A stretch of 40,036 nt of DNA from a virus, in IMG/VR virus record IMGVR_UViG_3300036780_000075, positions 1 through 40,036 of that record; one strand, written 5' to 3'. The notes beneath the pieces were generated by a model. That model searched no databases, had not been told where the DNA came from, and saw only the letters and a list, made by a program, of their open reading frames with translations. The translations under genes and the position numbers were made by a program. Positions 1 through 40,036 of the stretch are shown piece by piece. Numbering within the stretch: position 1 is the stretch's first letter; every line of letters begins with the position of its first letter.

Positions 1-127
1 TCGCAGCTCGACGATCTCCGTCTCGTCCCGCATCACGCCGTCTGCGCGAACGTGAAGCAGTTCCGCGCGGCCGAGAAAAAGCTCGCGGAACGCGCGGACC
101 TGCCGAAGCCGAAGCAAGCGAGGCTCT
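1..127. repeat. Terminal redundancy, left copy
   Basis: The first 127 bases are identical to the last 127 (39910-40036). This is the signature of a circular assembly graph cut open. The length equals a commonly used maximum assembler word size (k = 127), so I read it as an assembly overlap and not as a biological terminal repeat. The repeat lies inside an open reading frame that stays open across the join, which supports circularity. Confidence 0.95.
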
Positions 128-135
128 TTGAATGA
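1..135 (+). CDS. Small Cys-containing protein, 3' part (gene crosses the join)
   Basis: This is the C-terminal 44 residues of the gene that begins at 39769 at the other end of the window. It reads SQLDDLRLVPHHAVCANV onward and ends KQARLFE at 133-135. The stop overlaps the ATG of the ATPase gene (ATGA). Taken alone it looks like a truncated gene, and only circularising the contig makes it whole. Function unknown. Confidence 0.7.
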   Translation, partial: SQLDDLRLVPHHAVCANVKQFRAAEKKLAERADLPKPKQARLFE

Positions 136-1898
136 GCAAGATCGTCATCGGAAAATCCGGCGCGCGCAATGTGACGCTCGACGTAGACGCGCTGCTGCGC
201 ACGCGCCTGCTCGTCCAGGCGAATAGCGGAAAAGGCAAAAGCTGGCTGCTGCGCCGCTTGGCTGAGCAGCTCTTCGGGAAAGTCCAGGTGCTGATCGTGG
301 ATCCCGAGGGCGAATTCGCCACGCTGCGCGAGAAATTCGGATACGTGCTGGTGGGCAAGGGCGGCGAGACGCCGGCGGATCCGCGCTCGGCCGCGCTCGT
401 GGCTCACAAGCTGCTCGAGCTGCGCGCTTCGGCCGTGTGCGATCTCTACGAAATGAAGCCGGCCACGCGCCACGAATGGCTGCAGAAGTTTCTCGACGCG
501 CTGATCGATTCACCGAAAAACCTGTGGCATCCCTGCGTGGTGATTGTCGACGAGGCGCACGTGTTCTGCCCGGAAAAGGGCGCCGGCGAATCCGTGGCAT
601 CGGAAGCGATGATCGGGCTGGGCACGCGCGGCCGTAAACGCGGCTTCGCGATTGTGCCGGCTACGCAACGCCTCGGAAAGCTGCGCAAGGATCTGGCGGC
701 CGAGCTCCTCAACGTGATGATCGGCGGCACTTTCATCGATATCGATCGCAAGCGCGCGGCGGACGCGCTGGGGATATACGGCAAAGACCAGCAGCATTTC
801 TTCGACGACATCAAGCTGATGAAAAGCGGGATGTTTTTCGCGCTGGGCCCGGCGATTTCGAACGAACGGATCCTGGTGAAAGTAGGGCCCGTGGAAACTA
901 CGCATCCCGAGGCAGGCAGCGCGAAGCATGCGGCCGACGCGCCGCCGGCGCCGGACAAAGTGAAAGCGATGCTGCCGAAGCTGGCGGATCTGCCGAAGAC
1001 GGCCGAGGAAAAAGCGCGGACCGAAGCAGAGATGCGCAAGGAGATTCGCGAGCTGAAAGCTCAGCTGCGCAGCGCGCCAGTGCAGAAAGTGCAGCCCGGG
1101 GCTGCAGCTCGGCCGATCATCGATTCGAGGCTCATCGCGCGGGCGGTCCACGAGCACGATGCAAAGTGGCGGAAGTGGTTCAAGGATTTAGACCGCGCCA
1201 TGCTTCCGGCATTCCAGCAAATCCAGAAAATGTTAGACGCCGCGGCTGAGAAGCTCCGAACGGCGCCGGCGCTGCCGATTTCGGGCGGGGAGATCAAAAA
1301 TATGCCAGGCGTGGTGCGCGAGGGCGCGCGTTCGCTTCCCGCGAGCGTGGCTGGTTCGACTCCAGCACCCCGCTCCATTCCACCTCGTGAACAGCCTCAA
1401 TTGAATGGCGACGGTGAGCTCACGCCCTACCAGAAAGAAATCCTGAATTCTCTCGCCGACCTCGAGGCAATTGGACGCACCGAACCATCCTGGCCACTCG
1501 TCGGCGCCGCGGCCGGGAAAAGCAGCGGCTCGAGCACGTTTGAGCGATACGCCGCGAGGCTGCGAACGATGCGCCTGGTGGACTATCCGAAGTCCGGGCA
1601 GATGCGGATCACCGACGAGGGAAGAAAATATGCGGCGATCAGCTCGCAACCGATTTCGTCTGAGGACATTCAAAGCCGGGCGCTAAAGATCATCACGCCC
1701 TATCAAGCCAATCTGCTGCGGACGCTGATCGCCGCGCATCCCCACGCGATCACCTGGCAGGAACTGAGCGAGCGATCGGGGAAGGCGCATGAGAGCAGCA
1801 CGTTCGAACGGTACATGGCCGCGCTTCGGTCAATGGAAATGATCGAATACACGGCATCGAAGACGGCGAAGGCCGCGGACTGGCTGTTCCTCGAATGA
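132..1898 (+). CDS. HerA/FtsK-superfamily P-loop ATPase (DUF87-like) with duplicated C-terminal winged-helix unit
   Basis: 588 aa. The Walker A motif is at residues 30-37 (A-NSGKGKS), followed by a VLIVDPEGEF strand at 54-62. Walker B is VVIVDEAH at 136-143 and a sensor-like PATQR is at 176-180. This is the HerA/VirB4 arrangement of DNA-pumping hexameric ATPases. A linker rich in A, K and E (about 265-320) leads to two related units at 430-500 and 521-588. Both contain TPYQ..(I/L)L, SW/TW..L, GK...SSTFERY and a final (V/I)(D/E)Y, and look like tandem winged helices. HerA proteins move DNA together with a nuclease, but no NurA is seen here. A role in replication, resolution or prophage partition is inference. 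It heads an operon of overlapping small genes. Confidence 0.85.
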   Translation: MSKIVIGKSGARNVTLDVDALLRTRLLVQANSGKGKSWLLRRLAEQLFGKVQVLIVDPEGEFATLREKFGYVLVGKGGETPADPRSAALVAHKLLELRASAVCDLYEMKPATRHEWLQKFLDALIDSPKNLWHPCVVIVDEAHVFCPEKGAGESVASEAMIGLGTRGRKRGFAIVPATQRLGKLRKDLAAELLNVMIGGTFIDIDRKRAADALGIYGKDQQHFFDDIKLMKSGMFFALGPAISNERILVKVGPVETTHPEAGSAKHAADAPPAPDKVKAMLPKLADLPKTAEEKARTEAEMRKEIRELKAQLRSAPVQKVQPGAAARPIIDSRLIARAVHEHDAKWRKWFKDLDRAMLPAFQQIQKMLDAAAEKLRTAPALPISGGEIKNMPGVVREGARSLPASVAGSTPAPRSIPPREQPQLNGDGELTPYQKEILNSLADLEAIGRTEPSWPLVGAAAGKSSGSSTFERYAARLRTMRLVDYPKSGQMRITDEGRKYAAISSQPISSEDIQSRALKIITPYQANLLRTLIAAHPHAITWQELSERSGKAHESSTFERYMAALRSMEMIEYTASKTAKAADWLFLE

Positions 1899-2125
1899 GC
1901 ACCGCTCATATCTTCGATGGCCCCGGCGAGGACGATCGGCCGAAGCGCGGCGATCGCGTGAAAATCATCGGCAGCCATCGCTATGCGGGATTTGCCGGTG
2001 TGTACCTGGCGGACCGCGCTTACTACGAAGGCGGCGACCTCCTTCCCGTGGTGAAGCTCGACCGCGGCGGCGAGACGATCGAGACGTTCGTTCACAACGC
2101 GGAAAGGCAGCTCAGAAAAATATGA
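1895..2125 (+). CDS. Small hypothetical protein, possible KOW/SH3-like barrel
   Basis: 76 aa, starting in an ATGA overlap with the ATPase gene. The segment GDRVKIIGSHRYAGFAGVY resembles a short KOW-like beta strand-Gly-strand unit, followed by VVKLDRGGETIETF. A small nucleic-acid-binding barrel is possible, but the resemblance is short and no family is assigned. It is part of the ATPase operon. Confidence 0.6.
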   Translation: MSTAHIFDGPGEDDRPKRGDRVKIIGSHRYAGFAGVYLADRAYYEGGDLLPVVKLDRGGETIETFVHNAERQLRKI

Positions 2126-2361
2126 TCATCCAGTGCTATCCCTATTTGCTCGACTACGTGAATGCGCAGCTCCATCCTCTGGCGCCGAAGCCCGGCGCTT
2201 TCCTCGAACTTTTTCTCCACGCCTGCCTGCGAGCGGACGCTGAGAATTTCGAGCTGCTGCGCCATACGCTAGAGATCTACACGCTGAAATATCCCGCGAA
2301 CGTGGACCGGCTGAAGCAGGAGAAGCACGATCGCGGAGTGGGAGACTCGAATGATGGCTGA
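2122..2361 (+). CDS. Small hypothetical protein
   Basis: 79 aa, starting in an ATGA overlap with the previous gene. It is predicted mostly helical (AFLELFLHACLRADAENFELL...), with no motif I recognise. The end overlaps the next start by 11 bases. It is supported as a gene by the continuous overlapping operon layout and the absence of a competing frame. Confidence 0.6.
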   Translation: MIIQCYPYLLDYVNAQLHPLAPKPGAFLELFLHACLRADAENFELLRHTLEIYTLKYPANVDRLKQEKHDRGVGDSNDG

Positions 2362-2653
2362 GCACATTGTCGTCTGTCTTTATTGGGGCATGCAGTCAAT
2401 TCCTTCCGCCAAAATCCGCTGCTCCACGTGTCCGGCGGACCTCGCCGCCGATCCGGCAAATCTGCGCCTAGGCATGCGTGCGATCTGCTTCGAGTGCATG
2501 CTGAAAATGCAGAACCCGATATTCGGAGGAGTCACTTCCTTTGGACTGCGAATGCCAGCTCAGCAGGTGGGACCGATGCCGCAATCGCTGCTCGATTACA
2601 TGCGACGCCAGGTCGAGCTTCGAAAACGTTCGCTCGCGATCGCGAGCAACTGA
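2351..2653 (+). CDS. Small protein with two CxxC pairs
   Basis: 100 aa, starting ATGATGGCT inside the end of the previous gene. Two Cys pairs (CSTC and CFEC, about residues 24-50) could bind one zinc ion. The C-terminus is charged and helical (LLDYMRRQVELRKRS). It is one of about ten small Cys-rich proteins in this genome. Function unknown. Confidence 0.6.
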   Translation: MMAEHIVVCLYWGMQSIPSAKIRCSTCPADLAADPANLRLGMRAICFECMLKMQNPIFGGVTSFGLRMPAQQVGPMPQSLLDYMRRQVELRKRSLAIASN

Positions 2654-2662
2654 GGTGCAACG

Positions 2663-3001
2663 ATGGAAGCGATGAATCGATTGTGGTGGGCAACACTGGA
2701 TCCGACTTCACCGCGTTACGAAACCTGGCGCGCGATCCTCGGCTCGCAACAGATTCCGCTGAAATCGCCTGCGCCGGCCAAAGCGGATCTCGGCCAGCCA
2801 AAGGTGAAGGAAAAGAACGTCCAGGTCTATCAGCTCGATGCGCAAGCGCTCACGGAAGAGCAGCGCGATCGCCTGATCGCTTTCTGCTGTGAAAAATTCA
2901 AGGTGCCGGACCGCGAAGTGATCGAGACCGTCGCGCGCGATGGTTTTCCGGTCAGGGCCGAAGACGTGATCGTCGCTTTCGACATGCGAGCGTTCGCATG
3001 A
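2663..3001 (+). CDS. Hypothetical protein
   Basis: 112 aa, starting at ATG 2663 with a GAGGTG ribosome site 7 bases upstream. The C-terminal half (ALTEEQRDRLIAFCCEKFKVPDREVIETVARDGF) is helical and acidic-basic patterned. No family is recognised. The end overlaps the next gene by ATGA. Confidence 0.6.
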   Translation: MEAMNRLWWATLDPTSPRYETWRAILGSQQIPLKSPAPAKADLGQPKVKEKNVQVYQLDAQALTEEQRDRLIAFCCEKFKVPDREVIETVARDGFPVRAEDVIVAFDMRAFA

Positions 3002-3231
3002 GTCCCGGTCCACTTCGCCAGCTCTGGAAAGTCGGGGACCGGGTTCGCTTCGCGCATCAGCACCCTTCCGGTCCGGTCTACGTCGTGAACGCCCTCTCCG
3101 ACGTGCTCGACGATCCGATGGTCGAGCTCGAGGGAATGTCGGGGCAATTTGGCTCACACATCTTCATCTCGGCTGACTATCCGCCGGATTCCGTCGTGCC
3201 TCGAAAGCAAAACGGAGCTGATTCGAAATGA
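2998..3231 (+). CDS. Hypothetical small beta-rich protein
   Basis: 77 aa, ATGA overlap with the previous gene. The pattern LWKVGDRVRFAHQHPSGPVYVV...MVELEGMSGQFGSHIF has the alternating hydrophobic look of a small barrel, as in phage proteins that track a sequence or modulate a host factor. This is only a shape argument. It couples to the next gene by ATGA. Confidence 0.6.
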   Translation: MSPGPLRQLWKVGDRVRFAHQHPSGPVYVVNALSDVLDDPMVELEGMSGQFGSHIFISADYPPDSVVPRKQNGADSK

Positions 3232-3422
3232 TCTGCGTTGGCTGCGCTTGCACAGAAGATCACGCCTGCCCGGGCGGATGCTACTGGATCGCCACTGACG
3301 ATGCTGGGCTCGGAATTTGCTCTTCGTGCGTTGAGCGTCCGCTCGACGAACTCCTTCTCAACGAACTTCCAGTGGGAGCGCTCGCCAAGTTGCTCGCTAG
3401 TTTTCAACCCTTAGTTCTATGA
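3228..3422 (+). CDS. Cys-rich small protein (CxxC...CxxxC...CxxC)
   Basis: 64 aa, ATGA overlap at both ends. The N-terminal 35 residues hold C-V-G-C-A-C-T-E-D-H-A-C-P-G-G-C-Y-W and later CSSC. I have an impression that C-x3-E-x2-A-C-x3-C-x-W patterns recur in small phage and prophage proteins of unknown function. It probably binds one or two zinc ions. The rest is helical and leucine-rich. Confidence 0.65.
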   Translation: MICVGCACTEDHACPGGCYWIATDDAGLGICSSCVERPLDELLLNELPVGALAKLLASFQPLVL

Positions 3423-3622
3423 CGCACCAACACCCAGGGCCATGCGGCGGAGATCTCTATTTCATTCCGTGTTCTAAGCCGGTCTGCGTTCACGAGCATT
3501 ACATTTGCGAATCGTGTGGCGACGAGCTGCTTCTCGATCGGCGCGGATACTGGACGCCGGCCGATTCTACGATCTGGAGATCCGCCCTGCGCTGGGCAAA
3601 AGTGGCTGCTGCCGGCCGCTGA
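3419..3622 (+). CDS. Cys-rich small protein
   Basis: 67 aa, ATGA overlap with the previous gene. C9, C18, C23 and a CESC pair plus His residues in the first 35 residues suggest zinc binding. It is the last gene of the left operon. The next 86 bases hold a perfect short palindrome and no convincing gene. Confidence 0.6.
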   Translation: MTHQHPGPCGGDLYFIPCSKPVCVHEHYICESCGDELLLDRRGYWTPADSTIWRSALRWAKVAAAGR

Positions 3623-3623
3623 C

Positions 3624-3639
3624 CTGTACGTTCGTACAG
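3624..3639. promoter_or_regulatory. Palindrome A, operator-like
   Basis: CTGTACG-TT-CGTACAG, a perfect 7-bp-arm dyad in the gap between two genes. Its inner part, GTAC-N4-GTAC, matches the layout of the other gap palindromes in this genome. It lies about 70 bases upstream of the putative minor tail gene. Confidence 0.45.
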
Positions 3640-3708
3640 TTAATCCCTTTCACGTCTCACCCATGGCCAGGCTGCGCGCTCACACCTGGCACACCGCATA
3701 CTTTGCTC

Positions 3709-4404
3709 GTGGACATCAAGGTCGACGTCGACGTGGATTCCGTTGTTCGGTTGACGGAAGCTGTGCTGCGGCAGTTGCCCTATGCGACGAACGCTGCGAT
3801 CACTCGCACTGCGAAGGAAGCTGTGGTGAGCGCGCAGCGCGAAGCGGCCGAACACCTGCAGATCCGCAAGAACTTCATCCTGCGAAGGATCCGCATTCTT
3901 CAGTATTCGCGCGTGGGAAACCTCACCGCGGTGATTGGCGTCGATCAAAAGGTTCAAGGATCGCCACTGATTCTCGGATTCCTCGAGGCAGGACAAAGCG
4001 GCGAGAAGACGCCGACTCACGGCAGTGGGATCGCTATCCCGCTGACAGGCTCGCCGGCGCGGCCGTCTTTCCCGCAAAGCGTTCCGACGTCGCTGCGATA
4101 TAAGAATCTGCGGCTCTCGAAAGGCAAAGGACGCAAGGCGACGTTCGTGGTGCCAGGCGTTGGAGTGTTCGAGCGGCTCGCGGCCGGCGGACGCAAGTGG
4201 GACAAGGCGAGGCAGAAGCTCATCACCGTCGATCGCAGCGAGACCGCCGAGATCTATTCGTTCAAACCTTCGGTGCAGCTGCCTGCGCACGTGCAATTGC
4301 GCGCAGCGATGCTGCAGATCGTCAATGCGCGCTTCGCGGAAATATTCACGGAAGAATTCGAGCGAGAAATCCTTTCGCGCGCCGCGCATCTCGCAGGCGG
4401 TTGA
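3709..4404 (+). CDS. Putative minor tail / tail-completion protein (GpZ-like)
   Basis: 231 aa from GTG 3709. The frame is open further upstream, but the upstream part overlaps the previous gene and reads poorly. The N-terminal segment (LTEAVLRQLPYATNAAITRTAKEAV) recalls the start of the minor tail Z family, where a phage protein begins with helices around a PYAxxxAlxxTA pattern. The rest is basic and beta-rich (SLRYKNLRLSKGKGRK). The C-terminus is a helix (FAEIFTEEFEREIL). If packaging starts at the cos-like site downstream, this gene would sit at the extreme right end of the linear DNA, unusual for a tail gene. The assignment is moderate to weak. Confidence 0.5.
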   Translation: MDIKVDVDVDSVVRLTEAVLRQLPYATNAAITRTAKEAVVSAQREAAEHLQIRKNFILRRIRILQYSRVGNLTAVIGVDQKVQGSPLILGFLEAGQSGEKTPTHGSGIAIPLTGSPARPSFPQSVPTSLRYKNLRLSKGKGRKATFVVPGVGVFERLAAGGRKWDKARQKLITVDRSETAEIYSFKPSVQLPAHVQLRAAMLQIVNARFAEIFTEEFEREILSRAAHLAGG

Positions 4405-4591
4405 TTGGAATGCAGCGCGAACGCGCAGGGAAGCCCGCAGGCGAACGCAATCCCTGCGCGAACGGGATTCGCTGGCGATCGCGCCTTGCGCCTCGCGCGG
4501 GTCCTCCCCAGCCGGCCGCCAACCGCGGGTGACGGCGACCTCGACCTGGGGGTAGTGACTGACCTCGACGGGTGGACTTGACTTTACTTTC
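4405..4591. other. Packaging-region gap with cos-like sequence
   Basis: 187 bases without a convincing gene (one 40-codon frame, 4410-4532, Arg/Ala/Pro-rich, is not supported). At 4533-4543 it contains CGGCGACCTCG, an 11-base match to lambda cosN (GGGCGGCGACCTCG at the lambda left end). A 9-bp direct repeat GACCTCGAC occurs at 4537-4545 and 4561-4569. The location just before the Nu1/gpA-type terminase genes is where lambda-like phages keep cos. The similarity is from memory of the lambda sequence; the actual nick sites are not shown. Confidence 0.5.
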
Positions 4592-4595
4592 GTGA
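4584..4595. promoter_or_regulatory. Palindrome F, overlapping the TerS start codon
   Basis: TTAC-TTTC-GTGA, an imperfect dyad containing ACTTTCGT. The GTG of the terminase small subunit (4592) is inside its right arm, so a bound protein or RNA fold here would directly affect terminase expression. Confidence 0.35.
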
Positions 4596-5098
4596 AAAAA
4601 ACGAAAACGAAACCAGTGCGCGAGAAGCCGGCGATCGTCAACGCCGAGAAGCTCGCCGTGTTTGTGAATCTCACGAAGCAGCGCGTGCACCAGCTCGTCG
4701 CCGAAGGCTTGCCGCGAAAACTGCGTGGCAAATACGATCTCGACGAATGCGCGCGTTGGTACATTCGCTATCTGCAGGCGGCGATCGAGAAGAAAGCGAT
4801 TCCGATGGACGGCAACGAGCTCGTGAGCGAGCAGACGCAGCGTATCCGCAAGATGCGGCTCGACGCGGACCTCAAAGAAATCGACCTCGCGCGCGCGCGC
4901 GGCCAGCTCGTCTCGATCGAGGATGCGGAAAAGGAGATGACGGACCTGGTGCTTACCACGAAAGCGCGCATCATGTCAGTGCCGGCGCGCCTGGCGCCGG
5001 ATCTTCTCGGCGAAACCTCGCGCGTGATGGCGCAGGCGAAGATCGAGAAAGCCCTGAAGGAATCTCTCGCTAACCTCGCGAGCAAAGCACAGGTGTAA
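4592..5098 (+). CDS. terS: Terminase small subunit, Nu1-like
   Basis: 168 aa from GTG 4592. The N-terminal winged helix-turn-helix runs over about residues 16-50: VNAEKLAVFVNLTKQRVHQL then VAEGLP and KYDLDECARWYIRYL. This is the lambda Nu1 layout (HTH followed by the YDL..C..WYI strand-helix). A charged helical middle (RIRKMRLDADLKEIDLARARG) follows, and the C-terminus (TTKARIMSVPARLAPDLLG) resembles Nu1-family proteins. It would bind cos DNA and recruit the large subunit. The stop lies three bases before the large subunit start. Confidence 0.85.
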   Translation: MKKTKTKPVREKPAIVNAEKLAVFVNLTKQRVHQLVAEGLPRKLRGKYDLDECARWYIRYLQAAIEKKAIPMDGNELVSEQTQRIRKMRLDADLKEIDLARARGQLVSIEDAEKEMTDLVLTTKARIMSVPARLAPDLLGETSRVMAQAKIEKALKESLANLASKAQV

Positions 5099-5101
5099 CC
5101 G

Positions 5102-7027
5102 GTGAGCGAGCTCGCGACCCACGAATCGGCCGCGGCGAATTTCCGCGCGGCCGTGGCGCGCTGCTGGAAGCACTTCGAGCCGCCTCCGGATCTCAGCGTG
5201 AGCGAGTGGGCGATCCGCAATCGCGTGATGCCCAAAGGCACCACGCCGCGGCCGGGCCCCTTCCGGCCGGAGAAGTTCCAGGTCGAGATGATGGACGCCG
5301 TGCTCGATCCCAACGTGCACGAAATCGTGGTCATGAAGCCTACGCAGGTGGGCTATTCCGACGCTGTGCTGAACAACATTTGCGGCTACTACGTGGACTG
5401 CGATCCGAAACCGATCATGATGGTGCAGCCCACGATCGACAACGCGAAGGACTACGGGAAGAAGCGCATCACGCCAATGATCCAGGCCTGCCCCGCGCTG
5501 CGCGCGCGCATCAAGGACGCGACTTCGCGCCGCGCCGGCAACACTCTTTCGCTGAAAGAATTTCCCGGCGGCTTCCTGAAGCTCACGGGCGCGAATTCCG
5601 GCGCGGGGCTGCGCTCGGATCCCGTTCCGATCGTGCTACTCGATGAAATCGACGGCTACCCGCTCGACGTCGAAGGCGAAGGAGATCCGCTCGCGATCGC
5701 GACGCGCCGAACGGATGCCTTCACTGATTTCAAAATCGTGAAAGGCTCCACTCCCGCGAAGCCGAAAGGGATCTCGCCGATCGAGCGCGAATTCGAACGC
5801 AGCGATAAGCGCCGCTTTCACGTCCCCTGTCCTTTGTGCCAGTACAAGCAAGTCCTCTGGTGGCGCGATCCAGCGACGAAGCAATACCGGCTCTACTACG
5901 AAAGCGAAGTGATCGCCGGCCAGGTAAAGGTGCGGCGCGATTCCGTGGCGTTCGTCTGCGCGAAGTGCAACGGGAAGATCCCGGAGCGCTTCAAGCAGCA
6001 AATGCTCAACGCCGGCGAGTGGATCGCAGAGTTTCCCGATCGGCCCGTTGTAGGCTTTCACCTCAATGCGCTCTACTCGCCCTGGCGCGATAACTGGGTC
6101 GCGCTCGCCGAAGAGTGGGCCGAGGCGAATCACGAAAAGAATCCGGAGAAGCTGAAGGCCTTCGTCAACCTTCGCCTGGGCGAGACGTGGGAAGAGCAGG
6201 GCGATTCGATCGAGGCCGTCACGCTGAAGTCGCGCCTCGAAAAATACGACGCCGAGATTCCCGTCGGCGTGGGATTGCTAACGGCCAGCGTCGACGTCCA
6301 GACGGATCGCCTCGAGGCGGTGGTGAAAGGCTGGGGCGCAGGAGAAGAATCCTGGCTCGTCGCGTATCAGCAGATCTTCGGCGATCCCGGCACAGCGGAC
6401 GTCTGGAATGAGCTCGATACGTTCCTGCTCTCCACATGGGAGACGGCCGGCGGCCAGAAAGCGAAGGTTTCGAGCGTGATGATCGACTCCGGAGGCCAGC
6501 ACACAGATTCCGTTTACCGCTTCGTGGCGGCGCGCCAGGCGCGGAGGATCTTCGCGCTGAAAGGATCCTCGGAAGCCGGCAAGGAGATCGTGGGGAAATT
6601 CTCGGTGAACAACCGCTATCGCGTGAAGCTTTTCACCGTGGGAACGGACACGGCGAAGGACCGCATCTTCGCGCGGCTGAAGATTCCGGCGCCGGGCCCC
6701 GGCTTCATTCACCTGCCCGATTTCATCGAGGACGAATACCTGCAGCAATTGACTGCAGAAAAAGCAGTCCGCCGCTACAAAAGAGGCCGCGGCACAGTGC
6801 GGGAATACATCAAGACGCGCGCGCGCAACGAAGCGCTTGACCTCGAGGTGTATGCTCTCGCTGCGCTCTACGTGCTCGGCCAAGCGACAATCCGGAAGCT
6901 CGGCGAGCTCGCCGAGGCGTTGAAGAAGCCGCCGGAGAAACCGCCTGATAATTCAGGCGGCGGATCGGCGCCGGCCGGCGGGATTCCGCGAAAGCAAGGC
7001 TCGAGCTGGGTGCAGGGATGGAGGTAA
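5102..7027 (+). CDS. terL: Terminase large subunit, lambda gpA family
   Basis: 641 aa from GTG 5102, the same length I know for lambda gpA. The ATPase domain has the gpA-type deviant Walker A (K-PTQVGYSD, residues 79-86) and Walker B IVLLDEID (177-184, D181 E182). The segment SGAGLRSDPVPIVLLDEIDGY is typical of the family. The C-terminal nuclease domain begins near residue 390 (ASVDVQTDRLE) and includes VMIDSGGQ with downstream acidic residues. It cuts concatemers at cos and drives packaging into the prohead. The tail (about 606-641) is Pro/Gly-rich and basic. The next gene starts within its last codons. Confidence 0.95.
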   Translation: MSELATHESAAANFRAAVARCWKHFEPPPDLSVSEWAIRNRVMPKGTTPRPGPFRPEKFQVEMMDAVLDPNVHEIVVMKPTQVGYSDAVLNNICGYYVDCDPKPIMMVQPTIDNAKDYGKKRITPMIQACPALRARIKDATSRRAGNTLSLKEFPGGFLKLTGANSGAGLRSDPVPIVLLDEIDGYPLDVEGEGDPLAIATRRTDAFTDFKIVKGSTPAKPKGISPIEREFERSDKRRFHVPCPLCQYKQVLWWRDPATKQYRLYYESEVIAGQVKVRRDSVAFVCAKCNGKIPERFKQQMLNAGEWIAEFPDRPVVGFHLNALYSPWRDNWVALAEEWAEANHEKNPEKLKAFVNLRLGETWEEQGDSIEAVTLKSRLEKYDAEIPVGVGLLTASVDVQTDRLEAVVKGWGAGEESWLVAYQQIFGDPGTADVWNELDTFLLSTWETAGGQKAKVSSVMIDSGGQHTDSVYRFVAARQARRIFALKGSSEAGKEIVGKFSVNNRYRVKLFTVGTDTAKDRIFARLKIPAPGPGFIHLPDFIEDEYLQQLTAEKAVRRYKRGRGTVREYIKTRARNEALDLEVYALAALYVLGQATIRKLGELAEALKKPPEKPPDNSGGGSAPAGGIPRKQGSSWVQGWR

Positions 7028-7032
7028 GCGCG

Positions 7033-7362
7033 ATGCAATTGATCGAGCGCGTACGGTGTGGAATTCCCGAATGCAATTGGATGACGCTGTTTAAGGTCAG
7101 CGATCGTTGGGAGCTGTCTACTAGGGCCGTCTCCGAGTGCTATTCCTTCTTTTGGGATCACTGCGTGCAATCGCACGGGCTGAATCCCAACACAGCAGAG
7201 CTCCCAGGAATGACTGAGGCAAAATTTTTCGTCGATCTCACCGAGGGGACACTCACCATCGACATGAAACCTGCCGTCGATGCACTACACAAATTCGTCG
7301 CCGGTTCCGGCGGACCATCCGCGCCGCCCCGCGGGATTTTCCCGCCTGCCCGTTCGGTCTAA
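7033..7362 (+). CDS. Hypothetical protein with possible Cys/His metal site
   Basis: 109 aa. I chose ATG 7033 because GGAGGTAA lies 8 bases upstream; the frame is open from an ATG at 7018 as well. C-G-I-P-E-C-N-W near the N-terminus and C-Y-S-F-F-W-D-H-C...H further on could form one zinc site. The Pro/Gly-rich C-terminus overlaps a 6-bp stem (7331-7345, GCGGGA...TCCCGC) that may act in termination. No family recognised. Confidence 0.6.
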   Translation: MQLIERVRCGIPECNWMTLFKVSDRWELSTRAVSECYSFFWDHCVQSHGLNPNTAELPGMTEAKFFVDLTEGTLTIDMKPAVDALHKFVAGSGGPSAPPRGIFPPARSV

Positions 7363-7368
7363 GCACAA

Positions 7369-7384
7369 CTGTCCTTTAGGACAG
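7369..7384. promoter_or_regulatory. Palindrome B, operator-like hairpin
   Basis: CTGTCC-TTTA-GGACAG, a perfect 6-bp dyad in the 143-bp gap 7363-7505. It shares outer CTGT...ACAG arms with palindrome A. The rest of the gap has no gene I can support. Confidence 0.4.
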
Positions 7385-7505
7385 GTGACTCGCCGGCCGT
7401 ACTCCATCGATTATCGTCCAGCAGATTTGTCTTAGGCCTTCTCCTCGACGGCCGCCCAGCCGCAGAGCTTCGCGGCGTGTTCGGGGAAAATTCCTCTTCG
7501 CATTC

Positions 7506-7805
7506 GTGTCTCAAAAAAAGAACGTCATCGTTCCGAGAGGGTTCACCTCAGATGACGTCGAGCACCGTTTCAACTCCGACAAATTTCCCCGGCTGACCAA
7601 TAGGGAGGCGTCCGCTCTCCACAGCGAGGGACGGATTCAGCCTCTCGGCTCGAGCGGGAAGGTCTGGCAGCTCACCGACGATTCATTCGCGCATTCCAGC
7701 CGCCCGACGGGCGACGGCCGCGTGTCTCTGGAGATCCCGTTTCCTCTTCAGTCCTTCATGGAATCGGAAATGCGCCGGCGGCCGTCCTGGTGCGTTACGA
7801 TTTAA
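7506..7805 (+). CDS. Hypothetical protein
   Basis: 99 aa from GTG 7506, with no strong ribosome site. The segment FPRLTNREASALHSEGRIQPLGSSGKVWQLTD has the feel of a small DNA- or protein-binding fold, but no family is assigned. The end overlaps the open frame of the next gene only upstream of its preferred ATG. It sits between the terminase and portal genes, where small head or accessory proteins are common. Confidence 0.5.
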   Translation: MSQKKNVIVPRGFTSDDVEHRFNSDKFPRLTNREASALHSEGRIQPLGSSGKVWQLTDDSFAHSSRPTGDGRVSLEIPFPLQSFMESEMRRRPSWCVTI

Positions 7806-7807
7806 CT

Positions 7808-8083
7808 ATGGCCAAGCGCAAGAGCGACGAGAAGACGCCGGACGTCGTGGAGCTGATCACGCGCTACCTGCGCGCTCGCGAGGCCGGCAAACGCGCGTAT
7901 CAACGCGCCGACCGGCTCATGCAGCAGATCGCCACGCAAGCCGAGCCGGGAGAGGAAGTCCCGCTCAACGATGTCGGCCGCAAGGCCGTGCTCACCGATC
8001 GATTCGCTGATGCGCTGGGGAAAGGCGTGATCTGGACGCCCTGCGCCGCGCGCCGTTGGGATCTCGAGATCATCGAGCCCTGA
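7808..8083 (+). CDS. Hypothetical protein, helical
   Basis: 91 aa. ATG 7808, three bases after the previous stop codon region, is preferred over an in-frame GTG at 7790. It is charged and helical (VVELITRYLRAREAGKRAYQRADRLMQQIAT), followed by a short C-terminal unit ending RRWDLEIIEP. No family recognised. It precedes a tiny zinc-ribbon gene. Confidence 0.6.
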   Translation: MAKRKSDEKTPDVVELITRYLRAREAGKRAYQRADRLMQQIATQAEPGEEVPLNDVGRKAVLTDRFADALGKGVIWTPCAARRWDLEIIEP

Positions 8084-8095
8084 ACCTCCGTGACA

Positions 8096-8203
8096 ATGAA
8101 GTGTCCGCGATGCAGCGGGCAAGCCTCGAAGCAGCATCCCGAAGATCCGTTCGTCTGCCGCTGCGGCTGGCGTTCGTGGCTATGCAGTTTCATGCAGTTC
8201 TGA
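8096..8203 (+). CDS. Tiny zinc-ribbon protein (35 aa)
   Basis: ATG 8096 to TGA 8201-8203 encodes 35 residues starting MKCPRCSGQASKQHPEDPF and continuing V-C-R-C-G-W. A CxxC plus CxC-G pair is a minimal treble-clef or ribbon zinc knuckle. CTCCG lies upstream of the start. It sits in the 129-bp gap between two genes. Its length and Cys spacing make it more likely real than a chance frame, though it is short. Confidence 0.55.
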   Translation: MKCPRCSGQASKQHPEDPFVCRCGWRSWLCSFMQF

Positions 8204-8212
8204 TTTTTCCCC

Positions 8213-9070
8213 GTGCCTCCCATCATCCCCGATTACGTCCCGCGCCATTTCGCGCAGGGAACCACCGTCAAGTACACTCGCTCGCTCTCCGACTTTCCTC
8301 CTTCGTCCGGATGGAGCTACACGCTCTATCTGAACGGCCTCACCCAGAAATTCAATAAGGCCGCGGCCGCCCAAGACCCCAGCACGTTCCTGGTCGAGCT
8401 CACCCCTACGGATACCGGAAGCCTGGCTCCCGGCCCCTATCGCTATGCCGAGCGGCTATCGAATCCCGGCACCGATTTCGTCCTCACGCAGGCGCAGGTT
8501 GCCGGCGCGAACGGCGTTTACTCATATTCCTCCTACACGGGCCCGGCGCCGTATCTCGGCATGGCCGTGAGCGTCACCGGATTCGTGAACGGCGGAAACA
8601 ACGTGCCTGGCGTGATCTCCGCGCTCACGGGCGACGCAAGCGGAGGCACATTCACGATTGCCAACGCCACGGCCGTTAACGAGACGCATGCCGGCGCCGC
8701 GGCCGGCCCCGCGCAGGTGTACGACATCACGGGCGACGAGCTCGTGATCAACATCGAGCCTAGCGCCGACACTTCACCCGCCGGCGCATTTCAAACCTTC
8801 GAAGAAAAAACTCTCGCCGCGATCGAAGCGGTGATTGCAGGAAGAGTCACTTCCGATATCGAGGCCTACCATATCGCCGGCCGCGCGGTGACGAAGATCC
8901 CGCTGAAGGAGCTGCTCAGCCTCCGCGGCCTCTATCGCGGAGTCGTCTGGCGCCAGCAGCATCCCGGAAAACTTGGAAAGGCCTGGAAGATCGATTTCAG
9001 CGTAGAGAGCGAGATGACGAATCTGCCGCCCACCTGGCAGGACGTCACGGGACTGGCCAGCGATGAGTAG
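8213..9070 (+). CDS. Head-tail joining protein with fibre-like N-terminal domain and inserted beta module
   Basis: 285 aa from GTG 8213. Three parts are visible. Residues 1-85 (TTVKYTRSLSDFPPSSGWSY...) resemble a small beta-sandwich. Residues about 85-170 (LTQAQVAGANGVYSYS...VSGFVNGGNNVPGVIS...ANATAVNETHAG) look like a repeated adhesion-type module inserted in the middle. Residues about 200-270 (LAAIEAVIAGRVTSDIEAYHIAGRAVTKIPLKELLSLRGLYR) match the helix-loop pattern of the small gpW-like or head-completion proteins next to portals. Position just before the portal fits. The inserted module is unusual and interrupts the N-terminal domain. It overlaps the next gene by 8 bases. Confidence 0.65.
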   Translation: MPPIIPDYVPRHFAQGTTVKYTRSLSDFPPSSGWSYTLYLNGLTQKFNKAAAAQDPSTFLVELTPTDTGSLAPGPYRYAERLSNPGTDFVLTQAQVAGANGVYSYSSYTGPAPYLGMAVSVTGFVNGGNNVPGVISALTGDASGGTFTIANATAVNETHAGAAAGPAQVYDITGDELVINIEPSADTSPAGAFQTFEEKTLAAIEAVIAGRVTSDIEAYHIAGRAVTKIPLKELLSLRGLYRGVVWRQQHPGKLGKAWKIDFSVESEMTNLPPTWQDVTGLASDE

Positions 9071-9317
9071 CGCTCACATCCGCCGCGTTGAACTGAAGAT
9101 CTTCGAGCCCGGAAACAAAAAGTTTCAGCGCGTAATCGTTCGCGCCGGCGCCGGCCGAAGCTTCACCGAAAAGGGAATCGACTCGACGCTCGAGCGCGCG
9201 GCCGAGCAGATCGAGCAGCTGCGTCCTGCCCACGAGTACGAGCTGGTCGAACTCGCGCCGGATCGTTTCAATTTCGTTTGTCGCGGTGAGAAATCTCCGC
9301 AGGGAGTGGCCGCGTGA
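9063..9317 (+). CDS. Small hypothetical protein before the portal
   Basis: 84 aa, overlapping the previous gene by 8 bases and the portal start by 4 (GTGA). Pattern: basic N-terminal strands (RRVELKIFEPGNKKFQRVIVRAG), a helix (TLERAAEQIEQL) and a C-terminal strand pair. Probably a small head protein by position; not recognised by sequence. Confidence 0.6.
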   Translation: MSSAHIRRVELKIFEPGNKKFQRVIVRAGAGRSFTEKGIDSTLERAAEQIEQLRPAHEYELVELAPDRFNFVCRGEKSPQGVAA

Positions 9318-10918
9318 AGCGCGCCGCTATCAAGCCTGGTTGGTTTCGCGCACTGCAGTACCGCGTCGGCTCCTGGCTGGCGAAGCGCAATCTCACGCTC
9401 TTCAACGGCTCGCTCGGTTCGCGGCTCACGATGGACTGGGTGAACGCGCCGATCCTTTCGGCCGACCAGGAGATCAAGGGCAACCTGCGGATCCTCCGCG
9501 GCCGCGCGCGCGAGCTCAGCCGCAACAATCCCGTAGCGAAGAGCTATCTGAAAATTCTCGTCGCCAATGTTCTCGGCGAGCACGGCATCCGCTATCAGCC
9601 GCTGGTGCGCAACAATTCCGACGAGCTGAACACGCAGCTCAACAACAAAATCCAGAAAGCCTGGCGCGAGTGGTCTCGCAAGGGCAATTGCACCGTCGAC
9701 GGCAAGCTCAGCTTTCGAGCCGTTCAGAACCTGGTCCTGAAGACGGTCGCAACGGACGGCGAAGCTTTCGTCCGCATGGTTCCCGGCTTCGACAATAAAT
9801 ATCGCTTCGCGCTGCAGCTCATCGATGCCGACCAGGTGGATCCACTTTTCAGTCGCTGGCCCTCGCCTGGTGCCGGACAGAATCCCAGCCAAAACGAGAT
9901 CCGCATGGGCGTGGAAGTGGACGTCTGGGGCAGGCCCGTCGCCTATCACGTCAATCCCGCGCATCCGTCGGACCTGGGCGGCTCTCTCTTGCGCGAGCGA
10001 ATCCGCGCCGAGTACATCGTGCACCTCTACGATCCGGAACGCGTCCAGCAGACCCGCGGAATTCCCTGGTTCACTCCGTGCATGCTCGAGATGCGCATGC
10101 TCGGAGGGTACGTCGAAGCGGAGCTGGTAGCCGCGCGAGTGGGCGCCGCGAAAATCGGTTTTTTCAAGCACACGGACTCATCGGCCTACGAAGCGCCGAA
10201 TGAAGACGAGCACCGGCGAATCGAAGCGAATCCAGGTGTGATCGAGGAACTTCCGCCAGGGCTCGAGTTTCAGGAATGGAATCCGGAGCATCCCGCGAAC
10301 GCCTTCCCGATGTTCGTGAAAGCGATGCTGCGTTTCATCGCGAGCTCGCTCGGAGTTTCCTACAACGCAATCGCCAGCGATTTAGAGGGTGTGAACTATT
10401 CGTCGATGCGCTCTGGCCTGCTGATCGAGCGCGACCAGTGGAAGATGTGCCAGAGCTTCATGAAAGAAAATTTCCTGGAGCCGGTTTTTAAAAGCTGGCT
10501 TTCGATGGCACTCCTTTCAGGTGAGCTCGTGCTCGACTCGCGCGATCCCAGCCGCTTTCTCGAGGGCAAGTGGGAATCGCGCGGCTGGCCCTGGGTGGAC
10601 CCGCTCAAGGACGTGCAAGCCTCGATCCTCGGGATCGCGGCTCGCCTGCGCACGCGCGATCGCGTGATATCCGAGGAAGGCGGCGACGTGGAGGAAGTTT
10701 TCGAGCAGATCGCGCTGGAAAAGAAGCTCGCCCTGCAGAACGGCCTCGGCGATCTCGACGAGGCGACCGACGCGCGTCCGCCCGTGGTCAACAAAGGCCC
10801 GAAGGTACAAATTACGCCTGGCGAAGAGGAGCCGGATCCAGCGATCGCCGACGATGAAGAACCGGCAAAGTCGCAAAGCGGCGGCCGAAAATTCGCAATC
10901 GTGGGAGCAGCCAAGTGA
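9314..10918 (+). CDS. Portal protein, lambda gpB family
   Basis: 534 aa from GTG 9314, close to lambda gpB (533 aa). Typical features are an N-terminal basic region, LRGRARELSRNNPVAKSYLK (about 57-76), the clip/stem region with VEVDVWGRPVAYHVNPAHP (about 200-218) and SLGVSYNAIASDLEGVNYSSMRSGL (about 344-368). It forms the twelve-subunit ring through which DNA is packaged. The C-terminal 60 residues are acidic and low complexity. In lambda-type phages gpB is followed by a protease/scaffold gene; here the next gene combines protease and capsid. Confidence 0.92.
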   Translation: MKRAAIKPGWFRALQYRVGSWLAKRNLTLFNGSLGSRLTMDWVNAPILSADQEIKGNLRILRGRARELSRNNPVAKSYLKILVANVLGEHGIRYQPLVRNNSDELNTQLNNKIQKAWREWSRKGNCTVDGKLSFRAVQNLVLKTVATDGEAFVRMVPGFDNKYRFALQLIDADQVDPLFSRWPSPGAGQNPSQNEIRMGVEVDVWGRPVAYHVNPAHPSDLGGSLLRERIRAEYIVHLYDPERVQQTRGIPWFTPCMLEMRMLGGYVEAELVAARVGAAKIGFFKHTDSSAYEAPNEDEHRRIEANPGVIEELPPGLEFQEWNPEHPANAFPMFVKAMLRFIASSLGVSYNAIASDLEGVNYSSMRSGLLIERDQWKMCQSFMKENFLEPVFKSWLSMALLSGELVLDSRDPSRFLEGKWESRGWPWVDPLKDVQASILGIAARLRTRDRVISEEGGDVEEVFEQIALEKKLALQNGLGDLDEATDARPPVVNKGPKVQITPGEEEPDPAIADDEEPAKSQSGGRKFAIVGAAK

Positions 10919-13218
10919 AAGTCACTACCCCAACCGAAGTCGCGGCGCCGGAAGATCGCAAGCCGCCTGTCACGCCAGCGCGCCGCGAGCCGCTGAAGGA
11001 AGGCGAAAGTCAGCTTCCCATGCTGTCGCGGGAATTTCAGATCGAAGAGATGCGGCCGGTGCGCATTGTGCGCGCGGCCGGCAAACGCGATTGTGATCCG
11101 CTCGAGCCCGACGAGATCAAGGATTACGACGAAGAAGAAGAAGAGGGCGATGAAGATCTCGGCGCCGATGAACCGCTCGACGATCCCGAAAAGCCCCGCG
11201 GTGATGACGAGGAACAGCAGGAGCTCGAGGCCGAGGGCAAGGCGAAGGACAAAAAAAAGGGCAAGAAAAAGAATGGCCGCGACACCGACACGTTCGCGAT
11301 TTCGATCAGCTCGGAATATCCCGTCGAGCGCTGGTTCGGCCGCGAAATCCTCGATCATTCTCCAGAATCCGTAGATCTCTCGCGCGCCAAGCTGGGCCTG
11401 AGTTTTCTCGATTCGCACGACGCAAAGGCGATTGTCGGAATTGTCGAAGGGCTGCGCGTAGCGGATAGGAAGCTCCGCGGCGTGGTGCGTTTCAGCCGCA
11501 ACGCACCTGCGCAGGCCGTGAAGCGCGACATGCGCGACAAGATCCGCAAATTCATCTCCGTGGGATACGGAGTGAATGAATACAAGCTGGAGGAGTCGTC
11601 GAAGGAAAAAGGCGACACCTACCGCGCCACCAGGTGGATGCCGATGGAGACAAGCTCTGTGGGCATTCCCGCGGATCCCACCGTCGGCGTCGGAAGAGCA
11701 CAGGACAACGATCGCACGTATCCGGTCGTCGTCACGCGCGCCGCCGCACCAAGTTCGGAAATTCGCAGTAATCCGGCCCCCGGGCCGACTCTAACCGCGC
11801 CGGCGGCACCGGCACAAGAAACACAAAGGAAGGTCACCGTGGAACCCGTAATCACAGCAGAACAGTCCCGGCAGGCCGCCGCCGAAATCTTTCGGCTCGG
11901 CAAGCTGCATGGGATCGATCACGAACTCACCGTGAAGATGGTCGAGGAAGGCAAGACGGTCGACCAGGCTTCGCGCGAAATTTTGTCCGCAGTGGCCAAG
12001 CGCGGCGCAAATCCGATCGCGACGCCCGCGGCCGAAGACCTCAACACCGAGCGCTTCGATCTCACCTCGCGCGAGCAGGGTGAATACAACTTGGCGCGGC
12101 TATTCCTGGCTGCGGCAGATCGTACGGAAGGCAGGAAGGGCAATTGCATGGAGATGGATATCTCCGACGAGCTGCGCAAGCGAGCGCAGCGCGACGGGCA
12201 CATGGTGCACGACACGGGCGTCTTCATGCCCTGGTCGATCCGCCACTCCATCACTCCCGAGCTGGCCAAGCGATTCCCGCAGCTCGTGCCACAGAATCGC
12301 GAGGTGGTTGTTCCCGGAAAGCGCGCGGGCCTCTACACCGGCGGTTCCACGGTCGGGCAAACGCTCGTCTTCACCGAGCCCGGCGAATTCATCCAGTTCC
12401 TCTACAACCGCATGCGGGTGAAGGAACTGGGCGCTCGGACGATCGCGGGACTTCGCGACAACGTGAGCTTCCCGAAGCAGACGGGCCGCGCCACCGGTTC
12501 GTGGGTGACTGAGAATCCCGGCTCCGACGTCGCGGATTCGAACCTCACTCTCGGCGCGATCGCGAGCTCGCCGAAGACGTACCAGTCTTCTTCGAGCTAT
12601 TCACGGCAATTGCTGGCGCAAGCCGTGATCGACGTGGACACTCTCGTCCGCGAAGACCTGGCTCGCGATCTGGCGCTCGCGGTCGATAGCGTCGCGATCA
12701 AGGGCGGCGGATCGAACCAACCCACCGGAATCGTGGCAACGTCCGGCGTTCAAAGCTACGTCGACGCGGCTGATGCCGGCAACGGCGGCGCAATGGTCTG
12801 GTCCGATTACATCGCAATGGAGAAGCTGCTCGAAACAGCCAACGCTGATCAGCTCGGCGATCCCTCGTGGCTCACCACGCCGGCGGTTAAGGCCTCGGCC
12901 AAGACGACGGCGCGATTGGGCAACACCATCGGGCTGCCGATCTGGGCAGACGACGACACCGTCGACGGCAAAGAAGCGCGCAGCACCAATCAGGTCGCCT
13001 CGAACGGCACGAAGGGCAGCGGCACGAATCTCAGCACGCTGATCCTGGGCGTGTTCGACACGATGCTGATCAACATGTGGGGCAGCGGCTTCGAGTTCAT
13101 CGTCGATCCTTACCGGCTGAAGAAGCAGGGAATGATCGAGTTGACCACCTTCATGCTGGTCGACATCGTTCTCCGCTATCCGGTGGCGTTCGCGATCAAC
13201 ACCGCCGTCATCGCGTAG
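10915..13218 (+). CDS. Prohead protease (S78-like) fused to HK97-fold major capsid protein
   Basis: 767 aa in one frame. Residues 1-120 are charged (E/D/K runs). Residues about 122-270 are a U35/S78-like protease: EILDHSPESVDL, then LSFLDSHD with H168, KFISVGYGV with S215, and METSSVGIPADP with E245, the expected His/Ser/Glu set. Residues about 300-400 form a helical, scaffold-like linker. From about 410 on (DISDELRKRAQRDGHMVHDTG, then QNREVVVPGKRAGLYTGG, GARTIAGLRDNVSFPKQTG, WVTENPGSDV, FEFIVDPYRLKKQGMIELTTFMLVD) it is an HK97-fold capsid protein. Self-cleavage after assembly is inferred, since the capsid part must be released. Start ATG overlaps the portal stop. Confidence 0.9.
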   Translation: MKVTTPTEVAAPEDRKPPVTPARREPLKEGESQLPMLSREFQIEEMRPVRIVRAAGKRDCDPLEPDEIKDYDEEEEEGDEDLGADEPLDDPEKPRGDDEEQQELEAEGKAKDKKKGKKKNGRDTDTFAISISSEYPVERWFGREILDHSPESVDLSRAKLGLSFLDSHDAKAIVGIVEGLRVADRKLRGVVRFSRNAPAQAVKRDMRDKIRKFISVGYGVNEYKLEESSKEKGDTYRATRWMPMETSSVGIPADPTVGVGRAQDNDRTYPVVVTRAAAPSSEIRSNPAPGPTLTAPAAPAQETQRKVTVEPVITAEQSRQAAAEIFRLGKLHGIDHELTVKMVEEGKTVDQASREILSAVAKRGANPIATPAAEDLNTERFDLTSREQGEYNLARLFLAAADRTEGRKGNCMEMDISDELRKRAQRDGHMVHDTGVFMPWSIRHSITPELAKRFPQLVPQNREVVVPGKRAGLYTGGSTVGQTLVFTEPGEFIQFLYNRMRVKELGARTIAGLRDNVSFPKQTGRATGSWVTENPGSDVADSNLTLGAIASSPKTYQSSSSYSRQLLAQAVIDVDTLVREDLARDLALAVDSVAIKGGGSNQPTGIVATSGVQSYVDAADAGNGGAMVWSDYIAMEKLLETANADQLGDPSWLTTPAVKASAKTTARLGNTIGLPIWADDDTVDGKEARSTNQVASNGTKGSGTNLSTLILGVFDTMLINMWGSGFEFIVDPYRLKKQGMIELTTFMLVDIVLRYPVAFAINTAVIA

Positions 13219-13242
13219 TTTTTTCCTGTTTTTACCCCGCGC

Positions 13243-13265
13243 CTCGGTCCGCTCTTCGGACCGAG
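13243..13265. other. 9-bp hairpin downstream of capsid gene
   Basis: CTCGGTCCG, a 5-base loop and CGGACCGAG, starting 25 bases after the capsid stop. It has no T run after it, so it is not a standard terminator in either direction. It could protect the 3' end of the abundant capsid mRNA. Confidence 0.5.
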
Positions 13266-13279
13266 CGCCATCCCTGGCA

Positions 13280-13325
13280 GGCGGCCTGGAAATCCCACCC
13301 CGAATTTCCGGGCCGCCCGATTTTT
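13280..13325 (+). terminator. Rho-independent terminator after the capsid gene
   Basis: A 14-bp stem with one T-G wobble (GGCGGCC-T-GGAAAT with ATTTCC-G-GGCCGCC), a 10-base loop, then CGA and TTTTT at 13321-13325. This is the best canonical terminator in the structural region and would set capsid transcript levels apart from downstream genes. Confidence 0.75.
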
Positions 13326-13352
13326 CCCAGGCAAATTTTTCAGGGGCAGGCA

Positions 13353-13387
13353 GGGCTCCCGGTCGCCGGCTAGCGAGCCAGGGAGAT
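13353..13387 (+). repeat. Hairpin repeat copy 1
   Basis: Starts GGGCTCCC and ends GGGAGAT. Arms CTCCC/GGGAG and GG-TCGC/GCGA-g-CC-a pair around a GGCTA-containing loop. It lies just before the ribosome site (GGAGAGGA) of the next gene, so the 3' arm is about 10 bases from the start codon. Confidence 0.8.
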
Positions 13388-13398
13388 TGGAGAGGAAA

Positions 13399-13758
13399 AT
13401 GGCAAATCAAGTTCGCAAGGTCCGGCTCACGCGTTCGATCGTGATGAGCGGTAAGCACGCAGAAGAGGGCTCAGTGTTTGAGTGTCCCGCGCCGCTCGCG
13501 CAGCGGCTCGTGGGAGAGGGCTCGGCTGAATATCACGAGGATCACGCGGATCAAGTCGCCGCGGAGAACAAGCTCGGAGTCACCGTTCACTCGGCGCACA
13601 ACGACGATCCGCAGCCACGCAAAATAAGCGACGGGCCGAAGCCGAGAGCTACCCAAGCCGAAGGTGACGATCAGGACGACGACGATACCGACGGCAAGGG
13701 CTCGGGCAAAGGGTCCGGCAAAGACAAATCCGGCTCGAAAGCAAAATCCGGAAGTTAG
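13399..13758 (+). CDS. Small head-region protein with low-complexity C-terminus
   Basis: 119 aa from ATG 13399 (GGAGAGGA 5 bases upstream); the frame also opens at TTG 13387. The N-terminal 50 residues (VRKVRLTRSIVMSGKHAEEGSVFECPAPLAQRLVGEGSAEYH) follow the small barrel pattern of short proteins encoded after phage capsid genes. The remainder is acidic, then a Gly/Ser/Lys tail (GKGSGKGSGK...). The exact role is unknown; a capsid decoration or head-tail role is inferred from position. Confidence 0.7.
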   Translation: MANQVRKVRLTRSIVMSGKHAEEGSVFECPAPLAQRLVGEGSAEYHEDHADQVAAENKLGVTVHSAHNDDPQPRKISDGPKPRATQAEGDDQDDDDTDGKGSGKGSGKDKSGSKAKSGS

Positions 13759-13761
13759 CCT

Positions 13762-14328
13762 GTGCCGATTCCCTCGAGCGCCGCGGCGTTCGGCGACGGA
13801 GACATTCCTGCGTTGATGGCGGATATGGCCATCGCCATCACCGTAGGCACCGTCGCAGGAGTAGGCCTGCTCGACGAAGCGGATCGGATCCTGGTTCAGG
13901 ACGAGGAGCGCGGCCAGGTCGAAGTCCTGGCCACCACGCTCACCGTTCAGACGTCGGCTTTCCCCGCGGCCGCGATCGGCCAGTCCGTCGCGATCGGCGC
14001 GCGGAATTTCACGGTCCGCGATCGCGCGCGCATTGCCGACGGCGGGCTCACAAAGCTGGTGCTCAGCCTGGTCACAGTCCCGAGCTATCAGCCCTCGAAC
14101 CTGCCGCAATTCGCCTTCGCGGATGGCGAGACGCCGGCCGGCGTCGTCAACGGCGTAAACGTCACTTTCACCCTGGCGCAAGCACCGAATCCCGCCGCCT
14201 CACTGATTCTCGTGATGAACGGAAGCGTGCTGCAAGAGGGCGAAGACTACACGCTTTCCGGCGGCACAATCACTTTTCTCACGGCCCCCATGACGGGAGC
14301 GCAGCTCGAAGCCTGGTATCGCTACTAA
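13762..14328 (+). CDS. Head-tail joining protein with C-terminal fibre module
   Basis: 188 aa from GTG 13762. Residues 1-112 (DIPALMADMAIAIT...GLLDEADRILVQDEE...VRDRARIADGGLTKLVLS) resemble small phage head-tail joining or tail-attachment proteins. Residues 118-188 form a separate module: FADGETPAGVVNGVNVTFTL, NGSVLQEGEDYTLSGGTITF and a final AWYRY. The same module is the C-terminus of the next gene, and a shorter version is inside the tail tube protein. Such add-on modules probably decorate the virion surface. Confidence 0.65.
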   Translation: MPIPSSAAAFGDGDIPALMADMAIAITVGTVAGVGLLDEADRILVQDEERGQVEVLATTLTVQTSAFPAAAIGQSVAIGARNFTVRDRARIADGGLTKLVLSLVTVPSYQPSNLPQFAFADGETPAGVVNGVNVTFTLAQAPNPAASLILVMNGSVLQEGEDYTLSGGTITFLTAPMTGAQLEAWYRY

Positions 14329-14338
14329 GGAGCTCACG

Positions 14339-15025
14339 ATGAAATTCCTCGACCACCTCGGACGGCCTATCTACGCAGCGCCGAAGCACCGCGCCGCATT
14401 TTGGAGATCGATCCATCCGACGCTGGGCGCGGCGATTATTTTCTTCGGCCTTATAGGCGTGATGGGCGCGGCCACACAGCTCAACCTGGCCACGCAGGTG
14501 AAGGGAATCCTGGCGATCGCCAACGGCGGCACGGGAACCGGTTCGACTCTCACCGGTCTCGTTCGCGGAAGTGCTTCCGCGATGACCGCTGCGGAATTGT
14601 CCGGAGACGTGAGCACCAGCGGATCGAACGCGGTTACGGTAGCAAAAATAAATGGCACCTCGATCCCGACGAACTCCGCGGCGGACCAGCTTCCGGTGAC
14701 GACGGCTTCCGCTACCGCGGCCTGGGCCACAATTCCGAACTGCACGGGCGCGCTCGCCTACTCCACGTCCACGCACACTTTTTCGTGCAACACCATTTTG
14801 ACCGGCACATTCGCGGACGCCGAGACTCCATCCGGATCGATTAACAGTTCGAACGTCACGTTCACTCTGGCACACACACCGAATCCTGGCGGAGATCTGC
14901 AGCTCTACGTGAACGGGCAGCAGATGATCGCCGGCGGCGCCGATTACACTCTCGCAACCGCGACGATCACGATGGTTTCTGCCCCGAAGACGGGCGACGT
15001 GCTCACCGCGTTTTACCGTTACTGA
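14339..15025 (+). CDS. Membrane-anchor/fibre protein 1 (signal-anchor, NGGTG repeat, C-terminal module)
   Basis: 228 aa. ATG 14339 is preceded by GGAGCT. After a basic start, a hydrophobic segment (AAIIFFGLIGVMGAA, about residues 31-45) runs into TQLNLATQVKGILAIANGGTG, a motif typical of phage tail fibres and collar fibres. The middle is Ser/Thr/Ala-rich. The last 70 residues are the FADAETP...NVTFTL...DYTL...FYRY module shared with the previous gene. A hydrophobic N-terminal segment on a fibre protein is unexpected: it may be a true membrane anchor, or a hydrophobic capsid-insertion segment. Paralogous to the next gene over the first half. Confidence 0.65.
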   Translation: MKFLDHLGRPIYAAPKHRAAFWRSIHPTLGAAIIFFGLIGVMGAATQLNLATQVKGILAIANGGTGTGSTLTGLVRGSASAMTAAELSGDVSTSGSNAVTVAKINGTSIPTNSAADQLPVTTASATAAWATIPNCTGALAYSTSTHTFSCNTILTGTFADAETPSGSINSSNVTFTLAHTPNPGGDLQLYVNGQQMIAGGADYTLATATITMVSAPKTGDVLTAFYRY

Positions 15026-15031
15026 TGGGCG

Positions 15032-15592
15032 ATGAAGAAAAAATCATGGGCTCTTCCCATCGCTGCGGCTCTGGCGCTTCTGCTGGTGGCCGCTGCCACG
15101 CAAATCAATCTCGCGACGCAGGTGAAGGGCATTCTCGGCGTCTCGAATGGCGGGACGGGAAACTCGAGCGGCCAGGCCACTCTGACGTTTCTAGAAAACC
15201 AGATCGGCTCGGCCGTCACTCTCGGCACAAGCAGCTACACAGCGAGTTCGGGCACGTTCCCGGCCGTGACGACCAGCACCGCGGGAACATGGCTCGTCGA
15301 AGCCTCGCTCAATTTGCAGACCACCAGCACGGCTTCCGCGGTGAATTTCAGTTGCGAGATTTTCGACGGGACCGCCGTCCTAGCCTCCGGCTACGCGGTA
15401 GCACCGGCTCTCTCGAGCGCGGCGGTTAGAAACCTGCAGATATCGATCGTGGGAAGCAAGGTCGAAGGCGGCACGGTGACATTCACCGCGCGTTGCACCT
15501 CGACCACGGCCTCGCAATTGATGGAGCCGGCCGCTGCGAACAACAGCGGCGGAAACAACGCCTCAACGATTTCGGCGATACGGATCCAGTGA
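15032..15592 (+). CDS. Membrane-anchor/fibre protein 2 (signal peptide, NGGTG repeat)
   Basis: 186 aa. Begins MKKKSW then a hydrophobic stretch (ALPIAAALALLLVAAA), a textbook signal peptide. TQINLATQVKGILGVSNGGTG follows, the same motif as in protein 1, and then a beta-rich C-terminus with two Cys (FSCEIFDG, ARCTST) and Asn/Ser repeats. The second member of a tandem pair with a diverged C-terminal head. Whether it is secreted by the infected host or carried on the virion cannot be told from sequence. Confidence 0.65.
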   Translation: MKKKSWALPIAAALALLLVAAATQINLATQVKGILGVSNGGTGNSSGQATLTFLENQIGSAVTLGTSSYTASSGTFPAVTTSTAGTWLVEASLNLQTTSTASAVNFSCEIFDGTAVLASGYAVAPALSSAAVRNLQISIVGSKVEGGTVTFTARCTSTTASQLMEPAAANNSGGNNASTISAIRIQ

Positions 15593-15595
15593 TCG

Positions 15596-16084
15596 ATGCC
15601 CCTTCCTCCGCTGAATTCATCAATCCGTCTGCAGATCATCGCAGCGGTAGCAGCAGCGCTCGGAGCCGCGAGTGTCGGAGGCTTCGCAGCGCCGACCGGC
15701 CTGACCATTTTCCGCGAGCGCACGCGGCCGATCGAAACGGATTCTCTGCCCAGCATCTTCCCGTACTTCGAGGATGACGAGCCGCGGCCGTTCGATAAGC
15801 AGCAATTCCGCTCTCCTCTGCTCGAGCGACATCTCGCGATCGCGTTCGAATGCCGCGCGCAAGGGTCCGGATCCATCACTCCGGACCAGGCTCTCGATCC
15901 GATTCTGGTCTGGGCGGTGAGGGGCGGCTTCGTCGATGAGACTTTCGGCGGACTCGCGATCGGCGTCACCGAAGGACGTACCGCTTGGAAATCGCGCGAG
16001 GCTGATGTGCCGATCGCCGCGGCCACTTTGCATTTCACGATTCACTACCGGACGAGCAGGCTCGATCCGACTTCGAAGACTTAG
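15596..16084 (+). CDS. Tail terminator-like minor tail protein
   Basis: 162 aa from ATG 15596. SIRLQIIAAVAAALGAA at the start is an amphipathic helix, followed by FRERTRPIETDSLPSIFPYFEDDEP, LERHLAIAFECRAQG and PIAAATLHFTIHYRTS. This alpha-beta pattern and its position, between head-completion genes and the tail tube gene, fit the lambda gpU-like tail terminators. The stop is immediately followed by an inverted hairpin-repeat copy. Confidence 0.65.
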   Translation: MPLPPLNSSIRLQIIAAVAAALGAASVGGFAAPTGLTIFRERTRPIETDSLPSIFPYFEDDEPRPFDKQQFRSPLLERHLAIAFECRAQGSGSITPDQALDPILVWAVRGGFVDETFGGLAIGVTEGRTAWKSREADVPIAAATLHFTIHYRTSRLDPTSKT

Positions 16085-16119
16085 TCCCGCAGGCTCGACT
16101 CGCCGTCGACGCTGCGGGA
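16085..16119 (-). repeat. Hairpin repeat copy 2 (inverted orientation)
   Basis: Begins directly after the preceding stop. Read on the minus strand it is TCCCGCAG-CG-TCGAC-GGCGA-GTCGA-GC-CTGCGGGA: the same core and loop class as the other copies, but with a different outer stem that still pairs perfectly over 8 bp. It lies 40 bases before the tail tube start. Confidence 0.75.
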
Positions 16120-16158
16120 TTTGCGGGGCGCGAGCCCTAGCGCAAAAGGAGAATCACA

Positions 16159-16986
16159 ATGGCAATCCAGTATCCGATCGGCCACAAACCGATGCTGGGA
16201 AAAGGCTCGGTCCTGTTTGACCGCTTCGATGCGAACGGAAATCCGACCGGCAATTTCCTGCACCTCGGCAACTGCAGCAAGTTCGAGCTCGACCCGAAGG
16301 ACGACATCGCCGAGCTGTACCAATCGCTTTATCCCACGCCGACGCTGATCGCGACGGCCGTGAAGAAACGCCAGCCGAAGCTGCAGATCGAAGGGACGGA
16401 CTTCAACTCCGATCACCTGGCGATCGGGCAGATTTCAGCGGGACGCACCGAGCTGGCCACCACAGCGACGACGTTCACGGCAGAAGTTCTCGTTTCCGTC
16501 GCGCAGGCCGCCAACGCAAAGGGCCGCTTCTTCCGTCTGGCCAACATGAACGTCGACAACGTCACCACGCCGCCCGTCCTAACGCAGAACGCAGTCGTGC
16601 TTGTGGCCGGGACGGATTACACAGTGGCGGATGCGCTGAACGGGCTCATCTATTTCCCGAGCTCTTCGTCGATCGATGGCACGCACGCAATCACGGCGAC
16701 CTACCACACTCTGGTCGGAACTTTTGACCAGGTGGCTGCTCTCACGCAGAACTCTATCTCGGGCCACTTCCTCTTCGTCCCCGATCCGGCGGACGGCGAG
16801 AAGATCGGCTGTGACGTGTGGCGCGTGAATCTGTTCGTCAACGGCAAGATCGGCTTGATCGCGGACGACTACGGCAACTGGACGCTCGAGGGCTACATCC
16901 TCGACGACACCGCGAATCATCCGACATCGCCGTTCTACCTGTACACGTACCAATCCGCTGCGCCCGCTGCCGGCGCCGCCGAGTAA
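16159..16986 (+). CDS. Major tail tube protein
   Basis: 275 aa; AAAGGAG lies 8 bases before ATG 16159. N-terminal GKGSVLFDRFDANGNPTGNFLHLGNCSKFELDPKDD and C-terminal GCDVWRVNLFVNGKIGLIADDYGNWTLEGYILDD are typical of phage tail tube proteins. The stretch about 136-185 (LTQNAVVLVAGTDYTVADALNGLIYFPSSSSIDGTHAITATYH) resembles a shortened copy of the fibre module in the head genes and probably projects from the tube surface. It forms stacked hexamers around the tape measure. Confidence 0.85.
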   Translation: MAIQYPIGHKPMLGKGSVLFDRFDANGNPTGNFLHLGNCSKFELDPKDDIAELYQSLYPTPTLIATAVKKRQPKLQIEGTDFNSDHLAIGQISAGRTELATTATTFTAEVLVSVAQAANAKGRFFRLANMNVDNVTTPPVLTQNAVVLVAGTDYTVADALNGLIYFPSSSSIDGTHAITATYHTLVGTFDQVAALTQNSISGHFLFVPDPADGEKIGCDVWRVNLFVNGKIGLIADDYGNWTLEGYILDDTANHPTSPFYLYTYQSAAPAAGAAE

Positions 16987-16992
16987 ACATTT

Positions 16993-17030
16993 CGCTCCGA
17001 GCATCCCTTGCCGGGAGCCTCGGAGCGTTC
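16993..17030 (+). terminator. Stem-loop after the tail tube gene
   Basis: CGCTCCGAG...CTCGGAGCG (9 bp, 17-base loop with an inner CCC/GGG pairing), starting 7 bases after the stop, then TTCTAAAT. The stem is strong but the T tract is weak, so termination is likely partial. The gap goes on to 17172 with a second dyad (17095-17118, CGAGGG-GCCGGCGCCGGT-CCCTCG) and a third small one (CGAAATTTCG near 17124). Confidence 0.5.
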
Positions 17031-17172
17031 TAAATCCCCGCTGGCAAAGGCGGGGCCGTCGCCGTGCTCAGGCATGGGCCGCGCGACAAGGGAACGAGGG
17101 GCCGGCGCCGGTCCCTCGCTTCTCGAAATTTCGTCAGCTTCGTGCTGGCGCGAAGTCATCGGAGGCTAATCC

Positions 17173-17649
17173 GTGGAAAAAAGCTTCAAGCTTGACGGCC
17201 GCGAATTTCGCGGCGTCTCTCAATCCCTCACTGCAGCCCAGGATGATTACCTCCTGGCCCACCTAAGGCGATGCGGAGCCGTCGAAGCGCTCACCGATAT
17301 CGACGGCGTCCAGCGCTCCCAGGAAAATCGCGCAGAGCTTCTGCTCACGCAAATCATGCTCAGCGGCGAGACGTTTCGCGTGCTCGCCGGCTGCCTCACG
17401 GAAGTCGGAAAAAAATGGTCGCGAGAGGAGGCTGAGCGCAACGCTGCTGCCTTCATGGAGATCACCGATCGCGAAGAGAAGCTGCGCATTCGCGCCGCCC
17501 TGGTGAACTTCGTGATCGGTTTTTTTGTCTCCGGGGCGAAATCATCCGAGACTTCCCAGAAATCTTCGCCCCGCAAAAAAAAGGACCGCACTACAGAGAG
17601 CGCGGAGCCCGGGACCTCGGAGACTTCGCCCCCATCCTCCGCGAGCTAG
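17173..17649 (+). CDS. Tail assembly chaperone, unshifted product (gpG-like)
   Basis: 158 aa from GTG 17173, with GGAGG 7 bases upstream. The body (LTAAQDDYLLAHLRRCGAVEAL, then ENRAELLLTQIMLSG, KLRIRAALVNFVIGFFVSG) is helical as in small phage tail chaperones. The C-terminus is a low-complexity Ser/Lys/Glu tail, which is the part replaced on frameshifting. Lies directly upstream of the accessory block and tape measure. It binds the tape measure during tail assembly. Confidence 0.8.
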   Translation: MEKSFKLDGREFRGVSQSLTAAQDDYLLAHLRRCGAVEALTDIDGVQRSQENRAELLLTQIMLSGETFRVLAGCLTEVGKKWSREEAERNAAAFMEITDREEKLRIRAALVNFVIGFFVSGAKSSETSQKSSPRKKKDRTTESAEPGTSETSPPSSAS

Positions 17650-17870
17650 CAGGGAACGACCCGACCGACTTCGATCGGTTGATGGATTGGCCGCTCCGCG
17701 ACCTCTTCATCGCATTCGTAGAGCGGCTGAAGGACGCGGCGATCGAGCGGCATCGCGCTGAAGTGCTGATCTGGGCGGTCCTAGCGCCCTGGCAGAAGCA
17801 GCAGACGCGGCCGCCGGCGCTGCCGGCAATTCTCGCTCCGCCCAAACGGGGACCAGTCCGGCCTCGATGA
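17173..17870 (+). CDS. Tail assembly chaperone, -1 frameshift product (gpGT-like)
   Basis: Shares the first 403-410 bases with the shorter product, then slips back one base at the A8 run (17575-17582) and continues to TGA 17868-17870. The -1 frame after the run reads GPHYRERGARDLGDFAPILREL, then TDFDRLMDWPLRDLFIAFVERLKDAAIE, EVLIWAVLAPWQKQQ and a Pro-rich end. It is clearly protein-like, with no start of its own. This is the standard G/GT organisation of lambda-like tails. A start at TTG/ATG near 17679 would be an alternative but is less likely. Confidence 0.75.
17575..17583 (+). other. Programmed -1 ribosomal frameshift site
   Basis: Eight A residues followed by G give the heptamer A-AAA-AAG in the correct zero frame (codons AAA AAA AAG). 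This is the strongest known bacterial -1 slippery sequence, as in dnaX. The open -1 frame downstream gives the extended tail chaperone. Confidence 0.75.
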
Positions 17871-17884
17871 CGGCTTAGTAATGA

Positions 17885-17896
17885 CAACTTTTGTTG
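17885..17896. promoter_or_regulatory. Palindrome C, operator-like
   Basis: CAAC-TTTT-GTTG, a perfect dyad of the AC-N4-GT type in the 48-base gap after the tail chaperone, ending 22 bases before the ATG of the next gene. Confidence 0.4.
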
Positions 17897-17918
17897 ACAC
17901 TTCACGGAGGAACTAGAA

Positions 17919-18326
17919 ATGGCAATCACACTGACTTCCATCAAGAACGAATTCGGCCACGCGGCCGCGGACCTGGTCAAGGTAGGAAAGGCGATTAAGT
18001 CCGCGATCGGGCGGGCGGCCGCCGAAATGCCGACTCTCGTCGCGGATCTTCAAAAGGCGGCTCCCACGATCGAAGGCCTCACCGCGCTCGCAGCTCCGCA
18101 GTTCACGGCCGTCGAGCAGCTCGCTTTCAACGCGTTTGGCGTGATCGCAAACGCCGTGGAAGCCGCGGGCCCCGCCGCGGCCGCGAACGGAGTGAGTATC
18201 TCGCTCGATCAGGCGCTCATCAACGACATAAAAGCGATTCTGCCGTCGCTGAAGAGCTTCATGTCCAGCAACGCTTCGAGTGCTTCGGTCACGGCCGCCG
18301 CGCCTTCTCCTGCTGCGAAGTCCTGA
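17919..18326 (+). CDS. Accessory helical protein of unknown function
   Basis: 135 aa; GGAGG is 9 bases before the ATG. The whole protein is Ala-rich and helical (GHAAADLVKVGKAIKSAIGRAAAEM..., ALINDIKAILPSLKSFMSS) with an Ala/Ser/Pro tail. The ends of the helices are amphipathic, so membrane association or a coiled bundle is possible. First gene of a block inserted between the tail chaperone and the tape measure, where most siphoviruses have nothing. No family recognised. Confidence 0.65.
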   Translation: MAITLTSIKNEFGHAAADLVKVGKAIKSAIGRAAAEMPTLVADLQKAAPTIEGLTALAAPQFTAVEQLAFNAFGVIANAVEAAGPAAAANGVSISLDQALINDIKAILPSLKSFMSSNASSASVTAAAPSPAAKS

Positions 18327-18337
18327 GCCTGGTGAGA

Positions 18338-19051
18338 ATGGACCGGCTTCTGAAGGTTCTCGGGGTCGCGCGCGCGATCGCGGCGATCGCGGCCCTGGGA
18401 ATCCTGGCGCTGGCCGGCTGGGACCTGCATCTCGGGCTCGAGCAGCTCCGCGACAATCTCACACAGCTTCGCACCACGGGCACGTACCTGAATCAGATCC
18501 TGCCGATCGTGGGCGGCGCCGCGACAAACATCGAGAAGACTCTGCGCGAAGAGCGTGATGCTTCTCGGGACCAGCTCTCGCAATCCACCGCGGTGCTGAA
18601 GAATGTGAATGCGGCCGTCTCGCAGGCGAAAGAAGATCTCGTCGAGTTTCACGCACTGCTCGCGGGCCTCGGGAAAACAAACTCGACGCTGGACGCTGCG
18701 ATCGCAACACAGAGCAGGGAAGCGGTCGACACGGAAAAGCAGGCGCAAGCTTCTCTAGCAGATCTGCGCTCGGCGCTGCAGCAGGCGAATGCGGTCCTCG
18801 CGGACCTCGACCACGTGGCTGCGAATCCGGACCTACCGTCAATTACCAAACACCTCGACGACGCGATCGTCGAGGCAAATTCCGTGCTGAAGCACGTCGC
18901 CGGCGCCGCGGCTTCCGGGGAACGCGACATGCTGATGATCGAAACCAAGCTGCGCCAGGCGCTGAAGCCGGCAAGCCTGGCCAAGACGATTTTCGAGCGG
19001 GCCCTGGGGATTGCCGGACCGGCGGCACAGATCGCGGCAGCCGCAAAATGA
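18338..19051 (+). CDS. Membrane-anchored coiled-coil protein
   Basis: 237 aa from ATG 18338 (GTG 18332 is also in frame). One N-terminal transmembrane segment (AIAAIAALGILALAGW, about residues 14-30) is followed by a long helical coiled-coil domain (DNLTQLRTTGTYLNQILP, NVNAAVSQAKEDLVEFHALLAGLG, QASLADLRSALQQANAVLADL). The soluble part would be in the periplasm or cytoplasm depending on orientation. The family is unknown; the architecture fits envelope proteins that block injection or modify the cell surface. Overlaps a 31-codon frame by ATGA. Confidence 0.65.
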   Translation: MDRLLKVLGVARAIAAIAALGILALAGWDLHLGLEQLRDNLTQLRTTGTYLNQILPIVGGAATNIEKTLREERDASRDQLSQSTAVLKNVNAAVSQAKEDLVEFHALLAGLGKTNSTLDAAIATQSREAVDTEKQAQASLADLRSALQQANAVLADLDHVAANPDLPSITKHLDDAIVEANSVLKHVAGAAASGERDMLMIETKLRQALKPASLAKTIFERALGIAGPAAQIAAAAK

Positions 19052-19143
19052 GCATGAGCAGCGCACTGATGCGGTTTTTGCAGCGTGCCGATGCGGAAAG
19101 GGCTCCCAGGTCGACGGCTAGTCGAGCCTGGGAGATGGGTTAG
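19048..19143 (+). CDS. Possible 31-aa peptide ending in hairpin repeat
   Basis: ATGA overlap with the previous gene; reads MSMSSALMRFLQRADAER and then the hairpin-repeat sequence to TAG 19141. As in the endolysin, the repeat supplies the C-terminus. It may be real by coupling, or simply an open frame that runs into the element. Confidence 0.35.
   Translation: MSMSSALMRFLQRADAERAPRSTASRAWEMG
19100..19136 (+). repeat. Hairpin repeat copy 3
   Basis: CTCCCAGG-TCGAC-GGCTA-GTCGA-g-CCTGGGAG: a 13-bp stem interrupted only by one bulged G, with a GGCTA loop. It is the cleanest copy. Flanked by GGG on the left and AT on the right. It precedes the lipoprotein region. Confidence 0.85.
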
Positions 19144-19346
19144 AGTATCGGGACATGAACCTTCCGCCGCGGGCCCTGCAGGCCCTGGTGAACCTGAAAA
19201 AAGAACTACTCGATCGTGACAGCGCGGACATTGCCGCTGAAAATTTAACAGCACAGTCAAAATTTAACCGCCGCGTGAAGAATTCCGCGTCGGAATCTGG
19301 CCCGCGAATGCGCAACGCGCGATCGCGCGGGCGCCGAGTCCAACGA

Positions 19347-19667
19347 ATGTTTCAGCGCCGCGAATTTTGCTTAGCGTTTATCGCGCTCCTTCTACTCGCG
19401 GGGTGTGGCAAGCCCGAATGGACCGACGCTACCGTAGTGGGCAAAGCCTACTCGCCTGCCAGCACCAGTGTCGGGCCCGTCATCGGAGGCAAGGGCGGCG
19501 CTGTTGTCACAAGCACGTCCGAGGAGTACGTGCTGATTCTTCGCTACCCCGATGGCAGCGTCTATTCGCACGAAGTGGACGCGCAAACGTGGACCGAGTT
19601 CGAGAAAGGCGACAAGGTGCGGGCGCTCGTGGCGTGGTACGGAGTCAGGGAAATCACCAAGCAATGA
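19347..19667 (+). CDS. Predicted lipoprotein
   Basis: 106 aa from ATG 19347. The frame is open from ATG 19155, but the upstream 64 codons are basic and ordinary, and a signal peptide begins at 19347: MFQRREFCLA, FIALLLLAGC with lipobox LLAGC (Cys20). The mature part has a beta-rich domain (VVGKAYSPASTSVG, EEYVLILRYPDGSVYSHEVDAQTW, KVRALVAWYGVREI). Small lipoproteins carried by phages often block receptor or injection functions (as T5 Llp does); that role here is inference. Ends in an ATGA overlap. Confidence 0.7.
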   Translation: MFQRREFCLAFIALLLLAGCGKPEWTDATVVGKAYSPASTSVGPVIGGKGGAVVTSTSEEYVLILRYPDGSVYSHEVDAQTWTEFEKGDKVRALVAWYGVREITKQ

Positions 19668-19921
19668 AGATCCGCTGGGTCCTCATCCCACAGCACATGC
19701 TCGTCGCCATGTTCGAACGCGGCTATTCCTACCGCGTCGTCGATGGCGATCTGCCTGGCGACGTGCGTGTGCGCGAAGCCTACGTCGCGGGCGATTCGAT
19801 CTCGCTCCTCGTGGAGAGCGAATCCTTTACCGAAGTGCCCGACGGCAACGTTCCCGAAATTGTTCCGTCGATCGAGTTCATGCGCGATACGCGCGGCCGC
19901 TGCGGAGTGCTCCCTCACTAG
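19664..19921 (+). CDS. Small hypothetical protein before the tape measure
   Basis: 85 aa, ATGA overlap with the lipoprotein gene; starts MKIRWVLIPQHMLVAMF. The rest (YRVVDGDLPGDVRVREAYVAGDSISLLVESESF) is beta-rich. Not recognised. The next start has no clear ribosome site (TTAAATAGAATGG), unlike most genes here, so coupling or a leader-less signal is possible for the tape measure. Confidence 0.6.
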   Translation: MKIRWVLIPQHMLVAMFERGYSYRVVDGDLPGDVRVREAYVAGDSISLLVESESFTEVPDGNVPEIVPSIEFMRDTRGRCGVLPH

Positions 19922-19939
19922 TTTTTCTACTTAAATAGA

Positions 19940-22900
19940 ATGGCCGATTCCCCCGAAGTAAAAGTCAAGCTAACAGCCGAGGACCAGGGCGTTGCTTCGG
20001 CGATCCGCGCGCTCTCGCAGGAGCTGAAGAACCTCAAAAACCAGCAGGACGAGACTCGCTCGAGCGCCACGGATCTGAAAGGCGCATTCCACGATCTGAT
20101 CGGCGCGATCGCGGTCGAGCGCATTATCGCCTTCGGTAAAGAGATCCTCGACTCCGCCGTCAACATCGGCAACATGAGCCAGAAGACGGGCGTCGCCACG
20201 ACGACGATCTCCGTCTTCCACAAAGTGGCCGAAGATACGGGGATCGCGGTCGAAGCCGTCGATCGTGGCCTGGTGAAGGCTGCGAAAACCGTCACGCTCT
20301 TCCAAGGAGGTAACGAAGGCGCCGCGAAAGCGATGAAGCTGCTGAACCTCGAGCAGAAAGACTTCGTTGGCCTCAACTCCGACCAGAAAATTCAGAAGCT
20401 GCTCGAAGCCCTCGGGCGCATGCCCGACGAGTTCAAGAAAACCACCGCCGCGCAATTGATTTTCTCGAAGGGCGGCGCGGACATGATCGTCATCGCCAAC
20501 AAGCTCGCCCAGGAAGGCTTCGGGAATATCGAGCAGAAAATGAAGAGCCTGGGGATCCTCATGACCCAGGATTTCGCCGAGAACGCGGCCGTGGCGAAGG
20601 AGTCGCTCCAGGATCTCGAGGACATCGGCAAGGGCGTCGCCACGCAGTTCGAATTCGGACTTCTGCCGGCCCTCGCCGATACCAGCCAGGCGCTCGGCAA
20701 AGCGATCCAGGGGAGCAACAACGGATTCGAGGAGCTAGGCAAAGACGCTGGCAACGCCATAAAACTGATCGTGCTCGGCTTCATCGTGATCGGGACAACG
20801 ATCGGCGACGCTCTCGCGGAGATCGAAGTCGATTTCAAGCATATCTGGGCGGACATCAAGAACGACGGCCTCACAACAGCTCGCGCTGTCGCACTGGCGT
20901 GGATAGGAGAATTTTCGGCAGCGGGGAACGAGATCTCCGCGGGAGAGAAGCGGCACGATGCGCTCGAAGCCGAGGACCAGGCGCAGAAAGCAGCCATCCG
21001 CAAAAAGTTTGTCGGCGATCTCAATTCCGCCGATCAGGACCTGTTTCCAGACCAGGGCCCATTCGCCGAAAAGGATACCGCCACGCGAGGCGCCCTCGCG
21101 AACCTCCAGTCCGAGCGCGACGCAATCAACCTTCAGGCGCAGCAAAAAAAGATCACGCAGGTCCAGGCCGAGCAAAAAATAAAGGATCTGCTAGCGCAGC
21201 AAATTCCGCTCCTCGCGAAAATGGCGGAAGAGGAAACAAAGCTCGCGGAGCAGCGCGGGCACGCCTCGGAAATCGCGCGGGCTCGATCCGTATCCCACCA
21301 GGTCACCGCGCTCTCGCACAAGGATTCTGACGTCACCGGCGCGTTTGCCGGCCGAGCTGAGCAGCCCCTCATCCCGCCGATCGCGGACGCGGCCGCAAAG
21401 GCGCAGCTCGCTCTCGCACTGAAGCACGAGCAGGATCTGCTCGCCGTGTGGAAGGCCGGCGCCGCGCAGCGCGCAGGTGTGGACCGGGAAGAGTACGAGC
21501 GCGGAGCGATCTCGCTCAAAAATTATTTCGATCGTCGTCGCAAGGAAATCGAGGATGAATCCGCACGAGAAATAGCGATCCTGAAAACGGAGCGCGCGCA
21601 GGTACAGGCCGCTGGGGATCTGGCTGGCCAGCAATCGCAGGAAAAATCGGCACAGGCTCAGGCCAAAGCCAAGGGCGTTCCCGAGGCTGTGCTCTCCGGA
21701 AAAGCGGCGCCGTCGAGTCCGGACCAGGCCGCGCAGGCGCGGCAATCGCTCGAGCTGAAATCGCAGGCCGATCGCCTGGCGGCTGAGCAGATCCAGGATC
21801 TCGCTCGCATCGATGAGATCGATACGCGGATCCAGGAAACGGAGATCAACACGGTGACGAAAGTCACCGCGCTCAGCTCCGAGGAGTTCAAGCAGGCCGA
21901 AGCCGGCCAACAGAGAGAGCTCGAATTCAAGAAAGAGATCGCTTCGCTGCAGGGCAAAACGCTCGGCCTCACGCAGTCAGAGATCAACCTCGAGACCGAG
22001 AAGCGCACTCTCGAAGCTCATCAGACGGCCACATCTTCGGTGGACCTGGCCGCGCGACTTCAGGAAATCGAGCAGTGGAAACAATTGAAAACCGAGGTCG
22101 GCGCGTTCGACGAGGCGGAGCGAAAAGAGGCCACGGATCAGAAGCAGTTCGAGATCGAGAAGCGAGGAATCGAAATCGAGCAGAAGGCTGGCCTGATCAG
22201 CCGGGCCGACGCGGAAAAGAAGATCTCGGACCTGATCAAGCAACGGCTGCCGCTGCTGATCCAGGAGGCCCAAGCGGAGCTGAGAATCGCGCAGGCCAGC
22301 GGCAATCAGGAGCAGATCGCCAAGGCCCAGGAGATGCTGCTCGCCCTCCGCAATCTGTCCGCAGAGACGATCACCTGGCAGCACCAGCTGCAGAAGGCCG
22401 GCGAGGAAGCCAAGACAGCGATCACTTCCGATTTCGCGAATTTGTTCACCACGCTCCTCTCCGGAACGAAAAGCGCCGGCCAGGCCTTCTCGCAGTTCGG
22501 CCTCTCGATATTGCGCTCGCTCGAGCAGATCGCGGCCCAGATGCTGGCCAATATCCTCATCACGAAGCTTCTCAGCATCGCGATGAACGCTCTCGGCCTC
22601 AGCGGTGGAAATACGCAGCTCGCAAAGACAATCGCGCAGAACGACGCGATGATCGTCTCGAACGCCGGCGCCGCGGGCGCGGCCGCATTCGCATCGGCGA
22701 TGGCGGTCACGCCTTTTCCAGCGGACATTCCCGTCGCTACTGCCGCGATGGGCACCGCGATCTCTCTGGCGCTTTCGAACCTCGCCCTAGGATCCGCGGC
22801 CGAGGGAGCTTTCCTGGATCAGGACAAGCTCATCCAGGCGCACGCCGAAGAAATGATCCTTCCGCGCGAGATCAGCTTGCCTCTGCGCGAAGCCCTGATT

Positions 22901-23314
22901 CAGCGTCCAGCTTCGGGCGACGTCGCCGGCGAACCGTCCATCATAGCCCCGGAGATTGCGGCAGGCCTGCGCGCGTCAATCAATCCCGGAGGAATCACCC
23001 AGCAGGCGGCCGTTGCGGGCAGCCAGGCGCTTCCGCCGGATATTCGGCGCGCGGTTTCCACCGATCTGCGATCGGCCATCGAGTCCGGCGCGCTCAATTC
23101 TCCCGCGATCGCGCTGCCCACTGATCTGCGCACGCCCAACTTCAATTTGCCCGCGCAGCTCACCCCCGCAGGCGCAGGCGGCGATCAATTTTTCCACGAC
23201 GAGATCCACCTGCACCACAACGGGCCCGACGCGAAAGAAGTCCTCGAGCGCGAGCTCGTGCCGCGGATCGAGACAGCGGTACGCAACGGAAGGCTGAGGC
23301 TCAAGTCATCATGA
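19940..23314 (+). CDS. Tail tape measure protein
   Basis: 1124 aa, the second longest gene; length should set tail length (about 165 nm at 0.15 nm per residue). Near 85-200 is a TP901-type-like helical region (GNMSQKTGVATTTISVFHKVAEDTG, FKKTTAAQLIFSKGGADM). A hydrophobic segment at about 273-290 (IKLIVLGFIVIGTTIGDAL) and Ala/Leu-rich segments near the C-terminus (LFTTLLSGTKSAG, ILRSLEQIAAQMLANILI, GAAGAAAFASAMAV) are typical for membrane channel formation. The central part is long charged coiled coil. The motif HAEEMILPREISLPLREAL near 970 matches the usual conserved C-terminal region. Confidence 0.9.
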   Translation: MADSPEVKVKLTAEDQGVASAIRALSQELKNLKNQQDETRSSATDLKGAFHDLIGAIAVERIIAFGKEILDSAVNIGNMSQKTGVATTTISVFHKVAEDTGIAVEAVDRGLVKAAKTVTLFQGGNEGAAKAMKLLNLEQKDFVGLNSDQKIQKLLEALGRMPDEFKKTTAAQLIFSKGGADMIVIANKLAQEGFGNIEQKMKSLGILMTQDFAENAAVAKESLQDLEDIGKGVATQFEFGLLPALADTSQALGKAIQGSNNGFEELGKDAGNAIKLIVLGFIVIGTTIGDALAEIEVDFKHIWADIKNDGLTTARAVALAWIGEFSAAGNEISAGEKRHDALEAEDQAQKAAIRKKFVGDLNSADQDLFPDQGPFAEKDTATRGALANLQSERDAINLQAQQKKITQVQAEQKIKDLLAQQIPLLAKMAEEETKLAEQRGHASEIARARSVSHQVTALSHKDSDVTGAFAGRAEQPLIPPIADAAAKAQLALALKHEQDLLAVWKAGAAQRAGVDREEYERGAISLKNYFDRRRKEIEDESAREIAILKTERAQVQAAGDLAGQQSQEKSAQAQAKAKGVPEAVLSGKAAPSSPDQAAQARQSLELKSQADRLAAEQIQDLARIDEIDTRIQETEINTVTKVTALSSEEFKQAEAGQQRELEFKKEIASLQGKTLGLTQSEINLETEKRTLEAHQTATSSVDLAARLQEIEQWKQLKTEVGAFDEAERKEATDQKQFEIEKRGIEIEQKAGLISRADAEKKISDLIKQRLPLLIQEAQAELRIAQASGNQEQIAKAQEMLLALRNLSAETITWQHQLQKAGEEAKTAITSDFANLFTTLLSGTKSAGQAFSQFGLSILRSLEQIAAQMLANILITKLLSIAMNALGLSGGNTQLAKTIAQNDAMIVSNAGAAGAAAFASAMAVTPFPADIPVATAAMGTAISLALSNLALGSAAEGAFLDQDKLIQAHAEEMILPREISLPLREALIQRPASGDVAGEPSIIAPEIAAGLRASINPGGITQQAAVAGSQALPPDIRRAVSTDLRSAIESGALNSPAIALPTDLRTPNFNLPAQLTPAGAGGDQFFHDEIHLHHNGPDAKEVLERELVPRIETAVRNGRLRLKSS

Positions 23315-24291
23315 CCCTTGCTGTCTATCCCGGCGCAATCTGGGGCTTGAAGTACGAGGTGGTGAAAACGCCGGAGTTCAGCACGATCGTCCAGCCTGCG
23401 CCAGGGCTGGTTCCCCAGACCCGCATCGCGCAGGCCGCAAATCCCCTCTGGCACTGGCAGCTTTACTACGAGCAATTGTTCAACAGCCTGGCGGCGAACC
23501 CGAACCTTACCGAGACCGAGCTCGAAACGCTGATGGGCTTCTTTCTCTCGAACAAGGCGCAATTCGGAGCATTCCTTTTCGACGATCCCGAGGACGACGT
23601 CGTCACAGATCAAGTCCAGCAGCTCGTCGCCGACACAAGCAATCCAGTTTCGGCCGCGGCGGTAGGAGCGAGCGCCGGAACCGGATTCCTCGTGGGCGAT
23701 TATCTGGCGGTGATTGGCGGTGGTGGAACCGCAGCCATTCTTAGCGTCGCGTCGGTGGGCGGAGGCGGCGCGATCACCGGCTTCAACATCGTCAATGGCG
23801 GCACAGGCTACGCCACGACCACAGGCGCTGCTCTCACCGTTCTGACCGGCGCGGGAACGGGAGCTCCGACCGCGAACATCACGGCGACGACGGTTTACTA
23901 CACGCCACTGCAGCGCAATATGGCCGGAGTCTTCTTCGAGGACGTCACCGATCTGAATCCCGTCTCCGGCAGCGGCCTCGCGGTAGAAGCCAACGGCGTT
24001 GCGCAGACTCAGGCTGCAGGAAACGTTTGCTCCGGAGGCGGCGACTTCGAACTGCACGGCCCCGGTCTCGCAATCCCTGGCTTTTCGTTCGCCGGCATGT
24101 ACCTCAAGTGGTGCGCGGCTCCCACTCCGCCGATCACTGCGTCGTTTAATTTTTATTTTCGAGTGCGCTTCGAGAAAGACACGCAGGACTTCGAGAAGTT
24201 CCTCCAACGTCTCTGGACCATCGGCGGAACCGAAGGGCAGAGAAGCTCCGGCGTGGTGAAAATTTGTTCGGCTGGAACGCCGGGATCCTGA
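23311..24291 (+). CDS. Distal tail protein, DUF2460-like, with inserted Gly-rich domain
   Basis: 326 aa, overlapping the tape measure stop (ATGA). The N-terminal AIWGLKYEVVKTPEFSTIVQPA, the segment NLTETELETLMGFFLSNKAQFGAFLFDDP, and the C-terminal RFEKDTQDFEKFLQRLW correspond to DUF2460, the distal tail protein of gene transfer agent-type tails. In between (about 105-200) lies an added segment rich in Gly, Ala and Thr (VIGGGGTAAILSVASVGGGG, NGGTGYATTTGAALTVLTGAG) not expected in a minimal member. It sits at the tail end and connects tube and baseplate. Confidence 0.75.
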   Translation: MTLAVYPGAIWGLKYEVVKTPEFSTIVQPAPGLVPQTRIAQAANPLWHWQLYYEQLFNSLAANPNLTETELETLMGFFLSNKAQFGAFLFDDPEDDVVTDQVQQLVADTSNPVSAAAVGASAGTGFLVGDYLAVIGGGGTAAILSVASVGGGGAITGFNIVNGGTGYATTTGAALTVLTGAGTGAPTANITATTVYYTPLQRNMAGVFFEDVTDLNPVSGSGLAVEANGVAQTQAAGNVCSGGGDFELHGPGLAIPGFSFAGMYLKWCAAPTPPITASFNFYFRVRFEKDTQDFEKFLQRLWTIGGTEGQRSSGVVKICSAGTPGS

Positions 24292-24292
24292 G

Positions 24293-24460
24293 ATGGCCGA
24301 AGCGGGCGGGTCGATCGAAAAAACGATGGGATCCTGCCAATGGGTCCCTTGCGCGAAGCGCGCCACAGAACAAGTAGGCAAGCGGCACTACTGCGCGGAA
24401 CATGCTGAAAAAGTGAAGCGCGTGCGCGACGCAAAATTCGTGCCCCACCTGAAGCCCTAA
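24293..24460 (+). CDS. 55-aa Cys/His protein between tail tip genes
   Basis: ATG 24293, two bases after the previous stop, to TAA 24458-24460. The protein is basic and holds C-Q-W-V-P-C and later HYCAEH, a likely single zinc site, with Lys/Arg tail. It sits exactly between DUF2460- and DUF2163-type genes, an unusual place for a non-structural-looking protein. Confidence 0.55.
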   Translation: MAEAGGSIEKTMGSCQWVPCAKRATEQVGKRHYCAEHAEKVKRVRDAKFVPHLKP

Positions 24461-24466
24461 AACCTG

Positions 24467-25399
24467 ATGCGAAAAATGACGGGAGGCGACGGCTCCGATA
24501 CCACCGCGGCCGCATTCGCCTTCGCGCGATCCACCGATCAGCTCCTGCTCGCCGATCTCTATCTAATTGGTGATCTCGAAGACCCGATGGCCGTATGGCT
24601 CACGAACTGGCCATCGCCGCTCGTGTGGTCCGCTCGAGGAACTTTCAATCCCGCGTCCATCAAGCGCGGCCGCATCACCTCGCAGGTCGGACTCAAGGTG
24701 GATTCGCTCGACGTCACCTGGAGTCCTCCGCTCACCGCATTCGGCACCTCCGTCGCTACCGCGAACCCCTACCAGCTCGCCTATCAGGGATTTTTCGACA
24801 ACAAGAACTTCAAGCTCTGGCGCACGCTGATGCCCACGCCTGGCGACGCGAACACTTTCGGCGCGACGCCCTGGTTCGGAGGGAGGATTCAGCCGCTCGA
24901 AATCGGCCGCGGTCAGATCAAGCTCACCGTAAACAGTTCTCTCGACGCTCTCGACCAGCAAGCTCCGCCCAACGTGATCGAGATGTCGAACACGCTCGCG
25001 AGCTACGTGGGCAACACTCCCGTCCTCGCCGACGGCGAGACCAGCATTCCAACGTTCACCGTGGTCGCTCCCTCGACCCAGACGACGATCCTCGGTGATT
25101 CGATCCAGCCGACGGCGCACAAAATTTATACCAACAACAAATTCCGCCTCGGCTTCATGGTTTTTCTGAAGGGATCGACTCTCGCCGGCTACTGGTCACC
25201 CATCGGCACGAACGTGACGTTCAACGCCGGGGGCGGACTTCACTACAACCAGTTCCAGGTGTACGGCGCTTTCCCCTGGGCTCCGACTCCGGGAGACAAG
25301 TTCTACGTTTCAACGCAGTGGCCTGTGGACCTCGCCAGCGCTACCGCCGGCCAGTACAAAGGGTTTCCGTATGTACCTTATCCAACCACCGCTGTCTAA
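24467..25399 (+). CDS. Tail hub protein, DUF2163-like
   Basis: 310 aa. An N-terminal hub pattern (LLLADLYLIGDLED, SASIKRGRITSQVGLKVDSLDVTW) and a middle region (FGGRIQPLEIGRGQIKLTVNSSLDALDQQ) match DUF2163 proteins in gene transfer agent tails. The C-terminal half carries TTILGDSIQPTAHKIYTNNKFRLGFMVFLKG and ends VPYPTTAV. Works with the preceding distal tail gene as a ring around the tail tip. Overlaps the next gene by 29 bases. Confidence 0.75.
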   Translation: MRKMTGGDGSDTTAAAFAFARSTDQLLLADLYLIGDLEDPMAVWLTNWPSPLVWSARGTFNPASIKRGRITSQVGLKVDSLDVTWSPPLTAFGTSVATANPYQLAYQGFFDNKNFKLWRTLMPTPGDANTFGATPWFGGRIQPLEIGRGQIKLTVNSSLDALDQQAPPNVIEMSNTLASYVGNTPVLADGETSIPTFTVVAPSTQTTILGDSIQPTAHKIYTNNKFRLGFMVFLKGSTLAGYWSPIGTNVTFNAGGGLHYNQFQVYGAFPWAPTPGDKFYVSTQWPVDLASATAGQYKGFPYVPYPTTAV

Positions 25400-25919
25400 C
25401 CCGACCGCGGACGCGCGGGGAATCGTGACGCGCGCGCTCGTCACTGCGGAAGCTCTCACCTGGCTCGGGACGCCCTATCACAAGAACGGCCGCGTGAAGA
25501 GCGCCGGCGTCGACTGCGGAAGTTTCCTGTTCTGCGTTTATCGCCAGTGCGGACTCGTGCCTCCCGAGGAAGAGGGAATTTTTTCTGATCCGTCGATCGT
25601 GCCGATCGGCCAGGACTGGTGGTGCAACACCACCGAAGAAAAATACATGCTTCGAATCCTCCGCCACGCGTACAGAGTCGCCGAAGGCGTAGGCTTGCGC
25701 TCGTCCCAGGCATTGCCGGGCAATCTCGTGCTCACTCGCGCTCTCGGCTCGCGCCTCTACAACCACGGCGGCATCGTCATCGCGTGGCCCCGAGTGATTC
25801 ACGCTCTCGATCCTTGCGTTGAAATGTGCAATGTCTCGACGCACTGCCTCTGGGAGCATCAAGAAGTTGCGATCTTCGATCCCTGGGAAAAACTACGTTC
25901 GAGAGGAGCGAGAGCGTGA
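25371..25919 (+). CDS. Tail NlpC/P60 cysteine peptidase
   Basis: 182 aa. The catalytic cysteine is C49 in AGVDCGSFLF, and His132 (NHGGIVI) plus His144 complete the expected triad. This family cuts peptide cross-links in peptidoglycan during injection (the lambda gpK / GTA gp14 role). Starts 29 bases inside the previous gene and ends in a GTGA overlap with the tail hub gene. Confidence 0.85.
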   Translation: MYLIQPPLSNPTADARGIVTRALVTAEALTWLGTPYHKNGRVKSAGVDCGSFLFCVYRQCGLVPPEEEGIFSDPSIVPIGQDWWCNTTEEKYMLRILRHAYRVAEGVGLRSSQALPGNLVLTRALGSRLYNHGGIVIAWPRVIHALDPCVEMCNVSTHCLWEHQEVAIFDPWEKLRSRGARA

Positions 25920-28900
25920 GCCTCGGAGGACAGTCGCGCGTAAAGCCGACGGCGTTCGGCACGCTCATGCAGGCGTCGACCTACGGGATGACCATCCCGA
26001 CGATTCATGGCACCACGCAATCGAACCTGCTCGCGATCTGGGCGGCGAACCTGCGCCAGGGAAAATGCCTCGGCAAAAAAGGCAAGTCCGGCGGCCTCAA
26101 AAAGAAAAAAACGCCGCCGAGCTACGTGGAGAACATCGATTTTCTCATCGGCTCGAATCCCATCGACGGAATCCTGCAGGCGTGGTCGAACTCGAAACGC
26201 TACCCGCTGAATTTCGTGAGCCAGCGGTTCAACGCCGGCGGAGCCAGCAGCCTCACCATCACCGACGCGCAGTTTTACGCAGTGATTGCCGTCACGATGG
26301 AGCTCGACCTCTCCGGAACGTTCAACGACTACGGGAGTCCTGGGCCATCGGCCTACAGTCTCACCGCCTCGGAATATTCGCTCTGGAACATGGCGCAGCA
26401 CGGTCCCGATTTAATCAATTCGGGCAGCTCTCGATTTTTCCCGTTTCTCTATAAGTGGGTTCCGGCCGACCTCAACGTGGTCACTCTACTGCCGGCGGCC
26501 TGTCTCGGGCGACTTGCGCTCCTCGGCGCGCCCTGGAACGGTTTCATGAACGTCTACTACGCGCAGCTCTCCCAGGACATCCACCACAAATCGCCGATTT
26601 CGCGCTTTTGTCTCGAGTTCGAGCCGGTCCTCGGCGATGGAGACGAGTTCACGGGGAACTTCCGCGGCACCAGCACGCCGCTCTCGACCCAGCAAATCCT
26701 CTACCCGGAATATGCCGGCGCCGGCTCTCCCGACATCGATCTCGGAACGTCCGAAACCCTCCCGCTCATCCAGGTGGAAGTTCGGGGAAGCAATGCGCGC
26801 TACGCGCCTCGAGGCGACGCCGATTTCGTCGACATGATCGAGGACACAGTGAAATCCGGGCTTCTGCAGGTGGGAGCGCAGCTCGGCCTCATCCAGCGTG
26901 GCGTGAATTTGAACGACCTGCCCGGCGCGGTGCAGAAGGCCTTCGTTCAGTTTATCGACCCCGCCATCCCAGTACTCAGATTCGACCAGGCGAACGCGGT
27001 TGGAGACCAGCTCGTCGCGATCGGCCGGTTCCGCTACGACGCTACGGGCGGAGCTCCGAACGTCGCGGACGTCGCCGGCAACACATGGGTTCCTGTGTAC
27101 GGAAACAATAACGAGGGAATCTGGACCGCGACAGCGGTCGCTGCGCCGGCGGGAAACGAAGTCACCTTTACCGATGATCACGGCGGGTCGAACTTCAACG
27201 CCGATGCTTTCATCGTCGAGATGGACCCGGGCTCATCGGTTCTCGACAACAGCAAAGTCGTTTCCGGAACCACGCCGGCAGGACCGGCTTCTACAGTCAG
27301 CGCTTCGATCGCAGTGACGGGCGAGCCGACCTACATCCTTGCCGTCGTGTTCGCCGATACCCCTGTTTTGCCGTTTACTCCGCCGGCGCTGTGGACGAAT
27401 TTATTTCCGCAGACCAACCCGCCCCTGAATCAGACTTTTCTCGCCTACCGCATCGTCGCCAAAGACGGCGCGTACAGCTTCACGATGAAAATCGATGGCG
27501 GCGTGAACTGGACCATCGCTCTGCTCGCGTTCAAATCGGCGCAGCCGGTTCCTTATCCGAAGGCGCTCGGCAACATTCTCGACAGCGACTCGCTCGAGCT
27601 CACTCGCACGCAGTGCCGGGCGAACGGCCTCTGGGGTTCGGTCACGATGAACCAGCAGAAAAAGGCCGGCGACTGGATTGAAGAGTTTCTCACCTGCGCG
27701 AACGCGGTCGCCGTCTGGAGTGGCGACGTGCTGAAGATTCGGCCGCGCAGCGAAGTTTCCGTGGCTGGAAATGGCGTGGTCTATACGGCGCCCACGGCCT
27801 CGGGTCCCGTCGCCGTGCTGAAGGAATCGGATTTAATTGGCAACGGGACCGATCCGCCGGTCACTATCCCGCGCGCGCCGCAGGTCGATTCCTACTCAAT
27901 CGAGCAAGTCCAATTCTTCGATCGCAATTCCGACTATGCGCAGTCCTTCGTCTCCGAGCCTCTCAACGGAGCGATCGCTCTGTTCGGTCCGCGAACGGAC
28001 CAGCCGAACATACTGCCGGAGATCCAGGACCCGGCCATCGCGAGGAAAATTCTCGCGATCGAGGTCCGCCGCAAGAACCTGCTCCGCAACACGCCGAAGT
28101 TCAAAATGAAGGCGAACCTATTTCTGCTCGAGGCCTGGGACCTCATCACGTTTGACGAGCCTCTTCTCGGAATTTCGGGAACTCCGGTCCGCTTCACCAG
28201 CATCGCGGAAAACGATTCCTACGAGCTCGAATGTGAAACCGAGCCGTACATCTGGGGACTCCATTCGCCGGACGATCTGCCGGTGACGTCAGCCACTCCG
28301 TATCTTCCGACGACAGGACAAGATCCGGGCCAGGTGAACGATCCGATTATTTTTGAGCCGCCTGCACGCCTCTCCGGGCAGAAAAACCAGGGAGAAATTT
28401 GGCTGGTGGTGAGCGGTGCGAGTTCCGACTACGGCGGTTGCCTGGTCCTGATTTCGACCGACGGTGGCGCGAGCTACAACCCAGTGCCGGGCGGCGGCAC
28501 GATTCTCGGGAATGCGGTGACGGGATTCACGGTAGGTGATTGGCCGATTGCGAACGATCCCGACACGACCAACGATCTCTCCGTCGATCTCACCGAATCT
28601 CTCGGCACTCTCGCCTCTTACGCCGTTTCCGATGAGGACAATTTCGTTTATCCGTGCTACGTGGCCGGCGGTCTCACGTGCGTCCCCTACGAACTGATGG
28701 CCTACGCGGTCGCGAACCTCACCGCCGCGAACAAGTACACCCTGAAAGCCACGGGCGGCGGGATGAATCATTTGCGACGCGCGGTGTTCGCCGCTCCGCA
28801 GGTGGGAGTCGGCGTCGATCACCCGACGAACTCGCGCTTCGCTTTCCTGAGTCCTTCCGGCATCGGCATTTACAAATTGCCGATGGACCCGCTGTGGATC

Positions 28901-29392
28901 GGGAAAACTCTGCACTTCAAGTTTCTGGCGTTCAATACCTTTGGAGACAATCCGGTCGCGCAGGCTGACGCGACGGACTACACCTACACACCTACAGGCT
29001 GCCCGGCCGCGCAGCAGAACCCAAACAACAATTACGTCAATACGCCGGCGGTCTCGCTCTCGCAGACCACTCCCACGAACGTCGCGATGGCGCAAACCAG
29101 CGTGCAGTTCCCATCGAACAAGGCGAACTATAACGCGCGCAATTTCACGATCCCGGACCCGGGCGGAACTCCGACGGTTTACTACGTGACGATTTACGAT
29201 CCGGCCGAGCTCGGCGATGAGGGGACCGGCACCGCGCTTACGCCATTCTGCGAGACCTCAAACGCGAAAGTCGGACAGCCGGGCTACACCTACATGGGCT
29301 TCATTCAGGCGACCGATCCCACGACGGACCCGCGCAATGTCGCGGGACCAGGCGGCTGGCCTCCGCCTCAGACTTTCCTGGTGGGACCATGA
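25916..29392 (+). CDS. Large tail-tip protein (gpJ/GTA 'megatron'-like)
   Basis: 1158 aa from GTG 25916, which overlaps the previous stop; the frame is open further upstream but that part overlaps the peptidase. The region LGNILDSDSLELTRTQCRANGLWGSVTMNQQKKAGDWIEEFLTCANAVAVWSGDVLKIRPRSE (about 560-620) is typical of the putative phage tail protein family that forms the central hub or tip. The C-terminal third is beta-rich with Gly/Thr repeats (fibronectin- or Ig-like). It directs adsorption and attaches the fibres encoded next. Confidence 0.8.
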   Translation: MSLGGQSRVKPTAFGTLMQASTYGMTIPTIHGTTQSNLLAIWAANLRQGKCLGKKGKSGGLKKKKTPPSYVENIDFLIGSNPIDGILQAWSNSKRYPLNFVSQRFNAGGASSLTITDAQFYAVIAVTMELDLSGTFNDYGSPGPSAYSLTASEYSLWNMAQHGPDLINSGSSRFFPFLYKWVPADLNVVTLLPAACLGRLALLGAPWNGFMNVYYAQLSQDIHHKSPISRFCLEFEPVLGDGDEFTGNFRGTSTPLSTQQILYPEYAGAGSPDIDLGTSETLPLIQVEVRGSNARYAPRGDADFVDMIEDTVKSGLLQVGAQLGLIQRGVNLNDLPGAVQKAFVQFIDPAIPVLRFDQANAVGDQLVAIGRFRYDATGGAPNVADVAGNTWVPVYGNNNEGIWTATAVAAPAGNEVTFTDDHGGSNFNADAFIVEMDPGSSVLDNSKVVSGTTPAGPASTVSASIAVTGEPTYILAVVFADTPVLPFTPPALWTNLFPQTNPPLNQTFLAYRIVAKDGAYSFTMKIDGGVNWTIALLAFKSAQPVPYPKALGNILDSDSLELTRTQCRANGLWGSVTMNQQKKAGDWIEEFLTCANAVAVWSGDVLKIRPRSEVSVAGNGVVYTAPTASGPVAVLKESDLIGNGTDPPVTIPRAPQVDSYSIEQVQFFDRNSDYAQSFVSEPLNGAIALFGPRTDQPNILPEIQDPAIARKILAIEVRRKNLLRNTPKFKMKANLFLLEAWDLITFDEPLLGISGTPVRFTSIAENDSYELECETEPYIWGLHSPDDLPVTSATPYLPTTGQDPGQVNDPIIFEPPARLSGQKNQGEIWLVVSGASSDYGGCLVLISTDGGASYNPVPGGGTILGNAVTGFTVGDWPIANDPDTTNDLSVDLTESLGTLASYAVSDEDNFVYPCYVAGGLTCVPYELMAYAVANLTAANKYTLKATGGGMNHLRRAVFAAPQVGVGVDHPTNSRFAFLSPSGIGIYKLPMDPLWIGKTLHFKFLAFNTFGDNPVAQADATDYTYTPTGCPAAQQNPNNNYVNTPAVSLSQTTPTNVAMAQTSVQFPSNKANYNARNFTIPDPGGTPTVYYVTIYDPAELGDEGTGTALTPFCETSNAKVGQPGYTYMGFIQATDPTTDPRNVAGPGGWPPPQTFLVGP

Positions 29393-29439
29393 AAACGATC
29401 CGTGAGATGGACCCATTGATGGTTTTGGTGAATCGATGA
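29389..29439 (+). CDS. Possible 16-aa coupled peptide
   Basis: ATGA overlaps the previous stop and its own stop overlaps the next ATG (ATGA). Reads MKTIREMDPLMVLVNR. It may be a relay for translational coupling between two genes rather than a functional peptide. Confidence 0.4.
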   Translation: MKTIREMDPLMVLVNR

Positions 29440-30227
29440 CGGCCGTTCCTTCCATCATCCGGCTGAACTCGACGCTTCCTGCGGCGCCGGCGGGATACGC
29501 GAACGTCAAGCCTCAGCACGATTCGAACTTTCCCGTCGACGACACGAGCTTCTACGCTCCGAATCTCGGTTTCGTCGATGCGCGCACCACCGTCACCGAG
29601 ACGATCCGCGACGCGTCACTCGGTAAGCTCGTCACGCTCACCAACGCGGCCGCGATCGCCGTCACCCTCGATTCCGCGCACGTGCCTGCTGGATTCATGT
29701 GTTTCGTTGCCGTTCTCGGCGCCGGCACCGGGACGCTCACGCCCTCGAGTGGAACGATCAGTTATGGCGGTGCGAGCTCCGCGAACCTGGCGCTAGCGGA
29801 GGGTGATGCATCGATTCTATTTTTTGACGGCGCGAACTGGGAAGCCGCCTCAATCGTCGGCGTTCCGGCCGTCATCGCGCTGATCTCCGCGAACGCTCCT
29901 CTCGTTATCGGATTCGTGATGGCCACGGGTGCGACAGGCACAAACGTCGGTCCCGACCTCATCGCGCCGCGCGCCGGATCGGTCACAAAATGCAAGGTGG
30001 TGACGAAGGCGTCGGACCCTTCGACGGACCTCACCTTCAAAATCAAGCAGAACGGCACGGATGTGTTCAGCGCAGATCCCACCGTCGCGCACGGAACCGC
30101 CGGCGGGACGGTCTCGACTTTCACCACACTGACTTCGTCTCCGCTCGCGATCGCGGCCGATGATGTGTTCACCATCGACGTCACGAGCGGGACGTCAACC
30201 TGGCAGTTCACCGCTCAATTGGAGTAA
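29436..30227 (+). CDS. Tail fibre / receptor-binding protein candidate
   Basis: 263 aa, beta-rich. The middle has Ser/Thr/Gly-rich strands (GAGTGTLTPSSGTISYGGAS) and the C-terminus (AGSVTKCKVVTKASDPSTDLTFKIKQNGTDVF, TIDVTSGTSTWQFTAQLE) looks like a fibre knob. N-terminal NFPVDDTSFYAPNLG probably attaches to the tail hub. Function is from position plus composition. Confidence 0.6.
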   Translation: MTAVPSIIRLNSTLPAAPAGYANVKPQHDSNFPVDDTSFYAPNLGFVDARTTVTETIRDASLGKLVTLTNAAAIAVTLDSAHVPAGFMCFVAVLGAGTGTLTPSSGTISYGGASSANLALAEGDASILFFDGANWEAASIVGVPAVIALISANAPLVIGFVMATGATGTNVGPDLIAPRAGSVTKCKVVTKASDPSTDLTFKIKQNGTDVFSADPTVAHGTAGGTVSTFTTLTSSPLAIAADDVFTIDVTSGTSTWQFTAQLE

Positions 30228-30230
30228 TCG

Positions 30231-31142
30231 ATGTCGACGCAGCAACTGCAGCTCGTTTGTGACAGCTCGACGCTGGCAAATTTCAAGGCATGGGCGAAGC
30301 CCATCAGCGACTGGTTTCGCACCTGTGGGTGGACCAACAGCTCCGATAGCGGGCAGGTGAATTGGGGGACCATCGCATCGCCTCCGGGGAGCGCCGCTTA
30401 CGTTTTCGATATTTTTCAGCCCGGCGACGGCCTCACAAACTTTTATATGAAGGTCGAGTACGGAAATTTGTCGGGCACCAACTGCCCGACCGTCCGGATC
30501 ACGATTGGACTCTCGACGAATGGTTCAGGGACGATCACCGGCACGTTTATCGGGCCGACTCCGTGTCCCATCACGAGTTTCACGGCACCGAGCACCTCGA
30601 CGCAGTTCGAGTGCGATTTTTCCGGCGACACGGGCCGCATGGGAATCATGATGTGGCGAAACGGAGGAAATAACTGCGGTCAGTTGTTTGCGGTCGAGCG
30701 GTCGCTGAATTCGAGCGGAGCCGCCACGAGCACGTACGTCACGCTCTGGACCGCAGGAACTTCTCTATCGAATCGGGCATGCAGTCAGCAGTCCTTGATG
30801 TTGGGAGGGGCGGGTGCAGGGCCAGGTGGCGCGCCGACACTCAACGGTAGCAATGGCTGGTCGGTTCGCATGAGCAACTGCGTCGTGAGTTCTGTTCAGG
30901 TCACAACGGGCTTCAATGGCGGCATTCCCTTTGATAACTGCGCGCCGAACGTCGGATTCTACGACTATCCGTCCACCGAGGTCGGCGCGATTGGTCCGAT
31001 CGATGCATCAGAGGGTGTCAGCTTCACGGTCACGGTTTACGGAAGCATACGGACATACATCCCCACCAAGCTTGTCGGTGCAGGCTTCGGACCTTTCAAC
31101 TCGGGAGCCCCGTTTGGTTTCATCTGCATGAGGTACGACTAG
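30231..31142 (+). CDS. Tail fibre-associated protein
   Basis: 303 aa. Short N-terminal FKAWAKPISDWFRTCGWTNSSDSGQVNWGTI, then a beta-rich, Cys-rich body (several Cys, for instance NCPTVR, TPCPIT, FECDF, NCVVSS). The family is not recognised, but the layout (short repeats, Asn/Ser/Thr/Gly) suits a surface protein. Starts four bases after the previous stop. Confidence 0.6.
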   Translation: MSTQQLQLVCDSSTLANFKAWAKPISDWFRTCGWTNSSDSGQVNWGTIASPPGSAAYVFDIFQPGDGLTNFYMKVEYGNLSGTNCPTVRITIGLSTNGSGTITGTFIGPTPCPITSFTAPSTSTQFECDFSGDTGRMGIMMWRNGGNNCGQLFAVERSLNSSGAATSTYVTLWTAGTSLSNRACSQQSLMLGGAGAGPGGAPTLNGSNGWSVRMSNCVVSSVQVTTGFNGGIPFDNCAPNVGFYDYPSTEVGAIGPIDASEGVSFTVTVYGSIRTYIPTKLVGAGFGPFNSGAPFGFICMRYD

Positions 31143-31544
31143 ATGCCGAACGTTCCGACTTCTTCCGCCTACATGAAGCCGGCGCCATTCGCGAACACAT
31201 CCGCGAAATCGCCGGCATATTTCATCGGTTCGTCGGGATTCCCCCCGATCCCGGTTGCGGCGGTGCTAAAAGGCGGGACCACCGGTAGCGCCTACTCCGA
31301 AACGATCTCTGGCGTGCTTGGCGTCGCGCCATACACGTTTGCCGTCACCTCCGGCGCGCTTCCCACCGGCACGACTTTGAACGGCAGCACTGGCGTGATT
31401 TCTGGCACGACCTCCGCTGCGGGAACCTTCACGTTCACGATCAAGGTCACCGACTCGACTGGCGCTTTTAACTCCTTCACATTCCAGATCACGATTGCGG
31501 CTCCGGCTGGCGGCGGCGCGACGAACTACGGCTTCGTGTCATGA
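31143..31544 (+). CDS. Ig-like (He_PIG) surface protein
   Basis: 133 aa. Residues about 41-122 give the He_PIG/cadherin-like pattern: GGTTGSAYSETISGV, PYTFAVTSGALPTGTTLNG, TGVISGTTSAAGTFTFTIKV and TDSTGAFNSFTF. These Ig-like modules occur on tail and capsid surface proteins and bind sugars weakly. N-terminal 40 residues probably attach to the fibre. Last structural gene before the lysis cassette. Confidence 0.75.
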   Translation: MPNVPTSSAYMKPAPFANTSAKSPAYFIGSSGFPPIPVAAVLKGGTTGSAYSETISGVLGVAPYTFAVTSGALPTGTTLNGSTGVISGTTSAAGTFTFTIKVTDSTGAFNSFTFQITIAAPAGGGATNYGFVS

Positions 31545-31571
31545 CGTGTCATGACACTCTTCGGATATGAT
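31535..31571 (+). promoter_or_regulatory. Promoter/operator candidate before lysis genes
   Basis: CGTGTCATGA is duplicated in tandem (31535-31554) and GTGTCATGACAC (31546-31557) is a perfect 12-bp palindrome. A -10-like TATGAT lies at 31566-31571 with ATGACG 19 bases upstream as a possible -35. This would start lysis transcription separately under control of a palindrome-binding factor. Confidence 0.4.
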
Positions 31572-31582
31572 GCAGTGCAACC

Positions 31583-31900
31583 GTGACAATTTCGCGGACG
31601 TGGGAGGTCGAGGACCTGGCGCGCGTCGCATACACCGCTTACGAACAAGCGGTGCGCGCCGCGCTTCCCGGGCACCAAGGAATCGACATGCCGCTCTTCA
31701 GCGAACTCTCGCCGAGCCTGCAGGAAGTGTGGCGCCACGTGGCCATTACCGTGTGGAGCGAGATCTGGACGAACTCGGCTCCGCCCATCGTCGCCCTTCC
31801 GATCGCTCCGCCGCCTTCGAACATCGGCGATCGCCGCGAGCTCCTTGCGCGGCTGCTCGAGAAGATGCGCGACGAAAAGCCTAAGCGGCTAAAAAAATGA
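31583..31900 (+). CDS. Hypothetical protein at start of lysis cassette
   Basis: 105 aa from GTG 31583. Helical N-terminal (EDLARVAYTAYEQAVRAALPG), middle VWRHVAITVWSEIWT, and a charged C-terminus (ELLARLLEKMRDEKPKRLKK). Not recognised; it looks cytosolic. Ends in ATGA with the next gene. Confidence 0.55.
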   Translation: MTISRTWEVEDLARVAYTAYEQAVRAALPGHQGIDMPLFSELSPSLQEVWRHVAITVWSEIWTNSAPPIVALPIAPPPSNIGDRRELLARLLEKMRDEKPKRLKK

Positions 31901-32178
31901 ACGTGCGAATCGAGCAAGAGGAGACCCCTGAAGGGCGCGTAGCGGCGGCCGCGCGCGTCACGATGATGCGCTCTGTCCAGGAGGGTAGGCGCAGAGGCCT
32001 GCGGATCGACGAGACACTCCTTCCCGACTACGCGGACTTGCGCGAAGGCATTCGCGAAGCGCTGCGGCGCGAGCTGCTCATCGCCGAGCTCGAGGGCTTG
32101 TCCCAGGGATCCGAAAAGGCGCGCAGCCGGCGCCGCGACGAAATCCTCCGCGAGCTCGCGCCGAAGCCCGAAAGCTGA
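31897..32178 (+). CDS. Small charged protein
   Basis: 93 aa, ATGA overlap on the left and one-base overlap on the right. Highly charged, helical (LREGIREALRRELLIAELEGL, EKARSRRRDEILREL). No motif recognised; a role in regulating lysis or binding nucleic acid is possible but unproven. Confidence 0.55.
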   Translation: MNVRIEQEETPEGRVAAAARVTMMRSVQEGRRRGLRIDETLLPDYADLREGIREALRRELLIAELEGLSQGSEKARSRRRDEILRELAPKPES

Positions 32179-32420
32179 TGCCGAAAATTTCTCCTGAGCT
32201 CTTGGTTTTCCTCACCACGGTTATCTTCTTCGCCGGGGTTGGCTGGGGCGCTTTGTTACGACTTCAGCGGGATGTGAAATCGAAGGCTGAGCGCTCCGAT
32301 CTCAACAATATCGGCGCGATGCTGCGCCGCGATCGCTGGAACATAATGATCGCTTTGATGCTGGTCACGGACAGCCGCGACGACCGCCAGCGCCTAGCGG
32401 ATCTCCTCAGACAGCAGTGA
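32178..32420 (+). CDS. Small membrane protein, possible holin
   Basis: 80 aa. One N-terminal transmembrane segment (LLVFLTTVIFFAGVGWGALL, about residues 8-27) and a charged cytosolic tail (RDRWNIMIALMLVTDSRDDRQRLADLLRQQ). Size and position before an endolysin fit a class III (one-TM) holin or an antiholin. Confidence 0.5.
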   Translation: MPKISPELLVFLTTVIFFAGVGWGALLRLQRDVKSKAERSDLNNIGAMLRRDRWNIMIALMLVTDSRDDRQRLADLLRQQ

Positions 32421-32439
32421 CGCAAGTGCATCAAACTGC

Positions 32440-32646
32440 ATGAACTCTAAAATTCCGTGGGACGAGTACTCGAATCTCACGCGCGAAAGAACTCCCGCTC
32501 CGCCGACACGCAAGATCGAAATCTCCGAGCCCTCGATCGGCGCGCAGCTCTGCGAATTCGTCGCACGCCACTGGATCCTCGCAACTCTCGCCGTTCTCGG
32601 TTTTCTTGCGGCCGTCGCGGCGGCGATCGCGATCCTCACAAAATAA
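32440..32646 (+). CDS. Small C-terminally anchored membrane protein, possible holin
   Basis: 68 aa. A hydrophilic N-terminus followed by one transmembrane segment at the C-terminus (HWILATLAVLGFLAAVAAAIAIL). It directly precedes the endolysin (two bases), the usual place for the holin. Which of the two membrane proteins forms the lesion cannot be told from sequence. Confidence 0.55.
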   Translation: MNSKIPWDEYSNLTRERTPAPPTRKIEISEPSIGAQLCEFVARHWILATLAVLGFLAAVAAAIAILTK

Positions 32647-32647
32647 A

Positions 32648-33247
32648 ATGAACTTCGCTCTCTCGCCGGAGGCGATCTCCGGGATTCTCGGACCCTACGG
32701 CCCGATCGTGAACGTGCGCGCGAATTGGCCGGCCTTGGAAGCGGCGCTCGATCGCCGCGGAATCTATTCGGAGATGACGGCCGTTTCAGCGATCGCGACG
32801 ATCGGCGTAGAGACCGGAACCTTCGCACCGGTGAAGGAACGAGGCGGTCCGACCTATCTCACCGATCTTTACGAAGGTCGCGTCGATCTCGGCAACAACG
32901 TGGTCGGCGATGGCGTGCGCTTCCGCGGCCGCGGCTTCGTCCAGATTACCGGCCGCTGGGACTATGAGCATTTCGGCAAGGAGCTCGGTCGGGATCTCGC
33001 CGGCAATCCGGACCTGGCGCTCGACCCACAAATCGCTTCGGAGATCCTCGCGCTCTTTTTTCAGGAGCGGGGAATTCCCGCTTATGCCGACGTGCGCAAC
33101 TGGCAAATGGTGCGCCGGCGCGTGAACGGCGGCCTGTCCGGATGGCCACGCTTCATCGACTCCGTCACAAAGCTCCTGGCCGCGCTCGAGCAAAGCAGGG
33201 CTCCCAGCGTCGCCGGTGAGGCGAGGCTGGGAGATCGTTTCCCGTGA
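32648..33247 (+). CDS. Endolysin, GH19 chitinase/lysozyme-like
   Basis: 199 aa from ATG 32648. The GH19-like fold is shown by AVSAIATIGVETGTFAPVKE (catalytic Glu candidates E55 and E64), then RFRGRGFVQITGRWDYEHFGKELGRDLAGNPDLALDPQIASEILALFF (about 91-140). It cuts the glycan backbone of the cell wall. The last 17 codons are supplied by a hairpin-repeat copy, so the protein end (SRAPSVAGEARLGDRFP) is repeat-derived. No signal peptide is visible, consistent with release through a holin. Confidence 0.85.
   Translation: MNFALSPEAISGILGPYGPIVNVRANWPALEAALDRRGIYSEMTAVSAIATIGVETGTFAPVKERGGPTYLTDLYEGRVDLGNNVVGDGVRFRGRGFVQITGRWDYEHFGKELGRDLAGNPDLALDPQIASEILALFFQERGIPAYADVRNWQMVRRRVNGGLSGWPRFIDSVTKLLAALEQSRAPSVAGEARLGDRFP
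33198..33235 (+). repeat. Hairpin repeat copy 4 (inside the end of the endolysin gene)
   Basis: CTCCCAGCG-TCGCC-GGTGA-GGCGA-GGCTGGGAG. Here the inner stem is TCGCC/GGCGA and the outer stem CTCCCAG/CTGGGAG. Both differ from other copies yet pair, which argues for selection on the fold. It ends 12 bases before the gene stop. Confidence 0.8.
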
Positions 33248-33377
33248 AACGCTTCCTCCAGTCATACAACACAATTGTAATTTTCAATTTACAGGTACAC
33301 TGGCGCGGGCCCCGGCGCACGGCAAGGGGAAGGCAGAGACTGCATCCCGCGACAAAAACGCTGATGGCGCTCGGATA

Positions 33378-33415
33378 GGGCTCCCGGTGTCGACGGTCAG
33401 TCGAGTCCGGGAGAT
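33378..33415 (+). repeat. Hairpin repeat copy 5
   Basis: CTCCCGGTG-TCGAC-GGTCA-GTCGA-GTCCGGGAG. Inner stem TCGAC/GTCGA with a GGTCA loop, a 2x2 internal loop, and outer stem CTCCCGG/CCGGGAG. Lies in non-coding DNA about 145 bases after copy 4, same orientation. Confidence 0.85.
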
Positions 33416-33543
33416 TAAAGCGGCGGTGAATCGAGACGGAGGAACTCGCGCAGTTTCTTTCACGCCGGGGCCTGTGCAAAGTTTTCCTCTGTTTTGACAG
33501 GCTTTTCCACAGTCCTGCCACTCTCTCCCACTTCGAAACTAGG

Positions 33544-33563
33544 CCCTAACCCCGCCCGCCCCC
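33544..33563 (-). other. G-quadruplex motif
   Basis: On the minus strand: G5-C-G3-C-G4-TTA-G3. Four G runs with loops of 1, 1 and 3 bases are predicted to give a very stable quadruplex. It lies about 40 bases upstream of the promoter -35 box at 33602. Confidence 0.65.
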
Positions 33564-33601
33564 TCTCGCCACTCTGAAAGATTTCCACTCTCCCCCTCAT
33601 C

Positions 33602-33630
33602 TTGACGGTCCGTAGCTGGTCGCTTACAAC
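33602..33630 (+). promoter_or_regulatory. sigma70-like promoter
   Basis: TTGACG, a 17-base spacer and TACAAC, ending 83 bases before the DUF559 nuclease start. -35 matches 5 of 6 and -10 matches 4 of 6 consensus bases. It would transcribe the nuclease and recombinase genes. Confidence 0.5.
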
Positions 33631-33712
33631 CCCTACTGAAGTGCGGTTTAGAAGATGCTCCCCCTCAATCACGACGACGGCGGAGCGGTTTCAAAACCGA
33701 AAGGCGAAAACC

Positions 33713-34114
33713 ATGCGAAACGTGGCTCAAGTGCAATCGGCCGGCGAATCTCCGCGCTGGCTCCCGGCGGACCAGCGCGCCAGGGAGATGAGGGAGAGTG
33801 TGTCGCCGGAGGAGTTCGCGCTGTGGCGGGAACTACGCGGAAAAAACCTCGGCGCGAAGTTTCGCAGGAAGCACGTGGTGCTTCGCTTCTTCGACCGGCG
33901 AACCGGCAGCGTCGGCGGCTACATCTGCGATCTCTATTGCCCGAGCGCCAAGCTCGCCGTTGAAGTGGACGAGTCACCCATCGTACCAGGCTCACTGCGC
34001 CGCGACGCTGTTCTCTCCCGGCATGGAATCCGCCTGCTACGTTTCACGCGCGCGGAGATCTCCTCCGATCGCGCTGGAGTTCTCCACAAAATCAAACAAG
34101 CCCTCGCCAGCTAG
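33713..34114 (+). CDS. DUF559 endonuclease-like protein (Vsr-related)
   Basis: 133 aa from ATG 33713, AAAGG upstream. The DUF559 pattern is clear: AREMRESVSPEEFALWRELRGKNLGAKFRRKHVV, then GYICDLYCPSAKLAVEVDESP, and RRDAVLSRHGIRLLRFTRAEISSD. The D/E of ICDLYC and VEVDES would form the PD-(D/E)xK-type active site. The family is related to very-short-patch-repair endonucleases. Its role in phages is unknown. Its N-terminal codons contain a diverged hairpin-repeat copy (33759-33789). Confidence 0.8.
   Translation: MRNVAQVQSAGESPRWLPADQRAREMRESVSPEEFALWRELRGKNLGAKFRRKHVVLRFFDRRTGSVGGYICDLYCPSAKLAVEVDESPIVPGSLRRDAVLSRHGIRLLRFTRAEISSDRAGVLHKIKQALAS
33759..33789 (+). repeat. Diverged hairpin repeat, candidate copy 7
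   Basis: CTCCCGG...GCCAGGGAGAT shares both ends with copy 1 (7 and 11 identical bases) but lacks the TCGAC/GTCGA core. Inside the DUF559 coding sequence, where the ARExR residues are conserved in the family anyway, so it may be chance. Confidence 0.35.
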
Positions 34115-34125
34115 TACTTTCGTAC
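34114..34125. promoter_or_regulatory. Palindrome D, operator-like
   Basis: GTAC-TTTC-GTAC, a perfect dyad containing ACTTTCGT, at the end of the nuclease gene (its first base is the last of the stop codon) and 85 bases before the recombinase start. The remaining gap is GC-rich with CGCGC runs and no gene. Confidence 0.45.
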
Positions 34126-34209
34126 CACGCAAGAACGGCAATAGCGGCGCGGGCACGCGCGAATTTTCGGCGCCGCGCGCCGGGAAGGGAATCACGCAGC
34201 ATTGCAAGC

Positions 34210-34827
34210 ATGGATCACCTCACCCGCGAACAAGTCGTCGAGGTGCTGGCCCGGGCGAAAGCCTCGAGCGATCGCGATTGGGTGCTCCTCCTGGTCTCTT
34301 TCTGGCACGGACTGCGCGCCAGCGAAGCGGTGAACCTGACGCCGGCAAACTTCAAGGGCGGCCGCCTGGTGATTCAGCGGCTGAAAGGCTCAGAGAAAAC
34401 CAAGCAGCGCCTCGTCGAGAACGCCGATCCGCTCCTCAACGAGCGCGCGGCCGTCGAGGCTTTTCTCGAGAGACACAAAAAACTGCACGCCGGCGACGGC
34501 GACGGTCAGCGCCTCTTCGAGATCTCCCGCTTCGCTTTCTATCGCTTGATGCAGCGCTACGGCCGCGCCGCGGGAATTCCTTCTGATCTCTGCCATCCGC
34601 ATGTGCTGAAGCACTCGATCGCGATGCAGACAATCAAACCGGCAGGGATCGAGAACGTCCGCGCCTACCTGGGCCACAAATCGATCGCGTCGACGGGGGA
34701 ATACCTCAAAGTGAGCGACGAGGCCGCCTGCGACGCCGTGGCGAGTGCTGAGAGGCGCAGGAAGCCTTCCGGGCAATCCAGCCTGGCCTTCGGCGATCCG
34801 GAAGAGGACCAGGACGAGCGGAGCTAG
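34210..34827 (+). CDS. Minimal tyrosine recombinase (FimB/Xer-like catalytic domain only)
   Basis: 205 aa from ATG 34210. Catalytic residues by motif: Arg36 (GLRASEAVNL), Lys59 (RLKGSE), His131 in HPHVLKHSI, His156 (LGHKSIAS), Tyr165 (TGEYLKVS). The usual second Arg of HxxR is Lys134 here. There is no N-terminal arm or core-binding domain, so the protein is the size of FimB/FimE invertases and not of typical integrases (about 350-400 aa). It may integrate the phage with helper proteins or invert DNA. C-terminus is acidic. Neighbours: DUF559 nuclease upstream, hairpin repeat copy 6 downstream. Confidence 0.85.
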   Translation: MDHLTREQVVEVLARAKASSDRDWVLLLVSFWHGLRASEAVNLTPANFKGGRLVIQRLKGSEKTKQRLVENADPLLNERAAVEAFLERHKKLHAGDGDGQRLFEISRFAFYRLMQRYGRAAGIPSDLCHPHVLKHSIAMQTIKPAGIENVRAYLGHKSIASTGEYLKVSDEAACDAVASAERRRKPSGQSSLAFGDPEEDQDERS

Positions 34828-34852
34828 CCGCACAATTCCTAGAAATGTGCGG
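34828..34852. terminator. Stem-loop directly after the recombinase
   Basis: CCGCACA...TGTGCGG (7 bp, inner TT/AA pairs, loop around CCTAG) starts right after the stop. There is no T tract, so it is either a weak terminator or part of a recombination or attachment site. No phage attachment site could be identified with confidence. Confidence 0.4.
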
Positions 34853-34887
34853 GACAGACATGGCCATATATGCGCACAACTGCTCCG

Positions 34888-34899
34888 CTACTTTCGTAG
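34888..34899. promoter_or_regulatory. Palindrome E, operator-like
   Basis: CTAC-TTTC-GTAG, containing ACTTTCGT, between the recombinase and hairpin repeat copy 6, followed by a -10-like TAAGAT (34900-34905) without a clear -35. Confidence 0.45.
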
Positions 34900-34917
34900 T
34901 AAGATTCGCGCGCAATG

Positions 34918-34955
34918 GGGCTCCCGGCGTCGACGGCAAGTCGAGCCCGGGGGAT
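34918..34955 (+). repeat. Hairpin repeat copy 6
   Basis: CTCCCGGCG-TCGAC-GGCAA-GTCGA-GCCCGGGGG: same core, GGCAA loop, outer stem CTCCCGG with CCGGGGG (one T-G wobble). It ends 30 bases before the start of the next gene. Confidence 0.8.
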
Positions 34956-34984
34956 CAACCCCAAATCTCGACTGAGGAGGCTCT

Positions 34985-35257
34985 ATGGAGGGTTACCTGC
35001 GGACGAAGTTCGCGCTTCAGAAGTGGAACAAGAACGCCGATTCGATCACCCTGGTCCTCACCCCGGACGTGGTCACCGAGGTCACCGACGAACGCCATTT
35101 CAAGCTGCTCGATGGTCCCAACGGGCCAACCGAGATCCGAGTCGCGGTTCCGATTGACTCGCCGATCGCGCAGAACCTCACTACTGGCAAGTCGTTCTAC
35201 CTCGACTTGATTCCGACCGAGGTGGCGGCCGCCGCGCGCACGGGCAGCCGCGTCTAA
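34985..35257 (+). CDS. Small hypothetical protein
   Basis: 90 aa with a strong GAGGAGG ribosome site 6 bases before ATG 34985. Beta-rich (SITLVLTPDVVTEVTDERHFKLL, TEIRVAVPID, KSFYLDLIPTEV). The strong ribosome site and isolated position between a hairpin element and a terminator suggest high, separately regulated expression. Family not recognised. Confidence 0.65.
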   Translation: MEGYLRTKFALQKWNKNADSITLVLTPDVVTEVTDERHFKLLDGPNGPTEIRVAVPIDSPIAQNLTTGKSFYLDLIPTEVAAAARTGSRV

Positions 35258-35300
35258 AAAAGCGAGGCGAGCGCTGTGGGCGCGGCGCTCCCGCTTTTTC
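35256..35300. terminator. Bidirectional terminator
   Basis: AAAAAGCG (35257-35264) pairs with CGCTTTTT (35292-35299), with an inner AGCGC/GCGCT stem. The T run is at the end on either strand. It separates the + strand gene before it from the convergent minus-strand PAP2 gene. Confidence 0.75.
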
Positions 35301-35341
35301 TTAGGCGGCGGCTCGATCGGGAATGATCGCCAAACCGCAGC

Positions 35342-36202
35342 TCAGGCAGCCTGGGCGTCCGCATGCTGTCCTCCCACTAGCACTTCCTTCCTGAATCTAT
35401 CCCCAGCAATCGATTTCAGAAAAACGTCCGCGCACGCCAGCGAAGCCAGCGCCAACGGGACGCCTGCGATCGGATCGATCGCGTAGTGCCATCCCGTCGT
35501 AACCGTTGAAATCACGATGAGCGTGGCCAGCGTGGCCAGTGGAATGCGCAGCGGTTTGATGAACCACAGCGCCCAGGCGCTGAAGACTGCCCAAATCGCG
35601 TGGTACGACGGAAAACAAATCGAAGCGGTCTGCAGCGCGAGCATCTCTCGCCCTACGCGCTGCTGCACGGCGCTGCCGGCGAAATGAAATCCGGCCCATG
35701 GGCCGATCGCCGGCGCGAAGGTGAAGATCGGAATCGTGAACATAAAAAGAAGCAGATTCGCGACGAGGAGCTGCTGCGCTCGTTTCTTCTGTCCGGAGAG
35801 AGCGGGAACCAGCACGGCCGCGAGCAGGAATAGATCGAGAAGCCAGTAGCTGAAATTGAGCGTCGCGACGATCCGCGGGAAATGGGCGAACCAGGCTATG
35901 ACTGCCGGCACGTTGATTCCCAGGGCGCGGTCCAGCTGGACGTAGGAGGCATCGCGAAAGGGAATGCCCAGCTTCATCGAGTAGGCTAGGGAATGCACTG
36001 TCACGCGGGGAATCAGCCCGGCCACCAGGACGGCCCAAGGCAGCGTCAGCGCGGCATCGCGCCGGTCAAATTGCCGCTTGTCGTGCCACAGGATCGCCGG
36101 GACGGCCGCGATACAAGCCAGGGCGATGTATGCCGCGGCGTGGAAGCCGGAGGAGATCCCGAACAGCAGCCCGCACGCCAGAAGCATGAAGAGGTGGATC
36201 AT
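35342..36202 (-). CDS. PAP2-superfamily membrane enzyme (PAP2_3-like)
   Basis: 286 aa, six or so transmembrane segments. The PAP2_3 motifs are present: LDRALGIN (about 90-97), FPSYHAIWAVF (197-207; S199, H201) and GWHYAIDPIAG (237-247; H239, D243). The enzymes of this family dephosphorylate or transfer head groups of lipid phosphates in the membrane. It has a GGAG ribosome site 9 bases upstream. It is alone on the minus strand, with no phage-structural neighbours, so it behaves like a moron (a gene expressed from a prophage that alters the host). Candidate effects: envelope lipid change, phage exclusion. Confidence 0.8.
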   Translation of the reverse strand: MIHLFMLLACGLLFGISSGFHAAAYIALACIAAVPAILWHDKRQFDRRDAALTLPWAVLVAGLIPRVTVHSLAYSMKLGIPFRDASYVQLDRALGINVPAVIAWFAHFPRIVATLNFSYWLLDLFLLAAVLVPALSGQKKRAQQLLVANLLLFMFTIPIFTFAPAIGPWAGFHFAGSAVQQRVGREMLALQTASICFPSYHAIWAVFSAWALWFIKPLRIPLATLATLIVISTVTTGWHYAIDPIAGVPLALASLACADVFLKSIAGDRFRKEVLVGGQHADAQAA

Positions 36203-36423
36203 CTAAACGCTCCTACCTGCATCTTCGCCTCCAAACTCCGGAAGCCAACGATTGTTAGCACTTGTAGTACTTGCGACCGGGAGAACGTAACCATTCGGAC
36301 CTATGCTGTTCCCTAAACCCGCACCAAATGTGTATACCACGGCTTTAGTTGACGGCGTCGGCACGGCCTGGGAAATCCACAGAAACGGCCCGTTTTCCTC
36401 AGACTGCTGCCACAAAATAGCGC

Positions 36424-36452
36424 TTGACAGGTCTATATAGAGTCTATATCGT
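36424..36452 (+). promoter_or_regulatory. Promoter with helical-phase operator upstream of RHH gene
   Basis: TTGACA at 36424-36429 and TATCGT at 36447-36452 (17-base spacer). GTCTATAT occurs at 36431-36438 and 36442-36449, exactly 11 bp apart, so both lie on one DNA face. TCTATATAGA (36432-36441) is palindromic. Such repeats inside promoters are typical operators for ribbon-helix-helix repressors, suggesting autoregulation. Confidence 0.6.
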
Positions 36453-36491
36453 GTGCGCGTCTTGGGAACAGGCAGTCGTTCAAGGGCAAAA

Positions 36492-36653
36492 GTGAGAGGG
36501 CGGGGAGACTCATTCATTCCCGTCGTGAGGGTTACTTTGGCTGAAAAGCGCAAATTTCAGAAGCTAGCCGAGTCGCGGCATACGACTCTCGCCGAGCTGA
36601 TCCGCCAAGTCCTTCACCGGGAAGCCGATAACGAAGCAAAGGCGGCGGCCTAA
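36492..36653 (+). CDS. Ribbon-helix-helix regulator 1
   Basis: 53 aa from GTG 36492; the frame is open from GTG 36453 but that start lies upstream of the likely transcription start. VVRVTLAEKRKFQKLAESRHTTLAELIRQVLHREAD is an Arc/CopG/MetJ-type ribbon-helix-helix: one strand (VRVTL) and two helices. It would bind DNA as a dimer and could control its own promoter. The gene is the first + strand gene after the PAP2 locus. Confidence 0.7.
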   Translation: MRGRGDSFIPVVRVTLAEKRKFQKLAESRHTTLAELIRQVLHREADNEAKAAA

Positions 36654-36762
36654 GAATCATGACCGTACGCTACCCACGCCCGTTGCTGTCCCTGCCATCG
36701 CAACATAATATTCAAAATGTTGGACTTAACCGCGTAGTCACCACCCCGGCAGCATTCCCGCG

Positions 36763-37083
36763 TCACGCTGATTCGAGAAGGTTTTTAAGCCGGTCGCGGA
36801 AATCGACCGCAGACACGGGACCCGGTTTTCGCGCTTCGTTTAGGGGTTTGATTTCCGTTACTTTCGAGGACGCCAACAGGCCGGCCAGCTCTTCTCCATG
36901 CTTCAGAAACCAGGCCAACAGCATGGCTTCGGCTTGGCTCTCGGCCCACTTTTCCAGCATCTGCTCGACGTCCTTCTGCAGGTTCCTTGCATTCGCCAGG
37001 CGATGGAGCATCGCATTTTGGAGCGACCGTGTTGAGCCCTCCAGCAGGTACTCCAGGGCGATCAGTTTCACATCGTCAGTCAT
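36763..37083 (-). CDS. Minus-strand helical protein of unknown function
   Basis: 106 aa with GGAG 10 bases upstream of the ATG at 37083. The protein is a mostly helical, charged pattern (DDVKLIALEYLLEGSTRSLQNAMLHRLANARNLQKDVEQMLEKW) with conserved-looking spacing; the C-terminus is VSAVDFRDRLKNLLES. Family not recognised. Divergent from the second ribbon-helix-helix gene; the 169-bp gap between them contains palindrome G, so the two may be regulated together. Confidence 0.6.
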   Translation of the reverse strand: MTDDVKLIALEYLLEGSTRSLQNAMLHRLANARNLQKDVEQMLEKWAESQAEAMLLAWFLKHGEELAGLLASSKVTEIKPLNEARKPGPVSAVDFRDRLKNLLESA

Positions 37084-37123
37084 CCGAAATTTTCTCCGCA
37101 GGCCCGAGCGATTGTTGCTCGTT

Positions 37124-37135
37124 GCACGTAAGTGC
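37124..37135. promoter_or_regulatory. Palindrome G, in divergent gap
   Basis: GCAC-GTAA-GTGC (minus strand GCAC-TTAC-GTGC), the same AC-N4-GT layout, placed between the divergent genes at 37083 and 37253. No convincing -10/-35 pair was found for either. Confidence 0.4.
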
Positions 37136-37252
37136 CTGAATAGTACCGTCGTTCAATTCGGGGTGTCGTGATGCCCAGACAGCAACTACCACGAACACCC
37201 TATACACAAACGCCTAACCGATTCTCCGCAGGAAACGGGAGAGCCAATCGTC

Positions 37253-37459
37253 ATGGAATTCAACGGAAAGCGAACCGACCCGCTCGAGCTGCCACGGATT
37301 CTTCGCGTCGACCCGGAACTCGGCCGGCTGATTCGAACCCGAGCCTCTCTGAATCGCAGAACGATTCAGCAGGAACTTTTGCACCTCATCGAGACGCGGC
37401 TCAACGTGGATGAAAGAGGATTTGCGAGGTTGCTCTCTCGCAAATTTGGCAGGAAGTAA
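37253..37459 (+). CDS. Ribbon-helix-helix regulator 2
   Basis: 68 aa from ATG 37253 with GGGAGAG upstream. LRVDPELGRLIRTRASLNRRTIQQELLHLIETRLN gives a strand-helix-helix of the RHH class, with polar residues on the recognition strand. A second, unrelated copy of the same fold as at 36.5 kb. It likely controls a nearby promoter. Confidence 0.65.
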   Translation: MEFNGKRTDPLELPRILRVDPELGRLIRTRASLNRRTIQQELLHLIETRLNVDERGFARLLSRKFGRK

Positions 37460-37669
37460 GGCCGGAGCCTTGAACGACTTTGCGATCTCCCCTCAGAGAC
37501 GTGCGCGAATCGCGTCGCAAGACGGCCCGCAGTTCCTCGGATTCTGCGGACCAGATCCCGCAAACGATCGCGGGACAAGCCGTCCCGAGCGGCGTGATTC
37601 GCGCCCGGAAACTTTGTCTCGGCGGCGCTCTCGCAGAGCGCCAGCCGCACCAAGCTCCCACCCAGGAGC

Positions 37670-37720
37670 GGGAGCCGTTCACGCCCACGGCGAACGTGAG
37701 GCTCGCCGGGAACGGCTCCC
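37670..37720. repeat. 11-bp inverted repeat
   Basis: GGGAGCCGTTC and GAACGGCTCCC are separated by 29 bases. They lie at or just before the start of the HTH gene and might be its operator. Resemblance to the hairpin repeat is limited to GGGAGC/GCTCCC. Confidence 0.5.
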
Positions 37721-37974
37721 GAACTTTCCCCGGAAAGGGAAACTGTGCAGCGGTTCCGAAGCTGCTCTATACGCGCCAGGAAGCCGGATACCTGCTTTCG
37801 CTGAGCCTCGCTTCGATTCAGGAGTTGATTCACAGCGGCATGCTGCGAGTGGTGCGCAAGGGACGGCTGATCCTGGTGCATCGCGAGGAGCTGGAGCGGT
37901 TCGCGAAGGAAGATACGCCGGCGATGTGGTTGCCGAAAGAAAACGGCCGCTCTGTGCGCACTCATGCCGCGTGA
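37696..37974 (+). CDS. Excisionase/MerR-type HTH protein
   Basis: 92 aa if started at GTG 37696; the frame is open to TTG 37480 but the upstream part is Arg/Ser/Pro-rich with a large inverted repeat. Residues LLYTRQEAGYLLSLSLASIQELIHSGMLRVVRKGRLILVHREELERF form the HTH-17/excisionase-type winged helix (helix, turn, recognition helix, wing). Likely partner to the tyrosine recombinase or a transcription regulator. Overlaps the next start by 11 bases. Confidence 0.75.
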   Translation: MRLAGNGSRTFPGKGNCAAVPKLLYTRQEAGYLLSLSLASIQELIHSGMLRVVRKGRLILVHREELERFAKEDTPAMWLPKENGRSVRTHAA

Positions 37975-38185
37975 TCCTGAAACCGGCGAGGAATGGCAGG
38001 CCGCAGTGGACGCAGCGCGGTTTTGTCTCGAAGTGGATTCGGCGAGGCAGTACGGGCTGATCGAAACGGACATGCAGATCGACGCAACACGATGTCTCTT
38101 CATCCTCGAAAAAGGCCGGGCGCAGGGAATCACGCCGGGCCGCGCGAATAGGAAGGGTCCGGATGGCAAACGCCTTCAGTACTGA
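37964..38185 (+). CDS. Small hypothetical protein
   Basis: 73 aa, overlapping the HTH gene by 11 bases. EEWQAAVDAARFCLEVDSARQYGLIE then DMQIDATRCLFILEKGRAQGITP form a helical, regular pattern. Family not recognised. It overlaps the next gene by 23 bases. Confidence 0.6.
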   Translation: MPRDPETGEEWQAAVDAARFCLEVDSARQYGLIETDMQIDATRCLFILEKGRAQGITPGRANRKGPDGKRLQY

Positions 38186-38348
38186 CCGCTATCAAGTTTG
38201 GTCGGCCAACGGCCGGCGCTCGGCCTATCTGTGGCACGTGATCGACACCGATCGCCACGGGAAGATTGTTGCCCGCACTTCCCAGCGCGATGGCGCCGAA
38301 AGTATCGCGAAGCAACTCAACGAGAAAGGCTTCGTGGAGAGCATATGA
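38163..38348 (+). CDS. Small hypothetical protein
   Basis: 61 aa, GGAAGGG upstream of ATG 38163. Strand-loop pattern (YQVWSANGRRSAYLWHVIDTDRHGKIVARTS) and a final helix (DGAESIAKQLNEKGF). It resembles small proteins with a double-strand plus helix (DUF4222-like or Arm-type domains), without firm assignment. Ends ATGA into the next gene. Confidence 0.6.
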   Translation: MANAFSTDRYQVWSANGRRSAYLWHVIDTDRHGKIVARTSQRDGAESIAKQLNEKGFVESI

Positions 38349-38851
38349 GCCTCGCGTCATTTGCGAACGCGGAGCTCGAGAGGCTCGACCGTGTCGAGCG
38401 CCAGAAGTTGCGGCCGTTCCGCCCGGCACTGCACGTGAGCTCTGAGTTTTGCGTTGATTGTCGCGCGCAGCGACGCGCAGTCGCGGGAGTGGCGACGATC
38501 GGCAACGAGAAGTTCTGCTCGAAGCATTTCGAGATTCGCGGCGGAAAAATCGCTGCGGCACAGGAGAAGACGATGCCTAAGAAGCACGATGTCGACTGGG
38601 GCCAGGTCCAGCGCGATCGCGACGGCGGCATGAAGGTGACCGACATCGAGAAGAAGTACGGTGTCTCGAATCCGACGATCTACGCGCACACGCACGGCAA
38701 GAACGGCGCCGGCAGAACGAACGAACGAACGAACGAACGAACGAACGAACGAACGAACGAACGAACGAACGAAGTGTTCGCTCGAAGGCTCGCAACGGAG
38801 CTGGCTTTGACGGCGTCCTCGCTGAATTGCGCGAAAAGCGCGACAAGCTGA
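38345..38851 (+). CDS. Zinc-finger/HTH protein with tetranucleotide tract (likely phase variable)
   Basis: 168 aa in the frame present here. Residues 36-68 hold FCVDCRAQRRAVAGV...KFCSKHFE (Cys4-type finger). Residues about 83-115 (DWGQVQRDRDGGMKVTDIEKKYGVSNPTIYAHTHG) are a helix-turn-helix. Then (GAAC)14 encodes repeated TNER. Beyond the tract this frame reads VFARRLATELAL and stops at 38849-38851. The other frame reads FDGVLAELREKRDKLNQAIAAIEQLEE and stops at 38887-38889, right before the next gene. One GAAC more (or two fewer) joins it, giving about 182 aa. The present copy number appears to be the off or altered state. Confidence 0.7.
   Translation: MSLASFANAELERLDRVERQKLRPFRPALHVSSEFCVDCRAQRRAVAGVATIGNEKFCSKHFEIRGGKIAAAQEKTMPKKHDVDWGQVQRDRDGGMKVTDIEKKYGVSNPTIYAHTHGKNGAGRTNERTNERTNERTNERTNEVFARRLATELALTASSLNCAKSATS
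38715..38773. repeat. (GAAC)14 microsatellite
   Basis: Fourteen perfect GAAC units plus GAA (59 bases) inside coding sequence. Four-base units change the reading frame on each slip, the hallmark of contingency loci. Also the region most likely miscounted in an assembly. Confidence 0.9.
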
Positions 38852-38894
38852 ATCAGGCCATCGCTGCGATCGAGCAGCTCGAGGAGTAGAAATC

Positions 38895-39176
38895 ATGCGC
38901 TGCGCGCGAATCAAACTGACTGATGGAACTGTGGCGATCATCTGCGGCCACACTCCGGCGAGCGCCACTTCTCTCTGCGCATTTTGCCGCCAGCCCTCCA
39001 CGAAGCTCTGCGATTTCCCCACGCGCGGCCGCACCGGCCGGCGCAAACCCTGCGACGCGCCGATCTGCAATTCCTGCGCGACTTCGCTGGGCCCGAACTC
39101 CGATCTTTGTCCCGCCCACGCTGCCGAGTGGCAGGGACTTCCTGTCGTCAGACTCGACCAGCGGAGGGCCTCATGA
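38895..39176 (+). CDS. Cys-rich small zinc protein
   Basis: 93 aa. IICGH, CAFC, CD..., CNSC, CPAH: at least six Cys and two His, spaced for two zinc sites. The start lies five bases after the alternative stop of the preceding gene (38889), so that frame fits operon spacing. Ends ATGA into the next gene. Confidence 0.65.
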   Translation: MRCARIKLTDGTVAIICGHTPASATSLCAFCRQPSTKLCDFPTRGRTGRRKPCDAPICNSCATSLGPNSDLCPAHAAEWQGLPVVRLDQRRAS

Positions 39177-39388
39177 TCGCGTCCCGGCGAGTCGAGGAAG
39201 TGATGCTGCGCGAGGTGGAGTGGGAAAACCAGCGCGAGCAGGAGCTCGCCGCGCGCTATGCCGAATGGCAACTCCGCGAGCGCCGCGCGGACATGCGCAG
39301 CCGGATGAAGACTTTTCTTTCGTGGGTCGCACTGATCGGCTTTTGCCTCCTGCTCGCTGAAGCTTTGAACCTCATCGTGAGGCGTTGA
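39173..39388 (+). CDS. Small C-terminal membrane protein
   Basis: 71 aa, ATGA overlap. Charged helical N-terminus (REVEWENQREQELAARYAEWQLRERRADMRSRM) and a C-terminal transmembrane segment (FLSWVALIGFCLLLAEALNLIV). Family not recognised; a host-membrane or lysis-control role is conceivable. Confidence 0.65.
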   Translation: MIASRRVEEVMLREVEWENQREQELAARYAEWQLRERRADMRSRMKTFLSWVALIGFCLLLAEALNLIVRR

Positions 39389-39391
39389 CCG

Positions 39392-39571
39392 ATGCCGCGG
39401 CGGATGATCTGCCAGGTGTGCAGCAAAGAATATGCGACGGTGATGGACCGCCGAGGCGATTCCGAGGGAGTTGGCACCTGCCCGGGCTGCAATTACGAGC
39501 TGCAGCTCGAGCTGAAGCCGGCGAAGCTGGTCCGCAGCGAATACATCTACACGCGGAGAAAAACGGCGTGA
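39392..39571 (+). CDS. Zinc-ribbon small protein
   Basis: 59 aa from ATG 39392. MICQVC and TCPGCNYEL form a two-knuckle zinc ribbon, and the C-terminus is basic. Overlaps the next gene (GTGA). One of the cluster of small zinc proteins. Confidence 0.65.
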   Translation: MPRRMICQVCSKEYATVMDRRGDSEGVGTCPGCNYELQLELKPAKLVRSEYIYTRRKTA

Positions 39572-39765
39572 CTCTTCGCGTAAACGTGAAATGCAAGCTG
39601 AGCTGCCCGAAACATCCTCGCTACGATCCGGCGATGGAGGGCGAAGGCGGCATCAAAGGCGGCTGCGAAGTATGCCGGCTACTGCTGCAGGCTCATCGAT
39701 CGGCGATGCTCCTGGTCGATTTTGTTTCGGAAGTGCACGAAAAACTGAAGGCGCTGCGAGCGTGA
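39568..39765 (+). CDS. Cys-containing small protein
   Basis: 65 aa from GTG 39568. KCKLSCPKHPRYDPA and GGCEVCRLL suggest one zinc site; the rest is helical (SAMLLVDFVSEVHEKLKAL). The stop lies three bases before the gene that crosses the contig join. Confidence 0.6.
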   Translation: MTLRVNVKCKLSCPKHPRYDPAMEGEGGIKGGCEVCRLLLQAHRSAMLLVDFVSEVHEKLKALRA

Positions 39766-39768
39766 AGC

Positions 39769-40036
39769 GTGCCCGCGAAAATCAAATGGCCAGCGACGAT
39801 CGACGAGGTCGAAGCAGCTGGCTACGGCTACACCGGGACCGCGAAGGAATGCTCGTGCGGAAAGAAAATGGCCTGGTTCATCACGCCGGCGGGGAAATGG
39901 ATGCCCATATCGCAGCTCGACGATCTCCGTCTCGTCCCGCATCACGCCGTCTGCGCGAACGTGAAGCAGTTCCGCGCGGCCGAGAAAAAGCTCGCGGAAC
40001 GCGCGGACCTGCCGAAGCCGAAGCAAGCGAGGCTCT
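39769..40036 (+). CDS. Small Cys-containing protein, 5' part (gene crosses the join)
   Basis: A GTG start at 39769, three bases after the previous stop, opens a 91-residue reading frame that continues over the contig join and stops at 133-135. The start of the protein reads VPAKIKWPATIDEV. It carries a C-x-C-G-K-K motif near residue 28 and a further Cys in the second half, so a small metal-binding or structural role is possible. The gene overlaps the next one (ATPase, ATG at 132) by ATGA, which suggests translational coupling. I do not recognise the family. Confidence 0.7.
   Translation, partial: MPAKIKWPATIDEVEAAGYGYTGTAKECSCGKKMAWFITPAGKWMPISQLDDLRLVPHHAVCANVKQFRAAEKKLAERADLPKPKQARL
39910..40036. 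repeat. Terminal redundancy, right copy
   Basis: Exact second copy of bases 1-127. Joining the ends gives a 39,909-bp circle, either a concatemeric or circularly permuted read set or a cos-joined genome. Confidence 0.95.

Follow-up and report, generated by a model that had tools for sequence, protein, structure and literature searches.

Most known cases of mobile palindromes lying in frame in working proteins come from Rickettsia and from some families of REP repeats. The Rickettsia palindromic elements (RPE; Ogata et al.) are palindromes of 105-146 bp that lie in frame in Rickettsia genes and include copies in the genes for tmRNA and RNase P (PMC2229807). REP repeats with CGTC or GTAG tags, RPE-4 and RPE-6 among them, are hairpins of 20-40 bp, some of which reside in coding genes, and the CGTC families are without a dedicated transposase (PMC3733652). 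MITEs such as Correia/NEMIS and ERIC measure 100-200 bp and mostly have TA-type termini and target-site duplications (PMC2229807). TnpA-REP is described in PMC8266576.

The hairpins described here are very probably copies of a non-autonomous mobile palindromic element of ~42 nt, resident in one order of the Terriglobia and moved into a phage. In behaviour the element works much like RPE, a likeness that carries no claim of kinship with the RPE families. Both are short mobile palindromes found between genes, in frame in conserved protein genes and inside RNA genes, and neither has an assigned transposase or a defined target-site duplication. RPE are reported from Rickettsia, with a length of 105-146 bp (PMC2229807), whereas the present element belongs to Acidobacteriota and their phages and differs further in that three sense frames are in use, its inner stem covaries and it has inserted into the aptamer of a riboswitch. 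REP repeats are likewise small hairpins that sometimes occupy coding genes (PMC3733652), but the present element lacks a GTAG or CGTC foot, inverted dimers and RAYT flanks, and its stem of 12-13 bp, with a bulged G and a GGNNA loop, is longer than the 8-9 bp of the CGTC families. It resembles the MITEs in being non-autonomous and able to reside in frame in genes, yet it is far shorter and shows no clear duplication. Rfam returned nothing above threshold for the window (the whole stretch of DNA analysed, 40,036 nt) or for the target region. The sequence-only reading knew of no named element of this kind, and within Rfam and the literature searched no described family matches. Another such family, in a large soil phylum, with six copies in one phage and with sites available in both the empty and the occupied state, offers a way to test how these palindromes move.

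Six copies in a phage genome

The window looks like a complete phage record; its 40,036 bases include a direct terminal repeat of 127 bases and the packaging, head and tail genes of a tailed phage. Among named phages it has no near match. Six hairpins had been picked out from its sequence, and all are present where they were placed. Scores are those of R2, a covariance model made from bacterial copies only, with zero phage sequence.

Copy 1, 13350..13390, + strand: in the gap that follows the major head protein gene, immediately upstream of the next gene's ribosome-binding region (40.8 bits, E 1.2e-11)
Copy 2, 16081..16124, - strand: in the gap separating one gene's stop codon from the ribosome-binding site of the major tail protein gene (32.1 bits, E 1e-8)
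Copy 3, 19097..19139, + strand: intergenic, the nearest of the six to the family consensus (67.8 bits, E 8e-21)
Copy 4, 33195..33238, + strand: in-frame C-terminus (...ALEQSRAPSVAGEARLGDRFP*) of a GH19-type endolysin gene (51.3 bits; translation; Pfam PF00182)
Copy 5, 33375..33418, + strand: within a fragment of a bacterial rsmH gene (55.5 bits; empty-site alignment; rsmH identity)
Copy 6, 34915..34958, + strand: intergenic, downstream of the tyrosine recombinase gene and upstream of a small gene whose start is at 34985 (58.4 bits)

R2 thus recovers all six, with E = 8e-21 to 1e-8. A candidate seventh copy at 33759 scored E 0.02 to 0.12 and looks like chance. Five of the hairpins open with GGGCTCCC, and four of these finish GGGAGAT, the 34918 copy finishing GGGGGAT; the inverted copy at 16085 retains only the inner core and the outer stem CCCGCAG/CTGCGGG. 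The core TCGMC-N5-GKCGA ascribed to the whole set describes the copies well except that at 13353, which reads TCGCC GGCTA GCGA and has an inner arm one base short. A constant feature beyond that description is a bulged G on the 3' side, following the inner arm. It also holds that every copy lies in a gap between genes or supplies a gene end, the 33198 copy providing the last ~16 residues of the endolysin. When folded against dinucleotide shuffles, five of the six beat nearly all of them (z -2.7 to -5.4) and copy 1 did not (z -0.9).

With six copies in 40 kb the phage is ~27 times as dense in the element as the richest of the bacterial genomes examined (P about 1.5e-7 if densities were equal), a figure inflated by selection because the window was picked for its repeats. 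This density fits a recent invasion but also a phage function. The phage copies, mostly intergenic, probably do little.

Structure and covariation

The family consensus is ANA GGG CTCCCAGG TCGAC GGNNA GTCGA G CCTGGGAG ATC, folding into a stem of 12-13 bp with a bulged G and a GGNNA loop. In an alignment of 113 distinct copies fitted to this structure, both sides change in nine of the 13 pairs, compensatory cells number 120 as against 31 in shuffles, and the covariation score of 0.280 (0.116 in shuffles) was matched by none of 500 shuffles. A MAFFT alignment, which is not structure-fitted, gave seven of 13 pairs with 97.6% of cells paired and again 0/500 shuffles, and when the pairing partners were slid as a control, paired cells fell from 95% to 24-53%. 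The palindrome is kept up by compensatory change, under selection on pairing, and the earlier observation of covarying arms was right. The inner stem occurs as TCGAC/GTCGA, TCCCC/GGGGA, TCCAC/GTGGA and GGCCAC/GTGGC and in a longer TCGTCCGCC form, while the loop keeps its GG..A edge and the element its bulged G and GGG...GAT ends. No T-run follows the copies on their 3' side, where GAT(C)A/G stands instead.

Two longer forms were seen. One is a subfamily whose inner stem is 12 nt longer (TCGTCCGCC-N9-GGCGGACGA; loci L217, L218, L219, L223, L224 and L245) and whose in-gene copies still have a net length divisible by three. The other, GGGGCCGCCCAGGTCGACGG..AGTCGAGCCTGGGGAAGAGGCCACGAAGTGGCCGG, is a longer relative that these bacteria also contain (L150, L152, L160, L161, L167, L174 and L180), often with the short element nested in its loop.

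Distribution in bacteria and phages

When 84,980 species genomes were scanned for the core pattern, some two dozen true copies came out, almost all of them in assemblies of Acidobacteriota (labelled Ca. Acidiferrales, Terriglobia or Acidobacteria) and on several contigs per genome; the other matches were single chance matches without the 3' half. A first covariance model, made from 38 copies, found 1-22 copies in each of nine carrier genomes, the top figure being approximate. Within one Acidobacteriota order 18 of 95 genomes have family matches, with 1 to about 22 copies apiece, and within the class 20 of 299 do. Weakly matching genomes (single matches, E about 1e-5) may owe their copies to chance. 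In a sample of 347 genomes from across the phylum, the query genome was the only one to match. All these genomes are incomplete assemblies, the E-values are rough and the taxon labels are the titles of records. The family is not specific to phages but is scattered through soil Acidobacteria, in the order of Ca. Acidiferrales (Terriglobia).

Six kinds of phage contig carry the element: the window, L020, L034, L025 (with its near relative L028/L140), L136 and L301. A loose DNA pattern gave 36 matches in viral contigs, most of them chance, the real ones being only L020, L025/L028 and L034. A prophage in a genome of the same order has a head protein 64% identical to that of the window, and this match, together with the rsmH fragment, supports a host for the phage within that Acidobacteriota order.

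Copies that lie close together are direct in all 16 pairs, with none inverted. Tandem copies 42-43 nt apart occur in the RHS-like proteins of L153 and L257. Related terminase-like genes in two carrier genomes (L216, L244 and L214) hold or adjoin copies, two or three in tandem in L244.

It had been proposed that the hairpins are RNA control elements or antitermination signals. A cis-acting RNA signal of the phage, selected at gene boundaries as an antitermination signal like put/boxB, a processing site or a translation enhancer, would suit the stable hairpins with covarying arms, the placing of five of the six phage copies on the sense strand and the position of several copies just 5' of start codons (copy 1 of the window; L020, L034, L128 and L165). 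However, 37 portal-related phage loci contain zero copies, so that no position is conserved in related phages, the same family resides in bacterial coding genes, riboswitches and repeats, and the want of a T-run after the hairpins means that they are not intrinsic terminators. The proposal is not supported, and such a signal is improbable.

Empty and occupied sites

Comparison of relatives shows gain or loss of the element. In acyl-CoA dehydrogenase genes two genomes are occupied at the same site by copies with different inner stems, for net gains of +42 and +51 nt, and nine orthologues are empty. Two genomes have a longer palindromic repeat in its empty form (TTTTCTTGATCGTGACACAAGGAG), and in others it is occupied, at two different positions. 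Copy 5 of the window adds a net +42 nt to its rsmH fragment when set against empty homologues in phages L042 and L301, the target reading GGATA^GCGGTG. Of the sister phages L020 and L034 (82.6% identity), one has between two genes a 46-nt copy that is missing from the other, and both genes are still open. Copy 1 is missing from the syntenic relatives L042, L044 and L055, and copy 2 from seven relatives of the window. Net gains at the empty sites run from 42 to 51 nt, with the element ends placeable approximately and not to the base.

These sites bear on two further explanations. GC-rich genomes are expected to hold many hairpins, and loose-pattern matches in unrelated viruses and bacteria are mostly chance, which would favour chance palindromes or convergent terminators; but clean empty sites and the E-values of the bacterial-only model, 8e-21 to 1e-8, already refute this reading, and it can be set aside with near certainty. 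Structured recombination sites for the phage tyrosine recombinase, similar to attC sites, had also been suggested, and a Phage_integrase gene does lie between copies 5 and 6. Yet many bacterial genomes hold lone copies inside genes, copies are single or in direct pairs in unrelated contexts with no cassette arrays, and gene order is unchanged in phages with empty sites. The suggestion finds no support and is most improbable. The third proposal, small mobile elements, is by contrast strongly supported by the dispersed bacterial copies, the clean empty sites and the in-frame insertions.

Residence in genes and riboswitches

In metB the in-frame element coincides exactly with a 13-residue gap in the comparison with PDB 7ba4; for acyl-CoA dehydrogenase the figure is 17 residues against PDB 4l1f. 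Further in-frame bacterial copies are found in an M42 peptidase (aminopeptidase), a DEAD helicase and an SLT transglycosylase; a DUF4097 protein has a copy after an apparent signal peptide, and copies adjoin or lie inside terminase-like and RHS-like proteins, the latter named from a reading of their sequence rather than from a Pfam match. All three sense frames are in use (GLPGRRxxEPGR, KGSQVDGxSSLGD and RAPRSTxSRAWEI). In the phage, the C-terminus of an endolysin is made of the mobile element.

The SAM riboswitch aptamer has accepted the mobile insert in its P4 loop. Five loci have an occupied loop, and four of the five lie upstream of metB:

L146:687-820, SAM riboswitch with a copy in the P4 loop
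L165:1175-1316, SAM riboswitch with a copy in the P4 loop
L237:1915-2056, SAM riboswitch with a copy in the P4 loop
L269:1916-2056, SAM riboswitch with a copy in the P4 loop
L182:1486-1628, SAM riboswitch with a copy in the P4 loop

The P4 loop contains 45-50 unaligned nt in four of these loci and 36 in L146, as against 9-15 in the Rfam consensus.

The element survives in genes because the frames used contain no stops, the net lengths that were measured (+42, +51) preserve the frame and its hairpin is self-contained, so that it is tolerated both in protein loops and in the loops of RNA hairpins. Every in-gene and riboswitch copy verified by homology is in the sense orientation, in a tally that was not blind, the gene calls coming from Pfam matches of selected open frames. 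Among the antisense open frames crossing copies that were scanned, no Pfam domain spans the element. Simple insertion does not account for the sense-only orientation of the verified in-gene copies.

Mobilisation

A REP element of a RAYT (Y1 transposase) system, the standard REPtron of these bacteria, would have the right size, hairpin form, imperfect stem and dispersal, and several of the genomes do have Y1 transposases. Its foot tags, however, are not clearly enriched (GTAG in 3 of 108, with 7.6 expected; CGTC in 13 of 108, with 8.2 expected), and the close pairs include no inverted, head-to-head ones. The 20 Y1 genes inspected have no copy within 1.5 kb of them, and four element-bearing genomes, all incomplete assemblies, gave no Y1 match. 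A REP origin is unlikely. Nor did a search for recurrent neighbour genes as a partner enzyme bring out a transposase, since only orthologous insertion sites and related phages recur.

Movement or selection at the level of RNA, by RNA-templated or transcript-coupled insertion of the 42-nt element with phages carrying it between hosts, is suggested because the verified in-gene and riboswitch copies are all sense and close pairs are always direct, and because compensatory change maintains the hairpin and the loops of other hairpins (P4 of the SAM riboswitch, other palindromes) are repeatedly the place of insertion. We regard this route as quite unlikely. For a mobile DNA palindrome resident in the bacteria, a host enzyme would act in trans on the folded single strand and copy the element to new sites. 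The features of the folded strand on which it might act are the conserved C-GGNNA-G loop, the 3' bulged G, the GGG foot and the GAT(C) tail. Single-strand transposition of the IS200/IS605 type would explain the recognition of a hairpin and the handling of a single strand, although no such enzyme is tied to the present copies.

The rsmH fragment and other features of the window

Two features flank or hold the copies at the right of the window:

33300..33470, + strand: fragment of an rsmH (16S rRNA methyltransferase, mraW) gene, the target of copy 5
34210-34824: Phage_integrase gene (Pfam), between copies 5 and 6

The rsmH fragment, ~130 nt, is bacterial and out of context; it is also present in phage contigs L042/L302/L304, L301, L303 and L305. 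The conserved stretch at 33300-33470 had been considered as an undescribed RNA, a candidate that was dropped when it proved to be rsmH. The core of the fragment recurs in 77 of 95 genomes of the order, almost always as a single occurrence. With the tyrosine recombinase gene 0.75 kb away, the fragment may be an attachment core, or it may be a remnant of recombination.

Elsewhere in the window, a 78-nt repeat at 14460-14537 and 15084-15161 (76% identity) suggests two duplicated adjacent genes, and a tandem GAAC repeat occupies 38707-38774. A PAP2-family phosphatase gene at 35342-36199 is on the minus strand, with its neighbours on the other strand. A predicted tRNA-Gly (tcc) at 1304-1377 overlaps a 588-aa open frame at 132-1898.

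Follow-up and report, generated by a model that had tools for sequence, protein, structure and literature searches.

What is a long, perfect tetranucleotide repeat doing in the middle of a small phage gene? The gene lies in a viral record of 40,036 bases (the window, meaning the whole stretch that was analyzed). The repeat consists of 14 GAAC units at positions 38715 to 38770, followed by a GAA that ends at 38773. It is 100% perfect, no other tandem array of the window comes close to it in strength, and dinucleotide-preserving shuffles contain 0 copies of even (GAAC)4. It is also free of stops, reading TNER in every forward frame. The initial annotation held that the tract is in coding DNA and likely switches a zinc-finger/HTH protein between two C-termini. 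The first statement is borne out, because the tract sits within a real gene with clear codon bias, and the second needs to be modified. The evidence reviewed here makes a phage contingency locus probable, in other words a phase-variable regulator with a coiled coil that is joined to, or cut from, an HTH by slippage.

The window carries genes for terminase, portal, major head, tape-measure, endolysin and tyrosine integrase. Its first 127 bases are identical to its last 127, so that it closes as a circle of 39,909 bases, on which about 6.7 kb separate the switching gene from the large terminase gene downstream. With the tyrosine integrase (34210..34827, plus strand; phrog_216 E=6.5e-20, PF00589 E=1.8e-15) as context, the phage is temperate-looking. 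At 205 aa that integrase is short, consisting of the catalytic domain alone, and a DUF559 gene (33602-34114, E=4e-17) precedes it. Between the integrase and the early operon a PAP2-superfamily phosphatase gene, likely an accessory one, occupies the opposite (minus) strand at 35345-36202. ARAGORN calls a tRNA-Gly at 1304-1377, within an ORF for a 588-aa HerA-like ATPase (132-1898), and the call is possibly spurious.

As assembled with 14 units, the switching ORF runs from 38345 to 38851 on the plus strand and comprises an N-terminal part, the HTH, the TNER repeats and a tail, VFARRLATELALTASSLNCAKSATS. Its ATG at 38345 overlaps the stop of the upstream gene (38163-38348), and a codon-usage model trained on nine large window genes gives the N-terminal frame a log-odds of +46 bits, compared with -96 and -74 for the other frames. 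A possible zinc-ribbon-like segment (CVDC...CSKH, 38453..38532, plus strand) is matched in a related phage by CIPH...CRDC in a protein alignment, and has zero profile matches in Pfam or PHROGs. The HTH segment, DVDWGQVQRDRDGGMKVTDIEKKYGVSNPTIYAHTH, lies at 38574..38713 on the plus strand. Here the resemblance is to phrog_125 (DNA invertase; E=0.0019, residues 69-114) and, under its cut-off, to Pfam HTH_7 (E=0.086). Profile support for the earlier zinc-finger and HTH labels is weak. A Hin-type resolvase or invertase was considered and rejected, as there is the weak HTH resemblance alone, with no catalytic serine recombinase domain in the Pfam and PHROGs searches. The same searches gave no convincing repressor family match of the kind expected for a CI-type lysogeny repressor. 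The gene is placed mid-operon, and no divergent promoter was seen nearby. A candidate internal start, ATG 38574 behind AGGAG, has a good Shine-Dalgarno sequence, and both elements recur in the related phage. The HTH part may therefore begin there, making the zinc-ribbon-like part optional. Structure prediction from the single sequence was uninformative (pLDDT 44).

What happens beyond the tract depends on the number of units. With 14 units, a single assembled value for the window phage, translation continues into the tail (38774..38851, plus strand) and stops at 38851, which leaves an HTH without a coil. Enumeration of unit numbers confirms that 12 or 15 units join the HTH to a coiled-coil C-terminus, FDGVLAELREKRDKLNQAIAAIEQLEE (38776..38889, plus strand), and that 13 and 14 do not; any unit number divisible by three leads into the coil frame. 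This frame stops at 38889, 5 nt ahead of the next ATG at 38895. Both end points and the restoring unit numbers are as the initial annotation gave them. The locus thus has a perfect non-triplet tandem tract inside a coding frame, and a change of tract length shifts the product between a full and an altered or truncated form, as at contingency loci.

Are there really two C-termini? Codon usage suggests that there is one. The coil frame scores +22 bits over 37 codons (the other two frames score -12 and -31), and its per-codon score equals or exceeds that of the phage structural genes. The out-of-frame tail scores about zero (+1.2 bits over 25 codons). One relative, G001 (IMGVR_UViG_3300035696_000131; 37,412 bases), has a terminase 78% identical to that of the window and a much similar arrangement of terminase and switching gene. 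Its HTH segment is 65% identical in amino acids and its coil 53% identical in a codon-based alignment (66% in a shorter protein alignment). Changes between the two phages are in excess at third codon positions, both in the coil (13/13/22) and in the HTH part (12/7/23), and in this comparison the coil frame is the only frame free of stops. The tail, by contrast, differs between the window and G001. Given this codon bias and conservation, the sequence comparison indicates that the coil is the proper C-terminus and that the present tail did not evolve as an alternative end. An ON/OFF switch therefore fits better than two working C-termini, since the tail is unconserved and has no coding signal. 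The initial annotation was right about the coil as a conserved, codon-biased end, but not about the tail as its counterpart.

The relative also provides evidence that the tract varies. The G001 contig starts and ends within the switching gene, and its ends overlap by about 172-176 bases. They are identical outside the tract, and yet there are 8 GAAC units at the start and 7 at the end. At eight units HTH and coil share a frame, and at seven they do not. Two tract versions in the assembler graph are the simplest origin of such ends, so both lengths, one ON and one OFF, are present in one assembly and sample. This is length variation within a population, although it could reflect slippage in one lineage, two co-occurring strains or PCR stutter. 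A second case of the same kind is IMGVR_UViG_3300028797_000239 (L155:1-260 and the end of L216), a circular-looking phage contig with overlapping ends that differ only in ACAG count. Here the lengths are 13 and 10 units, both in the same frame.

What if the tract has a single, invariant length, and that length encodes the coiled coil? Short-read assembly can miscount repeats, and the window could be such an artefact. However, its 59-bp tract is far below the 127-bp terminal overlap that closes the window and would fit within a k-mer of that size. Moreover, the G001 tracts (28-32 bp) are easily spanned by reads and nevertheless occur in two lengths. An assembly error is thus hardly credible. 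Another scenario is that changes of three units matter, altering the (TNER)n spacer that separates HTH from coil, and with it operator spacing or affinity, and that frame changes are incidental. The tract does sit mid-protein and not behind the start codon, and for H. influenzae a modulation of protein function has been suggested for those few tetranucleotide tracts that lie in mid or late positions (PMC2651432). What does not fit is that the two G001 lengths are one unit apart, which changes the frame, and that the window is itself out of frame. Such a rheostat is very unlikely to be the main role of the tract.

The switching gene is rare. We looked for the gene and for GAAC tracts in 31 records of terminase relatives, and G001 was the only record with a tract or with a convincing gene copy. 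Because the other 30 have no convincing copy, the gene is a dispensable, accessory one in a changeable early region. In one of these relatives, G006, the coil match was marginal (E=0.006) and was not taken as a homologue, leaving a homologue set of one. Viral contigs searched with the N-terminal part as a single protein gave no match, nor did cultured phages when the locus was compared with them by blastn. For a two-row profile built from HTH plus coil, G001 was the sole match among viral contigs, and no genome contig matched; a degenerate GVSNPTIY pattern likewise hit G001 alone. Among the terminase relatives, a GGAACT hexamer is repeated five times at L073:1346-1375 and four times at L084:2160-2183; this 6-base unit preserves the frame.

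Could the tract be a microsatellite that expanded recently and is neutral, varying in length as such tracts do in a dispensable gene that is decaying here? The absence of the gene from most terminase relatives would agree with this, and so would the OFF state of the window as assembled. However, the G001 tract begins at the same point as that of the window (CAGAAC...), and for this reason the tract is probably older than the split between the two phages. In addition, the coil frame beyond the OFF tract is still codon-biased and free of stops. Decay would erode it unless the ON state were regularly selected. Nor is the tract a habit of the host. A Terriglobia (Acidobacteriota) MAG carries, on a 159-kb contig, a syntenic provirus with a terminase 77% identical to that of the window, which makes an acidobacterium the probable host. 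(GAAC)8 occurs in none of 297 Acidobacteriota genomes, and the tract is therefore not part of the host background. The HTH plus coil profile also found nothing in these 297 genomes, a search that had no positive control.

The wider survey of viral contigs bears on the same issue. At least 8 GAAC units were found in 24 viral stretches, compared with 43 for CAAG and 108 for ACAG as composition-matched controls. A special enrichment of GAAC in phages was therefore rejected, and the microsatellite explanation gains from GAAC being no commoner than its controls. On the other hand, GAAC tracts recur in one other family of putative regulators, in viral contigs unrelated to the window, and at two positions. 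In L022 and L028 the tract lies between a coiled coil and a winged helix (9 units, out of frame, in L022; 14 units, in frame, in L028), and in L013 and L031, of the same family, it lies ahead of the coil. The L028 protein matches Pfam HTH_20 above its cut-off, and its structure prediction (pLDDT 65 overall) shows a confident N-terminal helix and an HTH-like set of helices. These proteins resemble that of the window in combining a coiled coil with an HTH, in having the tract at the linker or N-terminus, and in occurring in in-frame and out-of-frame states. However, their domain order is opposite and their HTH is different, and the likeness to the window is limited to a similar coil in non-orthologous proteins. 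On balance, a neutral repeat in a decaying gene is unlikely.

Elsewhere, GAAC tracts come right after the start codon (L029 and L032) or fall in an apparent C5-methyltransferase (L009, L019 and L026, labeled by sequence motif instead of profile search). CAAG (L110-L152) and ACAG (L153-L230) tracts often interrupt or precede genes that, by motif reading, are methyltransferase-like or PAPS-reductase-like. The placement of GAAC in coil/HTH proteins of apparent soil phages stands out in this sample, which is small and was read by eye. It is tempting to generalize that phages of soil bacteria repeatedly turn small DNA-binding regulators into slippage switches, using a stop-free GAAC tract at the junction of HTH and coil so that the population hedges between two regulatory programs. 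We hold this idea tentatively, as slightly more doubtful than not.

One further possibility is that the switch acts mainly on the next gene by translational coupling. That gene (38895..39176, plus strand) encodes a small Cys-rich protein of unknown function. Several terminase relatives have a homologue, as does the Terriglobia provirus, and the gene is more widely conserved than the switching gene. Translation in the ON state stops 5 nt before its ATG and in the OFF state 43 nt before. In G001, however, its homologue lies about 1.5 kb further on (L017:1736) and not directly behind the coil. Moreover, the coil protein is itself conserved, which polarity alone would not need. An effect exerted chiefly through the downstream gene is very unlikely.

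The preferred reading, a phase-variable regulator, would work as follows. The gene would encode a small DNA-binding protein with a possible zinc ribbon, an HTH, a (TNER)n linker and a C-terminal coiled coil that probably makes the protein a dimer; DNA binding and dimerization are suggested by the weak profile matches and the character of the sequence. During replication of the phage or prophage, slipped-strand mispairing in (GAAC)n would add or remove units. When n is a multiple of three, HTH and coil would be made as one protein (ON). Any other n, including the assembled n=14, would give the unconserved tail without the coil, and with the probable dimerization helix lost the product would presumably be non-functional (OFF). 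The population would then be a mix of phages or lysogens with and without a working regulator, perhaps to its benefit. The role in lysis/lysogeny put forward in the initial annotation is possible but speculative, as no repressor-type family was matched and the gene is missing from most terminase relatives.

How does this compare with known systems? Slippage-driven phase variation is textbook material in host-adapted pathogens, where it affects surface molecules and methyltransferases. Phage invertases and diversity-generating retroelements act through recombination or mutagenic reverse transcription, typically on tail-fiber genes. They share with the present locus a phage-encoded random variation, but here slippage acts on a regulator instead. 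Phasevarions, including phage-borne candidates with ACAG, CAAG or GAAC tracts (L009, L019, L026 and many of L110-L230), also use a tetranucleotide tract to switch a gene that acts on DNA. The window gene matches no methyltransferase domain in Pfam or PHROGs, and therefore does not belong with them. The tetranucleotide contingency loci of Haemophilus influenzae and Neisseria (PMC2651432, PMC11868660) are alike in having a perfect 4-base tract in an ORF, a frame-dependent product and length polymorphism. Unlike them, the present locus belongs to a phage, whose host is probably an acidobacterium rather than a pathogen, and the tract interrupts a small putative DNA-binding gene mid-protein, between HTH and coil. 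The internal site is unusual because nearly all such tracts in H. influenzae come just after the start codon, whereas the rare internal ones have been put forward as modulators of function (PMC2651432).

A literature search covering open-licence papers turned up none on phage regulators that are switched by slippage. The gene probably turns on and off randomly, and bet-hedging of this sort, known from disease bacteria, has hardly been described for phage regulators. The occurrence of an ON and an OFF length in one assembly, in uncultivated, temperate-looking soil phages, suggests that phages apply the same bet-hedging to control genes of their own. In metagenome reads, a mixture of tract lengths would be a cheap marker for finding more cases and for measuring switching in nature.
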